Assembly: GCA_017474045.1 (NCBI GenBank)
Contig: JAFUHX010000046.1
Coordinates: forward strand, 1-45,118
From: Clostridia bacterium
GTDB taxonomy: Bacteria > Bacillota > Clostridia > Oscillospirales > Acutalibacteraceae
Length of the DNA: 45,118 bases
Direction of reading: 5' to 3'
The notes under the pieces were generated by a model. It was not told the origin of the DNA. It did not search any database and saw only the letters and a list, made by a program, of their open reading frames with translations. Position numbers and translations under genes: made by a program. This document shows positions 1 to 45,118 of the stretch, piece after piece; positions within the stretch are counted from its first letter, which is position 1; every line of letters starts with the position of its first letter.

Positions 1-180
1 CGTACAAAGGTACTCCGAGGGCGAGGTTTGTTTATAGCATAAAACGCAAAAACCTTGTTTTTGCCTGCTTTTGCTGATTTTTACAGTTTTAAAGGGTTTC
101 TTTGGTAGTTCAATATCGAAAGAAACCCTTTAGTTGTCTTGCTTTATGCGGTCTGCACTTTTTTTACAGCCCCTTCCTTT
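1..180 (-). repeat. 3'-end repeat element, copy 1, with hairpin 91-131
   Basis: Read on the minus strand this follows the stop of the secreted protease gene. It shows the family layout: a GCTGTAAAAAAA..GCAGACCGCATAAA flank (about 144-177), then a 13-bp hairpin (AAAGGGTTTCTTT at 91-103 paired with 119-131), then a T/A-rich exit. Bases 1-50 match a second block seen at 27538-27590 (TACAAAGGTAC and TTTATAGCATRAA), so the element probably continues beyond the window. The hairpin can act as a transcription terminator for the gene upstream of it. Confidence 0.75.
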
Positions 181-193
181 TTATTCAGTTTAA

Positions 194-2206
194 TTAATAC
201 ATGATTCGCTTGATAACCGTTCTGTCGGTTTTGCTTCCGTTAGCAAGGAATGCGCTGAGAGTTGTGCAGTTTTGTCCGCCGGGATCGTTGATTATGAAGT
301 CGGAGGTTGAAAAGCTTGTTGTGCTTGTTCCGTTATAGCCTTTAATAACAACCCAGTGCTGTGAACCGCCTGAAGATGTTGTTGCGCCGATGATAACGGG
401 TCTTCCTGACTTAAGCTTTGAATAAATTGTGGAAAGCATGCTGTTTGAAACACGGCAGTTATAAGCTTTAGAGGTCAGACCAACGTTTGAAATGGAGCTC
501 CAGTAAAGGTCGTTGTTGCTGTAGCTAAGCTTCTTCATAACTTCGTTGGGATAAACCGTTTTGCCGGTGTTATATGAATATACCATTGAAATGCAGGTTG
601 TTGTGCAACCGATTGCACCGATTGTTTTGGTTCCGATATAAACATTTTTCCAGCGGCTGTCTCCCTGCTTGAAAAGGGGAACATTGAGGTTGATTTTAGT
701 GTTGTTATTGGGCTTTGAAGTCTTGTAGCAATAGTCAAGGCAGACCCAACCTGAACGAGTGCCGTTTGTGCAACGGATAGAGCTTGAAAAACCCCATGAA
801 CCATTGACTTGACTAATATAGAAGGTTGTTCCTTTAGTCGCAGCTCCGACTGAAGAATAGTTTGATGAGGGACCTTTTCTTACATAAAGTCCGCTTCCGG
901 TGTTTATTGCATAGTAGCCGGTTGAATACCTGCTGACTGCTTTAACAGTTACCTTGCAGGTTGCTGTTTTGCCGTTAGAGGTTCTGACGGTGATTGTTGC
1001 AGTACCTGCGTTTTTAGCTGTTATTGTTCCGCTGCTGCTCACAGAGGCAACAGAGGTGTTGCTTGAAGACCATGAAACGCTTTTGTTTGTTGCGTTGGAG
1101 GGATAAACCGTTGCGCTGAGAGTTTTTGTTGAACCTGCGTTCAAAGAAACTGAAGAAGTGTTGAGGCTTACGCTTGTGGGATTAATTACTGCGCCTGAAA
1201 CAGCGGTAAAGCTGAATTTCTGAGCTGAAGAGAAGTTGCCCTGATAAAGCTGAACATTGGTACCGTTTGAGGAATGTGCGCCGTTGATATCGATATAATA
1301 AGCAGGGTTAAGCTTTGACTGAATGTAGTAGTATCCGTTGCCGGCAGGAATCAGTCTGAAAAGCTGAGCGTTTGACTTGTTAAGCGGCCACAAAGAAATG
1401 TTTTTGCCGTTGAGGGCGAGACCTGTGTGAACATCGAGAGCAAGACCGCTGTTGGAGTCAATGAAATAGTAATAGCCTGAGCCATAATAATAGGCTTTCC
1501 ATTGCTGGTTTTTAACGTTTGCCTTTTGCCAGAGATGAATGTTGGTGTCTGCAGAGGTGTTTCCGCCGCTGACGTCAATAACACTGCCCGGTGCACAGGC
1601 GGGGCTTATGTAATAAGCTTTTGCGTTTGAAAGGGGAGAAGAATATGATGTTTTAACGCTGCCGCGTGCCCAGATGGCATAAATTGTGGTGTTTGCGCTG
1701 ATTGAAACAGACTGACCGGGAGCGTATGCGGCTGTGGAAGCGTTGCGGTCATGGTGCCAACCGAGGAAAGAATAGCCTGAACGGTAGGGCATTGTCTGAC
1801 TGAGGTTAAAGGCTGCATTTTTGGCAACTCTTACTGAAGAGGGAGCGCCACTACCGCCATTCGAGTTATAATAAAGATTGAAATACTGAACTGAGGGGGC
1901 TTTTTTGGTGCAATATCTGAGTGAAACCCAACCGCTTCTGTAGCCATTGGTACATTTAATGCTAGATGTATAACCCCATTCGCCACTTGTTCTGGTGACT
2001 TCGAAGGTTGTACCTTTTGTTGCCGCACCTACGCGTGAGCTGTTTGAAGAGGGTTGCTTTCTGACGTTTGAGCCGTTGTTGCCGGCGATAACATAGGTTC
2101 CGCAGGAATATGAAGCTGCACTTGCAGAAAGGGTGAATATTCCGAAAACCGTTGTCAGAACGAGAATTAACGAAACTGCTTTTAATAAAAATTTACTACG
2201 GGACAT
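194..2206 (-). CDS. Secreted multidomain C39-like cysteine peptidase
   Basis: A 670-residue exported protein. Residues 1-31 are a signal peptide with a basic start, a hydrophobic core and an ASA-A cleavage site. Domains in order: SH3b (about 36-100), InlB/Flg_new-type repeat with GYSFLGW (about 108-180), ricin-type beta-trefoil with QxW-like motifs (about 197-335), Big2 Ig-like (about 343-422), a second SH3b (about 428-495) and a C39_2-type papain-like domain (about 505-670). Candidate catalytic residues are Cys534 in GCTTTC, His617 in QHWVV and Asn640/Asp641 in INDPG. SH3b, ricin and Big2 modules usually bind cell wall or sugars, so a surface or secreted protease or amidase is likely; the substrate cannot be read. 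The start is set by AAAGGAGA eight bases upstream of the ATG. The gene is monocistronic and ends in repeat copy 1. Confidence 0.88.
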   Translation of the reverse strand: MSRSKFLLKAVSLILVLTTVFGIFTLSASAASYSCGTYVIAGNNGSNVRKQPSSNSSRVGAATKGTTFEVTRTSGEWGYTSSIKCTNGYRSGWVSLRYCTKKAPSVQYFNLYYNSNGGSGAPSSVRVAKNAAFNLSQTMPYRSGYSFLGWHHDRNASTAAYAPGQSVSISANTTIYAIWARGSVKTSYSSPLSNAKAYYISPACAPGSVIDVSGGNTSADTNIHLWQKANVKNQQWKAYYYGSGYYYFIDSNSGLALDVHTGLALNGKNISLWPLNKSNAQLFRLIPAGNGYYYIQSKLNPAYYIDINGAHSSNGTNVQLYQGNFSSAQKFSFTAVSGAVINPTSVSLNTSSVSLNAGSTKTLSATVYPSNATNKSVSWSSSNTSVASVSSSGTITAKNAGTATITVRTSNGKTATCKVTVKAVSRYSTGYYAINTGSGLYVRKGPSSNYSSVGAATKGTTFYISQVNGSWGFSSSIRCTNGTRSGWVCLDYCYKTSKPNNNTKINLNVPLFKQGDSRWKNVYIGTKTIGAIGCTTTCISMVYSYNTGKTVYPNEVMKKLSYSNNDLYWSSISNVGLTSKAYNCRVSNSMLSTIYSKLKSGRPVIIGATTSSGGSQHWVVIKGYNGTSTTSFSTSDFIINDPGGQNCTTLSAFLANGSKTDRTVIKRIMY

Positions 2207-2260
2207 AAGATTTCTCCTTTTTTAATTTGATTTTTTCTGATGAGGTGTTCATTCTGAATA

Positions 2261-2287
2261 TCAGGGTGGACTAAGATGAAAATTCAT
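2261..2287 (-). CDS. Possible 8-codon leader ORF upstream of the protease gene
   Basis: On the minus strand AAAGGAGAAATCTTATG occurs here and again at the start of the protease gene 81 bases downstream. The two copies are the same in the ribosome binding site, spacer and ATG. The upstream copy opens an ORF of eight codons (MNFHLSPP) and stops. It is either a regulatory leader peptide or the scar of a duplicated translation start. No amino-acid run typical of attenuators is present. Confidence 0.35.
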   Translation of the reverse strand: MNFHLSPP

Positions 2288-2381
2288 AAGATTTCTCCTT
2301 TGCTGATTGATGTTTTGTTTTTCATCGTGACTATATCGTAAGACATAAAAATTGAAACAAAAAATGGGGGAAATCAAAAAA

Positions 2382-2412
2382 GGAGCTGTAAAAAACGAGT
2401 TTTTACAGCTCC
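2382..2412 (-). terminator. Rho-independent terminator of the TerB-like gene
   Basis: Inverted repeat GGAGCTGTAAAAA with a 4-5 base loop, followed on the minus strand by TTTTTT (A-tract at 2375-2381 on plus). It sits 19 bases beyond the stop at 2431. The stem is nearly the same as that of the terminator after rpoD at 8521. Confidence 0.85.
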
Positions 2413-2430
2413 ATATATATTATTGAAAGG

Positions 2431-2862
2431 TTATTTTGCCAAATCTTTGAGAAAATCACTTTCTTCTCTTGTAATCGTTTCGTCAACCGCGGCAACGATA
2501 AGAGCGAGAATACAGGCGGCAGACCTTCCTTCTTTTGAAAAAGAAGAAATAGCTTTGTTGCTCAGCTCAATGTTTTCTTCGCTTGTAACTGCTTCGCTTT
2601 TTAAAAGAGAAAGAAGATTTTCAGGCTCTGTTGAAAGAAGGTCTGAAATGAACTTCTGTTCAAGAAAAGTGAATTTTCCGTCAGCGGCAATTGCCTGAGA
2701 AATAAAAGTCAGAATAAAAAGCGAAACATTTACCTGAGAGCCTTCGAAATATTTTTCAGCCTCAGCTTCAAAAATTGAAAGCTTGCTCTTTCCTTTGTCA
2801 AGAAGCTCGCCGTAGCTTTTGTTAACATAGCTTTGAAAAATTTCGCTGAAGGGCTTTCCCAT
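2431..2862 (-). CDS. TerB-like domain protein, function unknown
   Basis: A 143-residue soluble, helical and acidic protein. Two segments resemble the acidic helix-turn-helix repeats of the TerB (tellurite resistance B) fold: AADGKFTFLEQKFI (about residues 58-71) and DETITREESDFLKDL (about 126-140). In TerB relatives such D-G-x-x-x-x-E-E motifs form a metal-binding, membrane-associated helical bundle. The start is set by AGAGGTG five bases before the ATG. It has its own promoter at 2890-2935 and its own terminator, so it is monocistronic. No tellurite-resistance genes are nearby and a resistance role should not be assumed. Confidence 0.55.
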   Translation of the reverse strand: MGKPFSEIFQSYVNKSYGELLDKGKSKLSIFEAEAEKYFEGSQVNVSLFILTFISQAIAADGKFTFLEQKFISDLLSTEPENLLSLLKSEAVTSEENIELSNKAISSFSKEGRSAACILALIVAAVDETITREESDFLKDLAK

Positions 2863-2910
2863 AAAAACACCTCTGTGATTTTTGCTTTAGTTTGAATTCT
2901 GTTACCTTAG

Positions 2911-2939
2911 GTTAACACAAAAAAATTCTAAAGTCAACA
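2911..2939 (-). promoter_or_regulatory. Sigma-A promoter of the TerB-like gene with an overlapping palindrome
   Basis: On the minus strand TTGACT is followed by a 17-base spacer and TAACCT. The -10 lies within a near palindrome (GTTAACCTAAGGTAAC, 2902-2917) that could be an operator. The match to the -10 consensus is modest. Confidence 0.45.
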
Positions 2940-2986
2940 AGACCGGTTTTATAATGATTTTTAATTATTCGTTAACAATGTAATAA

Positions 2987-3015
2987 TTGATTTAAGAAAT
3001 ATAATAAAATATAAT
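2987..3015 (+). promoter_or_regulatory. Sigma-A promoter for the small HTH-like gene
   Basis: TTGATT (2987-2992), a 17-base spacer and TATAAT (3010-3015), about 55 bases upstream of the start at 3070. Confidence 0.7.
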
Positions 3016-3069
3016 TTATTCGTTAGAGTGGAAATTGTTTTTTTAAAACAAAATCACAGGAGGACAAAA

Positions 3070-3327
3070 ATGAAATATAGTGAAAAGGAAATTCTCGGCT
3101 TAATTGAAAGATATAATTCAATGAACAGAAAGAATATTACCATCAATCTTTCAACTATTTATAAAACCCATGGATTTAAGAATAAAGACATAATAAGAGA
3201 TTTCGGCTATACGCCCTATAAGGTTAACAGTTGGAGTGCGCTCAGCTCACCAAATGTTCCGACCTTTGAAGACGCAATCAGACTCGCTGTTAAATATAGC
3301 TTTTCAATTGAGGAGCTTTTAAAATAA
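3070..3327 (+). CDS. Small protein with a possible Cro/C1-type HTH
   Basis: An 85-residue lysine-rich protein. The ATG at 3070 is chosen because AGGAGG ends six bases upstream; an earlier in-frame start has no ribosome binding site. The C-terminal half (KNKDIIRDFGYTPYKVNSW..FEDAIRLAVKYSFSIEELLK) has the length and hydrophobic spacing of an XRE-type helix-turn-helix ending in a typical 'xSIEELL' helix. Family assignment is tentative. It is flanked by its own promoter and has no operon partner. The following 100 bases are A/T-rich with no clear terminator. Confidence 0.6.
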   Translation: MKYSEKEILGLIERYNSMNRKNITINLSTIYKTHGFKNKDIIRDFGYTPYKVNSWSALSSPNVPTFEDAIRLAVKYSFSIEELLK

Positions 3328-3419
3328 GAAAAGTTGAGTTTTTAATTTTCTTAAAAAAAGAAAATTTTCAGCTTCTTAAAAAAAGTCTGTCAGTTTCTTT
3401 GAAAAAATCAAAAAAAGTG

Positions 3420-3448
3420 TTGATTTTTATTTTTGGTTGTGATACAAT
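3420..3448 (+). promoter_or_regulatory. Sigma-A promoter of rpmE
   Basis: TTGATT (3420-3425), 17 bases, then TACAAT (3443-3448). A short hairpin (CAGAC..GTCTG, about 3466-3480) follows in the leader just before the ribosome binding site, a position suited to translational control. No clear zinc (Zur) box was recognised. Confidence 0.7.
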
Positions 3449-3504
3449 ACTTCCTGCTAATGTCCAGACGAACTATGTCTGATATCTGAAATGAGGTGAC
3501 AGGA

Positions 3505-3714
3505 ATGAAAGAGGGAATCCATCCTAAATATGAACAGACAACAGTAAAATGTGCTTGCGGCGCAGTAATTGAAACAGGTTCAACAAAGCAGGGCTTGCGT
3601 GTTGACATTTGCTCAAACTGCCATCCGTATTTCACAGGTAAGCAGAAGCTTGTTGACACAGGCGGACGTGTTGACAGATTCAACAAGCGTTTCAATCTTG
3701 CTAAGAATAAATAA
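3505..3714 (+). CDS. rpmE: 50S ribosomal protein L31
   Basis: A 69-residue protein carrying the family signature IHPKY at the N-terminus, HPYFTGKQ in the middle and [11 protein letters not shown] near the C-terminus. It is the zinc-binding (C+) form, with CxC (CACG) and CSNCHP cysteine pairs. L31 binds the large subunit at the central protuberance. The start at 3505 follows GAGGTGA by about six bases. It stands alone with its own promoter; the YigZ-family gene begins 93 bases later. Confidence 0.97.
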
Positions 3715-3807
3715 TTATTTAAGTAAGAAAACCATTTCTAAGACGGCACAATTCTTCGAGGTTGTTCCGTCTTGTTTTTTTCTGAATAATAATGAGGCGG
3801 TGAAGCT

Positions 3808-4428
3808 GTGAGTGAATATAAAACAATAAAAAACGAAAACAGCGATGAATTTGTTGTTAAAAAGTCTCGTTTTATCGGCTATGTCAAGCCGGTTACAACT
3901 CAGCAGGAGGCTGTTGATTTTATTAATGAAATAAAAAGCAAGCATTGGGACGCAACCCACAATGTTTATGCCTATGTTTTAAGAGAGGGGCAAATCAGAC
4001 GCTACAGCGACGACGGCGAGCCGCAGGGAACTGCGGGAATTCCCGTTCTTGATGTTCTTTTAAAAGAGGGTGTAACCGACTGTGTTGTTGTGGCAACGCG
4101 CTATTTCGGCGGAATAATGCTTGGAGCCGGCGGACTTGTCAGGGCATATTCCCACACGGCAAAAATTGCTGTTGACAGCGGAAAAATTATAACAATGTCA
4201 CTTTGCAAAATTGCCGCCGTTTCCTGCGACTATACCTATTACGGAAGGTTGACACCGCTGATTTGTCAATTCGGAGGAATTGTTGAAGACACGGAATTTT
4301 CCGACAGCGTGAAGGTGGTTTTCAGAATTCCCGAGAATGATTTTGAAAGGCTTAATGCCCAGATTTTTGACTCAAGCAACGGAAAATATAAAGCAGAAGC
4401 TTTTGACGAAAAATATTGTGAAATATAA
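3808..4428 (+). CDS. YigZ/IMPACT family protein
   Basis: A 206-residue protein of the UPF0029/IMPACT family. The N-terminal domain shows the family signature: KKSRFIGYV, then DATHNVYAYVLR, RYSDDGEPQGTAGIP, and RYFGGIMLGAGGLVRAYS. The C-terminal part is the small ferredoxin-like DUF1949-type domain. The biochemical role of bacterial members is not settled; eukaryotic IMPACT regulates Gcn2. The GTG start at 3808 follows GAGGCGG. dgt follows after about 55 bases and may share its transcript. Confidence 0.92.
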   Translation: MSEYKTIKNENSDEFVVKKSRFIGYVKPVTTQQEAVDFINEIKSKHWDATHNVYAYVLREGQIRRYSDDGEPQGTAGIPVLDVLLKEGVTDCVVVATRYFGGIMLGAGGLVRAYSHTAKIAVDSGKIITMSLCKIAAVSCDYTYYGRLTPLICQFGGIVEDTEFSDSVKVVFRIPENDFERLNAQIFDSSNGKYKAEAFDEKYCEI

Positions 4429-4482
4429 TTCAGGGGAGAATTTCAGATTTTTTTGTATAAGTTAGGTATAGAAGGTGAAAAT

Positions 4483-5481
4483 ATGGATAAAATCAGACTT
4501 CGCAGCCTTGAAAACGAAAGAAAAACGATTTCAGAATACGGAATGTTATGCGCTGAAACAAAGGGAAGGCAACGCTTTGAAGAAGAGTGTTTAATCAGAA
4601 CGGCATATCAGCGTGACCGTGACCGAATTATTCATTCCAGCTCTTTCAGAAGACTGAAACACAAAACTCAGGTTTTTCTCTCTCCCGACAGCGACCACTA
4701 CAGAACCCGTCTGACCCATACCCTTGAGGTTTCTCAGATTGCCCGGACAATAGCCTGCGGACTTTCACTTAATGAAGATTTAACTGAGGCAATTGCTCTC
4801 GGTCATGACCTGGGACACACTCCCTTCGGCCATGCAGGAGAAAGAGCGCTTGACGCGGTATATCCCGGTGGATTCAAACACTATCAGCAAAGCCTCCGTG
4901 TTGTTGATGTTATCGAAAACGAAGGAAAGGGTCTTAACCTGACCTATGAGGTCAGAGACGGTATTGCATGCCACACAAGAGGAAAAGAGGCCGACACTCT
5001 TGAAGGAAGAATTGTTAAGCTTGCCGATAAAATAGCTTATATCAATCATGATATTGATGACGCTGTCAGAGGACAGGTTATCAGCGAAAGAAATCTTCCC
5101 CGTGAAGCAGTTTGCATTTTAGGCGACAGCAAAAGCAAAAGAATAAATACTCTTGTGTGTTCGGTAATTGAAAACACTAAAGACGAGGTCTGCTTCAGCA
5201 ATGAGGTTCAGGGCGCTTTTGATATTCTTCATGAATTTATGTTTGAAAGGGTATATACCAATCCTGTTTGCAAAAGCGAAGAAACCAAGGCAATATCCAT
5301 GATTCAGTCTCTTTATGAATTTTTTGTTCAGCATCCGGACGAGCTTCCAAATGAATATATAAGTATTGCCTGGCGCGAGGGAACAGAAAGGGCAGTTTGC
5401 GACTATATTGCCGGAATGACAGACGGCTATGCGCTGAAAACCTTCTCAAAATATTTTATTCCAAGCGGTTGGTATAAATAA
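4483..5481 (+). CDS. dgt: dGTP triphosphohydrolase-like HD protein
   Basis: A 332-residue cytosolic HD-superfamily enzyme of the deoxyguanosinetriphosphate triphosphohydrolase-like type, which removes triphosphate from dNTPs. The metal-binding set is visible: His79 (RLTHT), His108-Asp109 and His112 in ALGHDLGHTPFGHAG, with the family segment SSSFRRLKHKTQVF just before. The start at 4483 follows GAAGGTGA; an in-frame ATG 30 bases upstream has no ribosome binding site. It lies directly before dnaG. A dgt-like gene before dnaG and rpoD is common in Clostridia and fits coupling of dNTP supply with replication. Confidence 0.93.
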   Translation: MDKIRLRSLENERKTISEYGMLCAETKGRQRFEEECLIRTAYQRDRDRIIHSSSFRRLKHKTQVFLSPDSDHYRTRLTHTLEVSQIARTIACGLSLNEDLTEAIALGHDLGHTPFGHAGERALDAVYPGGFKHYQQSLRVVDVIENEGKGLNLTYEVRDGIACHTRGKEADTLEGRIVKLADKIAYINHDIDDAVRGQVISERNLPREAVCILGDSKSKRINTLVCSVIENTKDEVCFSNEVQGAFDILHEFMFERVYTNPVCKSEETKAISMIQSLYEFFVQHPDELPNEYISIAWREGTERAVCDYIAGMTDGYALKTFSKYFIPSGWYK

Positions 5482-5521
5482 ACCGAAAAATTTTGAATAA
5501 TCCTGAAAGGACGGTGAAAAA

Positions 5522-7288
5522 ATGGCAAGATTCAGCGATGAATTTCTCTCAGAGCTTCACGCAAGATGTGATATTGAACAAATAATCTCTTCCTATGTTC
5601 AGCTTAAGCGAAGAGGCAAAAATCTTGTTGGTCTTTGCCCGTTTCATAACGAAAAAACTCCGTCCTTTACCGTATATCCCGAAAGCCAGAGCTTTTTCTG
5701 CTTTGGTTGCGGTGTTGGCGGAGAAGCAATAAACTTCATCAGGCGGGCGGAAAACCTTGATTATGTTGAAGCTGTTCGTTTTCTCTGCGACAAAGCCGGA
5801 CTTGCCATGCCTCAGGAGAATTATGATAACAGTATGGCAGAAAGGCGAAAAAGAATTTATGAAATAAACAAAGAAGCCGCAAGATTTTTTAACAGCTATC
5901 TTTTTTCTCCTCAAGGCGAAAAAGGGCTTGAATATTTCAAAAGCCGCGGATACACAAAAAAAACACTTGTCCGCTTCGGAATGGGCTATGCACCTGACGA
6001 TTGGCGTCAGTTGATTACCTATATGAGAAGCAAGGGTTATTCTTATGAAGAGCTCTATGCTGCCAATCTTGCTAATAAAAGCGAAAAAAACGGAAAGGTT
6101 AATTATTACGACAGCTTCCGAAATCGCGTAATGGTTCCCATAATTGACGCAAGAGGCAATGTTGTTGCTTTCGGCGGAAGAGTTCTTGACGACAGCAAGC
6201 CGAAATATATCAACACCTCAGACACGCTGGTTTACAAAAAAAGCCTTGGTGTTTTCGGCTTGAATTTTGCCAAAAATACAAAAGAAGAAAGCCTTATTCT
6301 TGTTGAAGGCTATATGGATGCAATTTCTCTTCATCAGGCGGGCTTTGATAATGCAATTGCCTGTCTTGGAACGGCGTTGACCGGTGAAATGGCACACCTT
6401 CTTTCGAGATATTGCAAAGAGATTATTCTTTGCTATGATGCTGACGAAGCGGGTCAGAAGGCTACTCAGAGAGCAATTGGCGTTTTTTCTTCAATAGGAA
6501 TGAAAATGAAGGTCATCAGACTCAGCGGTGGAAAAGACCCTGATGAAATTTTGAAAAAATTTGGCCCTCAGCGATTCAGAGATTTGATTGACGGTGCAGC
6601 TAACGATATTGAATATGACCTTTTGAGAGAAAGACAAAACTATGACCTTGAAACTTCAGACGGAAAGCTGAAATATTTAACAAGAGCAGCTGAAATTCTT
6701 GCTAACTGCGAAGATTCCATTGCTCAGGATATTTATGCTTCAAGGCTTGCTGAAGAGCTTGGGGTTGAAAAACAAACAATTCTTTCAAGAATTGAGGTTT
6801 TAAAAAAGAGAATTTCTTTTAATCAAAGACAAAATAAATTTAAAAATATTCAAAGAGAAGCTGTTTCAATTCAAACAAAGGAAACCGTTCAAAGCGGAAC
6901 CTCACTAAAAGCGGTTAAGGCTCAGAAAAGAATAATTGCTTCTCTGATGAGAAATCCCGATTTTCTTTCTCTGACTCAGGGAAGGCTGGGAATTGAAGAT
7001 TTTACCGTTTCTCATTGTGCCCGTCTTTTTGAGGTTTTAAAAAGAAAAATTGAAGCCGGAGAAAGTCTTGAATACAGCGCAATGGCAGGAGAACTTACCC
7101 CTGACGAAATGAGCGCTCTTGTGGGACTTTGCAAAAAGAACGAGGAGCTTCCCGCAACAAAAAAAGAGTTTATTGATTGTGTTGGGGTCCTCGAAGAAGA
7201 AAAGGCTGAAAAGAAGCGTCGGAGCATTGATCCTTCAAGTCTCGACGGAGAAGATTTTCTCAGTCTTTTCAAAAAGAAAAACACCTGA
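5522..7288 (+). CDS. dnaG: DNA primase
   Basis: A 588-residue primase that makes RNA primers at the replication fork. The N-terminal CHC2 zinc finger uses Cys39, His42, Cys60 and Cys63. The central Toprim domain shows the conserved glutamate in LVEGYMDA (about residue 262) and the acidic pair in CYDADEAG. The C-terminal region should bind DnaB helicase; it is divergent and lysine-rich, as usual in the phylum. Start: AAGGACGGTG just upstream of the ATG. It forms the macromolecular-synthesis operon with rpoD, but rpsU, the usual first gene in proteobacteria, is absent. Confidence 0.97.
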   Translation: MARFSDEFLSELHARCDIEQIISSYVQLKRRGKNLVGLCPFHNEKTPSFTVYPESQSFFCFGCGVGGEAINFIRRAENLDYVEAVRFLCDKAGLAMPQENYDNSMAERRKRIYEINKEAARFFNSYLFSPQGEKGLEYFKSRGYTKKTLVRFGMGYAPDDWRQLITYMRSKGYSYEELYAANLANKSEKNGKVNYYDSFRNRVMVPIIDARGNVVAFGGRVLDDSKPKYINTSDTLVYKKSLGVFGLNFAKNTKEESLILVEGYMDAISLHQAGFDNAIACLGTALTGEMAHLLSRYCKEIILCYDADEAGQKATQRAIGVFSSIGMKMKVIRLSGGKDPDEILKKFGPQRFRDLIDGAANDIEYDLLRERQNYDLETSDGKLKYLTRAAEILANCEDSIAQDIYASRLAEELGVEKQTILSRIEVLKKRISFNQRQNKFKNIQREAVSIQTKETVQSGTSLKAVKAQKRIIASLMRNPDFLSLTQGRLGIEDFTVSHCARLFEVLKRKIEAGESLEYSAMAGELTPDEMSALVGLCKKNEELPATKKEFIDCVGVLEEEKAEKKRRSIDPSSLDGEDFLSLFKKKNT

Positions 7289-7310
7289 AAATCAGAAACA
7301 ATCTGATTTT
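7288..7310 (+). terminator. Weak hairpin between dnaG and rpoD
   Basis: AAAATCAG paired with CTGATTTT across a seven-base loop, starting at the dnaG stop and followed by TTCTG rather than a clean T-run. It could be a partial terminator or a processing site that lets rpoD be expressed more than dnaG. Confidence 0.5.
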
Positions 7311-7415
7311 TCTGAAACAACCTGTTAAAAAACATTTTCAAAGCGGCTCTTCAGAACTTAGCGGCGGCTTTTGTGATGTTTACCATAGATAAAAAAGAAA
7401 GGCAAGGAAGTTTTT

Positions 7416-8507
7416 ATGGAAGCAAACGAGAAAAAATCATTGATGAAGGCTCTTATCGACAGAGGTGTAGCAGCAGGAAAAATCGATTCAACCGAAATTG
7501 ACGCCCTCACAGTTGAGGCAGACCTTGAGGTTGAAGACATTGAAAAGCTTTATTCAACTTTGGAAAGCATGAATGTTGAAATCATTGAAACTCTTGACAC
7601 CGATATTTTTTCAAATATTCCCGAAGACGGCGGTGAGTCAAAGGAATACAGCGAAGATATGGCTTCAACCGAAACAAAAAGCACTTCAGTTGATGACCCC
7701 GTTAAAGTTTATCTTAAGGATATCGGCAGAGTTCCTCTTTTAACTCCTGAAGAAGAAATTGAGCTTGCAATCAGAATCGCTCAGGACGATCAGGATGCAA
7801 AAGACCGCTTGACTAAAGCAAACCTCAGACTCGTTGTCAGCATTGCCAAAAAATATACCGGAAGAGGAATGATGTTCCTTGACCTTATTCAAGAGGGTAA
7901 CCTTGGTCTTATTAAGGCTGTTGATAAGTTTGACTACACAAAAGGCTTCAAGTTTTCAACCTATGCAACATGGTGGATAAGACAGGCTATTACAAGAGCT
8001 ATCGCTGACCAGGGAAGAACAATCAGAATTCCTGTTCACATGGTTGAAACCATCAATAAAGTTAAGAAAACAAGCAGCATGCTTCTTCACAGAAACGGAA
8101 AAGATCCTTCAGCTGAAGAAATTGCCAAAGAGCTTGGAATGACCGCCGACAAGGTCAGAGAAATTCTCAGAATTTCTCAGGAGCCCGTTTCTCTTGAAAC
8201 GCCCATCGGTGAAGAAGAAGACAGCCATCTTGGCGATTTCATTCCCGACGACGATGCTCCGTCTCCTGCTGACGCAGCGGCAATGACCTTCCTTCGCGAA
8301 AGAGTGAATGAGGTTCTTGAAACCCTCACTCCAAGAGAAGCTGAGGTTCTCAGACTGCGTTTCGGTCTTAAAGACGGTTCTGTTCAGACTTTGGAAGAAG
8401 TTGGAAACGCTTTCGGCGTAACAAGAGAGCGTATTCGCCAGATTGAAGCCAAGGCGCTGAGAAAGCTTCGCCATCCTTCAAGAAGCAAGCACCTTAAAGA
8501 CTTATAA
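7416..8507 (+). CDS. rpoD: Housekeeping RNA polymerase sigma factor SigA/RpoD
   Basis: A 363-residue primary sigma factor, close to the length of SigA in Firmicutes. Region 1.1 is short and acidic (about 1-75). Region 1.2 carries [17 protein letters not shown]. Regions 2.1-2.4 carry [34 protein letters not shown] and [13 protein letters not shown] (-10 recognition). Region 3 carries [12 protein letters not shown]. Region 4.2 carries [20 protein letters not shown] (-35 recognition). It directs the TTGACA/TATAAT promoters found through the window. The start follows AAGGAAG. It is the last gene of the dnaG-rpoD unit. Confidence 0.98.
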
Positions 8508-8520
8508 TTCTGAATTTTTC

Positions 8521-8559
8521 AGGAGCTGTAAAAATGAGTTTTTTACAGCTCCTTTTTTT
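8521..8559 (+). terminator. Rho-independent terminator after rpoD
   Basis: A 14-bp perfect stem (AGGAGCTGTAAAAA, 8521-8534, with 8540-8553), a five-base loop and a T-tract of eight bases. It begins 14 bases after the stop. Confidence 0.95.
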
Positions 8560-8592
8560 CGATAAGACGGAAAAATTCTTGCTTAATGTCTA

Positions 8593-8621
8593 TTGACATA
8601 TACCCTGGGGGAGTATATAAT
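8593..8621 (+). promoter_or_regulatory. csoR-copA promoter with a CsoR-type operator in the spacer
   Basis: Consensus TTGACA (8593-8598), exactly 17 bases, then consensus TATAAT (8616-8621). The spacer is TATACCCTGGGGGAGTA, an imperfect inverted repeat with the C/G-run core and TATAC..GTATA ends known from CsoR operators. A tetrameric CsoR bound here would cover the whole polymerase spacer, and copper binding would release it. Site identity is by pattern and by its position directly before csoR. Confidence 0.88.
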
Positions 8622-8652
8622 AAAAACCAGAAAAACAATTGTGAGGTAAAAG

Positions 8653-8955
8653 ATGAAAGAGGATTTTTGTTGTTGCCAAAAAACAAAAGAGCGTTCTGAA
8701 GACGAATATAAGCGCCTGATAAACCGCCTGAGCCGAATTGAAGGTCAGGTCAGAGGAATTAAGGGTATGGTTGAAAAAAATGCCTATTGCCCTGATATAA
8801 TGCTTCAGGTTGAGGCTGTCTGTGCGGCGCTTAAATCTTTTAACAAAGAGCTTTTAAATGAGCATATCAGGTCGTGTGTTGCCAATGATATTAAAAACGG
8901 CGAAGACGAAACGATTGAGGAGCTTATTGCAACTCTTTCTAAGATTATGAAATGA
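8653..8955 (+). CDS. csoR: Copper-sensing repressor, CsoR family
   Basis: A 100-residue all-helical DUF156/CsoR protein. The Cu(I) ligands of the family are in place: Cys46 (YCPDI), His71 and Cys75 (HIRSC). The DNA-binding helix has RLSRIEGQVRGIKGMVE. The N-terminus adds a Cys6-Cys7-Cys8 run that is not part of the core site and may assist metal capture. The ribosome binding site is GAGGTAAA before the ATG at 8653. It is co-transcribed with copA (ten-base gap), with the operator in its own promoter, so it autoregulates the operon. Confidence 0.93.
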   Translation: MKEDFCCCQKTKERSEDEYKRLINRLSRIEGQVRGIKGMVEKNAYCPDIMLQVEAVCAALKSFNKELLNEHIRSCVANDIKNGEDETIEELIATLSKIMK

Positions 8956-8964
8956 GGTGACTGA

Positions 8965-11451
8965 ATGAAACAATTTGATGTTACGGGAATGAGCTGCGCC
9001 GCTTGCAGCGCCAGAGTTGAAAAAGCAGTCAACTCTGTTGAAGGAGTAACCCAATGCAGTGTTAATCTTTTAACCAACTCAATGAATGTTGAAGGCGGAA
9101 ATGTTCTGGATATTATAGCCGCTGTTGAGAATGCGGGCTACGGTGCCAAAGAAAAGGGTTCAAAAGGCCCTGAAAAAAGCGAAACAAACAGCGAAAACAA
9201 AGAGCTTTCAAAACTGAAAACCAGACTTTTTTCTTCTGTTGGTTTTCTTGCTGTGCTGATGTATATTTCAATGGGCCACGTTATGTGGGGCTTTCCCTTG
9301 CCTGAGGCCCTTTCCTCCAATCCACTTGCCATTGCTCTTTCAGAAATGCTATTGTCTGTTGCAGTTATGGTAATTAACCAGAAATTTTTTATAAACGGCT
9401 TCAAGGGGCTTTTAAAAAGAGCACCGAATATGGATACTCTTGTTGCAATGGGAAGCTCGGCGGCGTTTGTTTGGAGCAGTATTCTTGTTTTTCAGATGAC
9501 GGAGAAGGCTTCTGATTTTCATGCTCTTCATGAGCTTCTTCACGGCTTATGGTATGAAGCGGCGGCAATGATTCTGACCTTAATAACCGTCGGAAAAATG
9601 CTTGAAAGCAGGGCAAAGGGAAAAACAACCGATGCCATTAAAGGTCTGATGAAGCTTAAAGCGAAAACCGCCGTGATTATAAAAGACGGAAAAGAAGTTG
9701 AAGTTGAAATTGAAAAGGTCAGAGTGGGCGATATTTTCGTTGTCCGCCCCGGTCAGAGCGTTGCTGTTGACGGAGTTATTGTTGAAGGTTCATGCAGCGT
9801 TGATGAGTCATCGTTGACAGGCGAGAGTATTCCCGTTGATAAAAAAGAGGGTGACGAAGTCTTTGCCGCAACAATTAACAAAACAGGCTTTATAAAATGT
9901 AAGGCGGAGCGAGTGGGCGAAAACACAACTCTTTCTCAGATTATAAAAATGGTCAGCGATGCTGCAGCAACAAAGGCGCCCATTGCCAAGGTGGCAGACA
10001 AGGTTTCAGGAATTTTTGTTCCTGCAGTAATATGCATTGCAATTGTGACTGTTGCTTTATGGCTGTTTTCAGACAAAGGCTTTGCCTTTGCTTTGGCAAG
10101 AGGAATTTCAGTTCTGGTAATCAGCTGCCCTTGCGCTTTGGGTCTTGCAACACCGGTTGCTATAATGGTGGGAAGCGGTGTCGGCGCAAAAAACGGAATT
10201 CTTTTCAAAAATGCGGTTTCCATTGAGCAAACCGGAAAAACACAGATTGTGGTTCTCGACAAAACAGGAACCGTAACAAAGGGTCAGCCCGATGTAACAG
10301 ATATTATTCCCGAAAAAGAAGTCAGCGAAGAAGAGCTTCTCTTTCTTGCCTATACCCTTGAAAACAAAAGCGAGCATCCTCTTTCAAAAGCTGTTAAAAA
10401 GCGCGCTGAAGAGGCATCAATTAAGTGCGGAGAGGTTGAGAGCTTCAGGGTTCTTTCAGGAAGCGGCTTAGAAGCTCAACATAAAAATGAACTTCTTTTT
10501 GCCGGTAATTTGAAGTTTATGGAGGAAAGAATTTCTCTTTCGCAAGAAACAAAAGAAACGGTCAGCGCTCTTGCAGGTCAGGGAAAAACACCCTTGCTCT
10601 TTGCTTGGGGAAAGAAATTTCTGGGCATTATTGCCGTTGCGGATGTTATCAGAGAAGAGAGCAAAGAGGCAATTGAACAGATGAGAAAAATGGGTCTTCG
10701 CGTTGTAATGCTGACGGGGGATAATGCCAACACAGCGAAAGCTATTGCAGCCTCGGCCGGTATTGACGAGGTTATTTCAGATGTTCTTCCTGACGGAAAA
10801 GAAAAGGTTATTGCTGAACTGAAAAAACAAGGCAAGGTTCTTATGGTCGGCGACGGAATAAACGACGCTCCCGCCTTAACTGCCGCTGATATGGGCGTTG
10901 CCGTAGGCGCGGGAACCGACATTGCCATTGACGCAGCTGATGTTATTTTAATGAAGAGCCGATTAACAGATGTTCCGGCAGCCATAAGACTCAGTAAGGC
11001 AACACTTAAAAATATTCATGAAAATCTTTTTTGGGCGTTCATCTATAACACACTGGGAATACCGCTTGCTGCCGGAGCGTTTATTTCGCTTTTCGGCTGG
11101 GAGCTTAATCCGATGTTCGGCGCGGCGGCAATGAGTCTTTCAAGCTTTTGTGTTGTAAGTAATGCTTTAAGACTGAACTTGTTTGATGTTCATAAAATAA
11201 GGCACTATAAAATAAAACAATCTGAAAAGGAGAATGTAACCATGAAAAAAACAATGAAAATTGAAGGCATGATGTGTCCTCATTGTTCAGGAAGAGTAAA
11301 GAAGGTTCTTGAAGAGCTTTCAGCAGTTGTGTCTGCAGAGGTCAGTCATGAAAGCGGAACAGCCGTTGTAACTCTTTCTGAAAATGTTTCAGAAGAAGCC
11401 CTCAAGGCTGCTGTTGAAGCTCAGGGCTACGCAGTTACGGGAATTGAATAA
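8965..11451 (+). CDS. copA: Copper-exporting P1B-type ATPase fused to a C-terminal CopZ-like domain
   Basis: An 828-residue inner-membrane Cu(I) efflux ATPase. An N-terminal heavy-metal-associated domain carries CxxC at Cys11-Cys14 (MSCAACS). The P-type core has TGES at 285-288 (actuator), the membrane CPC at 388-390, the phosphorylation site DKTGT at 432-436 and GDGIND at 629-634. About eight membrane helices are expected. After the last helices and a short linker, residues 760-828 form a second complete metal-binding domain with CxxC at 771-774 (MMCPHCS). An HMA domain at the C-terminus is unusual: it is normally a separate chaperone gene, copZ. An internal ribosome binding site and ATG precede it (see the separate entry). 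The start follows GAGGTGA. Confidence 0.95.
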   Translation: MKQFDVTGMSCAACSARVEKAVNSVEGVTQCSVNLLTNSMNVEGGNVLDIIAAVENAGYGAKEKGSKGPEKSETNSENKELSKLKTRLFSSVGFLAVLMYISMGHVMWGFPLPEALSSNPLAIALSEMLLSVAVMVINQKFFINGFKGLLKRAPNMDTLVAMGSSAAFVWSSILVFQMTEKASDFHALHELLHGLWYEAAAMILTLITVGKMLESRAKGKTTDAIKGLMKLKAKTAVIIKDGKEVEVEIEKVRVGDIFVVRPGQSVAVDGVIVEGSCSVDESSLTGESIPVDKKEGDEVFAATINKTGFIKCKAERVGENTTLSQIIKMVSDAAATKAPIAKVADKVSGIFVPAVICIAIVTVALWLFSDKGFAFALARGISVLVISCPCALGLATPVAIMVGSGVGAKNGILFKNAVSIEQTGKTQIVVLDKTGTVTKGQPDVTDIIPEKEVSEEELLFLAYTLENKSEHPLSKAVKKRAEEASIKCGEVESFRVLSGSGLEAQHKNELLFAGNLKFMEERISLSQETKETVSALAGQGKTPLLFAWGKKFLGIIAVADVIREESKEAIEQMRKMGLRVVMLTGDNANTAKAIAASAGIDEVISDVLPDGKEKVIAELKKQGKVLMVGDGINDAPALTAADMGVAVGAGTDIAIDAADVILMKSRLTDVPAAIRLSKATLKNIHENLFWAFIYNTLGIPLAAGAFISLFGWELNPMFGAAAMSLSSFCVVSNALRLNLFDVHKIRHYKIKQSEKENVTMKKTMKIEGMMCPHCSGRVKKVLEELSAVVSAEVSHESGTAVVTLSENVSEEALKAAVEAQGYAVTGIE
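11242..11451 (+). CDS. copZ: Internal in-frame CopZ copper chaperone start within copA
   Basis: Within copA, AAAGGAGA (11226-11233) lies eight bases before ATG at 11242. Translation from there gives a 69-residue protein, MKKTMKIEGMMCPHCS..., with the length and CxxC site of free CopZ chaperones, which pass Cu(I) to CopA. The frame is the same as copA and no stop lies between them. The free chaperone could come from internal initiation while full-length translation gives a fused domain. It may be a copZ gene whose upstream copA stop codon was lost. The site is seen; its use is inferred. Confidence 0.6.
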   Translation: MKKTMKIEGMMCPHCSGRVKKVLEELSAVVSAEVSHESGTAVVTLSENVSEEALKAAVEAQGYAVTGIE

Positions 11452-12092
11452 TGCATATTCCTAAAAGTGAAAGCAGCCTCATAGAAATTGAAGGCTTCTA
11501 TGAGGCTCTTGAAAGGTCAAAAATTCAGTCTCATATTGAATATGACGTCAGAGACTGGCTGTATGTTCCCAATTACTACAGCGAATATCGTTATATTCTC
11601 GGAACAACGGGCAAGCGACCTCTTATCTGTATCGGAATCAATCCTTCAACGGCGAAGCCCAATCAGCTTGATAACACATTGAAATCGGTTGAAAGAATTG
11701 CCTTGAAAAACGGCTACGACAGCTTCATAATGTTCAATGTTTATGCGCAAAGGGCAACCAGACCGGAAGATATGGATAAAGAGCTTAATGAAGCGCTTCA
11801 CAAAGAAAACATGAAGGCGTTTGACTATGCTCTTTCCGTTTATGAGGGCGAAAAGCCTGCGGTTTGGGCTGCCTGGGGAAATATTGTTGAAATGAGGCCT
11901 TATCTTAAAAAATGTCTCAGCGACATGGTGAAAATTTCAAAAAAATATTCAGCCGATTGGTTCAGAGCCGGTCCGATTTCCAAAAAAGGACATCCCCATC
12001 ATCCTCTCTACTTAAAAAAAGACAGTTCTCTTGATGAGTTTGACATGGAAAACTATCTTAAAAATGTTCTGAAAGATTTTGCTCTTGTTTAA
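11451..12092 (+). CDS. DUF1643 family protein
   Basis: A 213-residue protein matching the DUF1643 pattern: RYILGTTGKRPLICIGINPSTA near residue 46, then DNTLKSVERIA, FNVYAQRAT, VWAAWGN and a C-terminal HPHHPLYL. The fold and role of the family are not established. Its ATG overlaps the copA/copZ stop by one base (TAATG), so it is translationally coupled to the copper operon and should respond to the CsoR promoter. No copper ligand motif is evident. A link to copper is therefore only positional. Confidence 0.82.
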   Translation: MHIPKSESSLIEIEGFYEALERSKIQSHIEYDVRDWLYVPNYYSEYRYILGTTGKRPLICIGINPSTAKPNQLDNTLKSVERIALKNGYDSFIMFNVYAQRATRPEDMDKELNEALHKENMKAFDYALSVYEGEKPAVWAAWGNIVEMRPYLKKCLSDMVKISKKYSADWFRAGPISKKGHPHHPLYLKKDSSLDEFDMENYLKNVLKDFALV

Positions 12093-12094
12093 AA

Positions 12095-12123
12095 GAATAT
12101 TTTCTGAAAAAGCTTCATACAAT
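12095..12123 (+). promoter_or_regulatory. Sigma-E type promoter of spoIIID
   Basis: GAATATT (12095-12101) fits the sigma-E -35 pattern kmATATT. After 14 bases, CATACAAT (12116-12123) is a full match to the sigma-E -10. In Bacillus subtilis spoIIID is transcribed by mother-cell sigma-E, so sequence and known biology agree. Confidence 0.8.
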
Positions 12124-12125
12124 TA

Positions 12126-12153
12126 GGTGACGGAGAACCCCACTCTGTCACCG
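12126..12153 (+). promoter_or_regulatory. 5'-leader hairpin of spoIIID
   Basis: GGTGACGGAG pairs with CTCTGTCACC across a seven-base loop. It starts at about the +1 expected from the sigma-E -10 and ends ten bases before the ribosome binding site. There is no T-run, so it looks more like an mRNA-stabilising or translation-modulating 5' hairpin than a terminator. Confidence 0.45.
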
Positions 12154-12174
12154 TTATTTATTGAGGTGAAGCGT

Positions 12175-12429
12175 GTGAATAAGATTTATGTGTCAAGGGC
12201 ATTGGAGTTGGGAAAATATATTGCTGAAACAAAAAGCACCGTCAGACAGACTGCCAAACATTTCGGAATAAGCAAATCGACGGTTCACACCGATGTTTCA
12301 AAAAGGCTTGAAAAAATTGACGGTGAAGTTTATGAAAGGGTCAGGGCTGTTCTTGATGAAAACAAGGCTCAACGGCACCTGAGGGGCGGAATAGCTACCA
12401 GGGAAAAATACATAAAACTCCAGAAATAA
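12175..12429 (+). CDS. spoIIID: Sporulation transcription regulator SpoIIID
   Basis: An 84-residue mother-cell DNA-binding protein that tunes sigma-E genes and promotes the switch to sigma-K. It shows the family pattern: GKYIAETKSTVRQTAKHF, an HTH with GISKSTVHTDVSKRL, and a basic C-terminal helix with QRHLRGGIATREKY. The GTG at 12175 is chosen because GAGGTGA lies five bases upstream and the protein then begins like known SpoIIID; a GTG 48 bases earlier lies within the leader hairpin. Its presence marks the organism as an endospore former. Confidence 0.96.
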   Translation: MNKIYVSRALELGKYIAETKSTVRQTAKHFGISKSTVHTDVSKRLEKIDGEVYERVRAVLDENKAQRHLRGGIATREKYIKLQK

Positions 12430-12434
12430 GATTT

Positions 12435-12475
12435 TGAGAGAAACAGTTTAAGCGGCTGTTTCTCTCAGATTTTTT
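12435..12475 (+). terminator. Terminator of spoIIID
   Basis: GAGAGAAACAG pairs with CTGTTTCTCTC, followed by AGATTTTTT. It begins within ten bases of the stop. Confidence 0.88.
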
Positions 12476-12483
12476 AAAAGAAG

Positions 12484-12525
12484 AAAAGACTGCAATGGTG
12501 CATGACGGCGTTGCAGTCTTTTCAA
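12484..12525. terminator. Second, probably bidirectional terminator hairpin
   Basis: AAAAGACTGCAA pairs with TTGCAGTCTTTT across a loop of about 15 bases, with T-rich flanks on both strands. It lies between spoIIID and the convergent DUF4830 gene and could stop transcripts from either side. Confidence 0.7.
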
Positions 12526-12539
12526 AAAGTTTTCTTTGG

Positions 12540-12568
12540 TTGCTTAGTTGACCTTTTTGTGTTATAAT
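12540..12568 (+). promoter_or_regulatory. Orphan sigma-A-like promoter with extended -10
   Basis: TTGCTT (12540-12545), 17 bases, and TGTTATAAT ending at 12568. It reads into the 3' end of the minus-strand DUF4830 gene. No plus-strand ORF follows before 13195, so it would make an antisense or small RNA if active. Confidence 0.35.
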
Positions 12569-12665
12569 TTCTTTCAGTTTGTTTTGAAAGTATGTATTTT
12601 ATTATAAAACTGCAAAATGTTTCAAATCCCTATGGCTTTAAAAGAAAGTTTTTGATATAATCTTT

Positions 12666-13142
12666 TTACATTATTCCTTCCATGAAGCCATCCAGCTCTG
12701 TGCTTGAAATGTCGCAGGCAATAACCACTGAGTTATAAATCAGAAGGTTACCTCTGATAACGCCGGCCGAGTCTTCATATCCGGGATAATTGAGAATTTC
12801 ATAGGACCACATTTTAACTCTTGCCCCCTTGAATTTTTCAAGGTCGAGGCCTTGCGACTTCTGAAGCTCATTGTAGCTTGAATAAACCTCGTCAAACTCG
12901 GTGGGAATAATTACCTCTTTGACTTCGCAGGGGTCCTGGGAAACCTCCCAGCCAAACTGAGAAAAAAACGCAATCCTATCCTCAGCGGTTTCGGCTTTCA
13001 TAATAACTCCGCCCACCTTTGCGGCAGGCGCACTTGCTGTTTTTCCAACAAGATAAACAGCTCCTATGGTAACAAAAACAAAAATCAGAGAAATAAACGC
13101 GGCATTTTTCAGTTTTGAAGATTTAACAGAAATAACAAACAT
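12666..13142 (-). CDS. DUF4830 family membrane-anchored protein
   Basis: A 158-residue protein with one N-terminal membrane segment (about residues 12-33) after a short basic start, then an exported domain. The domain matches DUF4830: FGWEV, VKEVIIPTEFDEVY, YNELQKSQGLDLEKFKG and WSYEILNYPG. In Clostridia such proteins are common and uncharacterised. The start follows GGAGGAAAAAAT. It diverges from the GH13 gene with about 50 bases between the ORFs. Confidence 0.8.
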   Translation of the reverse strand: MFVISVKSSKLKNAAFISLIFVFVTIGAVYLVGKTASAPAAKVGGVIMKAETAEDRIAFFSQFGWEVSQDPCEVKEVIIPTEFDEVYSSYNELQKSQGLDLEKFKGARVKMWSYEILNYPGYEDSAGVIRGNLLIYNSVVIACDISSTELDGFMEGIM

Positions 13143-13183
13143 ATTTTTTCCTCCTTGGAAGGCTTAATAATATATATGCAAAA

Positions 13184-13189
13184 TATAAT
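13184..13189 (+). promoter_or_regulatory. -10 element for the GH13-prmA operon
   Basis: TATAAT at 13184-13189 places transcription start near 13196. That is past the upstream candidate ATG at 13195 and supports the start at 13222. The -35 (about 13161-13166) is poor, so the site may need an activator or be a chance match. Confidence 0.4.
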
Positions 13190-13221
13190 AATGTATGACA
13201 GAGAAAGAAAGAGTGGCAAAA

Positions 13222-15084
13222 ATGCATTACATACCCTATAACTCCCGAAGCGACATTCACAAAACTCCCTTCGGCTGTGTTAAAGAAAAAGAAAGAATCA
13301 CCTTCAAGGTGGTTCTTCCGCGAAACCTTATGTGCAGTAAGGTTCTTCTTGTTATTCAAAAAGACGGAGGAGAAACCAGAAGATTTGATTTGTTCTGGCT
13401 TTCCATGCAGGGAACAGACGAAGAATGGTGGTGCCTTGATTATATCGCTGAAGAAACAGGTCTTTATTTCTATCATTTTGAATATGACACTCCTTGGGGC
13501 AGGTCAAAAATTTTGCATAGCGGTAATTGCCTCGGAAAGCTGAACGGCGGCGATTCTTCGTGGCAGCTTACCGTTTATGAAAAAGAGTTTTCAACACCTT
13601 CATGGCTTAAGGGCGGTTTGATTTATCAGATTTTTCCCGACAGGTTTTATTTTTCAGGAAAAGAGAAAAGCGGCGTTCCAAAAGACAGAATTTTAAGAAA
13701 AGATTGGGGCGGCGAACCATATTGGAAGCCCACAAAAGAAGGCAAGGTTCTGAATAACGATTATTTTGGCGGCGATCTTAAAGGAATCGAAGAAAAGCTT
13801 GAATATCTTTCTTCTTTAGGTGTCAGCTGTATTTATCTTAACCCGATTTTTGAAGCCCAGAGCAATCATCGCTATGACACAGCAGACTACAGCCGGATAG
13901 ACAGTATTCTCGGAACAGAAAGCGACCTTGAAAGCCTTTGCGAAAAGGCCGGAGAAAAGGGGATTTCCATTATTTTAGACGGTGTTTTCAGCCATACGGG
14001 TGACGATAGCATATATTTCAACAAATATTCGCGCTATGAGGGTCAGGGCGCCTTTCAGAGCAAAAATTCTCCCTATTATAAATGGTATAAATTCACCTCA
14101 TGGCCTGAGAAATATCGATCCTGGTGGGGAATTGATATTCTTCCCGAGGTAACGGAGGAATCCCCTGAATTTATTGAGTTTATTGCCGGAGAAAAGGGAA
14201 TTGCAAGAAAATGGCTGAAAAAGGGAATAAAGGGCTGGAGGCTTGATGTTGCCGATGAGCTGCCCGATAAATTCCTTGATGAATTCAGAAAAGCGGTTAA
14301 AAAAGAAAACAGCGAAGCTGTTATTTTAGGTGAAGTCTGGGAAGACGCTTCAAACAAATTCAGCTATGGAGCCAGAAGGCGCTATCTTCAGGGCAAACAG
14401 CTTGATAGTGTTATGAACTATCCTTTTGCCGATGCGATAATATATTTTATCAGAAGCGGCAAGGTGGAAGGGTTCAGCAACAAAATAATGACGGTTCTTG
14501 AAAACTATCCGAAGTGTGTTACCGATGTTCTGATGAACCATATCGGAACCCACGACACAATGAGGGCAATTACTCATCTTGCAGGTGAAAGCTGTGAAAT
14601 GAGAGACAGACTGTGGCAAAGCGAAAAAAAGCTTTCTGCTTCTCAATATGAAAAGGGAATAAAGCTTCTTAAGCTGGCGGCTGCTGTTCAATATACTCTT
14701 CCCGGCGTACCTTCTCTTTATTACGGCGATGAAGCAGGAATGGAGGGCTATAAAGATCCCTTCAACAGAGTTTGTTATCCCTGGGGAAAAGAAAATGCTG
14801 AGCTTCTTTCATGGTATAAGGCATTGGGAAAAATCAGAAAAAGCTGTTTGTGTCTGAAGGAAGGCGGCTTTTCAACCGTTTCTGAAATGCTTGGCTGCCT
14901 CGCTTTTGTCAGATATTCTGAGGAAGACGAAATTATGGTAATCATTAACAGAAACGAGCATGAAATAGATTATTATCTTCCTGAAAGCTGGCATAATTGT
15001 CCGTCAATTCTGGGCGGAGAAAATGAAGGAACCAAAATCAGATTAGGCGCTCTTGAAGCGGCAATTATTAAAAAGGAGAAATAA
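13222..15084 (+). CDS. GH13 alpha-glycosidase (neopullulanase/cyclomaltodextrinase-like)
   Basis: A 620-residue cytoplasmic enzyme without a signal peptide. An N-terminal Ig-like domain (about 1-125) precedes the (beta/alpha)8 barrel, as in GH13_20 neopullulanases, which split alpha-1,4 links in maltodextrins. The family sites are visible: YQIFPDRF, the DGVFSHTG region, nucleophile Asp342 (GWRLDVADE), acid/base Glu371 (LGEVWED) and Asp445 (NHIGTHD). The start was set at 13222 by a weak GAGTGG site and by the promoter; 13195 remains possible. prmA begins one base after its stop, its ribosome binding site lying inside this gene. Confidence 0.9.
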   Translation: MHYIPYNSRSDIHKTPFGCVKEKERITFKVVLPRNLMCSKVLLVIQKDGGETRRFDLFWLSMQGTDEEWWCLDYIAEETGLYFYHFEYDTPWGRSKILHSGNCLGKLNGGDSSWQLTVYEKEFSTPSWLKGGLIYQIFPDRFYFSGKEKSGVPKDRILRKDWGGEPYWKPTKEGKVLNNDYFGGDLKGIEEKLEYLSSLGVSCIYLNPIFEAQSNHRYDTADYSRIDSILGTESDLESLCEKAGEKGISIILDGVFSHTGDDSIYFNKYSRYEGQGAFQSKNSPYYKWYKFTSWPEKYRSWWGIDILPEVTEESPEFIEFIAGEKGIARKWLKKGIKGWRLDVADELPDKFLDEFRKAVKKENSEAVILGEVWEDASNKFSYGARRRYLQGKQLDSVMNYPFADAIIYFIRSGKVEGFSNKIMTVLENYPKCVTDVLMNHIGTHDTMRAITHLAGESCEMRDRLWQSEKKLSASQYEKGIKLLKLAAAVQYTLPGVPSLYYGDEAGMEGYKDPFNRVCYPWGKENAELLSWYKALGKIRKSCLCLKEGGFSTVSEMLGCLAFVRYSEEDEIMVIINRNEHEIDYYLPESWHNCPSILGGENEGTKIRLGALEAAIIKKEK

Positions 15085-15085
15085 A

Positions 15086-16012
15086 ATGAGTGACTGGACA
15101 GAAGTAAAAATTTCCGTTGACGCCAAAGATGTTGACAGGGCGGCAGATATTGCCATGATGGTTGTTCCTTACGGAATTTATATTGAAGATTACCGCGACC
15201 TTGAACAGCAGGCATGGGACATTGCTCACATTGACCTGATTGACGAAGACCTTCTTAAAAAAGACAGAAGCAAGGCCTTTGTTCATGTTTATATTGCGCC
15301 TCAGGAAAATCCCCTTGAAGCTGTTGCTTTTCTTCGCGAGCGCTACACAGCCGAGGGAATAGAAAACGAAATTGATTTATCGGCTTGCAAAAACGAAGAC
15401 TGGGAAAACAACTGGAAGCAATATTTTCACTCAATTCCTGTTGGTAAAAAGCTTCTTATCCATCCCACATGGGAAGAAGACTATGATTCTCAGGGAAGAG
15501 TTGTTCTTGATATTGAGCCGGGTCTTGCCTTCGGTTCGGGCTCTCATGAAACAACAAGGCTCTGCCTTGCTGCGCTGGAAAATCATGTTGATGAAAGCAA
15601 GGAGCTTCTTGATATCGGTTGCGGAAGCGGAATTTTGTCTGTTGCCGGTCTTCTTCTGGGAGCTAAAAGCGCGGTGGGAGTTGATATTGACGCTCTTGCT
15701 GTTGCCAACGCCAGAGAAAACGCCAAGACAAACGGCTTTGATGAAACAAAATTCAAGGTCTTTCAGGGCAACCTGACAGATAAGGTTGAAGGAAAGTTTG
15801 ATATTGTTGTTGCAAACATTGTTGCCGATATTATCATTATGTTCTGCAAAGATGTGGGCAACTTTATGAAAGACGGTGCAGTTTTTATAACGTCGGGAAT
15901 TATTGACACAAGAGAAAACGATGTTTTGGCTGCTTTTGAAAAATATGGTTTTGAAGTTATTGCAAGACACGCCGAAAAAGGCTGGGTCTGCTTTGAATGC
16001 TTAAAAAAATAA
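15086..16012 (+). CDS. prmA: Ribosomal protein L11 methyltransferase
   Basis: A 308-residue SAM-dependent enzyme that methylates ribosomal protein L11. The N-terminal substrate domain begins SDWTEVKISV and the NEDWENNWKQYFHSIPVG segment links to the catalytic part. The SAM motif is LDIGCGSG (Asp176-Gly182). VANIVADIII replaces the usual VANIL motif and GSHETTR is also present. The start at 15086 follows AAGGAGAAATAA; the ribosome binding site lies in the last codons of the GH13 gene, so the two are coupled, though no functional link is known. Confidence 0.96.
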   Translation: MSDWTEVKISVDAKDVDRAADIAMMVVPYGIYIEDYRDLEQQAWDIAHIDLIDEDLLKKDRSKAFVHVYIAPQENPLEAVAFLRERYTAEGIENEIDLSACKNEDWENNWKQYFHSIPVGKKLLIHPTWEEDYDSQGRVVLDIEPGLAFGSGSHETTRLCLAALENHVDESKELLDIGCGSGILSVAGLLLGAKSAVGVDIDALAVANARENAKTNGFDETKFKVFQGNLTDKVEGKFDIVVANIVADIIIMFCKDVGNFMKDGAVFITSGIIDTRENDVLAAFEKYGFEVIARHAEKGWVCFECLKK

Positions 16013-16030
16013 AAGATACGGGAAAAAACA

Positions 16031-16684
16031 ATGCTGACAAAAGATGTTGAAATAATTGAATATTCAGGAAAAATTGATTTTTTAAACAGTCTGACTCATG
16101 CTGTCGGGGCTCTTTTGGCTGTTCCGGGATTTGTTTTTCTTCTTCAGAAGGCTGAGGGACTAAGAGAAATTCTTGCTTGCTCGGTTTATTGCTTTTCAAT
16201 TTTTGCCGTTTATTTTGTTTCGGCCTTCTATCACGGTCTGCCTGTGAGCGAGGCAAAGCGAAAGGCAAGACTTCTTGACCACACAACTGTTCCTCTTCTT
16301 ATTGCGGGAACTGCAACTCCGTGCGCAATGATAACGCTTTTTGAAATCAGCTCTTTTCATTGTGTTCTTGTTATGGTCTGCGCCTGGATTTGTTATATTT
16401 TCGGCGTTCTTTCAAAGCTGTTTTTCTTTGAAAAGCTGAAAAATATTACCGTTGCTGTTTACATAGCTTTGGGAGCTCTGATGATTCTGAGTGTTGTTCC
16501 GATTCTTGATATGATTACTAAAGAAGGCTTCAACTGCCTTCTGATAGGCTGCGCTTTTTATCTTCTCGGAGCAATGCTTTGCGCCATGGGAATAAAAAGA
16601 CCTTTTCTTCATGTGATTTTTCATCTTTTTGTTCTTGCGGGAAGTGCGGTTCATTTTTTTGCAATGTATAATTATGTTTTTTAA
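16031..16684 (+). CDS. Hemolysin III / TrhA-type PAQR membrane protein
   Basis: A 217-residue protein with seven predicted membrane helices. The PAQR/hemolysin-III metal-binding pattern is present: SAFYHGLP near residue 63, LLDHTTVPLLIAGTATP in the middle and HVIFHLF..SAVHFF at the end, giving the conserved His and Asp residues. Bacterial relatives affect membrane fluidity and lipid homeostasis; a true haemolytic role is doubtful. It follows prmA by 18 bases and closes that operon. Confidence 0.9.
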   Translation: MLTKDVEIIEYSGKIDFLNSLTHAVGALLAVPGFVFLLQKAEGLREILACSVYCFSIFAVYFVSAFYHGLPVSEAKRKARLLDHTTVPLLIAGTATPCAMITLFEISSFHCVLVMVCAWICYIFGVLSKLFFFEKLKNITVAVYIALGALMILSVVPILDMITKEGFNCLLIGCAFYLLGAMLCAMGIKRPFLHVIFHLFVLAGSAVHFFAMYNYVF

Positions 16685-16694
16685 TTTTTTTCAG

Positions 16695-16726
16695 AAACCG
16701 ACCTTTTTTTCTAAGGTCGGTTTTAA
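16695..16726 (+). terminator. Terminator of the GH13-prmA-hlyIII operon
   Basis: AAACCGACCTT pairs with AAGGTCGGTTT, followed by a short T-run. It starts about ten bases after the stop. Confidence 0.9.
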
Positions 16727-16768
16727 TATCTTAGACTAATATTTTCCTGTTGAGTGAACTCCTTCTAT

Positions 16769-16797
16769 TTGACAAATAATAAGTGTTGATGTATAAT
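16769..16797 (+). promoter_or_regulatory. Sigma-A promoter of the tarIJ operon
   Basis: Consensus TTGACA (16769-16774), 17 bases, consensus TATAAT (16792-16797). A strong vegetative promoter about 55 bases before the start. Confidence 0.88.
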
Positions 16798-16851
16798 ACA
16801 TAGTTGAATGAAAATGAAAAAAATCATTTAATTTTTAATGAGGTGAAATAT

Positions 16852-17562
16852 ATGATTTATGCTGTAATTGCTGCCGGCGGAATCGGAAGCAGAATGGGAA
16901 ACATGGAAAAACCCAAGCAATATCTTAAAATTAAAAACAAGCCCATAATCGTTCATACGGTTGAGAAGTTTTATGTTAATGCCTGCTTTAAAAAGGTGAT
17001 TATTCTTTGCCCTGATCAATGGGTAAACTACACCAAAGAAGTTCTTGCAAAATATCTTCCTGAAAACGACAAGGTAATTGTTCTCAAGGGCGGAAGCACC
17101 CGAAACGAAACAATTATGAATTCAATTAAATATATTGAAGAAACCGACGGTCTCGACGATGAAACCGTAATTGTTACTCATGACGCAGTCCGTCCCTTCG
17201 TTTCGGCAAGAATTATTGAAGAAAACATTGAAGCTGCCCTCAAGTATGGCGCAACAGACACCGTTGTTCCCGCAACAGACACAATTGTTGAAAGTCAGAA
17301 CGGCAAGGTTATAAGCTCAATTCCCGACAGAAGCAAGCTCTATCAGGGTCAGACTCCTCAGGCATTTAAGGCAAAGCTTCTTAAAGACCTTTATTATAGC
17401 TTAACAGAAGAAGAAAAAGATATTCTGACCGATGCTTGCAAGATTTTCAGCATGAAGGGCTATGACGTTCACATGATTGACGGCGAGGTTCATAATATCA
17501 AAATCACATATCCCTATGACCTTCGTGTTGCCAAGGCTTTGCTTGACGAAGAAATTAAATAA
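16852..17562 (+). CDS. tarI: Ribitol-5-phosphate cytidylyltransferase
   Basis: A 236-residue nucleotidyltransferase of the IspD/TarI family that makes CDP-ribitol from CTP and ribitol 5-phosphate. The CTP-binding start is AAGGIGSRMG..KPKQ, followed by GGSTRNETIMNSI, VTHDAVRPF and QTPQAFK. Details such as GSRMGN and LTDACKI are TarI-like rather than IspD-like, and the next gene is tarJ, which decides the call; IspD of the isoprenoid pathway is the alternative. The start at 16852 follows GAGGTGA. First gene of a three-gene operon. Confidence 0.88.
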   Translation: MIYAVIAAGGIGSRMGNMEKPKQYLKIKNKPIIVHTVEKFYVNACFKKVIILCPDQWVNYTKEVLAKYLPENDKVIVLKGGSTRNETIMNSIKYIEETDGLDDETVIVTHDAVRPFVSARIIEENIEAALKYGATDTVVPATDTIVESQNGKVISSIPDRSKLYQGQTPQAFKAKLLKDLYYSLTEEEKDILTDACKIFSMKGYDVHMIDGEVHNIKITYPYDLRVAKALLDEEIK

Positions 17563-17574
17563 GGAGTTTGTTCA

Positions 17575-18600
17575 ATGCTTAATACAGTTTACAGATTAAC
17601 TCAGCCGAGAAAAATTGAAATCGAATTTTCTGAAATCGATATTTTCAGCTCTGATGTTATTGTAAGACCAACATATCTTTCAATCTGCAACGCAGACCAA
17701 AGATATTTTCAAGGCAACCGCGACGCAAAGGTTCTTGCCCAAAAGTTGCCGATGGCTCTTATTCATGAAGCTGTGGGCGAGGTTGTTTATTCTCCTGACG
17801 GTTCCTTCAAGCCCGGAGATAAGGTTGTTATGATTCCGAATACTCCCACAGAAGATGATGAAATCGTTGCTGAAAACTATCGCCGTTCAAGTAAGTTCCG
17901 TGCCAGCGGCTTTGACGGTTTTATGCAGGAATACGTTCAGTGCTCACCCGACAGACTCGTTCTTCTTCCTGATGAAATCAACCCCGAGGTTGCTTCATTT
18001 ACCGAAATTGTTTCAGTCAGCGTTCATGCAATCACCCGTTTTGATAAAATTGCTCATTCAAGAAGAAATATAATCGGCGTTTGGGGCGACGGTAATCTCA
18101 GCTATATGACCAGCCTTTTTCTTAAAAAATTCTTCCCTGAAAGCAAGGTTTATGTTTTCGGAATTGTTCCGAGAAAGCTTGCCGATTTCACTTTCGTTGA
18201 TGAAACCTTCCTGACAACTGAAATTCCCGAAGATTTAAAGCTTGACCATGCGTTTGAATGTGTTGGCGGAAATGCTTCTCAGGTTGCCATTAACCAGATT
18301 ATTGACTATATCAATCCTGAAGGAACCATCTCTATTCTCGGCGTTAGCGAATATCCTGTTCCCATTAATACAAGAATGATTCTTGAAAAGGGACTGAGAA
18401 TGTTCGGAAGCAGCCGAAGCGGAAGAGAAGACTTTGCCAAAACGGTTGAAATGTATAAAAAGCATCCCGAAATTGTTGAGCATCTTTCAAGAATGGTCAG
18501 CTATGTCAAGCCTGTCAGAAATATTAAAGACATGATGGAAGCTTTTGATCTTGACACCCAAAAGTCTTTCGGTAAAACCGTTATGAAATGGGAAAAATAA
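17575..18600 (+). CDS. tarJ: Ribulose-5-phosphate reductase (ribitol-5-phosphate forming)
   Basis: A 341-residue zinc-dependent medium-chain dehydrogenase that reduces ribulose 5-phosphate to ribitol 5-phosphate with NADPH. Visible features are the metal ligands Cys38 (SICNADQRYF) and His64-Glu65 (IHEAVGEV), the PGDKVVMIPNTPTE segment, the nucleotide site GVWGDGNLSY and HAFECVGG. These are characteristic of TarJ rather than of other alcohol dehydrogenases. It follows tarI by 12 bases with GGAG upstream. Together they form the CDP-ribitol pathway. Confidence 0.92.
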   Translation: MLNTVYRLTQPRKIEIEFSEIDIFSSDVIVRPTYLSICNADQRYFQGNRDAKVLAQKLPMALIHEAVGEVVYSPDGSFKPGDKVVMIPNTPTEDDEIVAENYRRSSKFRASGFDGFMQEYVQCSPDRLVLLPDEINPEVASFTEIVSVSVHAITRFDKIAHSRRNIIGVWGDGNLSYMTSLFLKKFFPESKVYVFGIVPRKLADFTFVDETFLTTEIPEDLKLDHAFECVGGNASQVAINQIIDYINPEGTISILGVSEYPVPINTRMILEKGLRMFGSSRSGREDFAKTVEMYKKHPEIVEHLSRMVSYVKPVRNIKDMMEAFDLDTQKSFGKTVMKWEK

Positions 18601-18607
18601 AATTTTA

Positions 18608-18639
18608 ATTACCCTTCACCTTTTTTTGTGAAGGGTAAT
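18608..18639 (+). other. Hairpin between tarJ and the phosphotransferase gene
   Basis: A 12-bp perfect stem (ATTACCCTTCAC with GTGAAGGGTAAT) around an eight-base T-rich loop. It is not followed by a T-run on the plus strand, so it should not terminate efficiently there. It may stabilise the tarIJ message or lower expression of the next gene. Confidence 0.6.
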
Positions 18640-18667
18640 GTTGAGTAATTTCAGAAAGGGGCTTCTT

Positions 18668-20032
18668 ATGAAAAAAATAAAAATGCTTCTGCAGAGAACA
18701 TTGTTTTACAGAATATATCTTCTTTTTGTCAAGTATTTCAGAAAAACAAAAAAACTGATCAGAAACCAGATTAACCCAAGATATAATCGCTATCTTCTGA
18801 AGACAAAATATCCTGCAATTTACAAAAAGTATTCAAAATTGCCCGTTGACGAAAAAAAGGTTGTTTTTGTTGAAATCAGACTGCCAAAATTAACAAACAG
18901 CTATAAAGTCATTTATGATGAGCTATACAGAAACTATGATTTCGACATTCACTGCCATTTTCTCCGCAACACCTTTGTTTCAAGAAAAGAATACAGAAAG
19001 CGCTGCGAAGCTTTTATTAAAGATATTGCAACAGCCAAATATGTGTTTATGGATGAAGCCACAAACATAATGGGCAAGTTTGTTACCCGTGAGGAAACGG
19101 TTATAACTCAGCTGTGGCATGGCTGCGGTGCTTTCAAAAAATTCGGGTTCAGTACAGCTGACGCTATTTTCGGTGCTACCCGCGAACAGATGATAAAATT
19201 CCCCTTCAACAGAAACTATACCCATGTTACTGTCAGCAGCCCCGAAGTTATCTGGGCTTATGAAGAAGCCATGAACTACACCCATGAAAGCGGAGTAGTC
19301 AAAGCTTTGGGAAGCAGCAGAACCGACATTTTTTATGATAAAGATTTCATTGAAGAAGCATATAGCAACTTCTATGAGCTCATGCCTCAGGCTAAGGGTA
19401 AAAAGGTGATTTTATATGCACCCACATTCCGCGGAAGAGTTGCCAAGGCCACTTCTCCCAAAAGACTTAACATTGAGCTTTTGAAATATGCTTTGGGAGA
19501 TGAATATGTTCTTGTTACAAAACATCATCCTCTTGTCAGAAAGCTTCCTAATATTCCCGAAAACTGCATTGATTTTGCTCAGGATATGACAACCGACCTT
19601 TCAATAGAAGAGCTTCTTTGCGTCAGCGATATCTGCATTTCAGACTATTCATCTCTTGTTTTTGAATATTCACTTTTTGAAAGACCGCTGATTTTCCTCG
19701 CTCACGACCTTGAAACCTTCTTTGATTGGAGAGGCTTTTATTATGACTATTTTGAGCTCGCTCCCGGTCCTGTTGTGAAAAACACTTGTGAAATTCTCAG
19801 CTATATTAAAGAAATTGAAGAAAAGGGCTTCGACAAATCTCAGGTTGTTAAGTTCAGAGAAAGGTTTATGTCTTCCTGCGACGGTCACGCAACCGAAAAA
19901 ATTCTTAAAACAGCCATGACAGAGGAAGCAAGAGAAGCTTACAAGAAAAAAGAACCTCTCCCCAAAGAAAAATATCATCTTATTCCCTCAGCTGATGATT
20001 TTGACGGAGAAAAATATTCATTTGAAAAATAA
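18668..20032 (+). CDS. CDP-polyol phosphotransferase (TagF/TarL family)
   Basis: A 454-residue peripheral membrane enzyme of the CDP-glycerol glycerophosphotransferase family, which adds polyol-phosphate units to a lipid-linked chain. Family landmarks are WHGCGAFKKFG at 150-160 (catalytic His151 by analogy), YAPTFRG at 250-256, KHHPL at 285-289 and SDYSSLVFEYS at 325-335. The N-terminal 60 residues are strongly basic and suit membrane attachment. Its place after tarIJ suggests a CDP-ribitol donor, making it a ribitol-phosphate primase or polymerase, but donor choice cannot be read. The start at 18668 follows GAAAGGGG. The gene ends in repeat copy 2. Confidence 0.85.
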   Translation: MKKIKMLLQRTLFYRIYLLFVKYFRKTKKLIRNQINPRYNRYLLKTKYPAIYKKYSKLPVDEKKVVFVEIRLPKLTNSYKVIYDELYRNYDFDIHCHFLRNTFVSRKEYRKRCEAFIKDIATAKYVFMDEATNIMGKFVTREETVITQLWHGCGAFKKFGFSTADAIFGATREQMIKFPFNRNYTHVTVSSPEVIWAYEEAMNYTHESGVVKALGSSRTDIFYDKDFIEEAYSNFYELMPQAKGKKVILYAPTFRGRVAKATSPKRLNIELLKYALGDEYVLVTKHHPLVRKLPNIPENCIDFAQDMTTDLSIEELLCVSDICISDYSSLVFEYSLFERPLIFLAHDLETFFDWRGFYYDYFELAPGPVVKNTCEILSYIKEIEEKGFDKSQVVKFRERFMSSCDGHATEKILKTAMTEEAREAYKKKEPLPKEKYHLIPSADDFDGEKYSFEK

Positions 20033-20039
20033 AGTAATC

Positions 20040-20135
20040 GGTCTGTAAAAAATTTCAGACCGCATAAAACAAGAAAAACAAAGGGTTTCTTCCGGTTCAA
20101 CTACCAAAGAAACCCTTTTAACATTTATAAAGCTA
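20040..20135 (+). repeat. 3'-end repeat element, copy 2, with hairpin 20080-20118
   Basis: It follows the phosphotransferase stop by eight bases. Flank: GGTCTGTAAAAAATTTCAGACCGCATAAA, which itself can fold (GGTCTG with CAGACC). Main hairpin: AAAGGGTTTCTT with AAGAAACCCTTT. Exit: TTAACATTTATAAA. Same orientation as the upstream gene. Confidence 0.8.
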
Positions 20136-20171
20136 ATGATTTGTTTTTTTGACCGCGTGTTCATAGTGCTT

Positions 20172-21752
20172 TTATTTTTTCAGTGCAATTTCTTCGCAGA
20201 TTTCTCTGAATACTCCTGCGCAGTCGGTGTTTCCGCCACTTCCGTTTTCACAAAGAACAACAACGATATAATGAGGATTATCAGAAGGATAAAAGCCGGC
20301 AAACCATGTTCGGCAAATTTCTTTTCCTTTTTCAAAAATTCCTGATTGAGCTGTTCCTGTTTTTCCGGCAAGAGAAAGAATTTCACTTTTAGCGTTTGAT
20401 GCGTTTCCGTTTTCCACAACAGAAGAGAGCATTTTTCTCATTTTAAGAACGGTGTTGTCAGAAAAAACCTTGGTTGCCACCGCATTTTCTTTTGTTTTAA
20501 CAAGACCGTTTGAGTTGGCGTAGCCATAAAAAATAGTTGGGGTAACAGCGTTTCCTGTAGCTAGGGCATGATAGACAGACAAAACATGAAGCGGAGACAT
20601 AAGAAGCCTTCCCTGACCGAAGGAAAGGTTAGCTCTTTCTCCTGCTGAGGCAAGATTATCGTTAGAGGGAAGAACACCCTTGGTGCCGCAGATGTTTTCA
20701 GCAATTTCTGTCTCGCTTTCTATGCCCAAAAGACGACAGATATAAAGCAGATAATCTCTGTCGATTTTTTCCATAAGATTTATAAAATAACAGTTGCAGC
20801 TTTTTTCAAGAGCTTCGGTCATGTTAATTTTTTTGTGTGCGGTTCCTTCAAAACAGCGAAAAACTGTGTCGCCGACTTTGATTTTTCCTTTGCAATTATA
20901 AACCAGACTTTCAGAAATTGCGTTTTCAAGAGCGCAGGCGGCAACAAGCGGTTTAAAAACTGACCCCACGCTATAGCTTTGAAGTGCTTTATTAACGAGA
21001 GGCGAGTTGTCTTCAGAAAGATTTTCAGAAACATCGTTTCTGTTAAAAACAGGAATACTTGCCAGAGAATAAATTTCACCGGTGTCAATATGCATAACAA
21101 TGGCGGCTCCGCTTCTTATCTTGCTTTTTTCAAGGGCGGCTTCAGTAATTTCCTGAATAACGCTGTCTATTGTTAAAACAACGCCCGCCTTTGAAGAAAA
21201 GTTATTGTCAACAACTGTTTTATCAAGCCCCGCTAAAGCTCTTCCGTGGGCGTCAACCTCAAATTTAACGCTGAGCTTTCCGCCGTTTTCCTTCAGATAG
21301 GTGTTATATGCTTTTTCAACACCTGAAAGACCGTTTGTCTCAGCCTTGTCAAGATATCCTGTTATATGGCAGGCAAAGCTTCCGCTGTAGCGAACGGGAA
21401 CAGAAAAGGTCCTGACAAGCTCCGTGTTGACCTCTTCCTTCAGCTCAAGAGAAAAGGGCTTTCCTGATTCGATTTTTTCAAGGAGCTCTTCTTTTGAAAG
21501 AGAAACAGCGGGCAACTCAGCGGCAGACGGAGAGGGAGTAACGGCGGCAATAAGCCTGTTTTCCCGGTCAGTAATAAGCCTTAAGTTTCTGTCATATATT
21601 TTTCCCCGTGATGAACCGATTTCAACGGTTTTTGTTTGTTGCGACCGAGCAGCCTGAGAAATCATGCTCATATTTATGTTTATAATTTTCATCATCAATA
21701 AAAGAAAAAGAGTTGTGACTGCAACAGAAACGGTAACAAGTCTGTTTTTCAT
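20172..21752 (-). CDS. Class B penicillin-binding protein (transpeptidase)
   Basis: A 526-residue membrane-anchored D,D-transpeptidase that cross-links peptidoglycan. One N-terminal membrane helix (about 5-25) is followed by the class B pedestal start RGKIYDRN (50-56). Catalytic motifs are SVFK (Ser264-Lys267), SCN (318-320) and KTG (464-466). It lacks C-terminal PASTA domains and is shorter than typical FtsI/SpoVD or PBP2 (580-700 residues). It could serve division, elongation or sporulation; sequence alone does not decide. The start is at 21752, with CAGGTGA upstream; a further in-frame start 42 bases earlier lacks a ribosome binding site. Confidence 0.92.
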   Translation of the reverse strand: MKNRLVTVSVAVTTLFLLLMMKIININMSMISQAARSQQTKTVEIGSSRGKIYDRNLRLITDRENRLIAAVTPSPSAAELPAVSLSKEELLEKIESGKPFSLELKEEVNTELVRTFSVPVRYSGSFACHITGYLDKAETNGLSGVEKAYNTYLKENGGKLSVKFEVDAHGRALAGLDKTVVDNNFSSKAGVVLTIDSVIQEITEAALEKSKIRSGAAIVMHIDTGEIYSLASIPVFNRNDVSENLSEDNSPLVNKALQSYSVGSVFKPLVAACALENAISESLVYNCKGKIKVGDTVFRCFEGTAHKKINMTEALEKSCNCYFINLMEKIDRDYLLYICRLLGIESETEIAENICGTKGVLPSNDNLASAGERANLSFGQGRLLMSPLHVLSVYHALATGNAVTPTIFYGYANSNGLVKTKENAVATKVFSDNTVLKMRKMLSSVVENGNASNAKSEILSLAGKTGTAQSGIFEKGKEICRTWFAGFYPSDNPHYIVVVLCENGSGGNTDCAGVFREICEEIALKK

Positions 21753-21850
21753 AAAATCACCTGAGAATATTTTCTGCTTTAACTTAATAAGCATACAAAA
21801 GAAAAAATTAGAAAAAAATCCAATAATTTATATAAAGTTTTAAAAAAGAC

Positions 21851-21910
21851 TTGATTTTTATGAAAAAAGAGGCTAAAATAAGATTAGCACTCGGAGACAA
21901 AGAGTGCTAA
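21851..21910 (+). promoter_or_regulatory. groESL promoter with CIRCE (HrcA) operator
   Basis: TTGATT (21851-21856), 17 bases, TAAAAT (21874-21879). Directly downstream is a perfect CIRCE: TTAGCACTC (21884-21892), nine bases, GAGTGCTAA (21902-21910). CIRCE is the operator of the heat-shock repressor HrcA, so groESL is expected to be induced by heat and misfolded protein. Confidence 0.96.
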
Positions 21911-21977
21911 AAATTAGCAATAAAACAGCGAGACAGCAAATTTCTGTCGAACTGACATATTTCAGGAGGATCCAGCA

Positions 21978-22262
21978 ATGAAAATTAAACCCCTTGCAGA
22001 CAGAGTTGTTCTTAAAGCAACAGAAATTGAAGAAACCACAAAAAGCGGCTTTATTATAACAAGCGCTTCTCAGGAAAAGCCCCAGTTTTCAATCGTTGTG
22101 GCTGTTGGCCCCGGCGGTCTTGTTGACGGCAATCAGATTGAAATGATTGTTAAAGAGGGCGACAAGGTTATTACTGCAAAATACGCAGGAACCGAGGTTA
22201 AGATTGATAACGAAGAATATACTATTGTTAAGCAAAGCGATATTCTTGCAATCGTTGAGTAA
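21978..22262 (+). CDS. groES: Co-chaperonin GroES
   Basis: A 94-residue subunit of the heptameric lid of the GroEL cage. It starts with IKPLADRVVLK and has the mobile-loop region EETTKSGFIITSASQEKPQ (about 17-35), then VVAVGPGG and the typical end of the beta-barrel. Its ribosome binding site is AGGAGGATCC. The groEL start lies 18 bases after the stop, in one CIRCE-controlled transcript. Confidence 0.97.
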   Translation: MKIKPLADRVVLKATEIEETTKSGFIITSASQEKPQFSIVVAVGPGGLVDGNQIEMIVKEGDKVITAKYAGTEVKIDNEEYTIVKQSDILAIVE

Positions 22263-23921
<1,659 letters not shown>

Positions 23922-23948
23922 TTTTCAAAAATTATAGCTGAATAATAA

Positions 23949-23993
23949 AAACACACCTGAGAGCAATTTGCTTTGCTTAAAGGTGTGTTGTTT
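23949..23993 (+). terminator. Terminator of groESL
   Basis: AACACACCT pairs with AGGTGTGTT across a long loop that contains a small inner hairpin (AGCAA..TTGCT), followed by GTTTTTGTTTTC. It lies 28 bases after the groEL stop. Confidence 0.85.
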
Positions 23994-24016
23994 TTGTTTT
24001 CAGTTAAGATTTTGTT

Positions 24017-24373
24017 TTATTCATCAAGGTGTTCTCTTGCAATGTCGAGAATTCCTTTGACATGGTCATCGGAAAGAGAGTAATAAACAATTTTTCCTTC
24101 TTTTCTGTTTTTAACCAGATTTGCCTGCCTGAGCGTTTTAAGCTGATGTGAAACGGCAGATTTGGTCATGTTTAAAACAACGGCAATGTCGCAGACGCAA
24201 AGCTCGTTCTCATGAAGCGCCCAAAGAATTTTAAGCCTTGTTTTGTCGCCAAAAACTTTATAGAAATCTGCAAGGGAAGAGAATTCGCCGTCAAGAAGCA
24301 TTATTTTTTTTGTTTCTTCAACTGTTTCGCTGTGAATATGGTTGCAGTCGCAGAAAATTTCAAGCTTATCCAT
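24017..24373 (-). CDS. ArsR/SmtB family metal-sensing repressor, CadC-like
   Basis: A 118-residue winged-helix repressor. The ELCVCD motif with Cys59 and Cys61 matches the alpha-3 site of CadC. The N-terminal CDCNHIH (Cys8, Cys10) can supply the alpha-3N ligands, so Cd(II), Pb(II) or Zn(II) sensing is likely. The recognition helix is MTKSAVSHQLKTLRQANLV, and the wing contains EGKIVYYSL. The start follows GAGGTTAAAAC. It has its own promoter (24416-24444) and no transporter gene beside it, unlike most CadC genes, so its target is elsewhere. Confidence 0.88.
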   Translation of the reverse strand: MDKLEIFCDCNHIHSETVEETKKIMLLDGEFSSLADFYKVFGDKTRLKILWALHENELCVCDIAVVLNMTKSAVSHQLKTLRQANLVKNRKEGKIVYYSLSDDHVKGILDIAREHLDE

Positions 24374-24415
24374 GTTTTAACCTCTCTTTTTCAGGTTGAC
24401 AAATACTGTGTAAAT

Positions 24416-24444
24416 ATTATACCTTGCCGAAAAAATAAAGTCAA
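24416..24444 (-). promoter_or_regulatory. Promoter of the CadC-like gene
   Basis: On the minus strand TTGACT, 17 bases, TATAAT. The start-site region, ATATTTACACAGTATTTGT, is an A/T-rich imperfect repeat like ArsR-family operators, suggesting self-repression; that part is inference. Confidence 0.75.
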
Positions 24445-24502
24445 TTAAAAAAAGCATCTTCTTTTTGCCAAAGTCGGCGCTTGAAGAAGATGCTTTTTGT
24501 TT

Positions 24503-26449
24503 TTACCAGATTACTTTTGTTTCAATGTCGTTTTTAATAAGCTCAATAAAATCTGAAATTGCCATTGAGCCTTGGTCGCCCATACTTCTTTTTCTGACAG
24601 AAACTGTTTTTTCTTCGGCTTCTTTGTCGCCGATAACAAGAACATAGGGAACCTTTTCAAGCTGAGCTTCACGAAGCTTATAGCCGAGCTTTTCGCTTCT
24701 TGTGTCAACAGAAACATCATCTATGCCGGCTTGCATGAGAGCATTTTTGATTTCATAGGCGGCGTCATGATGTCTGTCGGCAATGGGTGTGATTCTGACC
24801 TTCTCGGGTGCAAGCCAGACGGGGAAGGCTCCTGCATATTTTTCAATAAGAAGAGCAAGCGTTCTCTCGTAGCAACCGATTGATGTTCTGTGAATGATAT
24901 ATGGGTTTTTCTTTGTTCCGTCTTTGTCAACATATTCCATTCCGAATTTTTCAGCGAGCATCTGGTCAATCTGAATGGTGATAAGAGTGTCTTCTTTTCC
25001 GTGAACATTTTTAATCTGAATGTCCAGCTTGGGGCCGTAGAAGGCAGCTTCACCAATTCCGATTTTATAGTTAACATTAAGGTCGTCGAGAATTTTTTTC
25101 ATAACGCCCTGAGCCTCTGCCCATTGCTCTGCAGTTCCGATGTATTTATCCTTGTCGTCAGGATCCCACTGAGAGAAACGGTAGGAAACGTCTTCATAGA
25201 GACCAAGAGTTTTGAGTATGAAGGTTGTCAGCTCAAGACAGTTTCTAAATTCATCAGCGAGCTGCTCGGGAGTGCACATAAGATGTCCTTCGGAAATGGT
25301 AAACTGACGAACACGGATAAGACCGTGCATTTCTCCTGATGCCTCATTTCTGAAAAGAGTTGAGGTTTCGCCAAGGCGCATGGGAAGATCGCGATAGGAA
25401 CGGGCTCTGTTAAGATAGGCTTGATATTGGAAGGGGCAGGTCATGGGGCGAAGGGCAAAAACTTCGTCGTCTTTTTCTTCGTCGCCTAAAACAAACATAC
25501 CGTCCTGATAGTGATCCCAATGGCCGGAGATTTTATAAAGGTCGCTTTTTGCCATAAGGGGAGTTTTTGTTCTCAGCCAGCCGCGCTTCTTTTCTTCGTC
25601 TTCAACAAAACGCTGAAGAGTCTGAACAATGTGTGTTCCCTTGGGAAGAAGAATAGGAAGACCTTGGCCGATGTAGTCAACAGTTGTGAAAATTTCAAGC
25701 TCACGGCCTAATTTGTTGTGGTCGCGCTTCTTGGCTTCTTCAAGCTGAAGAAGGTGAGCTTCAAGGTCACTTGCCTTTGTAAAGGCTGTTCCATAAATTC
25801 TCTGAAGCATTTTGTTTTTGCTGTCGCCGCGCCAATATGCGCCTGTGCAAGAAGTCAGCTTAAAGGCTTTTAATCTTGATGTGTCAGGAATATGAGGGCC
25901 GGCGCAAAGCTCGAAAAATTCGCCCTGACGATAGAAAGATATTTTCTCTCCCTTGTCGGCGTGTTCTTTAATAAGCTCAACCTTATAGGTTTCGCCTTTT
26001 TCTTCCATAAGACTGATTGCTTCTTCGGGTTCAAGCTCAACTTTTTCAAGGAAAAGATTTTCCTTAACAATTTTTTTCATTTCGCCTTCGATTTTAACAA
26101 GAATTTCGGGAGTGAAAGCAACCTCGCTGTCAAAATCATAATAAAATCCACCGTCAACGCTGGGACCGATAGCGAGCTTTACTTCGGGGAAAAGGCGTTT
26201 AACAGCCTGGGCAAGAACGTGAGAGCAGGTGTGGTTGAAAGCTCTTTTTCCGTCTTCGTCATCAAAGGTGAGAATTGAAACGGAAGAATCTTCGTTTAAA
26301 ACGGTTCTTAAATCACATTTTTCGCCGTTAACTTCAGCGAGACAGGCAGCCTTATAAAGTCCTGCGCCGAGGCTTTTGGCAATTTCGAGAACGCTGACGC
26401 CGTTTTCATATTCGCGAACAACGCCGTCTTTGAGAGTAATTTTGATCAT
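24503..26449 (-). CDS. thrS: Threonyl-tRNA synthetase
   Basis: A 648-residue class II aminoacyl-tRNA synthetase that charges tRNA-Thr. Order: TGS domain (about 1-60), the editing domain with HTCSHVLAQAVKRLFP (HxxxH motif) and SAD region, then the catalytic core with PMTCPFQYQAY, RLGETSTLFRNEASGEMHGLIRVRQF (motif 2 region) and HRTSIGCYERTLALLIE (motif 3), and a C-terminal anticodon-binding domain. The ATG at 26449 is chosen since AGAAAGGA lies eight bases upstream; an ATG nine bases earlier abuts that site. It is controlled by a T-box. Confidence 0.97.
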   Translation of the reverse strand: MIKITLKDGVVREYENGVSVLEIAKSLGAGLYKAACLAEVNGEKCDLRTVLNEDSSVSILTFDDEDGKRAFNHTCSHVLAQAVKRLFPEVKLAIGPSVDGGFYYDFDSEVAFTPEILVKIEGEMKKIVKENLFLEKVELEPEEAISLMEEKGETYKVELIKEHADKGEKISFYRQGEFFELCAGPHIPDTSRLKAFKLTSCTGAYWRGDSKNKMLQRIYGTAFTKASDLEAHLLQLEEAKKRDHNKLGRELEIFTTVDYIGQGLPILLPKGTHIVQTLQRFVEDEEKKRGWLRTKTPLMAKSDLYKISGHWDHYQDGMFVLGDEEKDDEVFALRPMTCPFQYQAYLNRARSYRDLPMRLGETSTLFRNEASGEMHGLIRVRQFTISEGHLMCTPEQLADEFRNCLELTTFILKTLGLYEDVSYRFSQWDPDDKDKYIGTAEQWAEAQGVMKKILDDLNVNYKIGIGEAAFYGPKLDIQIKNVHGKEDTLITIQIDQMLAEKFGMEYVDKDGTKKNPYIIHRTSIGCYERTLALLIEKYAGAFPVWLAPEKVRITPIADRHHDAAYEIKNALMQAGIDDVSVDTRSEKLGYKLREAQLEKVPYVLVIGDKEAEEKTVSVRKRSMGDQGSMAISDFIELIKNDIETKVIW

Positions 26450-26480
26450 TGAAATCATCCTTTCTGTTTAATTTAAAAAT

Positions 26481-26745
26481 AAAAAATCATCCCAACAGCA
26501 AAAACGCATTGGGATGAAGCTGAAAATCAGTTCCACGGTTCCACCCGTATTCCGCGCATTGAAACGCGGCACTCTTCTGACTTTAACGCAGTCCTACGGC
26601 GAGCCTTGCGTAAAAACTTTTTCGGCTCGCGCTCGGGAGTGGTAGCGCTTTGAGGTTTAACAGCCTGCTTTCAGCAAAATACAGGCCTCTCTGAGAAAAA
26701 CACCGGTTAAAACGCCTTCTCCGTCATCGCTTTATGAAGGGATTA
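26481..26745 (-). promoter_or_regulatory. T-box leader of thrS (threonine specifier)
   Basis: On the minus strand the leader ends with the antiterminator T-box bulge ACGGGTGGAACCG (26536-26548), followed by a terminator hairpin (ATCATCCCAA with TTGGGATGA, 26486-26517) and a T-run. Near the 5' end, GCGCTACCACTCCC holds the specifier: ACC at 26641-26643 and the adjacent ACT both encode Thr. Uncharged tRNA-Thr would pair there and with the bulge, favouring read-through when threonine is scarce. This accounts for nearly the whole thrS-rpiB gap. Confidence 0.95.
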
Positions 26746-26759
26746 AATTTTTCGAAAAT

Positions 26760-26788
26760 ATTTTATCACCTGAAACGGACTTTGTCAA
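26760..26788 (-). promoter_or_regulatory. thrS promoter overlapping the rpiB 3' end
   Basis: On the minus strand TTGACA (26783-26788), 17 bases, TAAAAT (26760-26765). The -35 shares bases with the rpiB stop codon. Confidence 0.85.
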
Positions 26789-27237
26789 GCCAAATCAAAA
26801 GTTCCGTCCTGAATTGCCATAATCTGATCGACTCTTCTTTGGTGTCTTCCGCCTTCAAACTCTGTTGTTAAAAAAACATCAACCATTTCAAGAGCAAGAC
26901 CTGCACCAACAACTCTTCCGCCTAAACAGAGGGCATTTGCATCGTTATGAAGTCTTGTGAATTTTGCGCTGAAATAATCGCTGCAGCAAGCGGCTCTGAT
27001 GCCCTTAACTTTGTTTGCTGCCATTGAAATACCGATTCCTGTTCCGCAGCAAAGAATGGCTTTTTCGCATTCACCTGAAACAACGCTCTTGCAGGTTTTG
27101 AATGCGATTGCGGCATAGTCAATAGATTCCGGAGAATAGGTTCCGAAGTCTTTATATTCAATTCCTTTTTCTTCAAGATGTTTTTTAATTTCTTCTTTAA
27201 GTGCGAATCCGCCGTGGTCTGCGCCTAATGCAATCAT
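26785..27237 (-). CDS. rpiB: Ribose-5-phosphate isomerase B
   Basis: A 150-residue RpiB/LacAB family enzyme interconverting ribose 5-phosphate and ribulose 5-phosphate. Active-site pattern: GADHGGFALK (Asp7, His8), CCGTGIGIS with Cys64, NDANALCLGGRVVG, and the C-terminal EGGRHQRRVDQI. Its product, ribulose 5-phosphate, is the substrate of TarJ in this window, though the genes are not linked in an operon. The start follows AAGGAGATAATTAAAA. It has its own promoter. Confidence 0.96.
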   Translation of the reverse strand: MIALGADHGGFALKEEIKKHLEEKGIEYKDFGTYSPESIDYAAIAFKTCKSVVSGECEKAILCCGTGIGISMAANKVKGIRAACCSDYFSAKFTRLHNDANALCLGGRVVGAGLALEMVDVFLTTEFEGGRHQRRVDQIMAIQDGTFDLA

Positions 27238-27276
27238 TTTTAATTATCTCCTTTTGTAGCTTATTTTTATGAAATA

Positions 27277-27305
27277 ATGATAACATAAAACCCTTGCTTT
27301 GTAAA
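27277..27305 (-). promoter_or_regulatory. rpiB promoter
   Basis: On the minus strand TTTACA (27300-27305), 17 bases, TATCAT (27277-27282). It sits just past the repeat block that separates rpiB from tsaB. Confidence 0.65.
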
Positions 27306-27319
27306 GATGAAGCCAAAGT

Positions 27320-27472
27320 TTGTTTATAGCATGAACCCTGTTTTTTTGCTTTCTGAAAGTTTTGGACTCATAAATATTAAAAAAGCTTCTTCAGGTTTTA
27401 CTACTCCGAAAAAGCTCTTTATGTTGTTTAGGTTTATGCGTTCTGCGCTTTTTTTGTCGCCCGGGCGAAGAA
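27320..27472 (-). repeat. 3'-end repeat element, copy 3 (tandem partner of copy 4)
   Basis: On the minus strand: AAAAAAAGCGCAGAACGCATAAACC flank, a hairpin made of CCGAAAAAGCTCTTT (27406-27420) and AAAAAAGCTTCTTCAGG (27379-27395), then AATATTTATGAGTCC. It is nearly the same sequence as copy 4, offset by 249 bases. The stem differs from copies 1, 2, 5 and 7 but keeps the layout. Confidence 0.75.
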
Positions 27473-27567
27473 AAAAAGATGCAGAATGAGCAAACTAAGC
27501 AAAAGCGAAGCTTTGCTTCGTTTTTGGCTGCCCGAAGGCGTACAAAGGTACGCCGAGAGGCGAAGTT
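27473..27567. repeat. Spacer block between copies 3 and 4, with two small hairpins
   Basis: Contains CGAAGC-TTT-GCTTCG followed by TTTTT (about 27506-27525) and GGCGTAC-AAAG-GTACGCC (27537-27554). The second hairpin and the following GCTTATAGCATRAA also occur at bases 1-42 of the window, so this block belongs to the repeat family. Confidence 0.65.
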
Positions 27568-27712
27568 GGCTTATAGCATGAACCGCTGATTTTTTTACTT
27601 TATTAATGTTTTGGACTCATAAATATTAAAAAAGCTTCTTCAGGTTTAATCACTCCGAAAAAGCTCTTTATGTTATTAAGGTTTATGCGTTCTGCGCTTT
27701 TTTTATCGCCCG
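27568..27712 (-). repeat. 3'-end repeat element, copy 4, overlapping the tsaB stop
   Basis: Same arrangement as copy 3, with the hairpin at 27628-27669. Its conserved flank (AAAAAAGCGCAGAACGCATAA on the minus strand) encodes the last residues IKKAQNA and the stop of tsaB, so the element begins inside the gene. Confidence 0.75.
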
Positions 27713-28378
27713 AAGTTCTCTTTCTGCCTGGGGAAGTCTTAAATATACGGGGAGAAGGTCTTTGGCTTCAATCAGCTTTTCCTCACTGAAGTTTTTCTCA
27801 GCAACAAATCCAACGCTTGCTGCGTTCTGAAACCTGATGACCGAGGGGGCAATGCTGTAGCCAAGAGCTTTGTGGCAAAGTTCGGCACCGTCACCAACAA
27901 AAACAATTTTTTTATTGAAGTTCTCAAGTTTTTTTCCAAGGTCTTCAATTTTGATTGCCTCGTCTTCGCTGAGCCTTTCAATTTTTTCGCCGTTGATTTC
28001 AAAAATTGCCGAATACACCTGCTGACATCTGGCGTCCATAACGCTGCAGGCAATAATATCCTGACCGAGAAGATTACAGGCAAGAGCTTCAAGGGTTGAA
28101 ACCGAAAAGCATTTTTTGCCTGTTCCGTCGGCGAGACCTTTTATTGCTGCAATTCCGATGCGAATACCTGTGAAAGAGCCGGGACCTGCGCTGCAGGCAA
28201 AAAAATCAATTGAAGAAAGGTCGGTTTCGCTGTTTTTAAGCGCTGAATCAATCATGGGAAGAAGGGTTCGTGAGTGGGTGAGTCCGGCATTGGTGTTGCA
28301 AAGACTGATTACCTTTCCGTTTTCGGTAATGGCAACGCTTGCGCAAACAGCGCTTGTGTCAACAGACAAAATTTTCAT
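27683..28378 (-). CDS. tsaB: tRNA threonylcarbamoyladenosine protein TsaB
   Basis: A 231-residue inactive paralogue of the ASKHA fold that scaffolds TsaD and TsaE in t6A37 modification of tRNAs reading ANN codons. It begins ILSVDTSAVCASVAI and carries LTHSRTLLPMID and the family signature SAGPGSFTGIRIGIA. The start at 28378 is set by its place inside the tsaE 3' end (20-base overlap) and by the conserved N-terminus; a longer in-frame ORF upstream only overlaps tsaE. The last seven residues come from repeat copy 4. Confidence 0.95.
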   Translation of the reverse strand: MKILSVDTSAVCASVAITENGKVISLCNTNAGLTHSRTLLPMIDSALKNSETDLSSIDFFACSAGPGSFTGIRIGIAAIKGLADGTGKKCFSVSTLEALACNLLGQDIIACSVMDARCQQVYSAIFEINGEKIERLSEDEAIKIEDLGKKLENFNKKIVFVGDGAELCHKALGYSIAPSVIRFQNAASVGFVAEKNFSEEKLIEAKDLLPVYLRLPQAERELRAIKKAQNA

Positions 28379-28799
28379 AGTCACCCTCTCCTTCAATTTC
28401 AAAAATTCTGTGGTTTTCTCCGCCTCTTTTAATGGTAATTCTGATGGTATTTGAGGGGAGAGCGTTTTCAATGTTTTCGCTCCATTCGCAAGCAAGAATT
28501 CCTCCGGTTTCATAGTAATCAAAAAAGCCGGAAGAATAAAGGTCGTCCCAAGTTTCAACTCGATACATATCAAAATGATAGAGATTGGTTTTTCCCCGGT
28601 ATTCATTAACGAGGGCAAAGGTGGGGCTTGTTACGTCGCCTGAAATACCCAGCCCTTTGGCAAGACCCTTTGTGAAAGCTGTTTTTCCCATTCCGAGCCC
28701 GCCGAAAAAAGCAACAACAACGGGACCCTTCAAAAGCTTTCCCATTTTTTCAGCGAAGGCTATGGTTTCTTCAACGCTGTGGGTTTCAACGGTAAACAT
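28359..28799 (-). CDS. tsaE: tRNA threonylcarbamoyladenosine ATPase TsaE
   Basis: A 146-residue P-loop ATPase that drives the TsaBD cycle in t6A synthesis. The Walker A is GGLGMGKT (33-40); SPTFALVNEY and the LYHFDMYR motif follow, with LACEWSENI near the end. It overlaps tsaB by 20 bases, so the two are coupled. tsaD, the catalytic subunit, is not in this window. The promoter at 28864-28891 faces the rodA promoter. Confidence 0.95.
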   Translation of the reverse strand: MFTVETHSVEETIAFAEKMGKLLKGPVVVAFFGGLGMGKTAFTKGLAKGLGISGDVTSPTFALVNEYRGKTNLYHFDMYRVETWDDLYSSGFFDYYETGGILACEWSENIENALPSNTIRITIKRGGENHRIFEIEGEGDYENFVC

Positions 28800-28863
28800 C
28801 GGTCACTCTCCTTCAGATAAAATGAAAGCAGAAATTTTGGTTTAAACTGTTTTTCAACTTCTT

Positions 28864-28891
28864 ATTGTATCATAATTTATAAAGAAGTCAA
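28864..28891 (-). promoter_or_regulatory. tsaEB promoter
   Basis: On the minus strand TTGACT (28886-28891), 16 bases, TACAAT (28864-28869). It is back to back with the rodA promoter. Confidence 0.7.
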
Positions 28892-28899
28892 CAAATCAC

Positions 28900-28928
28900 T
28901 TGAAATATTACGGGAGAAAATATATAAT
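28900..28928 (+). promoter_or_regulatory. rodA promoter
   Basis: TTGAAA (28900-28905), 17 bases, TATAAT (28923-28928). Confidence 0.75.
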
Positions 28929-28997
28929 AAAAAAACAAAAGGATAATTAAAAATGTTGATGTATATAATGCCTTTTTTGATCGGACGGTGTTAAATT

Positions 28998-30179
28998 TTG
29001 GATATAAAGACCTTTTCCAAGGGACTGAAAAAGGGCTTTCGAGAAACCGATAAGCTTTTTTTGCTTCTTTGCTTACTTCTTACTTCTTTCGGAAGCTTAA
29101 TGGTTGCCAGCGCAACTAAAAGAAATATTGACGGTAACGCATTGATTTCAAGAGATGCCCGTGTTATGATTTTTGCCGTTATTCTCGGAACGGTTATGTG
29201 TATGATAATTTCTTTTATCGATTATGACCTGATTTTGAAGCTATGGCCGGTGATAGCTGTCGGTTCGCTGTTTCTGATGTTTCTTTTGCTGACTCCTTTG
29301 GGTGTTGCTCCCGAGGGGCGTTCAGATGCAAGGTCATGGATAAAGCTTACATCAAGTCTCTATCTTCAGCCTTCGGAAATTTTGAAAATTGCTTTCATAA
29401 TAACTTTTTCCATTCACATAAACAAGGTTAAAAATGATATTTCAAGCCTGAAAAATGTTTTTCTTTTGTGTGTTCACGCCTTCATTCCCATTGCGCTTGT
29501 TGTTCTGACCGGTGACATGGGTTCAGCTTTGATTTTTGTTTTAATGTTTATAGCAATGATGTTTATAGCAGGCGTTCATTGGCTCTATTTCCCTGCCGGA
29601 GCGTTGGCGATAGCAGCTGTTTCGCCGATTGTGTGGTATAAGGTTTTTGACGACATTCAGAGAAACAGAATTCTTGCCCTTTTTAATCCCGATGATTATC
29701 CCGGCGAAATTTATCAGCAGCAGCAGGCTCTTAACGCTATGAAAGAGGGCGGTTTCAGGGGAACAGGTCTTTTTAAAGGACCTTTTACTCAAAGCGGAAG
29801 CATTCCCGAATGTGAAAACGACATGATATTTTCGGTAATATGCGAAGAAATCGGTTTTGTTGGTGCAGTTTTGCTCATTGCCCTTTTTGTTCTTCTTTCC
29901 TTGAGAATAATTTATATCGGAAAAAGAGCTAATAATTATGCCGCCTCAATGATCTGCTACGGAGTAGTATTTATGATTATTTCTCAGGTGTTTGTTAACA
30001 TCGGAATGTGTAGCATGCTTCTTCCCGTAATCGGAATTACGCTTCCCTTTATCAGCGCCGGCGGAACCTCAACTGTTTGTCTGTATATTGCAGTCGGACT
30101 GATTCTCAGCATTTACAGAAGCGGGGTTGCCATTGAATATGATGATTTCCGCTATGCACGGATTGCAAAAACCTATTAA
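28998..30179 (+). CDS. rodA: SEDS-family peptidoglycan glycosyltransferase RodA
   Basis: A 393-residue integral membrane protein with about ten helices, of the FtsW/RodA/SpoVE (SEDS) family that polymerises lipid II. Visible motifs: LKIAFIITFSIHINK (helix 4 region), LTGDMGSALIFVLMF, QQALNAMKEGGFRGTGLFKG, the region ENDMIFSVICEEIGF, and the C-terminal LPFISAGGTS. It works with a class B PBP such as the one at 20172-21752, although the two genes are not adjacent. RodA is preferred over FtsW because no division genes are near, but this is not decisive. The TTG start at 28998 follows GGACGGTG. Confidence 0.9.
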   Translation: MDIKTFSKGLKKGFRETDKLFLLLCLLLTSFGSLMVASATKRNIDGNALISRDARVMIFAVILGTVMCMIISFIDYDLILKLWPVIAVGSLFLMFLLLTPLGVAPEGRSDARSWIKLTSSLYLQPSEILKIAFIITFSIHINKVKNDISSLKNVFLLCVHAFIPIALVVLTGDMGSALIFVLMFIAMMFIAGVHWLYFPAGALAIAAVSPIVWYKVFDDIQRNRILALFNPDDYPGEIYQQQQALNAMKEGGFRGTGLFKGPFTQSGSIPECENDMIFSVICEEIGFVGAVLLIALFVLLSLRIIYIGKRANNYAASMICYGVVFMIISQVFVNIGMCSMLLPVIGITLPFISAGGTSTVCLYIAVGLILSIYRSGVAIEYDDFRYARIAKTY

Positions 30180-30296
30180 GGTTACACTGTTTTAACAAAT
30201 GGAAATTAAAAATAAATCTTAATTTTTTTCTATTGCCATTTTTCACCTTTTGTTGTATTATAATAAATGAATTTAATTTTCCGGGAGGAGATTTTT

Positions 30297-31202
30297 ATGA
30301 AAAAAGCCATAAGCGTTTTGCTTTCAATCCTTTTTGTTGTCGGACTTTTCGCTTTCCCTTCTTCAGCGGCTGATTGCGCTCACCAATATGAGCTTCAGGT
30401 TGTTGTTGAACCCACCTGTCATTCAACCGGAGCCAAGGGCGAAAAATGCGTTTTTTGCGGCGATGTTAAGGAAGATACCTATGAAGCAATTCCCGCAACT
30501 GACCATGTTCTTCCTTCAAACAACAGCGACTGGAATGTTACTGTTTATCCCACAACGGAATCTGACGGAGAAAGATGGTGTTACTGCGCGGATGAGGAAT
30601 GCGACGCAATAATTACTGAAACAATGCCTGCTCTCACCTCAGATTGCAGTCATCCTTTCTTCAGCGAGCCCACAGTTATTGAAGAGGCAACCTGCTCAAG
30701 ACAATCAAAAAGCGAGGTAATCTGCCTTTCTTGCGGCGCTCATAAACTCAGATACGGTCCTGCACTTGAACACACCTGGGTTGAAGTTGCTGAAAAGCCT
30801 GCAACCTGCGAAAAAATGGGCAAAACAGGCGCATGGAAATGTTTATATTGCCACATCTGGAAAGACGGCGTAGCTCCGAAAATTACTGCTGCTTTAGGCC
30901 ATAGCTTCTATGTTCTTCCTGATGTTGAGGTTGCAACCTGCACTGCCGCAGGAACAGGACATCAGTATTGCAGCAATGAAGGCTGCGACTATGTTGAAAG
31001 AGTTTCAATTCCCCGCCTTGAACATCAGGATCATAACGGCGACGGCAAATGTGAGGTTTGCGGAAACAGACTTTGCACCTGCATTTGTCACCAGGGCAAC
31101 TTCATTTCCTTCATCGTTCGTTGGTTAAACACAATGCTTAATAACCTTATGCATGACGGTGAAATGGAATTCGCCTGCTGTGATTGTATGGAGCCGGTAT
31201 AA
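30297..31202 (+). CDS. Secreted cysteine-rich repeat protein
   Basis: A 301-residue exported protein: signal peptide at 1-24 (hydrophobic core, PSSAA-D), then at least four degenerate units of about 45-50 residues of the form 'H..EVVEPTC...G.....CVFCG..K...IPA..H', each with a CxxC pair as in small zinc ribbons. Near the end are DHNGDGKCEVCG and CTCICH, then an amphipathic aromatic segment (FISFIVRWLNTMLNNL) and CCDC. Clostridia often encode such 'PTC..G...C..CG' surface repeats, whose role is unknown. Extracellular metal binding or disulfide cross-linking is possible. The start follows GGGAGGAG. Confidence 0.75.
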   Translation: MKKAISVLLSILFVVGLFAFPSSAADCAHQYELQVVVEPTCHSTGAKGEKCVFCGDVKEDTYEAIPATDHVLPSNNSDWNVTVYPTTESDGERWCYCADEECDAIITETMPALTSDCSHPFFSEPTVIEEATCSRQSKSEVICLSCGAHKLRYGPALEHTWVEVAEKPATCEKMGKTGAWKCLYCHIWKDGVAPKITAALGHSFYVLPDVEVATCTAAGTGHQYCSNEGCDYVERVSIPRLEHQDHNGDGKCEVCGNRLCTCICHQGNFISFIVRWLNTMLNNLMHDGEMEFACCDCMEPV

Positions 31203-31249
31203 AATCTTCATGAAACAAGGGAAGAGACTCCCTCAAAAACCAACAAACA

Positions 31250-31282
31250 AGCCACTGCAAATGAATGTTTGCAGTGGCTTTC
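31250..31282. terminator. Convergent terminator hairpin
   Basis: GCCACTGCAAA (31251-31261) pairs with TTTGCAGTGGC (31268-31278) with a six-base loop. It lies between the cysteine-rich gene and the convergent beta-helix gene and can serve both; T-runs are short on each side. Confidence 0.8.
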
Positions 31283-31294
31283 TTGTGTATCTGT

Positions 31295-33427
31295 TTACTT
31301 AATAATTTTTGTTTTCGCCGAGGAGCATTTTTTAAAGGTATTGTTTTTAACGCTTGCCTTGCCTTTGAGGTAACAAACACCATATTTGCAACTGTAAATT
31401 TTGTTTTTCTCAATTGTTACCTTTGCTTTGGAGTGTAGCTTTGATATATATATTGCACTGTTTTTGCAGGACTTAACGGTGTTTCCTGAAATCTTTTTAA
31501 TTTTGCAAGAGGAGCTGTTTATTCTGATACCGTAGCGGCTTTTGACCTTAAGGTCTTTGCTGCTTTTGTCTTCCTTGCAGTTTATTTTGTTGCTTGTTAT
31601 GTTTGTTACCTTGGCTTTGTCGTTAACGGAAATTGCGTCTATTGAGTCTGATGTCAGATCAATCCGGTTCTTTGAAACGGTGGTTGCAGAGCCGTTGCTG
31701 TTTAAATAAATTCCGTTACCTTTGCTGTTGCAGACATAGTTTGAAGAAATTGTTTCAGCTGAAGCGTTTTTGGTAATATAAATTCCTGCCTTTGAGCAGT
31801 TATAAACTCTGTTTGATTTAATGTTGCCTGCAGCAGAGTCTGTTACTGCAATTCCGTAGCCTGAAACAGCTGACACCTTGTTTGAAGAAATATAAACCGA
31901 TTTGCTTTTTGCTGTAACATAAATTCCGTTGCTTTTTGTTTTCAAAACAGTATTTTTAGAAATTTTGGCTCTGTTGACATCAGTAAGCTTGATTCCGAAA
32001 CCGCCTGAAGAAGTAATAGTGTTTGAATAAAGCATAACAGTTTTGCTGTGTTCGGCTGAAACAGCTGTGTGAAGATGCTTTTTGCTGTCATAAATTTTGT
32101 TTGATTTAATGAAAACATTTTCGCTGTCTTCAATTCTTATGGCGTAAATTGTTGCCTTGTGTTTTGAAGAGCAAGAAAGGGTAATTTTGTTTCCTTTGAC
32201 ACAAAGGTCAGATTTTTCAGAATATTCTGAACCCTTGGCTCCATAAATATGAATGGCATAAAAATGTTTTTTCGAAACAGAAGAAGAAATGGTGTTGTTT
32301 TCAATTGAAACATCAGAAATCCGCAGGTCAGCAGAGAAAGTTTTTCCGTCTTTATCTTTAAAGGAAGAAACATTTTTTCCAAAAACTCTTATAGCGTATG
32401 CTGTTGAGTCGTTGTCGGTGTCGCAGACAGAAATTTTGTTGTCTGAAATTTTAACATTAAGCTTTCCTGTCGGCTTTTCGCTCGTTCCAATGGGAGCATA
32501 ATAGTTTGAAAGAGCTTCATTTGTAACGGTTGAGCAGCTGATTCCGCTTCCGCAGGAAGAAATTGTGTTACCTGAAATTTCGCTGTTTAAATAGTTAACG
32601 GCTCTTATAGCGTAGTTTTCAATGTTTGAAAAGGTGTTGTTTTTGATTGAAATATTTTTAAAATAATAACCGGCAATTCCTGAGTGGGTTCCGATTCCGC
32701 GGTGAACATTTTCAAAATTACACCCGGAAATCGTAACATTCTTGGTAATTGTTCCGTCATAGGCAGGATAGACAAAATATTTTTCTTTAAGAATGTCAAT
32801 CTGAATTGCCTCGCAGTTTGAACTGCTTAAGGAGTCAGAAATTTTCATGTCTGAAAAAGAGCAGTTTAAGATGTTAACATTTTTGCTTGCGGCAAAGGTT
32901 AAAAGGTGGCGGACGTTTTTTGTGTTTCTGAATGACAGAGCTTCCAAAGTAACGTCAGAAGCGTGAGCAAAATGAAAAAGGGAAGAGGTTCCCGTTTCGT
33001 TTCCGTCAAAGGTACCGTTTTTAACTGTAATGTTTGAATAGCCTTCGTAGCCATAGCTGACATCGGTGCCTTTTCCGAAACGCACCATTGAGCCGCAATT
33101 TTTTTGTCTGTAAAGAACAGAAGAAGAAAGGTCTAAAACAGTGTTGCTGAAAAGGTTGAGGGTGGAGCTGATATAATATTTTCCGGTGGGCAGAGAAACT
33201 GTGTGAATATTTTGAGAAGTTGCATTGTCTCGGCAATAATTCAAGGCATTTTGAATGTTTGTTCTTGCATTCTGAGAAGAGTTTTCTGTTTCAATGCTGA
33301 AGGAAGCAACAACCTTTCCCGAACTGTCTGAAACGGTTATTTCTTTTGTTTCATTTGCGGCGTTAGCTGAAATCAGAAATAAAAAAGAAAAACAAACAGA
33401 AATTAATAATATCAGGAGCTTTTTCAT
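31295..33427 (-). CDS. Secreted right-handed parallel beta-helix protein
   Basis: A 710-residue exported protein with a signal peptide (about 1-24, ISANAA). Nearly the whole mature part is made of short coils of the pectate-lyase/NosD beta-helix type, with recurring 'I.N..S....GI.I......I..NTI' patterns from about residue 90 to the end. A Pectate_lyase_3-like start (ALNYCRDNATSQNIHTVSLP) lies near residue 50. Such proteins bind or cut polysaccharides, but no catalytic set could be recognised. The last 30 residues are Lys/Cys-rich. The ATG at 33427 is chosen because GAAAGG lies nine bases upstream; TTG codons just before are unlikely. Confidence 0.8.
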   Translation of the reverse strand: MKKLLILLISVCFSFLFLISANAANETKEITVSDSSGKVVASFSIETENSSQNARTNIQNALNYCRDNATSQNIHTVSLPTGKYYISSTLNLFSNTVLDLSSSVLYRQKNCGSMVRFGKGTDVSYGYEGYSNITVKNGTFDGNETGTSSLFHFAHASDVTLEALSFRNTKNVRHLLTFAASKNVNILNCSFSDMKISDSLSSSNCEAIQIDILKEKYFVYPAYDGTITKNVTISGCNFENVHRGIGTHSGIAGYYFKNISIKNNTFSNIENYAIRAVNYLNSEISGNTISSCGSGISCSTVTNEALSNYYAPIGTSEKPTGKLNVKISDNKISVCDTDNDSTAYAIRVFGKNVSSFKDKDGKTFSADLRISDVSIENNTISSSVSKKHFYAIHIYGAKGSEYSEKSDLCVKGNKITLSCSSKHKATIYAIRIEDSENVFIKSNKIYDSKKHLHTAVSAEHSKTVMLYSNTITSSGGFGIKLTDVNRAKISKNTVLKTKSNGIYVTAKSKSVYISSNKVSAVSGYGIAVTDSAAGNIKSNRVYNCSKAGIYITKNASAETISSNYVCNSKGNGIYLNSNGSATTVSKNRIDLTSDSIDAISVNDKAKVTNITSNKINCKEDKSSKDLKVKSRYGIRINSSSCKIKKISGNTVKSCKNSAIYISKLHSKAKVTIEKNKIYSCKYGVCYLKGKASVKNNTFKKCSSAKTKIIK

Positions 33428-33573
33428 TTTCAACAACCTTTCTTATTCTCTGTTTAAACTTTAGCATTTCAGAAAGGGTATTGTCAACTGATAAAATTTT
33501 CAATATTGTCAACAAAGAAGCTTTTTTGTAGCTTTTGCTGTTTTAATGGCTCGGTTTTCATGCAAAAAAACTA

Positions 33574-33602
33574 TGGACATTATTTGATATATAGGTTAAA
33601 AT
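33574..33602 (+). promoter_or_regulatory. Promoter of the GH2 gene
   Basis: TGGACA (33574-33579), 17 bases, TAAAAT (33597-33602). It lies about 75 bases before the start. No catabolite-responsive element was evident. Confidence 0.6.
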
Positions 33603-33676
33603 AAAGTGTATATCAGTATTTAATCATTTTTCTTTAAATACTTTCAACAATTATTATTTTTCAGGAGGCATTTTTT

Positions 33677-35440
33677 ATGATGACTTTAACTACCCGTTGG
33701 GCAAAAGAGGCAATGTGTAATAATCCCCTTCCCGAATATCCCCGTCCTCAGATGGTGCGCGATAATTGGGTCAATCTTAACGGAATGTATGAATACGCCG
33801 TAACAGACGAAAACACCCAATGGTGTGAAAAATTTGACGGCGAAATCAGAGTTCCCTTTGCTATTGAAAGTTGTCTTTCAGGTGTTTGCAAAAGAATTTC
33901 CAAAAACGACAGATTGTGGTACAGAAAAAGCTTTTCTCTTCCTGAATCATTCAAAGGAAAAAGAACTATTCTTCATTTCGGTGCTGTTGACTGGGAATGT
34001 AAAATCTATATCAACAAAACCTTAGTCGGCTCACATGTTGGCGGCTATTGTCCCTTCTCTTTTGATATAACAGACAGTCTTGTTGAAGGTGAAAATGAGC
34101 TTGTTGTTTGGGTTTATGACCCCACTGATGAAGCCTGGCAAAACAGAGGCAAGCAGGCAAGCTATTCCCACGGCTTCTGGTACACCTCAACCTCAGGTAT
34201 CTGGCAGACTGTGTGGATGGAAGCAGTCAGCGAAAACTACATTAAAAAATATAAGCTCACTCCCGATATCGACAAGGGTGTTTTGGCAATTGAAACCGAT
34301 GTTCAGGGCGAGGGCAGTCTTAAAATCAAGGTTTTAGATGGCGAAAATGTTGTTGCAGAAGAAGCTATTGACAAAAAGGCTGAGGTTTCTATTCCTGAGC
34401 TTAAGCTCTGGAGTCCTGAAAATCCCTTCCTTTATGATTTTGTTCTCACTCTTGAAAACGGCGAAACCGTTGACAGTGTTAAGGGCTATTTCGCAATGAG
34501 AAAATTCTCAATCGGCGAATATGAAGGCTACAACCGCCTCTTCCTCAATAACGAGCCCTATTTCCAGAGAGGTCTTCTCGATCAGGGCTATTGGAGCGAC
34601 GGTCAGCTCACTCCTCCCACCGACGAAGCTATGATTTATGATATTGAAACAATGAAACGCCTCGGCTACAATATGCTCAGAAAACACATTAAGGTTGAGC
34701 CTGCCCGTTGGTATTATCATTGCGACAGACTGGGAATGATTGTTTGGCAAGACATGGTCAGCGGCGGTCAGTTCCTCAACAATTTCTATGTTGGCGTTCT
34801 TCCCAATATCTATACTTTCCTCAGCCCCGTTATTGACCTGACCAAAAAGGATAACGCTTATAAAACCTTCTCAAGAGAAAAAATTGAGTGGAGAACTCAG
34901 TTTGAAGAAGAGCTTTTTGAAATGATTGACGCTCTTTATAACTATCCTTGTATTGGTTGTTGGGTTCCCTTCAATGAAGGCTGGGGTCAGTTTGATGCCA
35001 AGAGAATCGGCGACGCCGTTAAGGCTTATGATCCCACTCGCTTTGTTGACCACGCAAGCGGCTGGTATGACCAGAAGGGCTGTGACTTCAAGAGTATTCA
35101 CCGCTATATTCTTCCCTTCGTTGCTCCCAAATATGACGGAAGACCCATTGTTATCAGTGAATACGGCGGATACAGCCAGATTCTTGACGGCCATGTTTGG
35201 AACAAGGCAAAGAGCTTTGGCTATCAGATGTATAAATCAAAAGAAAGCCTCACAGAAGCCTACAGAAAGCTTCATGAGCATCAGATTATTCCCGCGATTA
35301 AGAAGGGCCTTTCAGCAACTGTTTACACTCAGGTTTCTGACGTTGAGTTTGAAGTTAACGGAATTCTCACTTATGACAGAGAAATCCTCAAGCTTGATGA
35401 AGAAATGCTTAAGGATATTAACTCTAAGCTTAAATATTAA
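33677..35440 (+). CDS. Glycoside hydrolase family 2 enzyme (beta-glycosidase)
   Basis: A 587-residue cytoplasmic GH2-type enzyme. Order: sugar-binding jelly-roll (about 15-190, with LWYRKSF and HFGAVDWECKIYINKTLVGSHVGGY), Ig-like domain (about 190-285), then the TIM barrel. The likely acid/base is Glu434 in WVPFNEGWGQ and the likely nucleophile is Glu495 in VISEYGGY. At 587 residues it resembles short beta-glucuronidase/galactosidase-like GH2 members rather than LacZ. Substrate is not readable. Its ribosome binding site, CAGGAGG, is strong. The neighbouring WYL regulator may control it; no transporter gene is close. Confidence 0.9.
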   Translation: MMTLTTRWAKEAMCNNPLPEYPRPQMVRDNWVNLNGMYEYAVTDENTQWCEKFDGEIRVPFAIESCLSGVCKRISKNDRLWYRKSFSLPESFKGKRTILHFGAVDWECKIYINKTLVGSHVGGYCPFSFDITDSLVEGENELVVWVYDPTDEAWQNRGKQASYSHGFWYTSTSGIWQTVWMEAVSENYIKKYKLTPDIDKGVLAIETDVQGEGSLKIKVLDGENVVAEEAIDKKAEVSIPELKLWSPENPFLYDFVLTLENGETVDSVKGYFAMRKFSIGEYEGYNRLFLNNEPYFQRGLLDQGYWSDGQLTPPTDEAMIYDIETMKRLGYNMLRKHIKVEPARWYYHCDRLGMIVWQDMVSGGQFLNNFYVGVLPNIYTFLSPVIDLTKKDNAYKTFSREKIEWRTQFEEELFEMIDALYNYPCIGCWVPFNEGWGQFDAKRIGDAVKAYDPTRFVDHASGWYDQKGCDFKSIHRYILPFVAPKYDGRPIVISEYGGYSQILDGHVWNKAKSFGYQMYKSKESLTEAYRKLHEHQIIPAIKKGLSATVYTQVSDVEFEVNGILTYDREILKLDEEMLKDINSKLKY

Positions 35441-35467
35441 AATACTGAAAAAAACTTCTGACCTTCA

Positions 35468-35566
35468 GAAAGCGACTGTAAAAAGGTTCAGACCTCATAA
35501 ACTGAGATAAATAAAGGGTTTCTTCAGGATTCAAAAACCGAAGAAACCCTTTAAACATTAAGGTGT
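35468..35566 (+). repeat. 3'-end repeat element, copy 5, with hairpin 35513-35552
   Basis: Flank CTGTAAAAAGGTTCAGACCTCATAAACTGAG, a 13-bp hairpin (AAAGGGTTTCTTC with GAAGAAACCCTTT), exit TTTAAACATTAAGG. It is in the same orientation as, and about 30 bases beyond, the GH2 stop. Confidence 0.8.
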
Positions 35567-35655
35567 GAATTTTTTTAAAATAATTAAATTCTTCTGTCTT
35601 TTGTTAAAATAATTTTTAATGTCTTATATCTGAATAAAACCGTGAGGTGATTTTT

Positions 35656-36654
35656 TTGGCAGCCAAAACAAAGCTAAAGCTTTTATATATAAAAGACTAT
35701 CTTGAAAAATATAGTGACGAAAATAATCCGGTCAGCGCTGACGAGCTTCTTGAAATGCTTTTAAAAAAGGGAATTGAATGTGAAAGAAAATCAATCTACA
35801 GCGATGTTCAGGCGCTGAGAGACTATGGTACCGATATTTTTCGTGTCAGAGTTCCCAAAAACGGCTATTATATCGGCTCAAGAGAGTTTGAGCTTCCCGA
35901 GGTCAGACTTCTGACAGACGCTGTTCTTGCGGCAGATTTTATAACAAACAGAAAGTCAAAAGATCTGATGACCAAAATCGGAACACTCTGCAGCGAAGGT
36001 CAGCTCGATAAAATCACAAGTCAGGTTTATATAAACAGCAACATTAAATGTGACAACGAAGAAATTTATTATAATATTGACGTAATAAGTCGCGCCATTG
36101 AAGAAGAAAAACAAATTGTTTTTAACTATCTTCGTCGGAAGGTTAACAGCGAAACAGGCGAAGTTACCAATTCTCAAAAGAAATTTACTGTCAGCCCTTA
36201 CGCAATGATCTGGTCTGATGACCACTATTATCTTGTTGGTAACAACAGTAAATACGATAACCTTATGCACGTCAGAATAGACAGAATGAAAAAGGTTACT
36301 CTGACCGAAGAAAAATCAAGACCCTTCAGCGAGGTCTGCGACTACAAAAAGAAGTTTGACGCCGCCGATTATTCTCTCAGGCTTTTTAATATGTTCAGCG
36401 GTGAGCTTCAGGAAATTGAGCTTGAATGTGAAAACTCTATTCTTGAAGAAATTCTTGACCGCTTCGGAAAAAATCTTGCTTTTTCAAAAAGCGAAAGAAA
36501 AGATAAATTCAAGGTTTCTGTTAAGGTCGCTGTCAGCGAAGGACTTATTGCCTGGCTTTTTCAATATGGAAAAAAGATTGAAATAATTCAGCCCGAAAAT
36601 CTCAGAGAAAGCGTTAAAGAAAAGGCTGAAGAAATAATTTCAATGTATAAATAG
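35656..36654 (+). CDS. WYL-domain transcriptional regulator
   Basis: A 332-residue regulator with an N-terminal DeoR-like helix-turn-helix (about 1-75, with ERKSIYSDVQALRDYG and NGYYIGSREFEL) and a WYL ligand-sensing domain (about 135-215, KKFTVSPYAMIWSDDHYYLVGNN, VRIDRM), then a C-terminal WCX-like extension. In the WYL motif the central residues read YAMIWSDDHYYLVG, with W and Y in place. Such proteins bind nucleotides or other small ligands. The TTG start at 35656 follows GAGGTGA by five bases. It is monocistronic between repeat copy 5 and its own terminator; its target is unknown. Confidence 0.88.
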   Translation: MAAKTKLKLLYIKDYLEKYSDENNPVSADELLEMLLKKGIECERKSIYSDVQALRDYGTDIFRVRVPKNGYYIGSREFELPEVRLLTDAVLAADFITNRKSKDLMTKIGTLCSEGQLDKITSQVYINSNIKCDNEEIYYNIDVISRAIEEEKQIVFNYLRRKVNSETGEVTNSQKKFTVSPYAMIWSDDHYYLVGNNSKYDNLMHVRIDRMKKVTLTEEKSRPFSEVCDYKKKFDAADYSLRLFNMFSGELQEIELECENSILEEILDRFGKNLAFSKSERKDKFKVSVKVAVSEGLIAWLFQYGKKIEIIQPENLRESVKEKAEEIISMYK

Positions 36655-36667
36655 GAAATCAGATTAA

Positions 36668-36714
36668 AAAGTGAGCATTTTGCAACAAAAGAGAAGCAAA
36701 ATGCTCACTTTTGT
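36668..36714 (+). terminator. Terminator of the WYL regulator
   Basis: AAAAGTGAGCATTTTGC pairs with GCAAAATGCTCACTTTT (17 bp, loop of about 12), followed by GTTGATTTT. It begins about 14 bases after the stop. Confidence 0.9.
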
Positions 36715-36853
36715 TGATTTTGTAACCTGTTTTACGCAGATATTAATAAAAAGTTAACAAATATTGCGAAATTATGATATATAATAATTTTTAAACTGAT
36801 GATTAATATCTGGTTTAAACATTTTTAATATTAAGCGGAAGGGTTTTGATTAT

Positions 36854-38359
36854 ATGAAGAAAAAAACTGTTTTTTTAACCGGCTCTTCAGGAACGATGGG
36901 GTTTGCCGCTTTTAAAGAGCTTTATGCAAGAAAAGACATGTATAACATTGTTCTTCTTAACAGAGGAAGCGAAAAAAACAAAAATCTTTTCAAAAAGTAT
37001 GAATACGACAGATCGGTAAAGCTCGTCTGGGGCGATCTTCTTAATTATGAAGATATTCTTGAATGTGTTAACGGCGCCGACTATGTTTTGCATGTGGGCG
37101 GACTTGTTTCTCCGGCAGCTGACTATTTTCCGAAGAAAACCCTCAAAACAAATGTTAACGCAATGAAAAATATTATTAAAGCTGTTAAGGCTCAAAGCGA
37201 TCCCGACAGCGTTAAGGTGGTTTATATCGGAACTGTTGCTCAGACCGGCGATAGAAACGCTCCTGTTCATTGGGGAAGAACAGGCGACCCCATTCAGATC
37301 AGCGTTTATGACCACTATGCAGTAAGCAAGACTATTGCTGAGGGTCTGCTTGCTGATTCAGGGCTCAGATATTGGGTTTCTCTTCGACAGACCGGAATTC
37401 TGTATCCCGACATACTCAACAACATGGATCCGATAATGTTTCATGTTCCCATTAACGGCGTTCTTGAGTGGGCAACAGTTGAAGACAGCGGAAGACTTTG
37501 CGCAAAGGTCTGCAACGATAATGTTCCTGAAGAATTCTGGAGAAGATTTTATAACATCAGCTCCGGTCCTGAATATCGCCTGACAAACTATGAATTTGAA
37601 GAGCATCTTCTCAATGCCATCGGAATGAAGGGAAAAGACAACGTTAAAAAGATTTTTGACGCCGATTGGTTTATTCTTCAGAATTTCCACGGTCAATGGT
37701 TTACCGACGCTGACGAGCTTGAAAACTATCTTCATTTCAGATATAACGTTCCTCTGGAGGAATATTTCAAAAAGCTTTCCAAAAAGGCACCGCTTTATTT
37801 TAAATTATCAGGAATCGCACCCAAGAGTATTCTCAAAGAGGCGATGATGAAGCCCATTGCCCGTTCGGCAATGTATGGCACTCAGACCTGGATTGACAAC
37901 AACATGAAAGACAGAATAACAGCCTTCTACGGTTCTATTGAAAAATATAAATCCATTGGCGACTGGAAGAAATTTGAAGTAATTATTCCGGAAAAAACCG
38001 ACGATGCAATGACCTATCTTGACCACGGCTATGACGAAACAAAGCCCTTTGAAACTCTCACTATTAAAGATATGCAAAAGGCGGCTGAATTCAGAGGAGG
38101 CTCCTGCGTTTCCAAAAAGCTTGGAAAAGATATGTTTACTCCGATTAAGTGGAAATGCGCTTGTGGTCATGAATTTGAAATGTCTCCAAACCTTGCTCTC
38201 AAGGGCGGTCATTGGTGCCCTGAATGTCTTCCTCTTCCCTGGAACTATGATGAAATTGCAAAAAGCAATCCCTTCTTTGCTCAGGTCTGGTATGCTCATC
38301 ATGAGAAAGATGAAAACAATTTCTATAGCGAAGATATATACTTTGGCTATGAAAACTGA
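36854..38359 (+). CDS. Extended SDR (NAD-dependent epimerase/dehydratase) with a C-terminal zinc knuckle
   Basis: A 501-residue protein. Residues 1-260 form a Rossmann-fold extended SDR: TGSSGTMG at 9-16, the GDL and VLHVGG segments, and the catalytic Tyr155/Lys159 in YDHYAVSK. Such enzymes act on nucleotide sugars or sterol-like substrates. Residues about 260-430 are a helical region unlike standard epimerases. Residues 434-458 hold CxC (Cys435, Cys437), His439 and CPEC (Cys455, Cys458), resembling treble-clef zinc fingers of the 'KW.C..GHEF......N...G.WCPEC' type. The combined architecture is unfamiliar. AAGCGGAAGG precedes the ATG. Confidence 0.8.
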   Translation: MKKKTVFLTGSSGTMGFAAFKELYARKDMYNIVLLNRGSEKNKNLFKKYEYDRSVKLVWGDLLNYEDILECVNGADYVLHVGGLVSPAADYFPKKTLKTNVNAMKNIIKAVKAQSDPDSVKVVYIGTVAQTGDRNAPVHWGRTGDPIQISVYDHYAVSKTIAEGLLADSGLRYWVSLRQTGILYPDILNNMDPIMFHVPINGVLEWATVEDSGRLCAKVCNDNVPEEFWRRFYNISSGPEYRLTNYEFEEHLLNAIGMKGKDNVKKIFDADWFILQNFHGQWFTDADELENYLHFRYNVPLEEYFKKLSKKAPLYFKLSGIAPKSILKEAMMKPIARSAMYGTQTWIDNNMKDRITAFYGSIEKYKSIGDWKKFEVIIPEKTDDAMTYLDHGYDETKPFETLTIKDMQKAAEFRGGSCVSKKLGKDMFTPIKWKCACGHEFEMSPNLALKGGHWCPECLPLPWNYDEIAKSNPFFAQVWYAHHEKDENNFYSEDIYFGYEN

Positions 38360-38390
38360 AAAAATAAATAACGAATAAATCAGCCTACAT

Positions 38391-38430
38391 AAAAAGGGTT
38401 TCTTCAAGCTTATCTGAAGAAACCCTTTTT
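38391..38430. terminator. Bidirectional terminator, hairpin-only copy 6 of the repeat
   Basis: A 16-bp perfect stem, AAAAAGGGTTTCTTCA with TGAAGAAACCCTTTTT, loop of eight. It lies between the convergent SDR and hydrolase genes, with A/T runs on both sides. The stem is the same as in repeat copies 1, 2 and 5, but the conserved CAGACCGCATAAA flank is reduced to CTACATAAA. Confidence 0.88.
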
Positions 38431-38435
38431 GGTTT

Positions 38436-39380
38436 TTAATCTAAATGTTTTCTTAAAAAAGCTTCAACGGTTTCCCAATAAAGCTTTTGTTTTTTGCTTT
38501 CGCTTTGACCGTGGCCTGCGCCTTCAACAACCAACTTTTCTTTTTCACATTCAGCCGCGACAAAGATTTCATCGAGCATATAAAACGGAACGGTTTTGTC
38601 TTCGGTTCCGTGAATGAAAAGGGTGGGGGTCCTGCTTTTTTTAACAGCTTCAACACATGAAGCGTCGGAAAAAGAATAGTTTCCCCTGATTTCGCAAACA
38701 ACTGAAGCGCAATCAACCAGCGGAAAAGGCGGAAGACCGGAAATTGCCGTAAACTGAACGGCAACAGCGTCATAAACGCTTGTAAAGGCGCAGTCGGAAA
38801 TAACAGCCTTAACGCATGAGGGAAGGTCGCCTTCGCCGCTTGAAAACAGAACGGTTGCGCCGCCCATAGATACACCGAAAAGAACAACCTGAGCTGAGGG
38901 CTCAAGCTTTTGAATTTCTTTGACCCAAAGAATAATGTCGCGCCTTTCAAGGTAGCCCATACCCCTGATGTTTCCGCCGCTTTCGCCGTGAGCACGGGCA
39001 TCAACAGCAAGAACATTATAGCCCATTTCAAAAAATCTGCGGGCATATTTTGAGCTGTTGGCGGCGCTGCCGGTGTAACCGTGACAGAAAACGGCATATT
39101 TTTTACTGCCGTTGTTTTCAGAAAAAAGAGCGTGAAGCTTAACAGAATCGTCTGAAACAAGATAGAGGTTTTTGCTGTTTTTTTCAAGCCAAGTCTGACC
39201 GGTGGGAGAGGTCTCTTTCTTGCCGTTATTAAAAAGAGAAATAACATTTTCTCTCGAAAAAACAGATTCTCTTAATAGGGTAAAGCTGAAAATAAAGTTT
39301 CCTGCGGCAAAAAAAGAAACAAAGCCAAGACAAAGAAGAACACAACAAGCCTTTTTTAAGGCTTTAAAAAGCTTTTTCAT
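38436..39380 (-). CDS. Membrane-anchored alpha/beta hydrolase
   Basis: A 314-residue hydrolase with one N-terminal membrane segment (about 10-32), so the catalytic part is probably outside the cell. The triad is visible: nucleophile Ser in FGVSMGGAT (about 170), Asp in HGTEDKTVP and His in GAGHGQS; HGYTGSAANS supplies the oxyanion side. The substrate is unknown; esterase or peptidase activities occur in this group. Its ATG overlaps the stop of the DUF4173 gene by four bases (ATGA), so it is the last gene of a coupled four-gene operon. Confidence 0.88.
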   Translation of the reverse strand: MKKLFKALKKACCVLLCLGFVSFFAAGNFIFSFTLLRESVFSRENVISLFNNGKKETSPTGQTWLEKNSKNLYLVSDDSVKLHALFSENNGSKKYAVFCHGYTGSAANSSKYARRFFEMGYNVLAVDARAHGESGGNIRGMGYLERRDIILWVKEIQKLEPSAQVVLFGVSMGGATVLFSSGEGDLPSCVKAVISDCAFTSVYDAVAVQFTAISGLPPFPLVDCASVVCEIRGNYSFSDASCVEAVKKSRTPTLFIHGTEDKTVPFYMLDEIFVAAECEKEKLVVEGAGHGQSESKKQKLYWETVEAFLRKHLD

Positions 39381-41056
39381 TTCTGTACCTCAATATTTTC
39401 AATATCGGTTAAATCCGTAAGATTATTATATAAATCTTCTTCACTTTCTTTGTAAATTTTATAATATTCAAAAAAGCGTTTTTCGTTTTCTTTGCAATAT
39501 ATCATTGCCTTGTATTGATCGAAACACTCGACTGCTGTTATATCGCCTTCGTTGAAAACAATTTTTCCTTTTTCAAACATTCCCACCATGTCTGAGCCGA
39601 TTTTGTATTTTGCCTGAGTGCTTATAATTTTGTTGTCGCATTGGGCAAGCTTGTCGAGATGCTCAATTTCGTTGAACCAATAGTTGTAAATATCGCTCGC
39701 GAACTCAGCTTCAATTTTTCCTTCCAAAAACATTTGGGTGTTATATGAAGCAATTATTCCTCTGACATTGACAAGGTTGAGAAGAGTAAAAACAATGCAG
39801 GCAAAAGAAAGAATAACCTTCATATATGGAAAGCTTTCCCTGAAGAGCCTGATTATAACCGCAACAAAGGTAACAATCAAAACAATGTCAAAAAGAAAAA
39901 CATAGATTCTTTTTTCCGTAAGACCCATCTGTGCCATATAAAGAATAATTTTTGAAACTGAGGTTGAAATGAGGATAACAGTAAAAACAGAAAGGAACAA
40001 ACAAAGATATCTGACAGCGCGGTGAAGCTTTGCACCGTTTCTTTTTGAAAACAAAACAGAAACTGCAATCAGACAAAGATTAACTCCTGCAATTTTTGCC
40101 ATTTCAAAAAAGCCGCGTCTTGCGTATTCCGTAACGGTAATTTTCATTCCGTTAGGAAGCTGACCTGAAAAAGCAGAGAAAAAATAAGCAGTCTGTGAAA
40201 AAAGATAAACAAGATAAACTATGCTGATAACACCCAGAAAGCCGCAAAAAACGCTGACAGAAACTTTTCTTAGGGAAGAAAAGGAGGGTGCTGTGTTTTT
40301 ATAATCGTCGCGATAAACTCCGTGTCTGAAAGAAAACATAACAGAAAAGATATAGGGTGCAAAAATCAGCGAGAAGGGAAAAATGAAAAGAAAATTGAAA
40401 AGAAAATCGTTCCAGAAGGATGAAATATTATTTTCAAAAAACTTTTCAAGAAGCTCTCTGATCTTGGAAAAGGCTGTTCCCATAACACTTTCAAAAGCTG
40501 CGTCGGAATCAAGAAGAAGAGGAACCACAACCAAAAGAACCGGTATGGCGCAAAGCATACCGAGAGCTATGCTCAATGTTTTTTTGTCAAGGAGCCTTTT
40601 GTTTTTATTTGTGTCTTTTTTCAAGGTTTTCAAGCTGAAAAGGGGAAGGAAAATATTCAGCCACGGAACTGAAACCTCACTTCTGAAAATATCGAGAAGG
40701 AAAAAATAGCTTCCAGATGAGTTTTTCGCGCAGCCCGTTAAACAAAGGCAATAATAGCCTGAAACAAAAATCAGAAAAACAAGGGCGAGAAAGAAAAGCT
40801 CACTCATTCCGTGAAGGAAAACGCTGAGAGTAATTAAGATTGCAACAGCTGCCGGAAAAACAGCCGTCTTTTTAAAGCCTGTTTTTGAAGAAATATAAAT
40901 TGTTGCAAAAATAAAAATTAAAAGATAACAAATGCCGAATTCCCATTCATAATTCCACACGAAGAGCTTTGTGAAAAAAGCGTGGGTAAGAATAAAGGTA
41001 ATCGGTGCTGCAATAACATCAAAAGCAGAAAGCTGTTTGATTTTGTTTTCTTTCAT
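39377..41056 (-). CDS. DUF4173 polytopic membrane protein
   Basis: A 559-residue protein with about eleven to twelve predicted membrane helices. The middle carries the DUF4173 signature: LFSQTAYFFSAFSGQLP, then VTEYARRGFFEMAKIAGVN. The C-terminal 110 residues are soluble and acidic. The family's function is unknown; members often sit with small XRE regulators. GGAGG precedes the ATG. It is co-transcribed with the XRE gene upstream (12-base gap) and the hydrolase downstream. Confidence 0.82.
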   Translation of the reverse strand: MKENKIKQLSAFDVIAAPITFILTHAFFTKLFVWNYEWEFGICYLLIFIFATIYISSKTGFKKTAVFPAAVAILITLSVFLHGMSELFFLALVFLIFVSGYYCLCLTGCAKNSSGSYFFLLDIFRSEVSVPWLNIFLPLFSLKTLKKDTNKNKRLLDKKTLSIALGMLCAIPVLLVVVPLLLDSDAAFESVMGTAFSKIRELLEKFFENNISSFWNDFLFNFLFIFPFSLIFAPYIFSVMFSFRHGVYRDDYKNTAPSFSSLRKVSVSVFCGFLGVISIVYLVYLFSQTAYFFSAFSGQLPNGMKITVTEYARRGFFEMAKIAGVNLCLIAVSVLFSKRNGAKLHRAVRYLCLFLSVFTVILISTSVSKIILYMAQMGLTEKRIYVFLFDIVLIVTFVAVIIRLFRESFPYMKVILSFACIVFTLLNLVNVRGIIASYNTQMFLEGKIEAEFASDIYNYWFNEIEHLDKLAQCDNKIISTQAKYKIGSDMVGMFEKGKIVFNEGDITAVECFDQYKAMIYCKENEKRFFEYYKIYKESEEDLYNNLTDLTDIENIEVQK

Positions 41057-41068
41057 AACAAAACCTCC

Positions 41069-41278
41069 TTATGAATCGTCTCTGAATTCGAGAATGTCGC
41101 CGGGCTGACAGTTGAGAATCTTGCAAATGCTTTCAAGGGTTGAAAAACGAACAGCCTTAGCTTTACCCGTTTTCAAGATTGAAAGGTTAGCCTGAGTAAT
41201 TCCGATTTTTTCGGCCAGCTCACCGGAAGACATTTTTCTTTTGGCAAGCATAACATCCAGATTAACAATAATTGCCAT
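41069..41278 (-). CDS. Small XRE-family transcriptional regulator
   Basis: A 69-residue Cro/C1-type HTH of the YozG-like group: MSSGELAEKIGITQANLSILKTGKAKAVRFSTLESICKILNCQPGDILEF. The helix 2-3 motif (LAEKIGITQANLSILK) is clear. It lies 12 bases after the DUF2975 gene and before the DUF4173 gene. A DUF2975-XRE pair is a frequent arrangement in Firmicutes, with the HTH presumed to regulate its own operon. Confidence 0.93.
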   Translation of the reverse strand: MAIIVNLDVMLAKRKMSSGELAEKIGITQANLSILKTGKAKAVRFSTLESICKILNCQPGDILEFRDDS

Positions 41279-41290
41279 AAAACGCCCTCC

Positions 41291-41734
41291 TTATATTGTC
41301 AGTTCGTTTTCGTTTTTGATTTCGGTTGCCTTAGCCATAACATTTTTAAGAACTCTTAAAATAAGCATCATGAAAGCGGCGCCCAGAGAAAAAATCCACA
41401 TGGGAACATAGAAGAAACCTGAAACAAAACAAACAAATGAAACAAACATACAGCACCATGAGAGGATTCTCAAAGAAGAAACATTTTTCTCTGAAAAAAT
41501 TTCTCCTTTAATAATGTTTTTCAAAAGCTTGATTATATTTAAAAGCGCCAGAACAGCCGAAGCACTGCAGATATAAAAAGAAACAAGAACTGTTAACGAG
41601 TGCTCGGGTCTGTTCAGACCGAAAAACCAATCCACCAAGGGCTTGGCAAACACCAGAAGAAAAATCAGAAGACCACAGAAAAAATAGGTTATTGCCAGAG
41701 TGAGCTTTGCTGAAGAAAGAGAAGTGTATTTCAT
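41291..41734 (-). CDS. DUF2975 membrane protein
   Basis: A 147-residue protein with four predicted membrane helices (about 12-35, 48-70, 85-105 and 110-130). The layout, with a short loop KNIIKGEIFSEKNVSSLRILSWCC between helices 2 and 3, matches DUF2975. The partner XRE gene follows directly. The membrane protein may sense a signal and act on the regulator, an idea drawn from the conserved pairing. Its start follows GGAGGTTG. First gene of the operon. Confidence 0.85.
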   Translation of the reverse strand: MKYTSLSSAKLTLAITYFFCGLLIFLLVFAKPLVDWFFGLNRPEHSLTVLVSFYICSASAVLALLNIIKLLKNIIKGEIFSEKNVSSLRILSWCCMFVSFVCFVSGFFYVPMWIFSLGAAFMMLILRVLKNVMAKATEIKNENELTI

Positions 41735-41772
41735 AAAACAACCTCCGTGTATAAATATGATTGTAGCTTCAT

Positions 41773-41800
41773 TATAGTCGAAATTTATCGTTTGTCAATA
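41773..41800 (-). promoter_or_regulatory. Promoter of the DUF2975-XRE operon
   Basis: On the minus strand TTGACA, 16 bases, TATAAT. Just upstream, ATCGAATAAAAAT and ATTTTTGATTTTCGAT (about 41810-41845) form an imperfect inverted repeat with TCGA ends, which could be an operator. Confidence 0.65.
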
Positions 41801-41890
41801 AAAAATAATCGAAAATCAAAAATTTTTTATTTTTATTCGATTTAACTTTATTCGTTTTGGTTCAAGCTGTAACCAAAAGAGAAGAAGAAA

Positions 41891-41898
41891 CATAGAAT
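41891..41898 (+). promoter_or_regulatory. Possible sigma-E -10 for cotJABC
   Basis: CATAGAAT differs from the sigma-E -10 CATACAAT by one base and lies about 40 bases before the start. In Bacillus subtilis cotJABC is sigma-E dependent. No good -35 was found at the right distance, so the call is weak. Confidence 0.35.
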
Positions 41899-41940
41899 GA
41901 AACGGGATATCCCAAAAAACAAAAAAAGGTGGAGATACCG

Positions 41941-42168
41941 TTGAATAGCTACAGAACTTATGGTTATCCGCAGCAAAATTCTTATGAAAGGTGCATTACG
42001 CCTGCTTCCTGCAAAGCGATCTCTTCTCTTCCCGAGGTTGTTTCAGTTGCCATGGCCTATGTTCCCTTTCAGGAAAGCAACGATGTTTATTCTTGCGAAA
42101 AGGCTTTAGTCAGGGGAACAATTTTTCCCGTTCTTGATAAGCCTTTTCTTGCGGGGTGCTGCAGATGA
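41941..42168 (+). CDS. cotJA: Spore coat associated protein CotJA
   Basis: A 75-residue protein rich in Pro, Tyr and Cys, matching CotJA: an N-terminal Tyr-rich stretch, then PEVVSVAMAYVPFQ and ALVRGTIFPVLDKPF. It belongs to the inner coat of the endospore and is made in the mother cell. The TTG at 41941 follows GGTGGAG by six bases; a GTG four codons earlier lies within that site. The stop overlaps the cotJB ATG (ATGA). First gene of cotJABC. Confidence 0.9.
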   Translation: MNSYRTYGYPQQNSYERCITPASCKAISSLPEVVSVAMAYVPFQESNDVYSCEKALVRGTIFPVLDKPFLAGCCR

Positions 42169-42416
42169 CTGCAAATCAGAACACAATGATGGAAAAAATT
42201 ATGGCTGTTCGTTTTTCTGTCTGGGACCTGCATTTATATCTTGACTCACATCCTTGCGACAAAACGGCAATGGAGCTTCTTGAAAAATATAAAGAGAAAA
42301 ATGCAGTTTTAACAGCTGAATATGAAAGCCGGTTCGGTCCGTTGACTCCTTCTTCAGGAAGCGGCGAAGAATGGACAAAGGCACCGTGGCCCTGGCAAAT
42401 GGTAGGTGATTGCTGA
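42165..42416 (+). CDS. cotJB: Spore coat protein CotJB
   Basis: An 83-residue protein matching CotJB: MAVRFSVWDLHLYLDSHP, a Lys/Glu helix, YESRFGPLTP and the WTKAPWPWQ motif near the C-terminus. It is needed for proper assembly of CotJC in the coat. The ATG overlaps the cotJA stop, with GGGGTG just upstream. Its TGA overlaps the cotJC ATG by one base. Confidence 0.93.
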   Translation: MTANQNTMMEKIMAVRFSVWDLHLYLDSHPCDKTAMELLEKYKEKNAVLTAEYESRFGPLTPSSGSGEEWTKAPWPWQMVGDC

Positions 42417-43027
42417 TGTGGGAATATCAGAAACTTTTGCAATATCCTGTTAAAATAAAAACCCCCAACGCAAAATTCGCCCAGATAATTGCAAGTCAGT
42501 ATGGCGGCCCTGACGGCGAATTGGGTGCTTCTCTTCGCTATTTAAGTCAGCGCTTTTCAATGCCTTATCCCGAGCTTCAGGGAATTCTGACTGACATCGG
42601 TACTGAAGAGCTGGGGCATCTTGAAATGGTTGGCTCAATAATCTATCAGCTGACGAGAAATCTTTCTCCCGAAGAAATTAAAAAAGCAGGCTTTGACGCC
42701 TATTTTGTTGACCACACAACAGGCGTTTATCCCGCTTCAGCTGCCGGAGTACCCTTTACGGCGGCATATATTCAGTCAACAGGAGATCTTTTTGCTGACC
42801 TTCATGAAAACCTTGCTGCAGAACAAAAGGCAAGAAAAACCTATGATAATATTCTCAGACTTGTTGATGACCCTGATGTCTGCGACGCAATAAAATTCCT
42901 CAGAGCCAGAGAAATTGTTCACTATCAGCGCTTCGGTGAAGCCTTGAGAATTGCAACCGATAGGCTTAACGAGAAAAACTTCTATGCCTTCAATCCCTCT
43001 TTTGATAAGGCGTGTAAATTAAATTAA
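42416..43027 (+). CDS. cotJC: Spore coat protein CotJC (manganese-catalase-like)
   Basis: A 203-residue ferritin-like four-helix protein of the manganese catalase family that forms part of the spore coat. Metal-binding pattern: Glu35 in DGELGASL, Glu65 and His68 in EELGHLEM, a Glu in AAEQKARKTY and ExxH in REIVHYQRF. If metallated it would break down hydrogen peroxide. TAGGTGA precedes the ATG. Last gene of the coupled cotJABC operon, followed by a long hairpin terminator. Confidence 0.95.
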   Translation: MWEYQKLLQYPVKIKTPNAKFAQIIASQYGGPDGELGASLRYLSQRFSMPYPELQGILTDIGTEELGHLEMVGSIIYQLTRNLSPEEIKKAGFDAYFVDHTTGVYPASAAGVPFTAAYIQSTGDLFADLHENLAAEQKARKTYDNILRLVDDPDVCDAIKFLRAREIVHYQRFGEALRIATDRLNEKNFYAFNPSFDKACKLN

Positions 43028-43060
43028 GCTCCTTTTTTAAATAGCTTTATAAGTAAAGCT

Positions 43061-43125
43061 TCCTGAGAGACACTTTGCGAAAGAATTTATGCTTTCCGAA
43101 GTGTCTTCTCAGGCTGTTTTGTTTT
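43061..43125 (+). terminator. Terminator of cotJABC
   Basis: A long, slightly imperfect hairpin: CCTGAGA..ACACTT..CTTTC-type arms on both sides of AATTTATG, closing with GAAGTGT and TCTCAGG, then CTGTTTTGTTTT. Confidence 0.82.
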
Positions 43126-43159
43126 ATACAGTTTTGTAATAAAAAAGATTAAAAACCTA

Positions 43160-43188
43160 TTGAAAAAACAGTAATAAAATGTTATTAT
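43160..43188 (+). promoter_or_regulatory. Promoter of the secreted hydrolase gene
   Basis: TTGAAA (43160-43165), 17 bases, TATTAT (43183-43188), about 30 bases before the start. Confidence 0.6.
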
Positions 43189-43218
43189 TTTGTTAACATT
43201 TTTTTGGAGGAGTGTAAA

Positions 43219-44799
43219 ATGAAAAATTTTAAACGAATTCTTTCTCTTTTGTTAACTGCAATTTTGCTTCTCAGCGTAATGGCACCGGCTGCAAGCGCTG
43301 CAGAAAAAGATATTCCCATCATCTATCTTGAAGGATATGGCGGAAATCTTTATAAAGATGATAAGAATCCCACAGATGAAAATCAAATTTATCCCACAGG
43401 TGCCGATGTCGGCGGAATAATTTCCGAAGCTTTAATGCCTTGCCTTGAAGAGCTTGCAATTGGTTACATAACCAAGGATTACAGTAAGTATTCCGATGAG
43501 CTTTATAACGCTCTTGCTCCTGTTTATGAAGACATTCTTCTTGATAAAAACGGCGAAGCTTCCGACGGAAGCGGCGACGGAGATGATATGCTTCTGAAGC
43601 CCTTTATTATCAAAAACTACAGCGGTGTTTACAAAGCATACAGATTCAAATATGACTGGAGACTTTCTCCCATGGCTCATGCTGATGAGCTTATGCTCTT
43701 TATTGAAAGAGTAAAGGCTGCAACCAAGTCTGATAAGGTTGCCCTTGTGGGAAGATGCCTCGGCGGAAACATTATTTCTGCTTATCTTGCAAAATATGAA
43801 AACCACGCTGCTTCTAATATTGAGTCAGTTGTTCTTATCAGCACTTCAACAATCGGAATCAAGTTCCTCAGCGGAATTTTCTCAGGAAATATTGTTATCA
43901 ATGAAGACGGTCTTGACCGCTTTGCAGATTATTGGCTTAAAAACAAGGGCATAATGGAAGACGCAGAAATGGCAAATCTTATCAGTGCCTTTGTTTCATT
44001 CATGAGTGAAGCCAAGCTTCTCGGAATCGGAACAGATACGTTGCAGTCTATTGTTGATGACGTTAAAGATGATTGCGTTTCAAAGCTCGCTCTTGCTTGC
44101 TATGCAAACTTCCCGTCATATTGGGCAATGGTAACACCTGAAAAATATATCGAAGCCAGAGATTATATCTTCAAGGGAATTGAAGATGAATATGCCGGTC
44201 TTATTGCCAAAACCGACGATTACTATTATAACTGTCAGCTCAAGATTGAAGAAACAATGAAAAATCTTAAAGCGAAGGGCGTTAATTTCTGTATTCTTTC
44301 AAAATATAACCTTCCTTCATTCCCGCTTTATGAAGAATCAAACGAAAGCGGCGACCTTTTCACCGGTGTTTATGAAACATCTTTAGGCGCAACAGCGGCT
44401 GATATAAACAAGGTTCTTCCTGATAGCTATATTTCTTCTCTTGAAGACACAAAATATCTTTCACCTGACCACAAGGTTGACGCTTCAACCTGTCTTTTCC
44501 CTGACACAACATGGTTTGCGAAAAATTGTCAGCATGCTGAGTTTACAACATACTATGATGTTCTCTCTCTGAAGTTCATCAGATCCAAGGGCGCAATGAC
44601 CGTTTTCACTGACGAAGCCTTCCCGCAATATCTTATGCATATTGACGATGTAAACTATTCTGTTGTTGAAGGTCTCGATGAGCCTACTCCCCAGCCCGGC
44701 TCAAATGAAAACAGATTCCTTGCTTTCATCAGATTTTTCACAGCACTCTTTAACTTCCTCGGAAGAGTTTTCAGAGGTGAGGTTTCTTTTGGTGGCTGA
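43219..44799 (+). CDS. Secreted alpha/beta hydrolase (LCAT/lipase-like) with Cys in the nucleophile elbow
   Basis: A 526-residue exported protein with a signal peptide at 1-28 (MAPAASAA). The fold is alpha/beta-hydrolase: YLEGYGGNLY supplies the oxyanion strand, YRFKYDWRLSP resembles the LCAT-type 'YDWR' motif, and the nucleophile elbow is VALVGRCLGGN with Cys180 where Ser is usual. After about residue 490, PTPQPGSNE is followed by an aromatic amphipathic segment, FLAFIRFFTALFNFLGRVFRG, a possible membrane or wall attachment. Substrate is unknown and loss of activity is possible. The start follows GGAGGAG. The gene ends in repeat copy 7. Confidence 0.78.
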   Translation: MKNFKRILSLLLTAILLLSVMAPAASAAEKDIPIIYLEGYGGNLYKDDKNPTDENQIYPTGADVGGIISEALMPCLEELAIGYITKDYSKYSDELYNALAPVYEDILLDKNGEASDGSGDGDDMLLKPFIIKNYSGVYKAYRFKYDWRLSPMAHADELMLFIERVKAATKSDKVALVGRCLGGNIISAYLAKYENHAASNIESVVLISTSTIGIKFLSGIFSGNIVINEDGLDRFADYWLKNKGIMEDAEMANLISAFVSFMSEAKLLGIGTDTLQSIVDDVKDDCVSKLALACYANFPSYWAMVTPEKYIEARDYIFKGIEDEYAGLIAKTDDYYYNCQLKIEETMKNLKAKGVNFCILSKYNLPSFPLYEESNESGDLFTGVYETSLGATAADINKVLPDSYISSLEDTKYLSPDHKVDASTCLFPDTTWFAKNCQHAEFTTYYDVLSLKFIRSKGAMTVFTDEAFPQYLMHIDDVNYSVVEGLDEPTPQPGSNENRFLAFIRFFTALFNFLGRVFRGEVSFGG

Positions 44800-44828
44800 G
44801 TTTTCGGTTAATAAAAAGCCAAATTTTA

Positions 44829-44925
44829 CGGGCTGTAAAAAAGCTCAGACCGCATAAAACTGAAATGACAAAGGGTTTCTATAGATATTGTAGTCTATAG
44901 AAACCCTTTTAACATTTATGAATAT
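44829..44925 (+). repeat. 3'-end repeat element, copy 7, with hairpin 44870-44909
   Basis: Flank GGGCTGTAAAAAAGCTCAGACCGCATAAA, then a 16-bp perfect stem AAAGGGTTTCTATAGA with TCTATAGAAACCCTTT, exit TTTAACATTTATGAA. The inner half of the stem (CTATAG) differs from the other copies but remains paired. It lies 30 bases after the hydrolase stop in the same orientation. Confidence 0.82.
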
Positions 44926-45011
44926 GAAGCTTTGATACCTGCTCTTAAAATTGGTTTTTTTAATTTAATTTTTGAAATTGTATGTGCTAAAATGATGTGA
45001 CCCAATAAAAA

Positions 45012-45082
45012 AGAGAAGTAACTTCAAAATATGGTATAATGAATCTGCTACAAAACATTTACCGTAAGAAAGAAGTACTTCT
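45012..45082 (+). promoter_or_regulatory. Extended -10 promoter flanked by two GAAGT(A)ACTTC palindromes
   Basis: TGGTATAAT (-10 at 45035-45040) has no good -35, but the palindrome GAAGTAACTTC (45015-45025) covers the -35 position. A second perfect palindrome, AGAAGTACTTCT, lies at 45071-45082 just before the ATG. Paired sites of this kind suggest self-repression of the gene that follows. Confidence 0.4.
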
Positions 45083-45083
45083 C

Positions 45084-45118
45084 ATGAATATGATAACACA
45101 AGAAGCAAGAAAAAAGCA
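45084..45118 (+). CDS. Start of an unidentified gene, cut by the window edge
   Basis: ATG at 45084 opens MNMITQEARKKA and runs off the window. GTAAGAAAG upstream is a poor ribosome binding site and overlaps a palindrome. The N-terminus is basic and resembles the start of HTH-type transposase or regulator proteins, but twelve residues do not allow a family call. Confidence 0.35.
   Translation, partial: MNMITQEARKK

Follow-up and report, generated by a model that had tools for sequence, protein, structure and literature searches.

A small folded MITE-like repeat of Clostridia that usually lies between stop codons and Rho-independent terminators

Introduction

In the window analyzed here, a 45,118-nt stretch of DNA from a Clostridia bacterium, several gene ends carry the same short sequence followed by a hairpin with a variable stem. 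A preliminary description of this DNA left it between two interpretations, a lineage-specific terminator or 3'-untranslated-region (3'-UTR) module and a domesticated small mobile repeat. What is the recurring unit, and how did it come to lie at the ends of genes?

Results

Copies in the window and in the genome

In complete copies of the element, which are approximately 240 to 250 bp long, matched ends flank an inner hairpin (H1), which is followed by a right half carrying more hairpins. Every site in the window that had been assigned to the family was present, with left end and hairpin, at its position. The features are as follows.

1..173, minus strand: long copy, clipped by the end of the window and contig; left end 173-143, H1 131-91, start of the right half (GTTTTATGCTATAAACAAACCTCGCC...) 45-1; model E value 3.4e-14
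2206-194, minus strand: gene upstream of the copy at 1..173
20039..20118, plus strand: short copy; left end 20039-20068, H1 20080-20118; model E value 4.8e-14
27463..27711, minus strand: complete element, tandem unit 1; left end 27711-27682, H1 27669-27629, right end 27489-27463
27584-27526, minus strand: conserved middle of the element at 27463..27711, GGTTCATGCTATAAGCCAACTTCGCC...GTACGCC
27314..27462, minus strand: tandem unit 2, which has lost its right part; left end 27462-27433, H1 27420-27380, start of the middle 27338-27314
27237-26785, minus strand: rpiB, preceded by the tandem unit at 27314..27462
33677-35440: glycoside hydrolase gene before the copy at 35472..35552; a co-directional gene comes after this copy
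35472..35552, plus strand: short copy; left end 35472-35501, H1 35513-35552; model E value 3.4e-13
38381..38430, plus strand: worn copy or related terminator, called terminator-like; CAGCCTACATAAA, then the hairpin AAAAAGGGTTTCTTCA..TGAAGAAACCCTTTTT
43204-44799: gene upstream of the copy at 44829..44909
44829..44909, plus strand: short copy; left end 44829-44858, H1 44870-44909; model E value 1.9e-14

What had been described was the left half of the element only. The right half had been overlooked at 1-180 and at 27.3 to 27.7 kb, where the copy and the tandem pair represent present or former elements of about 250 bp; the pair is a direct repeat with a spacing of 249 bp. Similarly, the site at 38391-38430 does contain the hairpin for which it was listed but also retains CAGCCTACATAAA, a worn left end with three differences. 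The left end at 20039-20068 is a perfect local hairpin (CGGTCTG/CAGACCG), and to the right of H1 in this copy no further terminator-like hairpin was found up to the end of the opposing gene (the two genes stop at 20032 and 20172).

The 13-base motif CAGACCGCATAAA occurs in 50 exact copies in the 2.5-Mb genome, compared with 0 for the reversed pattern; with up to two mismatches, the counts were 189 and 55 for the motif and the control, respectively. At the same tolerance, the window yielded seven matches (shuffle mean, 1.14; maximum, 4; 100 shuffles), six of which are listed copies, while the match at 1671 falls within a gene. The genome-wide search with a covariance model that had been proposed earlier returned at least 140 matches at an E value of 0.01 or less, 150 of 3985 first-look candidates having been scored. 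By our reading, 8 of the 140 are second matches to a copy on its other strand, and 7 come from contigs that duplicate others (C101/C27, C88/C82, and C90/C38), leaving roughly 125 distinct places.

Architecture and pairing

The conserved fold is a three-way junction (T shape) in which both ends form P1, P2 (GCATAAAAC/GTTTTATGC) surrounds the variable hairpin H1, and P4 (AACAAAC/GTTTGTT) surrounds further right-half hairpins. Two copies, each folded together with the neighboring terminator, gave fold z scores of -12.7 and -11.6. The element is noncoding and bounded by matched imperfect terminal inverted repeats, and complete units of 240 to 250 bp align end to end across genera. The spacing between end motifs was 106 to 330 nt in 52 of 54 paired matches. 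A span of 3393 nt at locus L069 consists of host genes separating distinct copies, and one of 485 nt at L143 contains only open reading frames (ORFs) of fewer than 100 codons. P2 or P4 has been lost while the paired ends remain at L142, L183, L162, and L260.

Alignment confirmed that the stems differ yet stay paired. Among 31 distinct copies, 84.3% of cells were paired, compared with 36 to 50% when slid, and both sides had changed in 38 of 86 pairs. The end-to-end match was 5.67 versus 4.50 (standard deviation, 0.14), a value reached by 0 of 5000 permutations; the outer flanks do not match each other (3996 of 5000 permutations). The terminal bases of the two ends vary in step. Such variation would be unusual for a DDE transposon. 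In an Rfam scan of the window and 14 loci, the element had no match at gathering score, the sole match in the 14 loci being a 5S rRNA, and a lax search with one copy gave only weak matches (best E value, 0.031), all under gathering scores.

Distribution and mobility

Copies from two species share 233 of 236 aligned bases at unrelated genes, whereas the rpiB genes of these species agree at only 353 of 444; two copies within this genome agree at 213 of 229. Long matches were found in 14 of 398 genomes of the family, in 8 genera, and presence is patchy. The repeat spans many gut Clostridia, several carriers being labeled Oscillospiraceae. At orthologous rpiB loci of the genus, the left end was absent before rpiB in all 29 others, and at orthologous PBP-gene loci it was absent in 28 of 29 and present in 1. 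Tandem arrays have a spacing of about 250 bp. The protein upstream of L091 was unusable as an ortholog marker, with matches in 7 of 34 genomes, six of them at 29 to 37% identity.

Near-identity between species, patchy occurrence over genera, empty orthologous sites, and tandem arrays all bear out the small mobile repeat of the preliminary description. Because interspecies agreement of the copies exceeds that of rpiB and only 14 of 398 genomes have long matches, the reading of the copies as a small, noncoding, MITE-like mobile repeat is well supported by sequence comparison. The MITE features found are short length, lack of coding sequence, terminal inverted repeats, and dispersed, mobile copies.

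No mobilizing enzyme was found in searches for two transposase families and among ORFs between end-like motifs. The REP-associated (RAYT) Y1 transposase (PF01797) had no match in this genome (G000, 96.9% complete), and a Y1/IS200 parent was rejected. An IS1182-type parent was likewise rejected, as PF13751 was absent from all 11 element-bearing genomes among 17 searched. Spans of 0.6 to 4 kb between end-like motifs in the fetched loci held 23 ORFs of at least 100 codons, and the 10 that were scanned included no transposase; nor did the fetched loci hold longer copies or copies carrying a mobilizing enzyme. A search by end pattern for a parent transposon in eight related genomes, whose assemblies are fragmented, found none. 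In another species, a left end (L112) is joined at a contig start to hairpins that we take to resemble those of IS200. Virus sequences gave 0 matches to the left end, and a viral reservoir was discarded after inspection by eye of a lone middle-motif match with no other element feature.

Placement relative to genes and terminators

Gene calls were ORFs of at least 90 to 100 codons, so small genes were missed. Among 47 complete copies, a stop codon was found within 15 nt of the left end in 30 and within 15 nt of the right end in 4, while the distance from the right end to the opposing stop is 43 to 73 nt, about the length of one terminator, in 25 of the 47. Of 48 cases, 34 show a stable hairpin beyond the right end and 10 show one before the left end (discordant cases, 27 versus 3, counted by hand); the other 14 right ends have no adjacent stable hairpin. 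Thus, the usual order is stop codon, element, and Rho-independent terminator, and the right end is the one that faces the terminator. In some copies here, the hairpin beside the right end belongs to another repeat unit.

The statement that copies follow a gene and share its orientation applies to the window. Genome-wide, however, orientation to genes outside convergent pairs is at most weakly biased (25:18; 7:6 in a second count), and in this genome it was 7:10 for short copies and 6:1 for fuller ones. Random orientation, the outcome named beforehand as speaking against a gene-end module, was therefore nearly observed outside convergent pairs. Insertion is clearly polar, mainly relative to the terminator, and leans only weakly with respect to genes.

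Both flanks are A rich, with no clear target-site duplication by eye and no base-exact empty site. Terminators with arms GGGGMTGTAAAAAAAC also occur away from the element, and these arms resemble its ends. Insertion into a terminator loop, which would make the ends two host arms, was rejected because the element ends pair with each other (listing by eye and end permutation), as do the arms of the adjacent terminator. At L117 and L134, both from one genome, the adjacent terminator arms match incompletely and look shared between copies.

H1 as a terminator

The features predicted for a Rho-independent terminator, a GC stem followed by a T-tract, were found in H1 of this genome. Its forward T-tail scored 2.94 in 42 short and 3.40 in 24 fuller copies, compared with 3.03 for 54 host hairpins and 1.24 for 650 random hairpins, and in either direction its T-tracts resemble those of the host's terminators. 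Among 21 convergent short copies of this genome, the search to the right gave no other terminator-like hairpin in 17, although in 3 of these 17 (L052 4442, L071 3044, and L082) the final hairpin is not H1. H1 in this genome therefore often looks like the sole remaining terminator. In other genomes, the forward tail was near random (mean, 1.75 for 25 copies versus 1.24; 8% versus 11% reaching 3). A lineage-specific terminator is thus supported in part, by H1 here, where its T-tracts are terminator grade, but probably does not extend to the element elsewhere.

Discussion

We favor, with a probability of roughly 0.7, a nonautonomous MITE-like repeat of about 240 to 250 bp that inserts beside terminators and whose H1 would have been co-opted in this lineage as a two-way terminator. 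A transposase acting in trans would recognize the element ends and direct insertion to the A-rich base of a terminator hairpin, the hairpin arms (GGGGMTGTAAAAAAAC) being similar to those ends. Such insertion would spare genes, and use of another copy's end as the target would yield tandem arrays. H1 may act here as a two-way intrinsic terminator, so that worn copies without the right half and the neighboring host terminator would persist as gene-end terminators. Against this reading stand the searches for a mobilizing enzyme and a longer copy, which found neither, the lack of a clean target-site duplication, the terminal bases that vary in step, the right ends with no stable hairpin beside them, the differences between copies within this genome, and the near-random forward tail of H1 in other genomes. 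A variant that we consider unlikely is that a recombinase recognizes the element by its folded shape and docks it with one polarity at terminator hairpins, its own hairpin replacing the displaced terminator.

Alternatively, the three-way junction could be under selection as RNA, forming a structured 3'-UTR module at the ends of mRNAs with a role in their stability, processing, or termination, and its spread would be secondary. The strong covariation, the left ends close after stop codons, and the weak lean toward gene orientation (25:18; 6:1 in fuller copies here) are consistent with this, as is the excess of G-U over A-C pairs in H1 of this genome (63:29) and in the left-half alignment (37:11). 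However, the cross-genome set, to which this genome contributed 5 of 31 copies, displayed no clear preference (H1, 25:20; right-half hairpin, 6:8; whole structure, 112:102). Host terminators gave 8:14, and the tRNA control was very small, with 6 G-U and 1 A-C in 11 stems. RNA-level selection on pairing, as claimed earlier, may underlie the covariation, a G-U excess being seen in H1 of this genome and in the left-half alignment but not in the cross-genome set. Orthologous genes without a conserved copy, patchiness over genera, and the balanced orientation counts outside convergent pairs also speak against an RNA module, which we regard as rather improbable.

About as improbable is structure-directed mobility, in which folded single-stranded DNA would be moved by a recombinase recognizing the T fold, as with REP or attC sites; end sequences could then drift if pairing were kept. 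The paired covariation of the ends, cross-genome covariation lacking a clear strand preference, and the dispensability of P2 or P4 while paired ends persist would all fit, but this genome has no Y1 transposase, and RNA or duplex palindromes would also account for the pairing. Ordinary intrinsic terminators, alike through shared composition, might explain the arm sequence common to host terminators and the terminator-grade H1 tails, but this very improbable reading is already contradicted by the 240- to 250-bp alignments between genera, along with the 50:0 motif count and the near-identity between species.

The nearest known relatives in kind are BOX, RUP, and SPRITE of Streptococcus pneumoniae and other MITEs. 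BOX, RUP, and SPRITE are described as small interspersed folded repeats, overrepresented between convergent genes; the terminal repeats of BOX and RUP pair, and SPRITE, found close to the 3' ends of genes, may have acquired a terminator function (PMC3049150). The Clostridia repeat is likewise small, folded, interspersed, and concentrated between convergent genes. Hosts and folds differ, a distinction based on descriptions rather than sequence, and the present repeat crosses genera and unites paired ends and a terminator-like hairpin with a constant polarity relative to the neighboring terminator. It shares with MITEs, characterized as short, noncoding, structured, and multicopy with terminal inverted repeats (PMC10969869), that overall form. 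Unlike typical MITEs, it has no parent transposase found and no demonstrated target duplication, its ends drift together, and its placement at terminators is polar. Group IIC (bacterial-C) introns insert just after Rho-independent terminators, the distance being taken from the intron 5' end (PMC8919778). Terminator association is common to both, but the repeat instead turns its right end toward the terminator's foot, and no Rfam intron match at gathering score was found in the window and 14 loci. Insertion sequences that target REP palindromes are mobile elements favoring intergenic palindromic DNA (PMC1525189); the preference for palindromes is similar, whereas the repeat adjoins a terminator and carries no gene. 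Among titles and abstract openings of mostly open-access papers, no description of this repeat was found.

Many near-identical copies stand at contig ends, so the repeat is probably a cause of contig breaks in these metagenome-assembled genomes. If true, the polarity rule is a clue to the mobilizing enzyme. By parking beside terminators, a selfish repeat can find a safe niche in the compact genomes of bacteria, and in one lineage its inner hairpin seems to have assumed the role of terminator between converging genes.

Anatomy and fold of the element

By reading past the inner hairpin in other copies, the whole element was found to be approximately 240 to 250 bp long. From left to right, it consists of the following parts:

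Left end (LE), GGGGNTGTAAAAAAAGYGCAGACCGCATAAAAC: first part of the element
Inner variable hairpin (H1), then a variable stretch: right of LE
Conserved middle, GTTTTATGCTAYRAACAAACYTCGCCNCTCGRCGTACCTTTGTACGCCTTCGGG: highly conserved, then a further hairpin
Right end (RE), GTTTGTTCATTCTGCGCATTTTTTTCCTANCCCC: final part of the element

RE is an imperfect inverted repeat of LE. Approximately 10 bases outside the LE A-run and the RE T-run matched each other within a copy at 5.67, compared with 4.50 (standard deviation 0.14) for re-paired ends, in 52 copies, 3 of which were cut by locus ends, with 2 of these scoring 0. None of 5000 permutations reached the within-copy value. Bases further out showed no within-copy match above re-pairing (3996 of 5000). 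The element boundary was therefore placed at GGGG/CCCC, with both ends drifting together. In one genome (loci L116, L117, and L134), the terminator right of RE looks common to the copies, its arms matching incompletely in L117 and L134; there, the element might reach further right.

Two copies folded together with the adjoining terminator yielded the same three-way junction, with whole-stretch z scores of -12.7 and -11.6. Covariation was evaluated in 31 copies, non-redundant at 92% and including 5 from the genome of the window (G000), which were drawn from the 41 of 54 paired matches with 180 to 240 nt between motifs. The structure taken from one copy was paired in 84.3% of 2534 cells, versus 36 to 50% when slid; both sides had changed in 38 of 86 pairs, and the covariation score was reached by 0 of 500 shuffles. 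The clearest case was the right-half hairpin, with 93.4% pairing and both partners altered in 11 of 12 pairs. For H1, the preliminary description had stated that stems differ yet stay paired, and this held: 9 of 15 pairs changed on both sides and 74.9% were paired, a value lowered by length variation within the alignment. Unguided RNAalifold recovered the outer stem, helices P2 and P4 of the junction, and the right-half hairpins from the 31-copy alignment. H1 was not found there; it was found in a 43-sequence left-half alignment.

Selection on sense RNA predicts more G-U than A-C at paired sites. G-U was in excess for H1 in G000, at 63:29 (G-U:A-C; 60 distinct but related stems) and at 37:11 on alignment A2, most of whose sequences come from G000. 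The cross-genome set showed hardly any excess (25:20 for H1, 112:102 for all helices). The right-half hairpin showed none (6:8), and host terminators gave 8:14.

Location and polarity

Among 47 of the 52 complete copies, those near contig ends being left out, a same-strand stop codon lay no more than 15 nt from LE in 30, and an opposing stop lay that close to RE in 4. The distance from RE to the opposing stop was 43 to 73 nt, about the length of one terminator, in 25. The gene context of these 47 copies was convergent in 34, left gene only in 7, and right gene only in 6. Folding energies of the flanking 65 nt fell below -12 kcal/mol on the right in 34 of 48 complete copies and on the left in 10; by hand count, a stable flanking hairpin was present only on the right in 27 and only on the left in 3. 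Terminators of the form AAAAGGGGCTGTAAAAAAAC...GTTTTTTTACAGCCCCTTTT account for many of the hairpins on the right and also occur without the element; in some G000 copies, the right-hand neighbor is another repeat unit. Taken together, stop distances, gene contexts, and flanking hairpins establish a real gene-end location with a clear polarity toward the terminator.

In G000, the 40 short copies (LE and H1, right half missing) comprised 21 convergent, 7 left-only, 10 right-only, and 2 neither; the 12 fuller copies comprised 5, 6, and 1 for the first three contexts. An earlier count, under other rules, covered three sets of copies and found the upstream gene directed toward the element in 66/89, 20/20, and 64/79; among the 188 copies, 7 lay inside ORFs. 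The proposed placement after genes was thus borne out, and the proposed orientation with the gene was reduced to a weak lean outside convergent pairs (25 co-directional versus 18 reversed tandem contexts, besides 77 convergent, in the earlier count under other rules).

At 27683-27711 of the window, an upstream TsaD-domain ORF runs into LE, which supplies its stop codon. At 2381-2412 and 8521-8552 of the window, the host has GGAGCTGTAAAAA..TTTTTACAGCTCC terminators, whose arms resemble the element ends; this type recurs in other carriers.

Terminator-like features of H1

T-tail scores of hairpins (n; forward; reverse)
Host GTAAAA..TTTTAC hairpins: 54; 3.03; 2.95
H1, short G000 copies: 42; 2.94; 3.51
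H1, fuller G000 copies: 24; 3.40; 3.14
H1, other genomes: 25; 1.75; 2.85
Random hairpins: 650; 1.24; 1.10

A consensus terminator scan of 20001-45118 called the hairpin at 38390-38431 and the right-half hairpin at 27520-27506 and no other H1, its loop limit of 8 excluding most of them. For 17 of the 21 short copies of G000 in convergent contexts, some 'short' copies being array units with lost parts, the search right of the first hairpin found no further terminator-like one; in 3 of the 17 (L052 4442, L071 3044, and L082), the hairpin present is not H1.

Copy number and arrays

The copy positions reported for the window in the preliminary description were confirmed. Across the 2.51-Mb genome, the 13-base core CAGACCGCATAAA had 50 exact matches versus 0 for the reversed control, and 189 versus 55 at up to 2 mismatches. 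A covariance model of LE and hairpin, built from 43 sequences (R1), gave 140 matches at E ≤ 0.01 (150 of 3985 first-look candidates scored). On reading the list, 8 repeated a listed copy on its opposite strand; another 7 lay on contigs C101, C88, and C90, which duplicate parts of C27, C82, and C38 (72/73, 69/70, and 83/101 60-mers in common over the compared stretches, respectively). These contigs being largely duplicate there, the assembly contains some redundancy, which inflates the copy counts; roughly 125 sites remain after removal of double counts. Contig ends carry many near-identical copies.

Whole units form tandem arrays spaced by approximately 250 bp on contigs C4 (up to four model matches in a row), C82, C14, C7, C13, and C27. 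In LE-only arrays, LE recurs two to four times at a spacing of 39 to 41 bp before a longer unit (L046 3365-3485, L035 188-228, L042 198-239, and L056 78-119). In G000, a second repeat, starting with GGGGCGGTAAAAAAAGCAAATTTTTTCTCGATGCAACGGACACGGCAAGCCGTGTCC or a close variant, lies directly right of the element in L006, L013, L040, L056, and L069.

Mobility and distribution

G001 represents a different species of the same genus as G000; between the two, the element was identical at 233 of 236 aligned bases with 4 gap columns, versus 353 of 444 for rpiB. Copies are not all alike, since two G000 copies agree at only 213 of 229. Two tandem units precede rpiB in G000; elsewhere in the genus, LE was found within 600 nt before rpiB at 0 of 29 other loci. 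Of 33 genomes with an rpiB match, 30 loci had been retrieved, a few of them truncated at contig ends. After the PBP gene at 20172-21794, LE occurred within 400 nt in 1 of 29 other loci, as a shortened copy in G003.

Under strict filters, the model matched at least 11 of 150 family genomes and 10 of 135 genera. A DNA search with a complete element matched 34 of 398 genomes (19 of 135 genera) at E ≤ 0.001; in 14 of them (8 genera, by hand tally), the match spanned at least approximately 230 of the 255 bases, with 69 to 98% identity. A pattern scan of named genomes gave at least 90 stretches. Among the matches listed, most were titled as Clostridia, Oscillospiraceae, and Eubacteriales MAGs. The hosts of the RGIG gut MAGs were goat, cattle, sheep, roe deer, and water buffalo, and the SIG titles name no source; at least one listed match, L189 (titled Lachnospiraceae), does not resemble the element. 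The right half or middle is joined to other left or inner parts in genomes G140, G238, G394, and G386 and loci L121, L144, and L170, which suggests modular exchange.

A pattern for either end matched 26 times in eight genomes, versus 0 in the control, as single ends or pairs of approximately 230 bp, with no pair at insertion sequence distance. Within the fetched loci, end-like motifs separated by 0.6 to 4 kb were array neighbors, separate copies, or weak matches, and no transposase was found among the 10 ORFs scanned of 23 between them. PF01797 was absent from G000. A PF13751 parent was rejected, being found in 0 of 11 carriers among 17 genomes searched and in two others. In L112, at a contig start of G003, LE is joined at 1-160 to hairpins that we take to be IS200/IS605-like; this junction could mark an insertion within the element or belong to a longer relative.

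By its defining features, the element is MITE-like, with a hypothetical parent element and target duplication. It behaves like the pneumococcal BOX, RUP, and SPRITE repeats, which are small and structured and concentrate between convergent genes, one of them having apparently been co-opted as a terminator (PMC3049150). The three-way-junction fold, the co-drifting ends, the polar placement at terminators, and the spread over genera set it apart.
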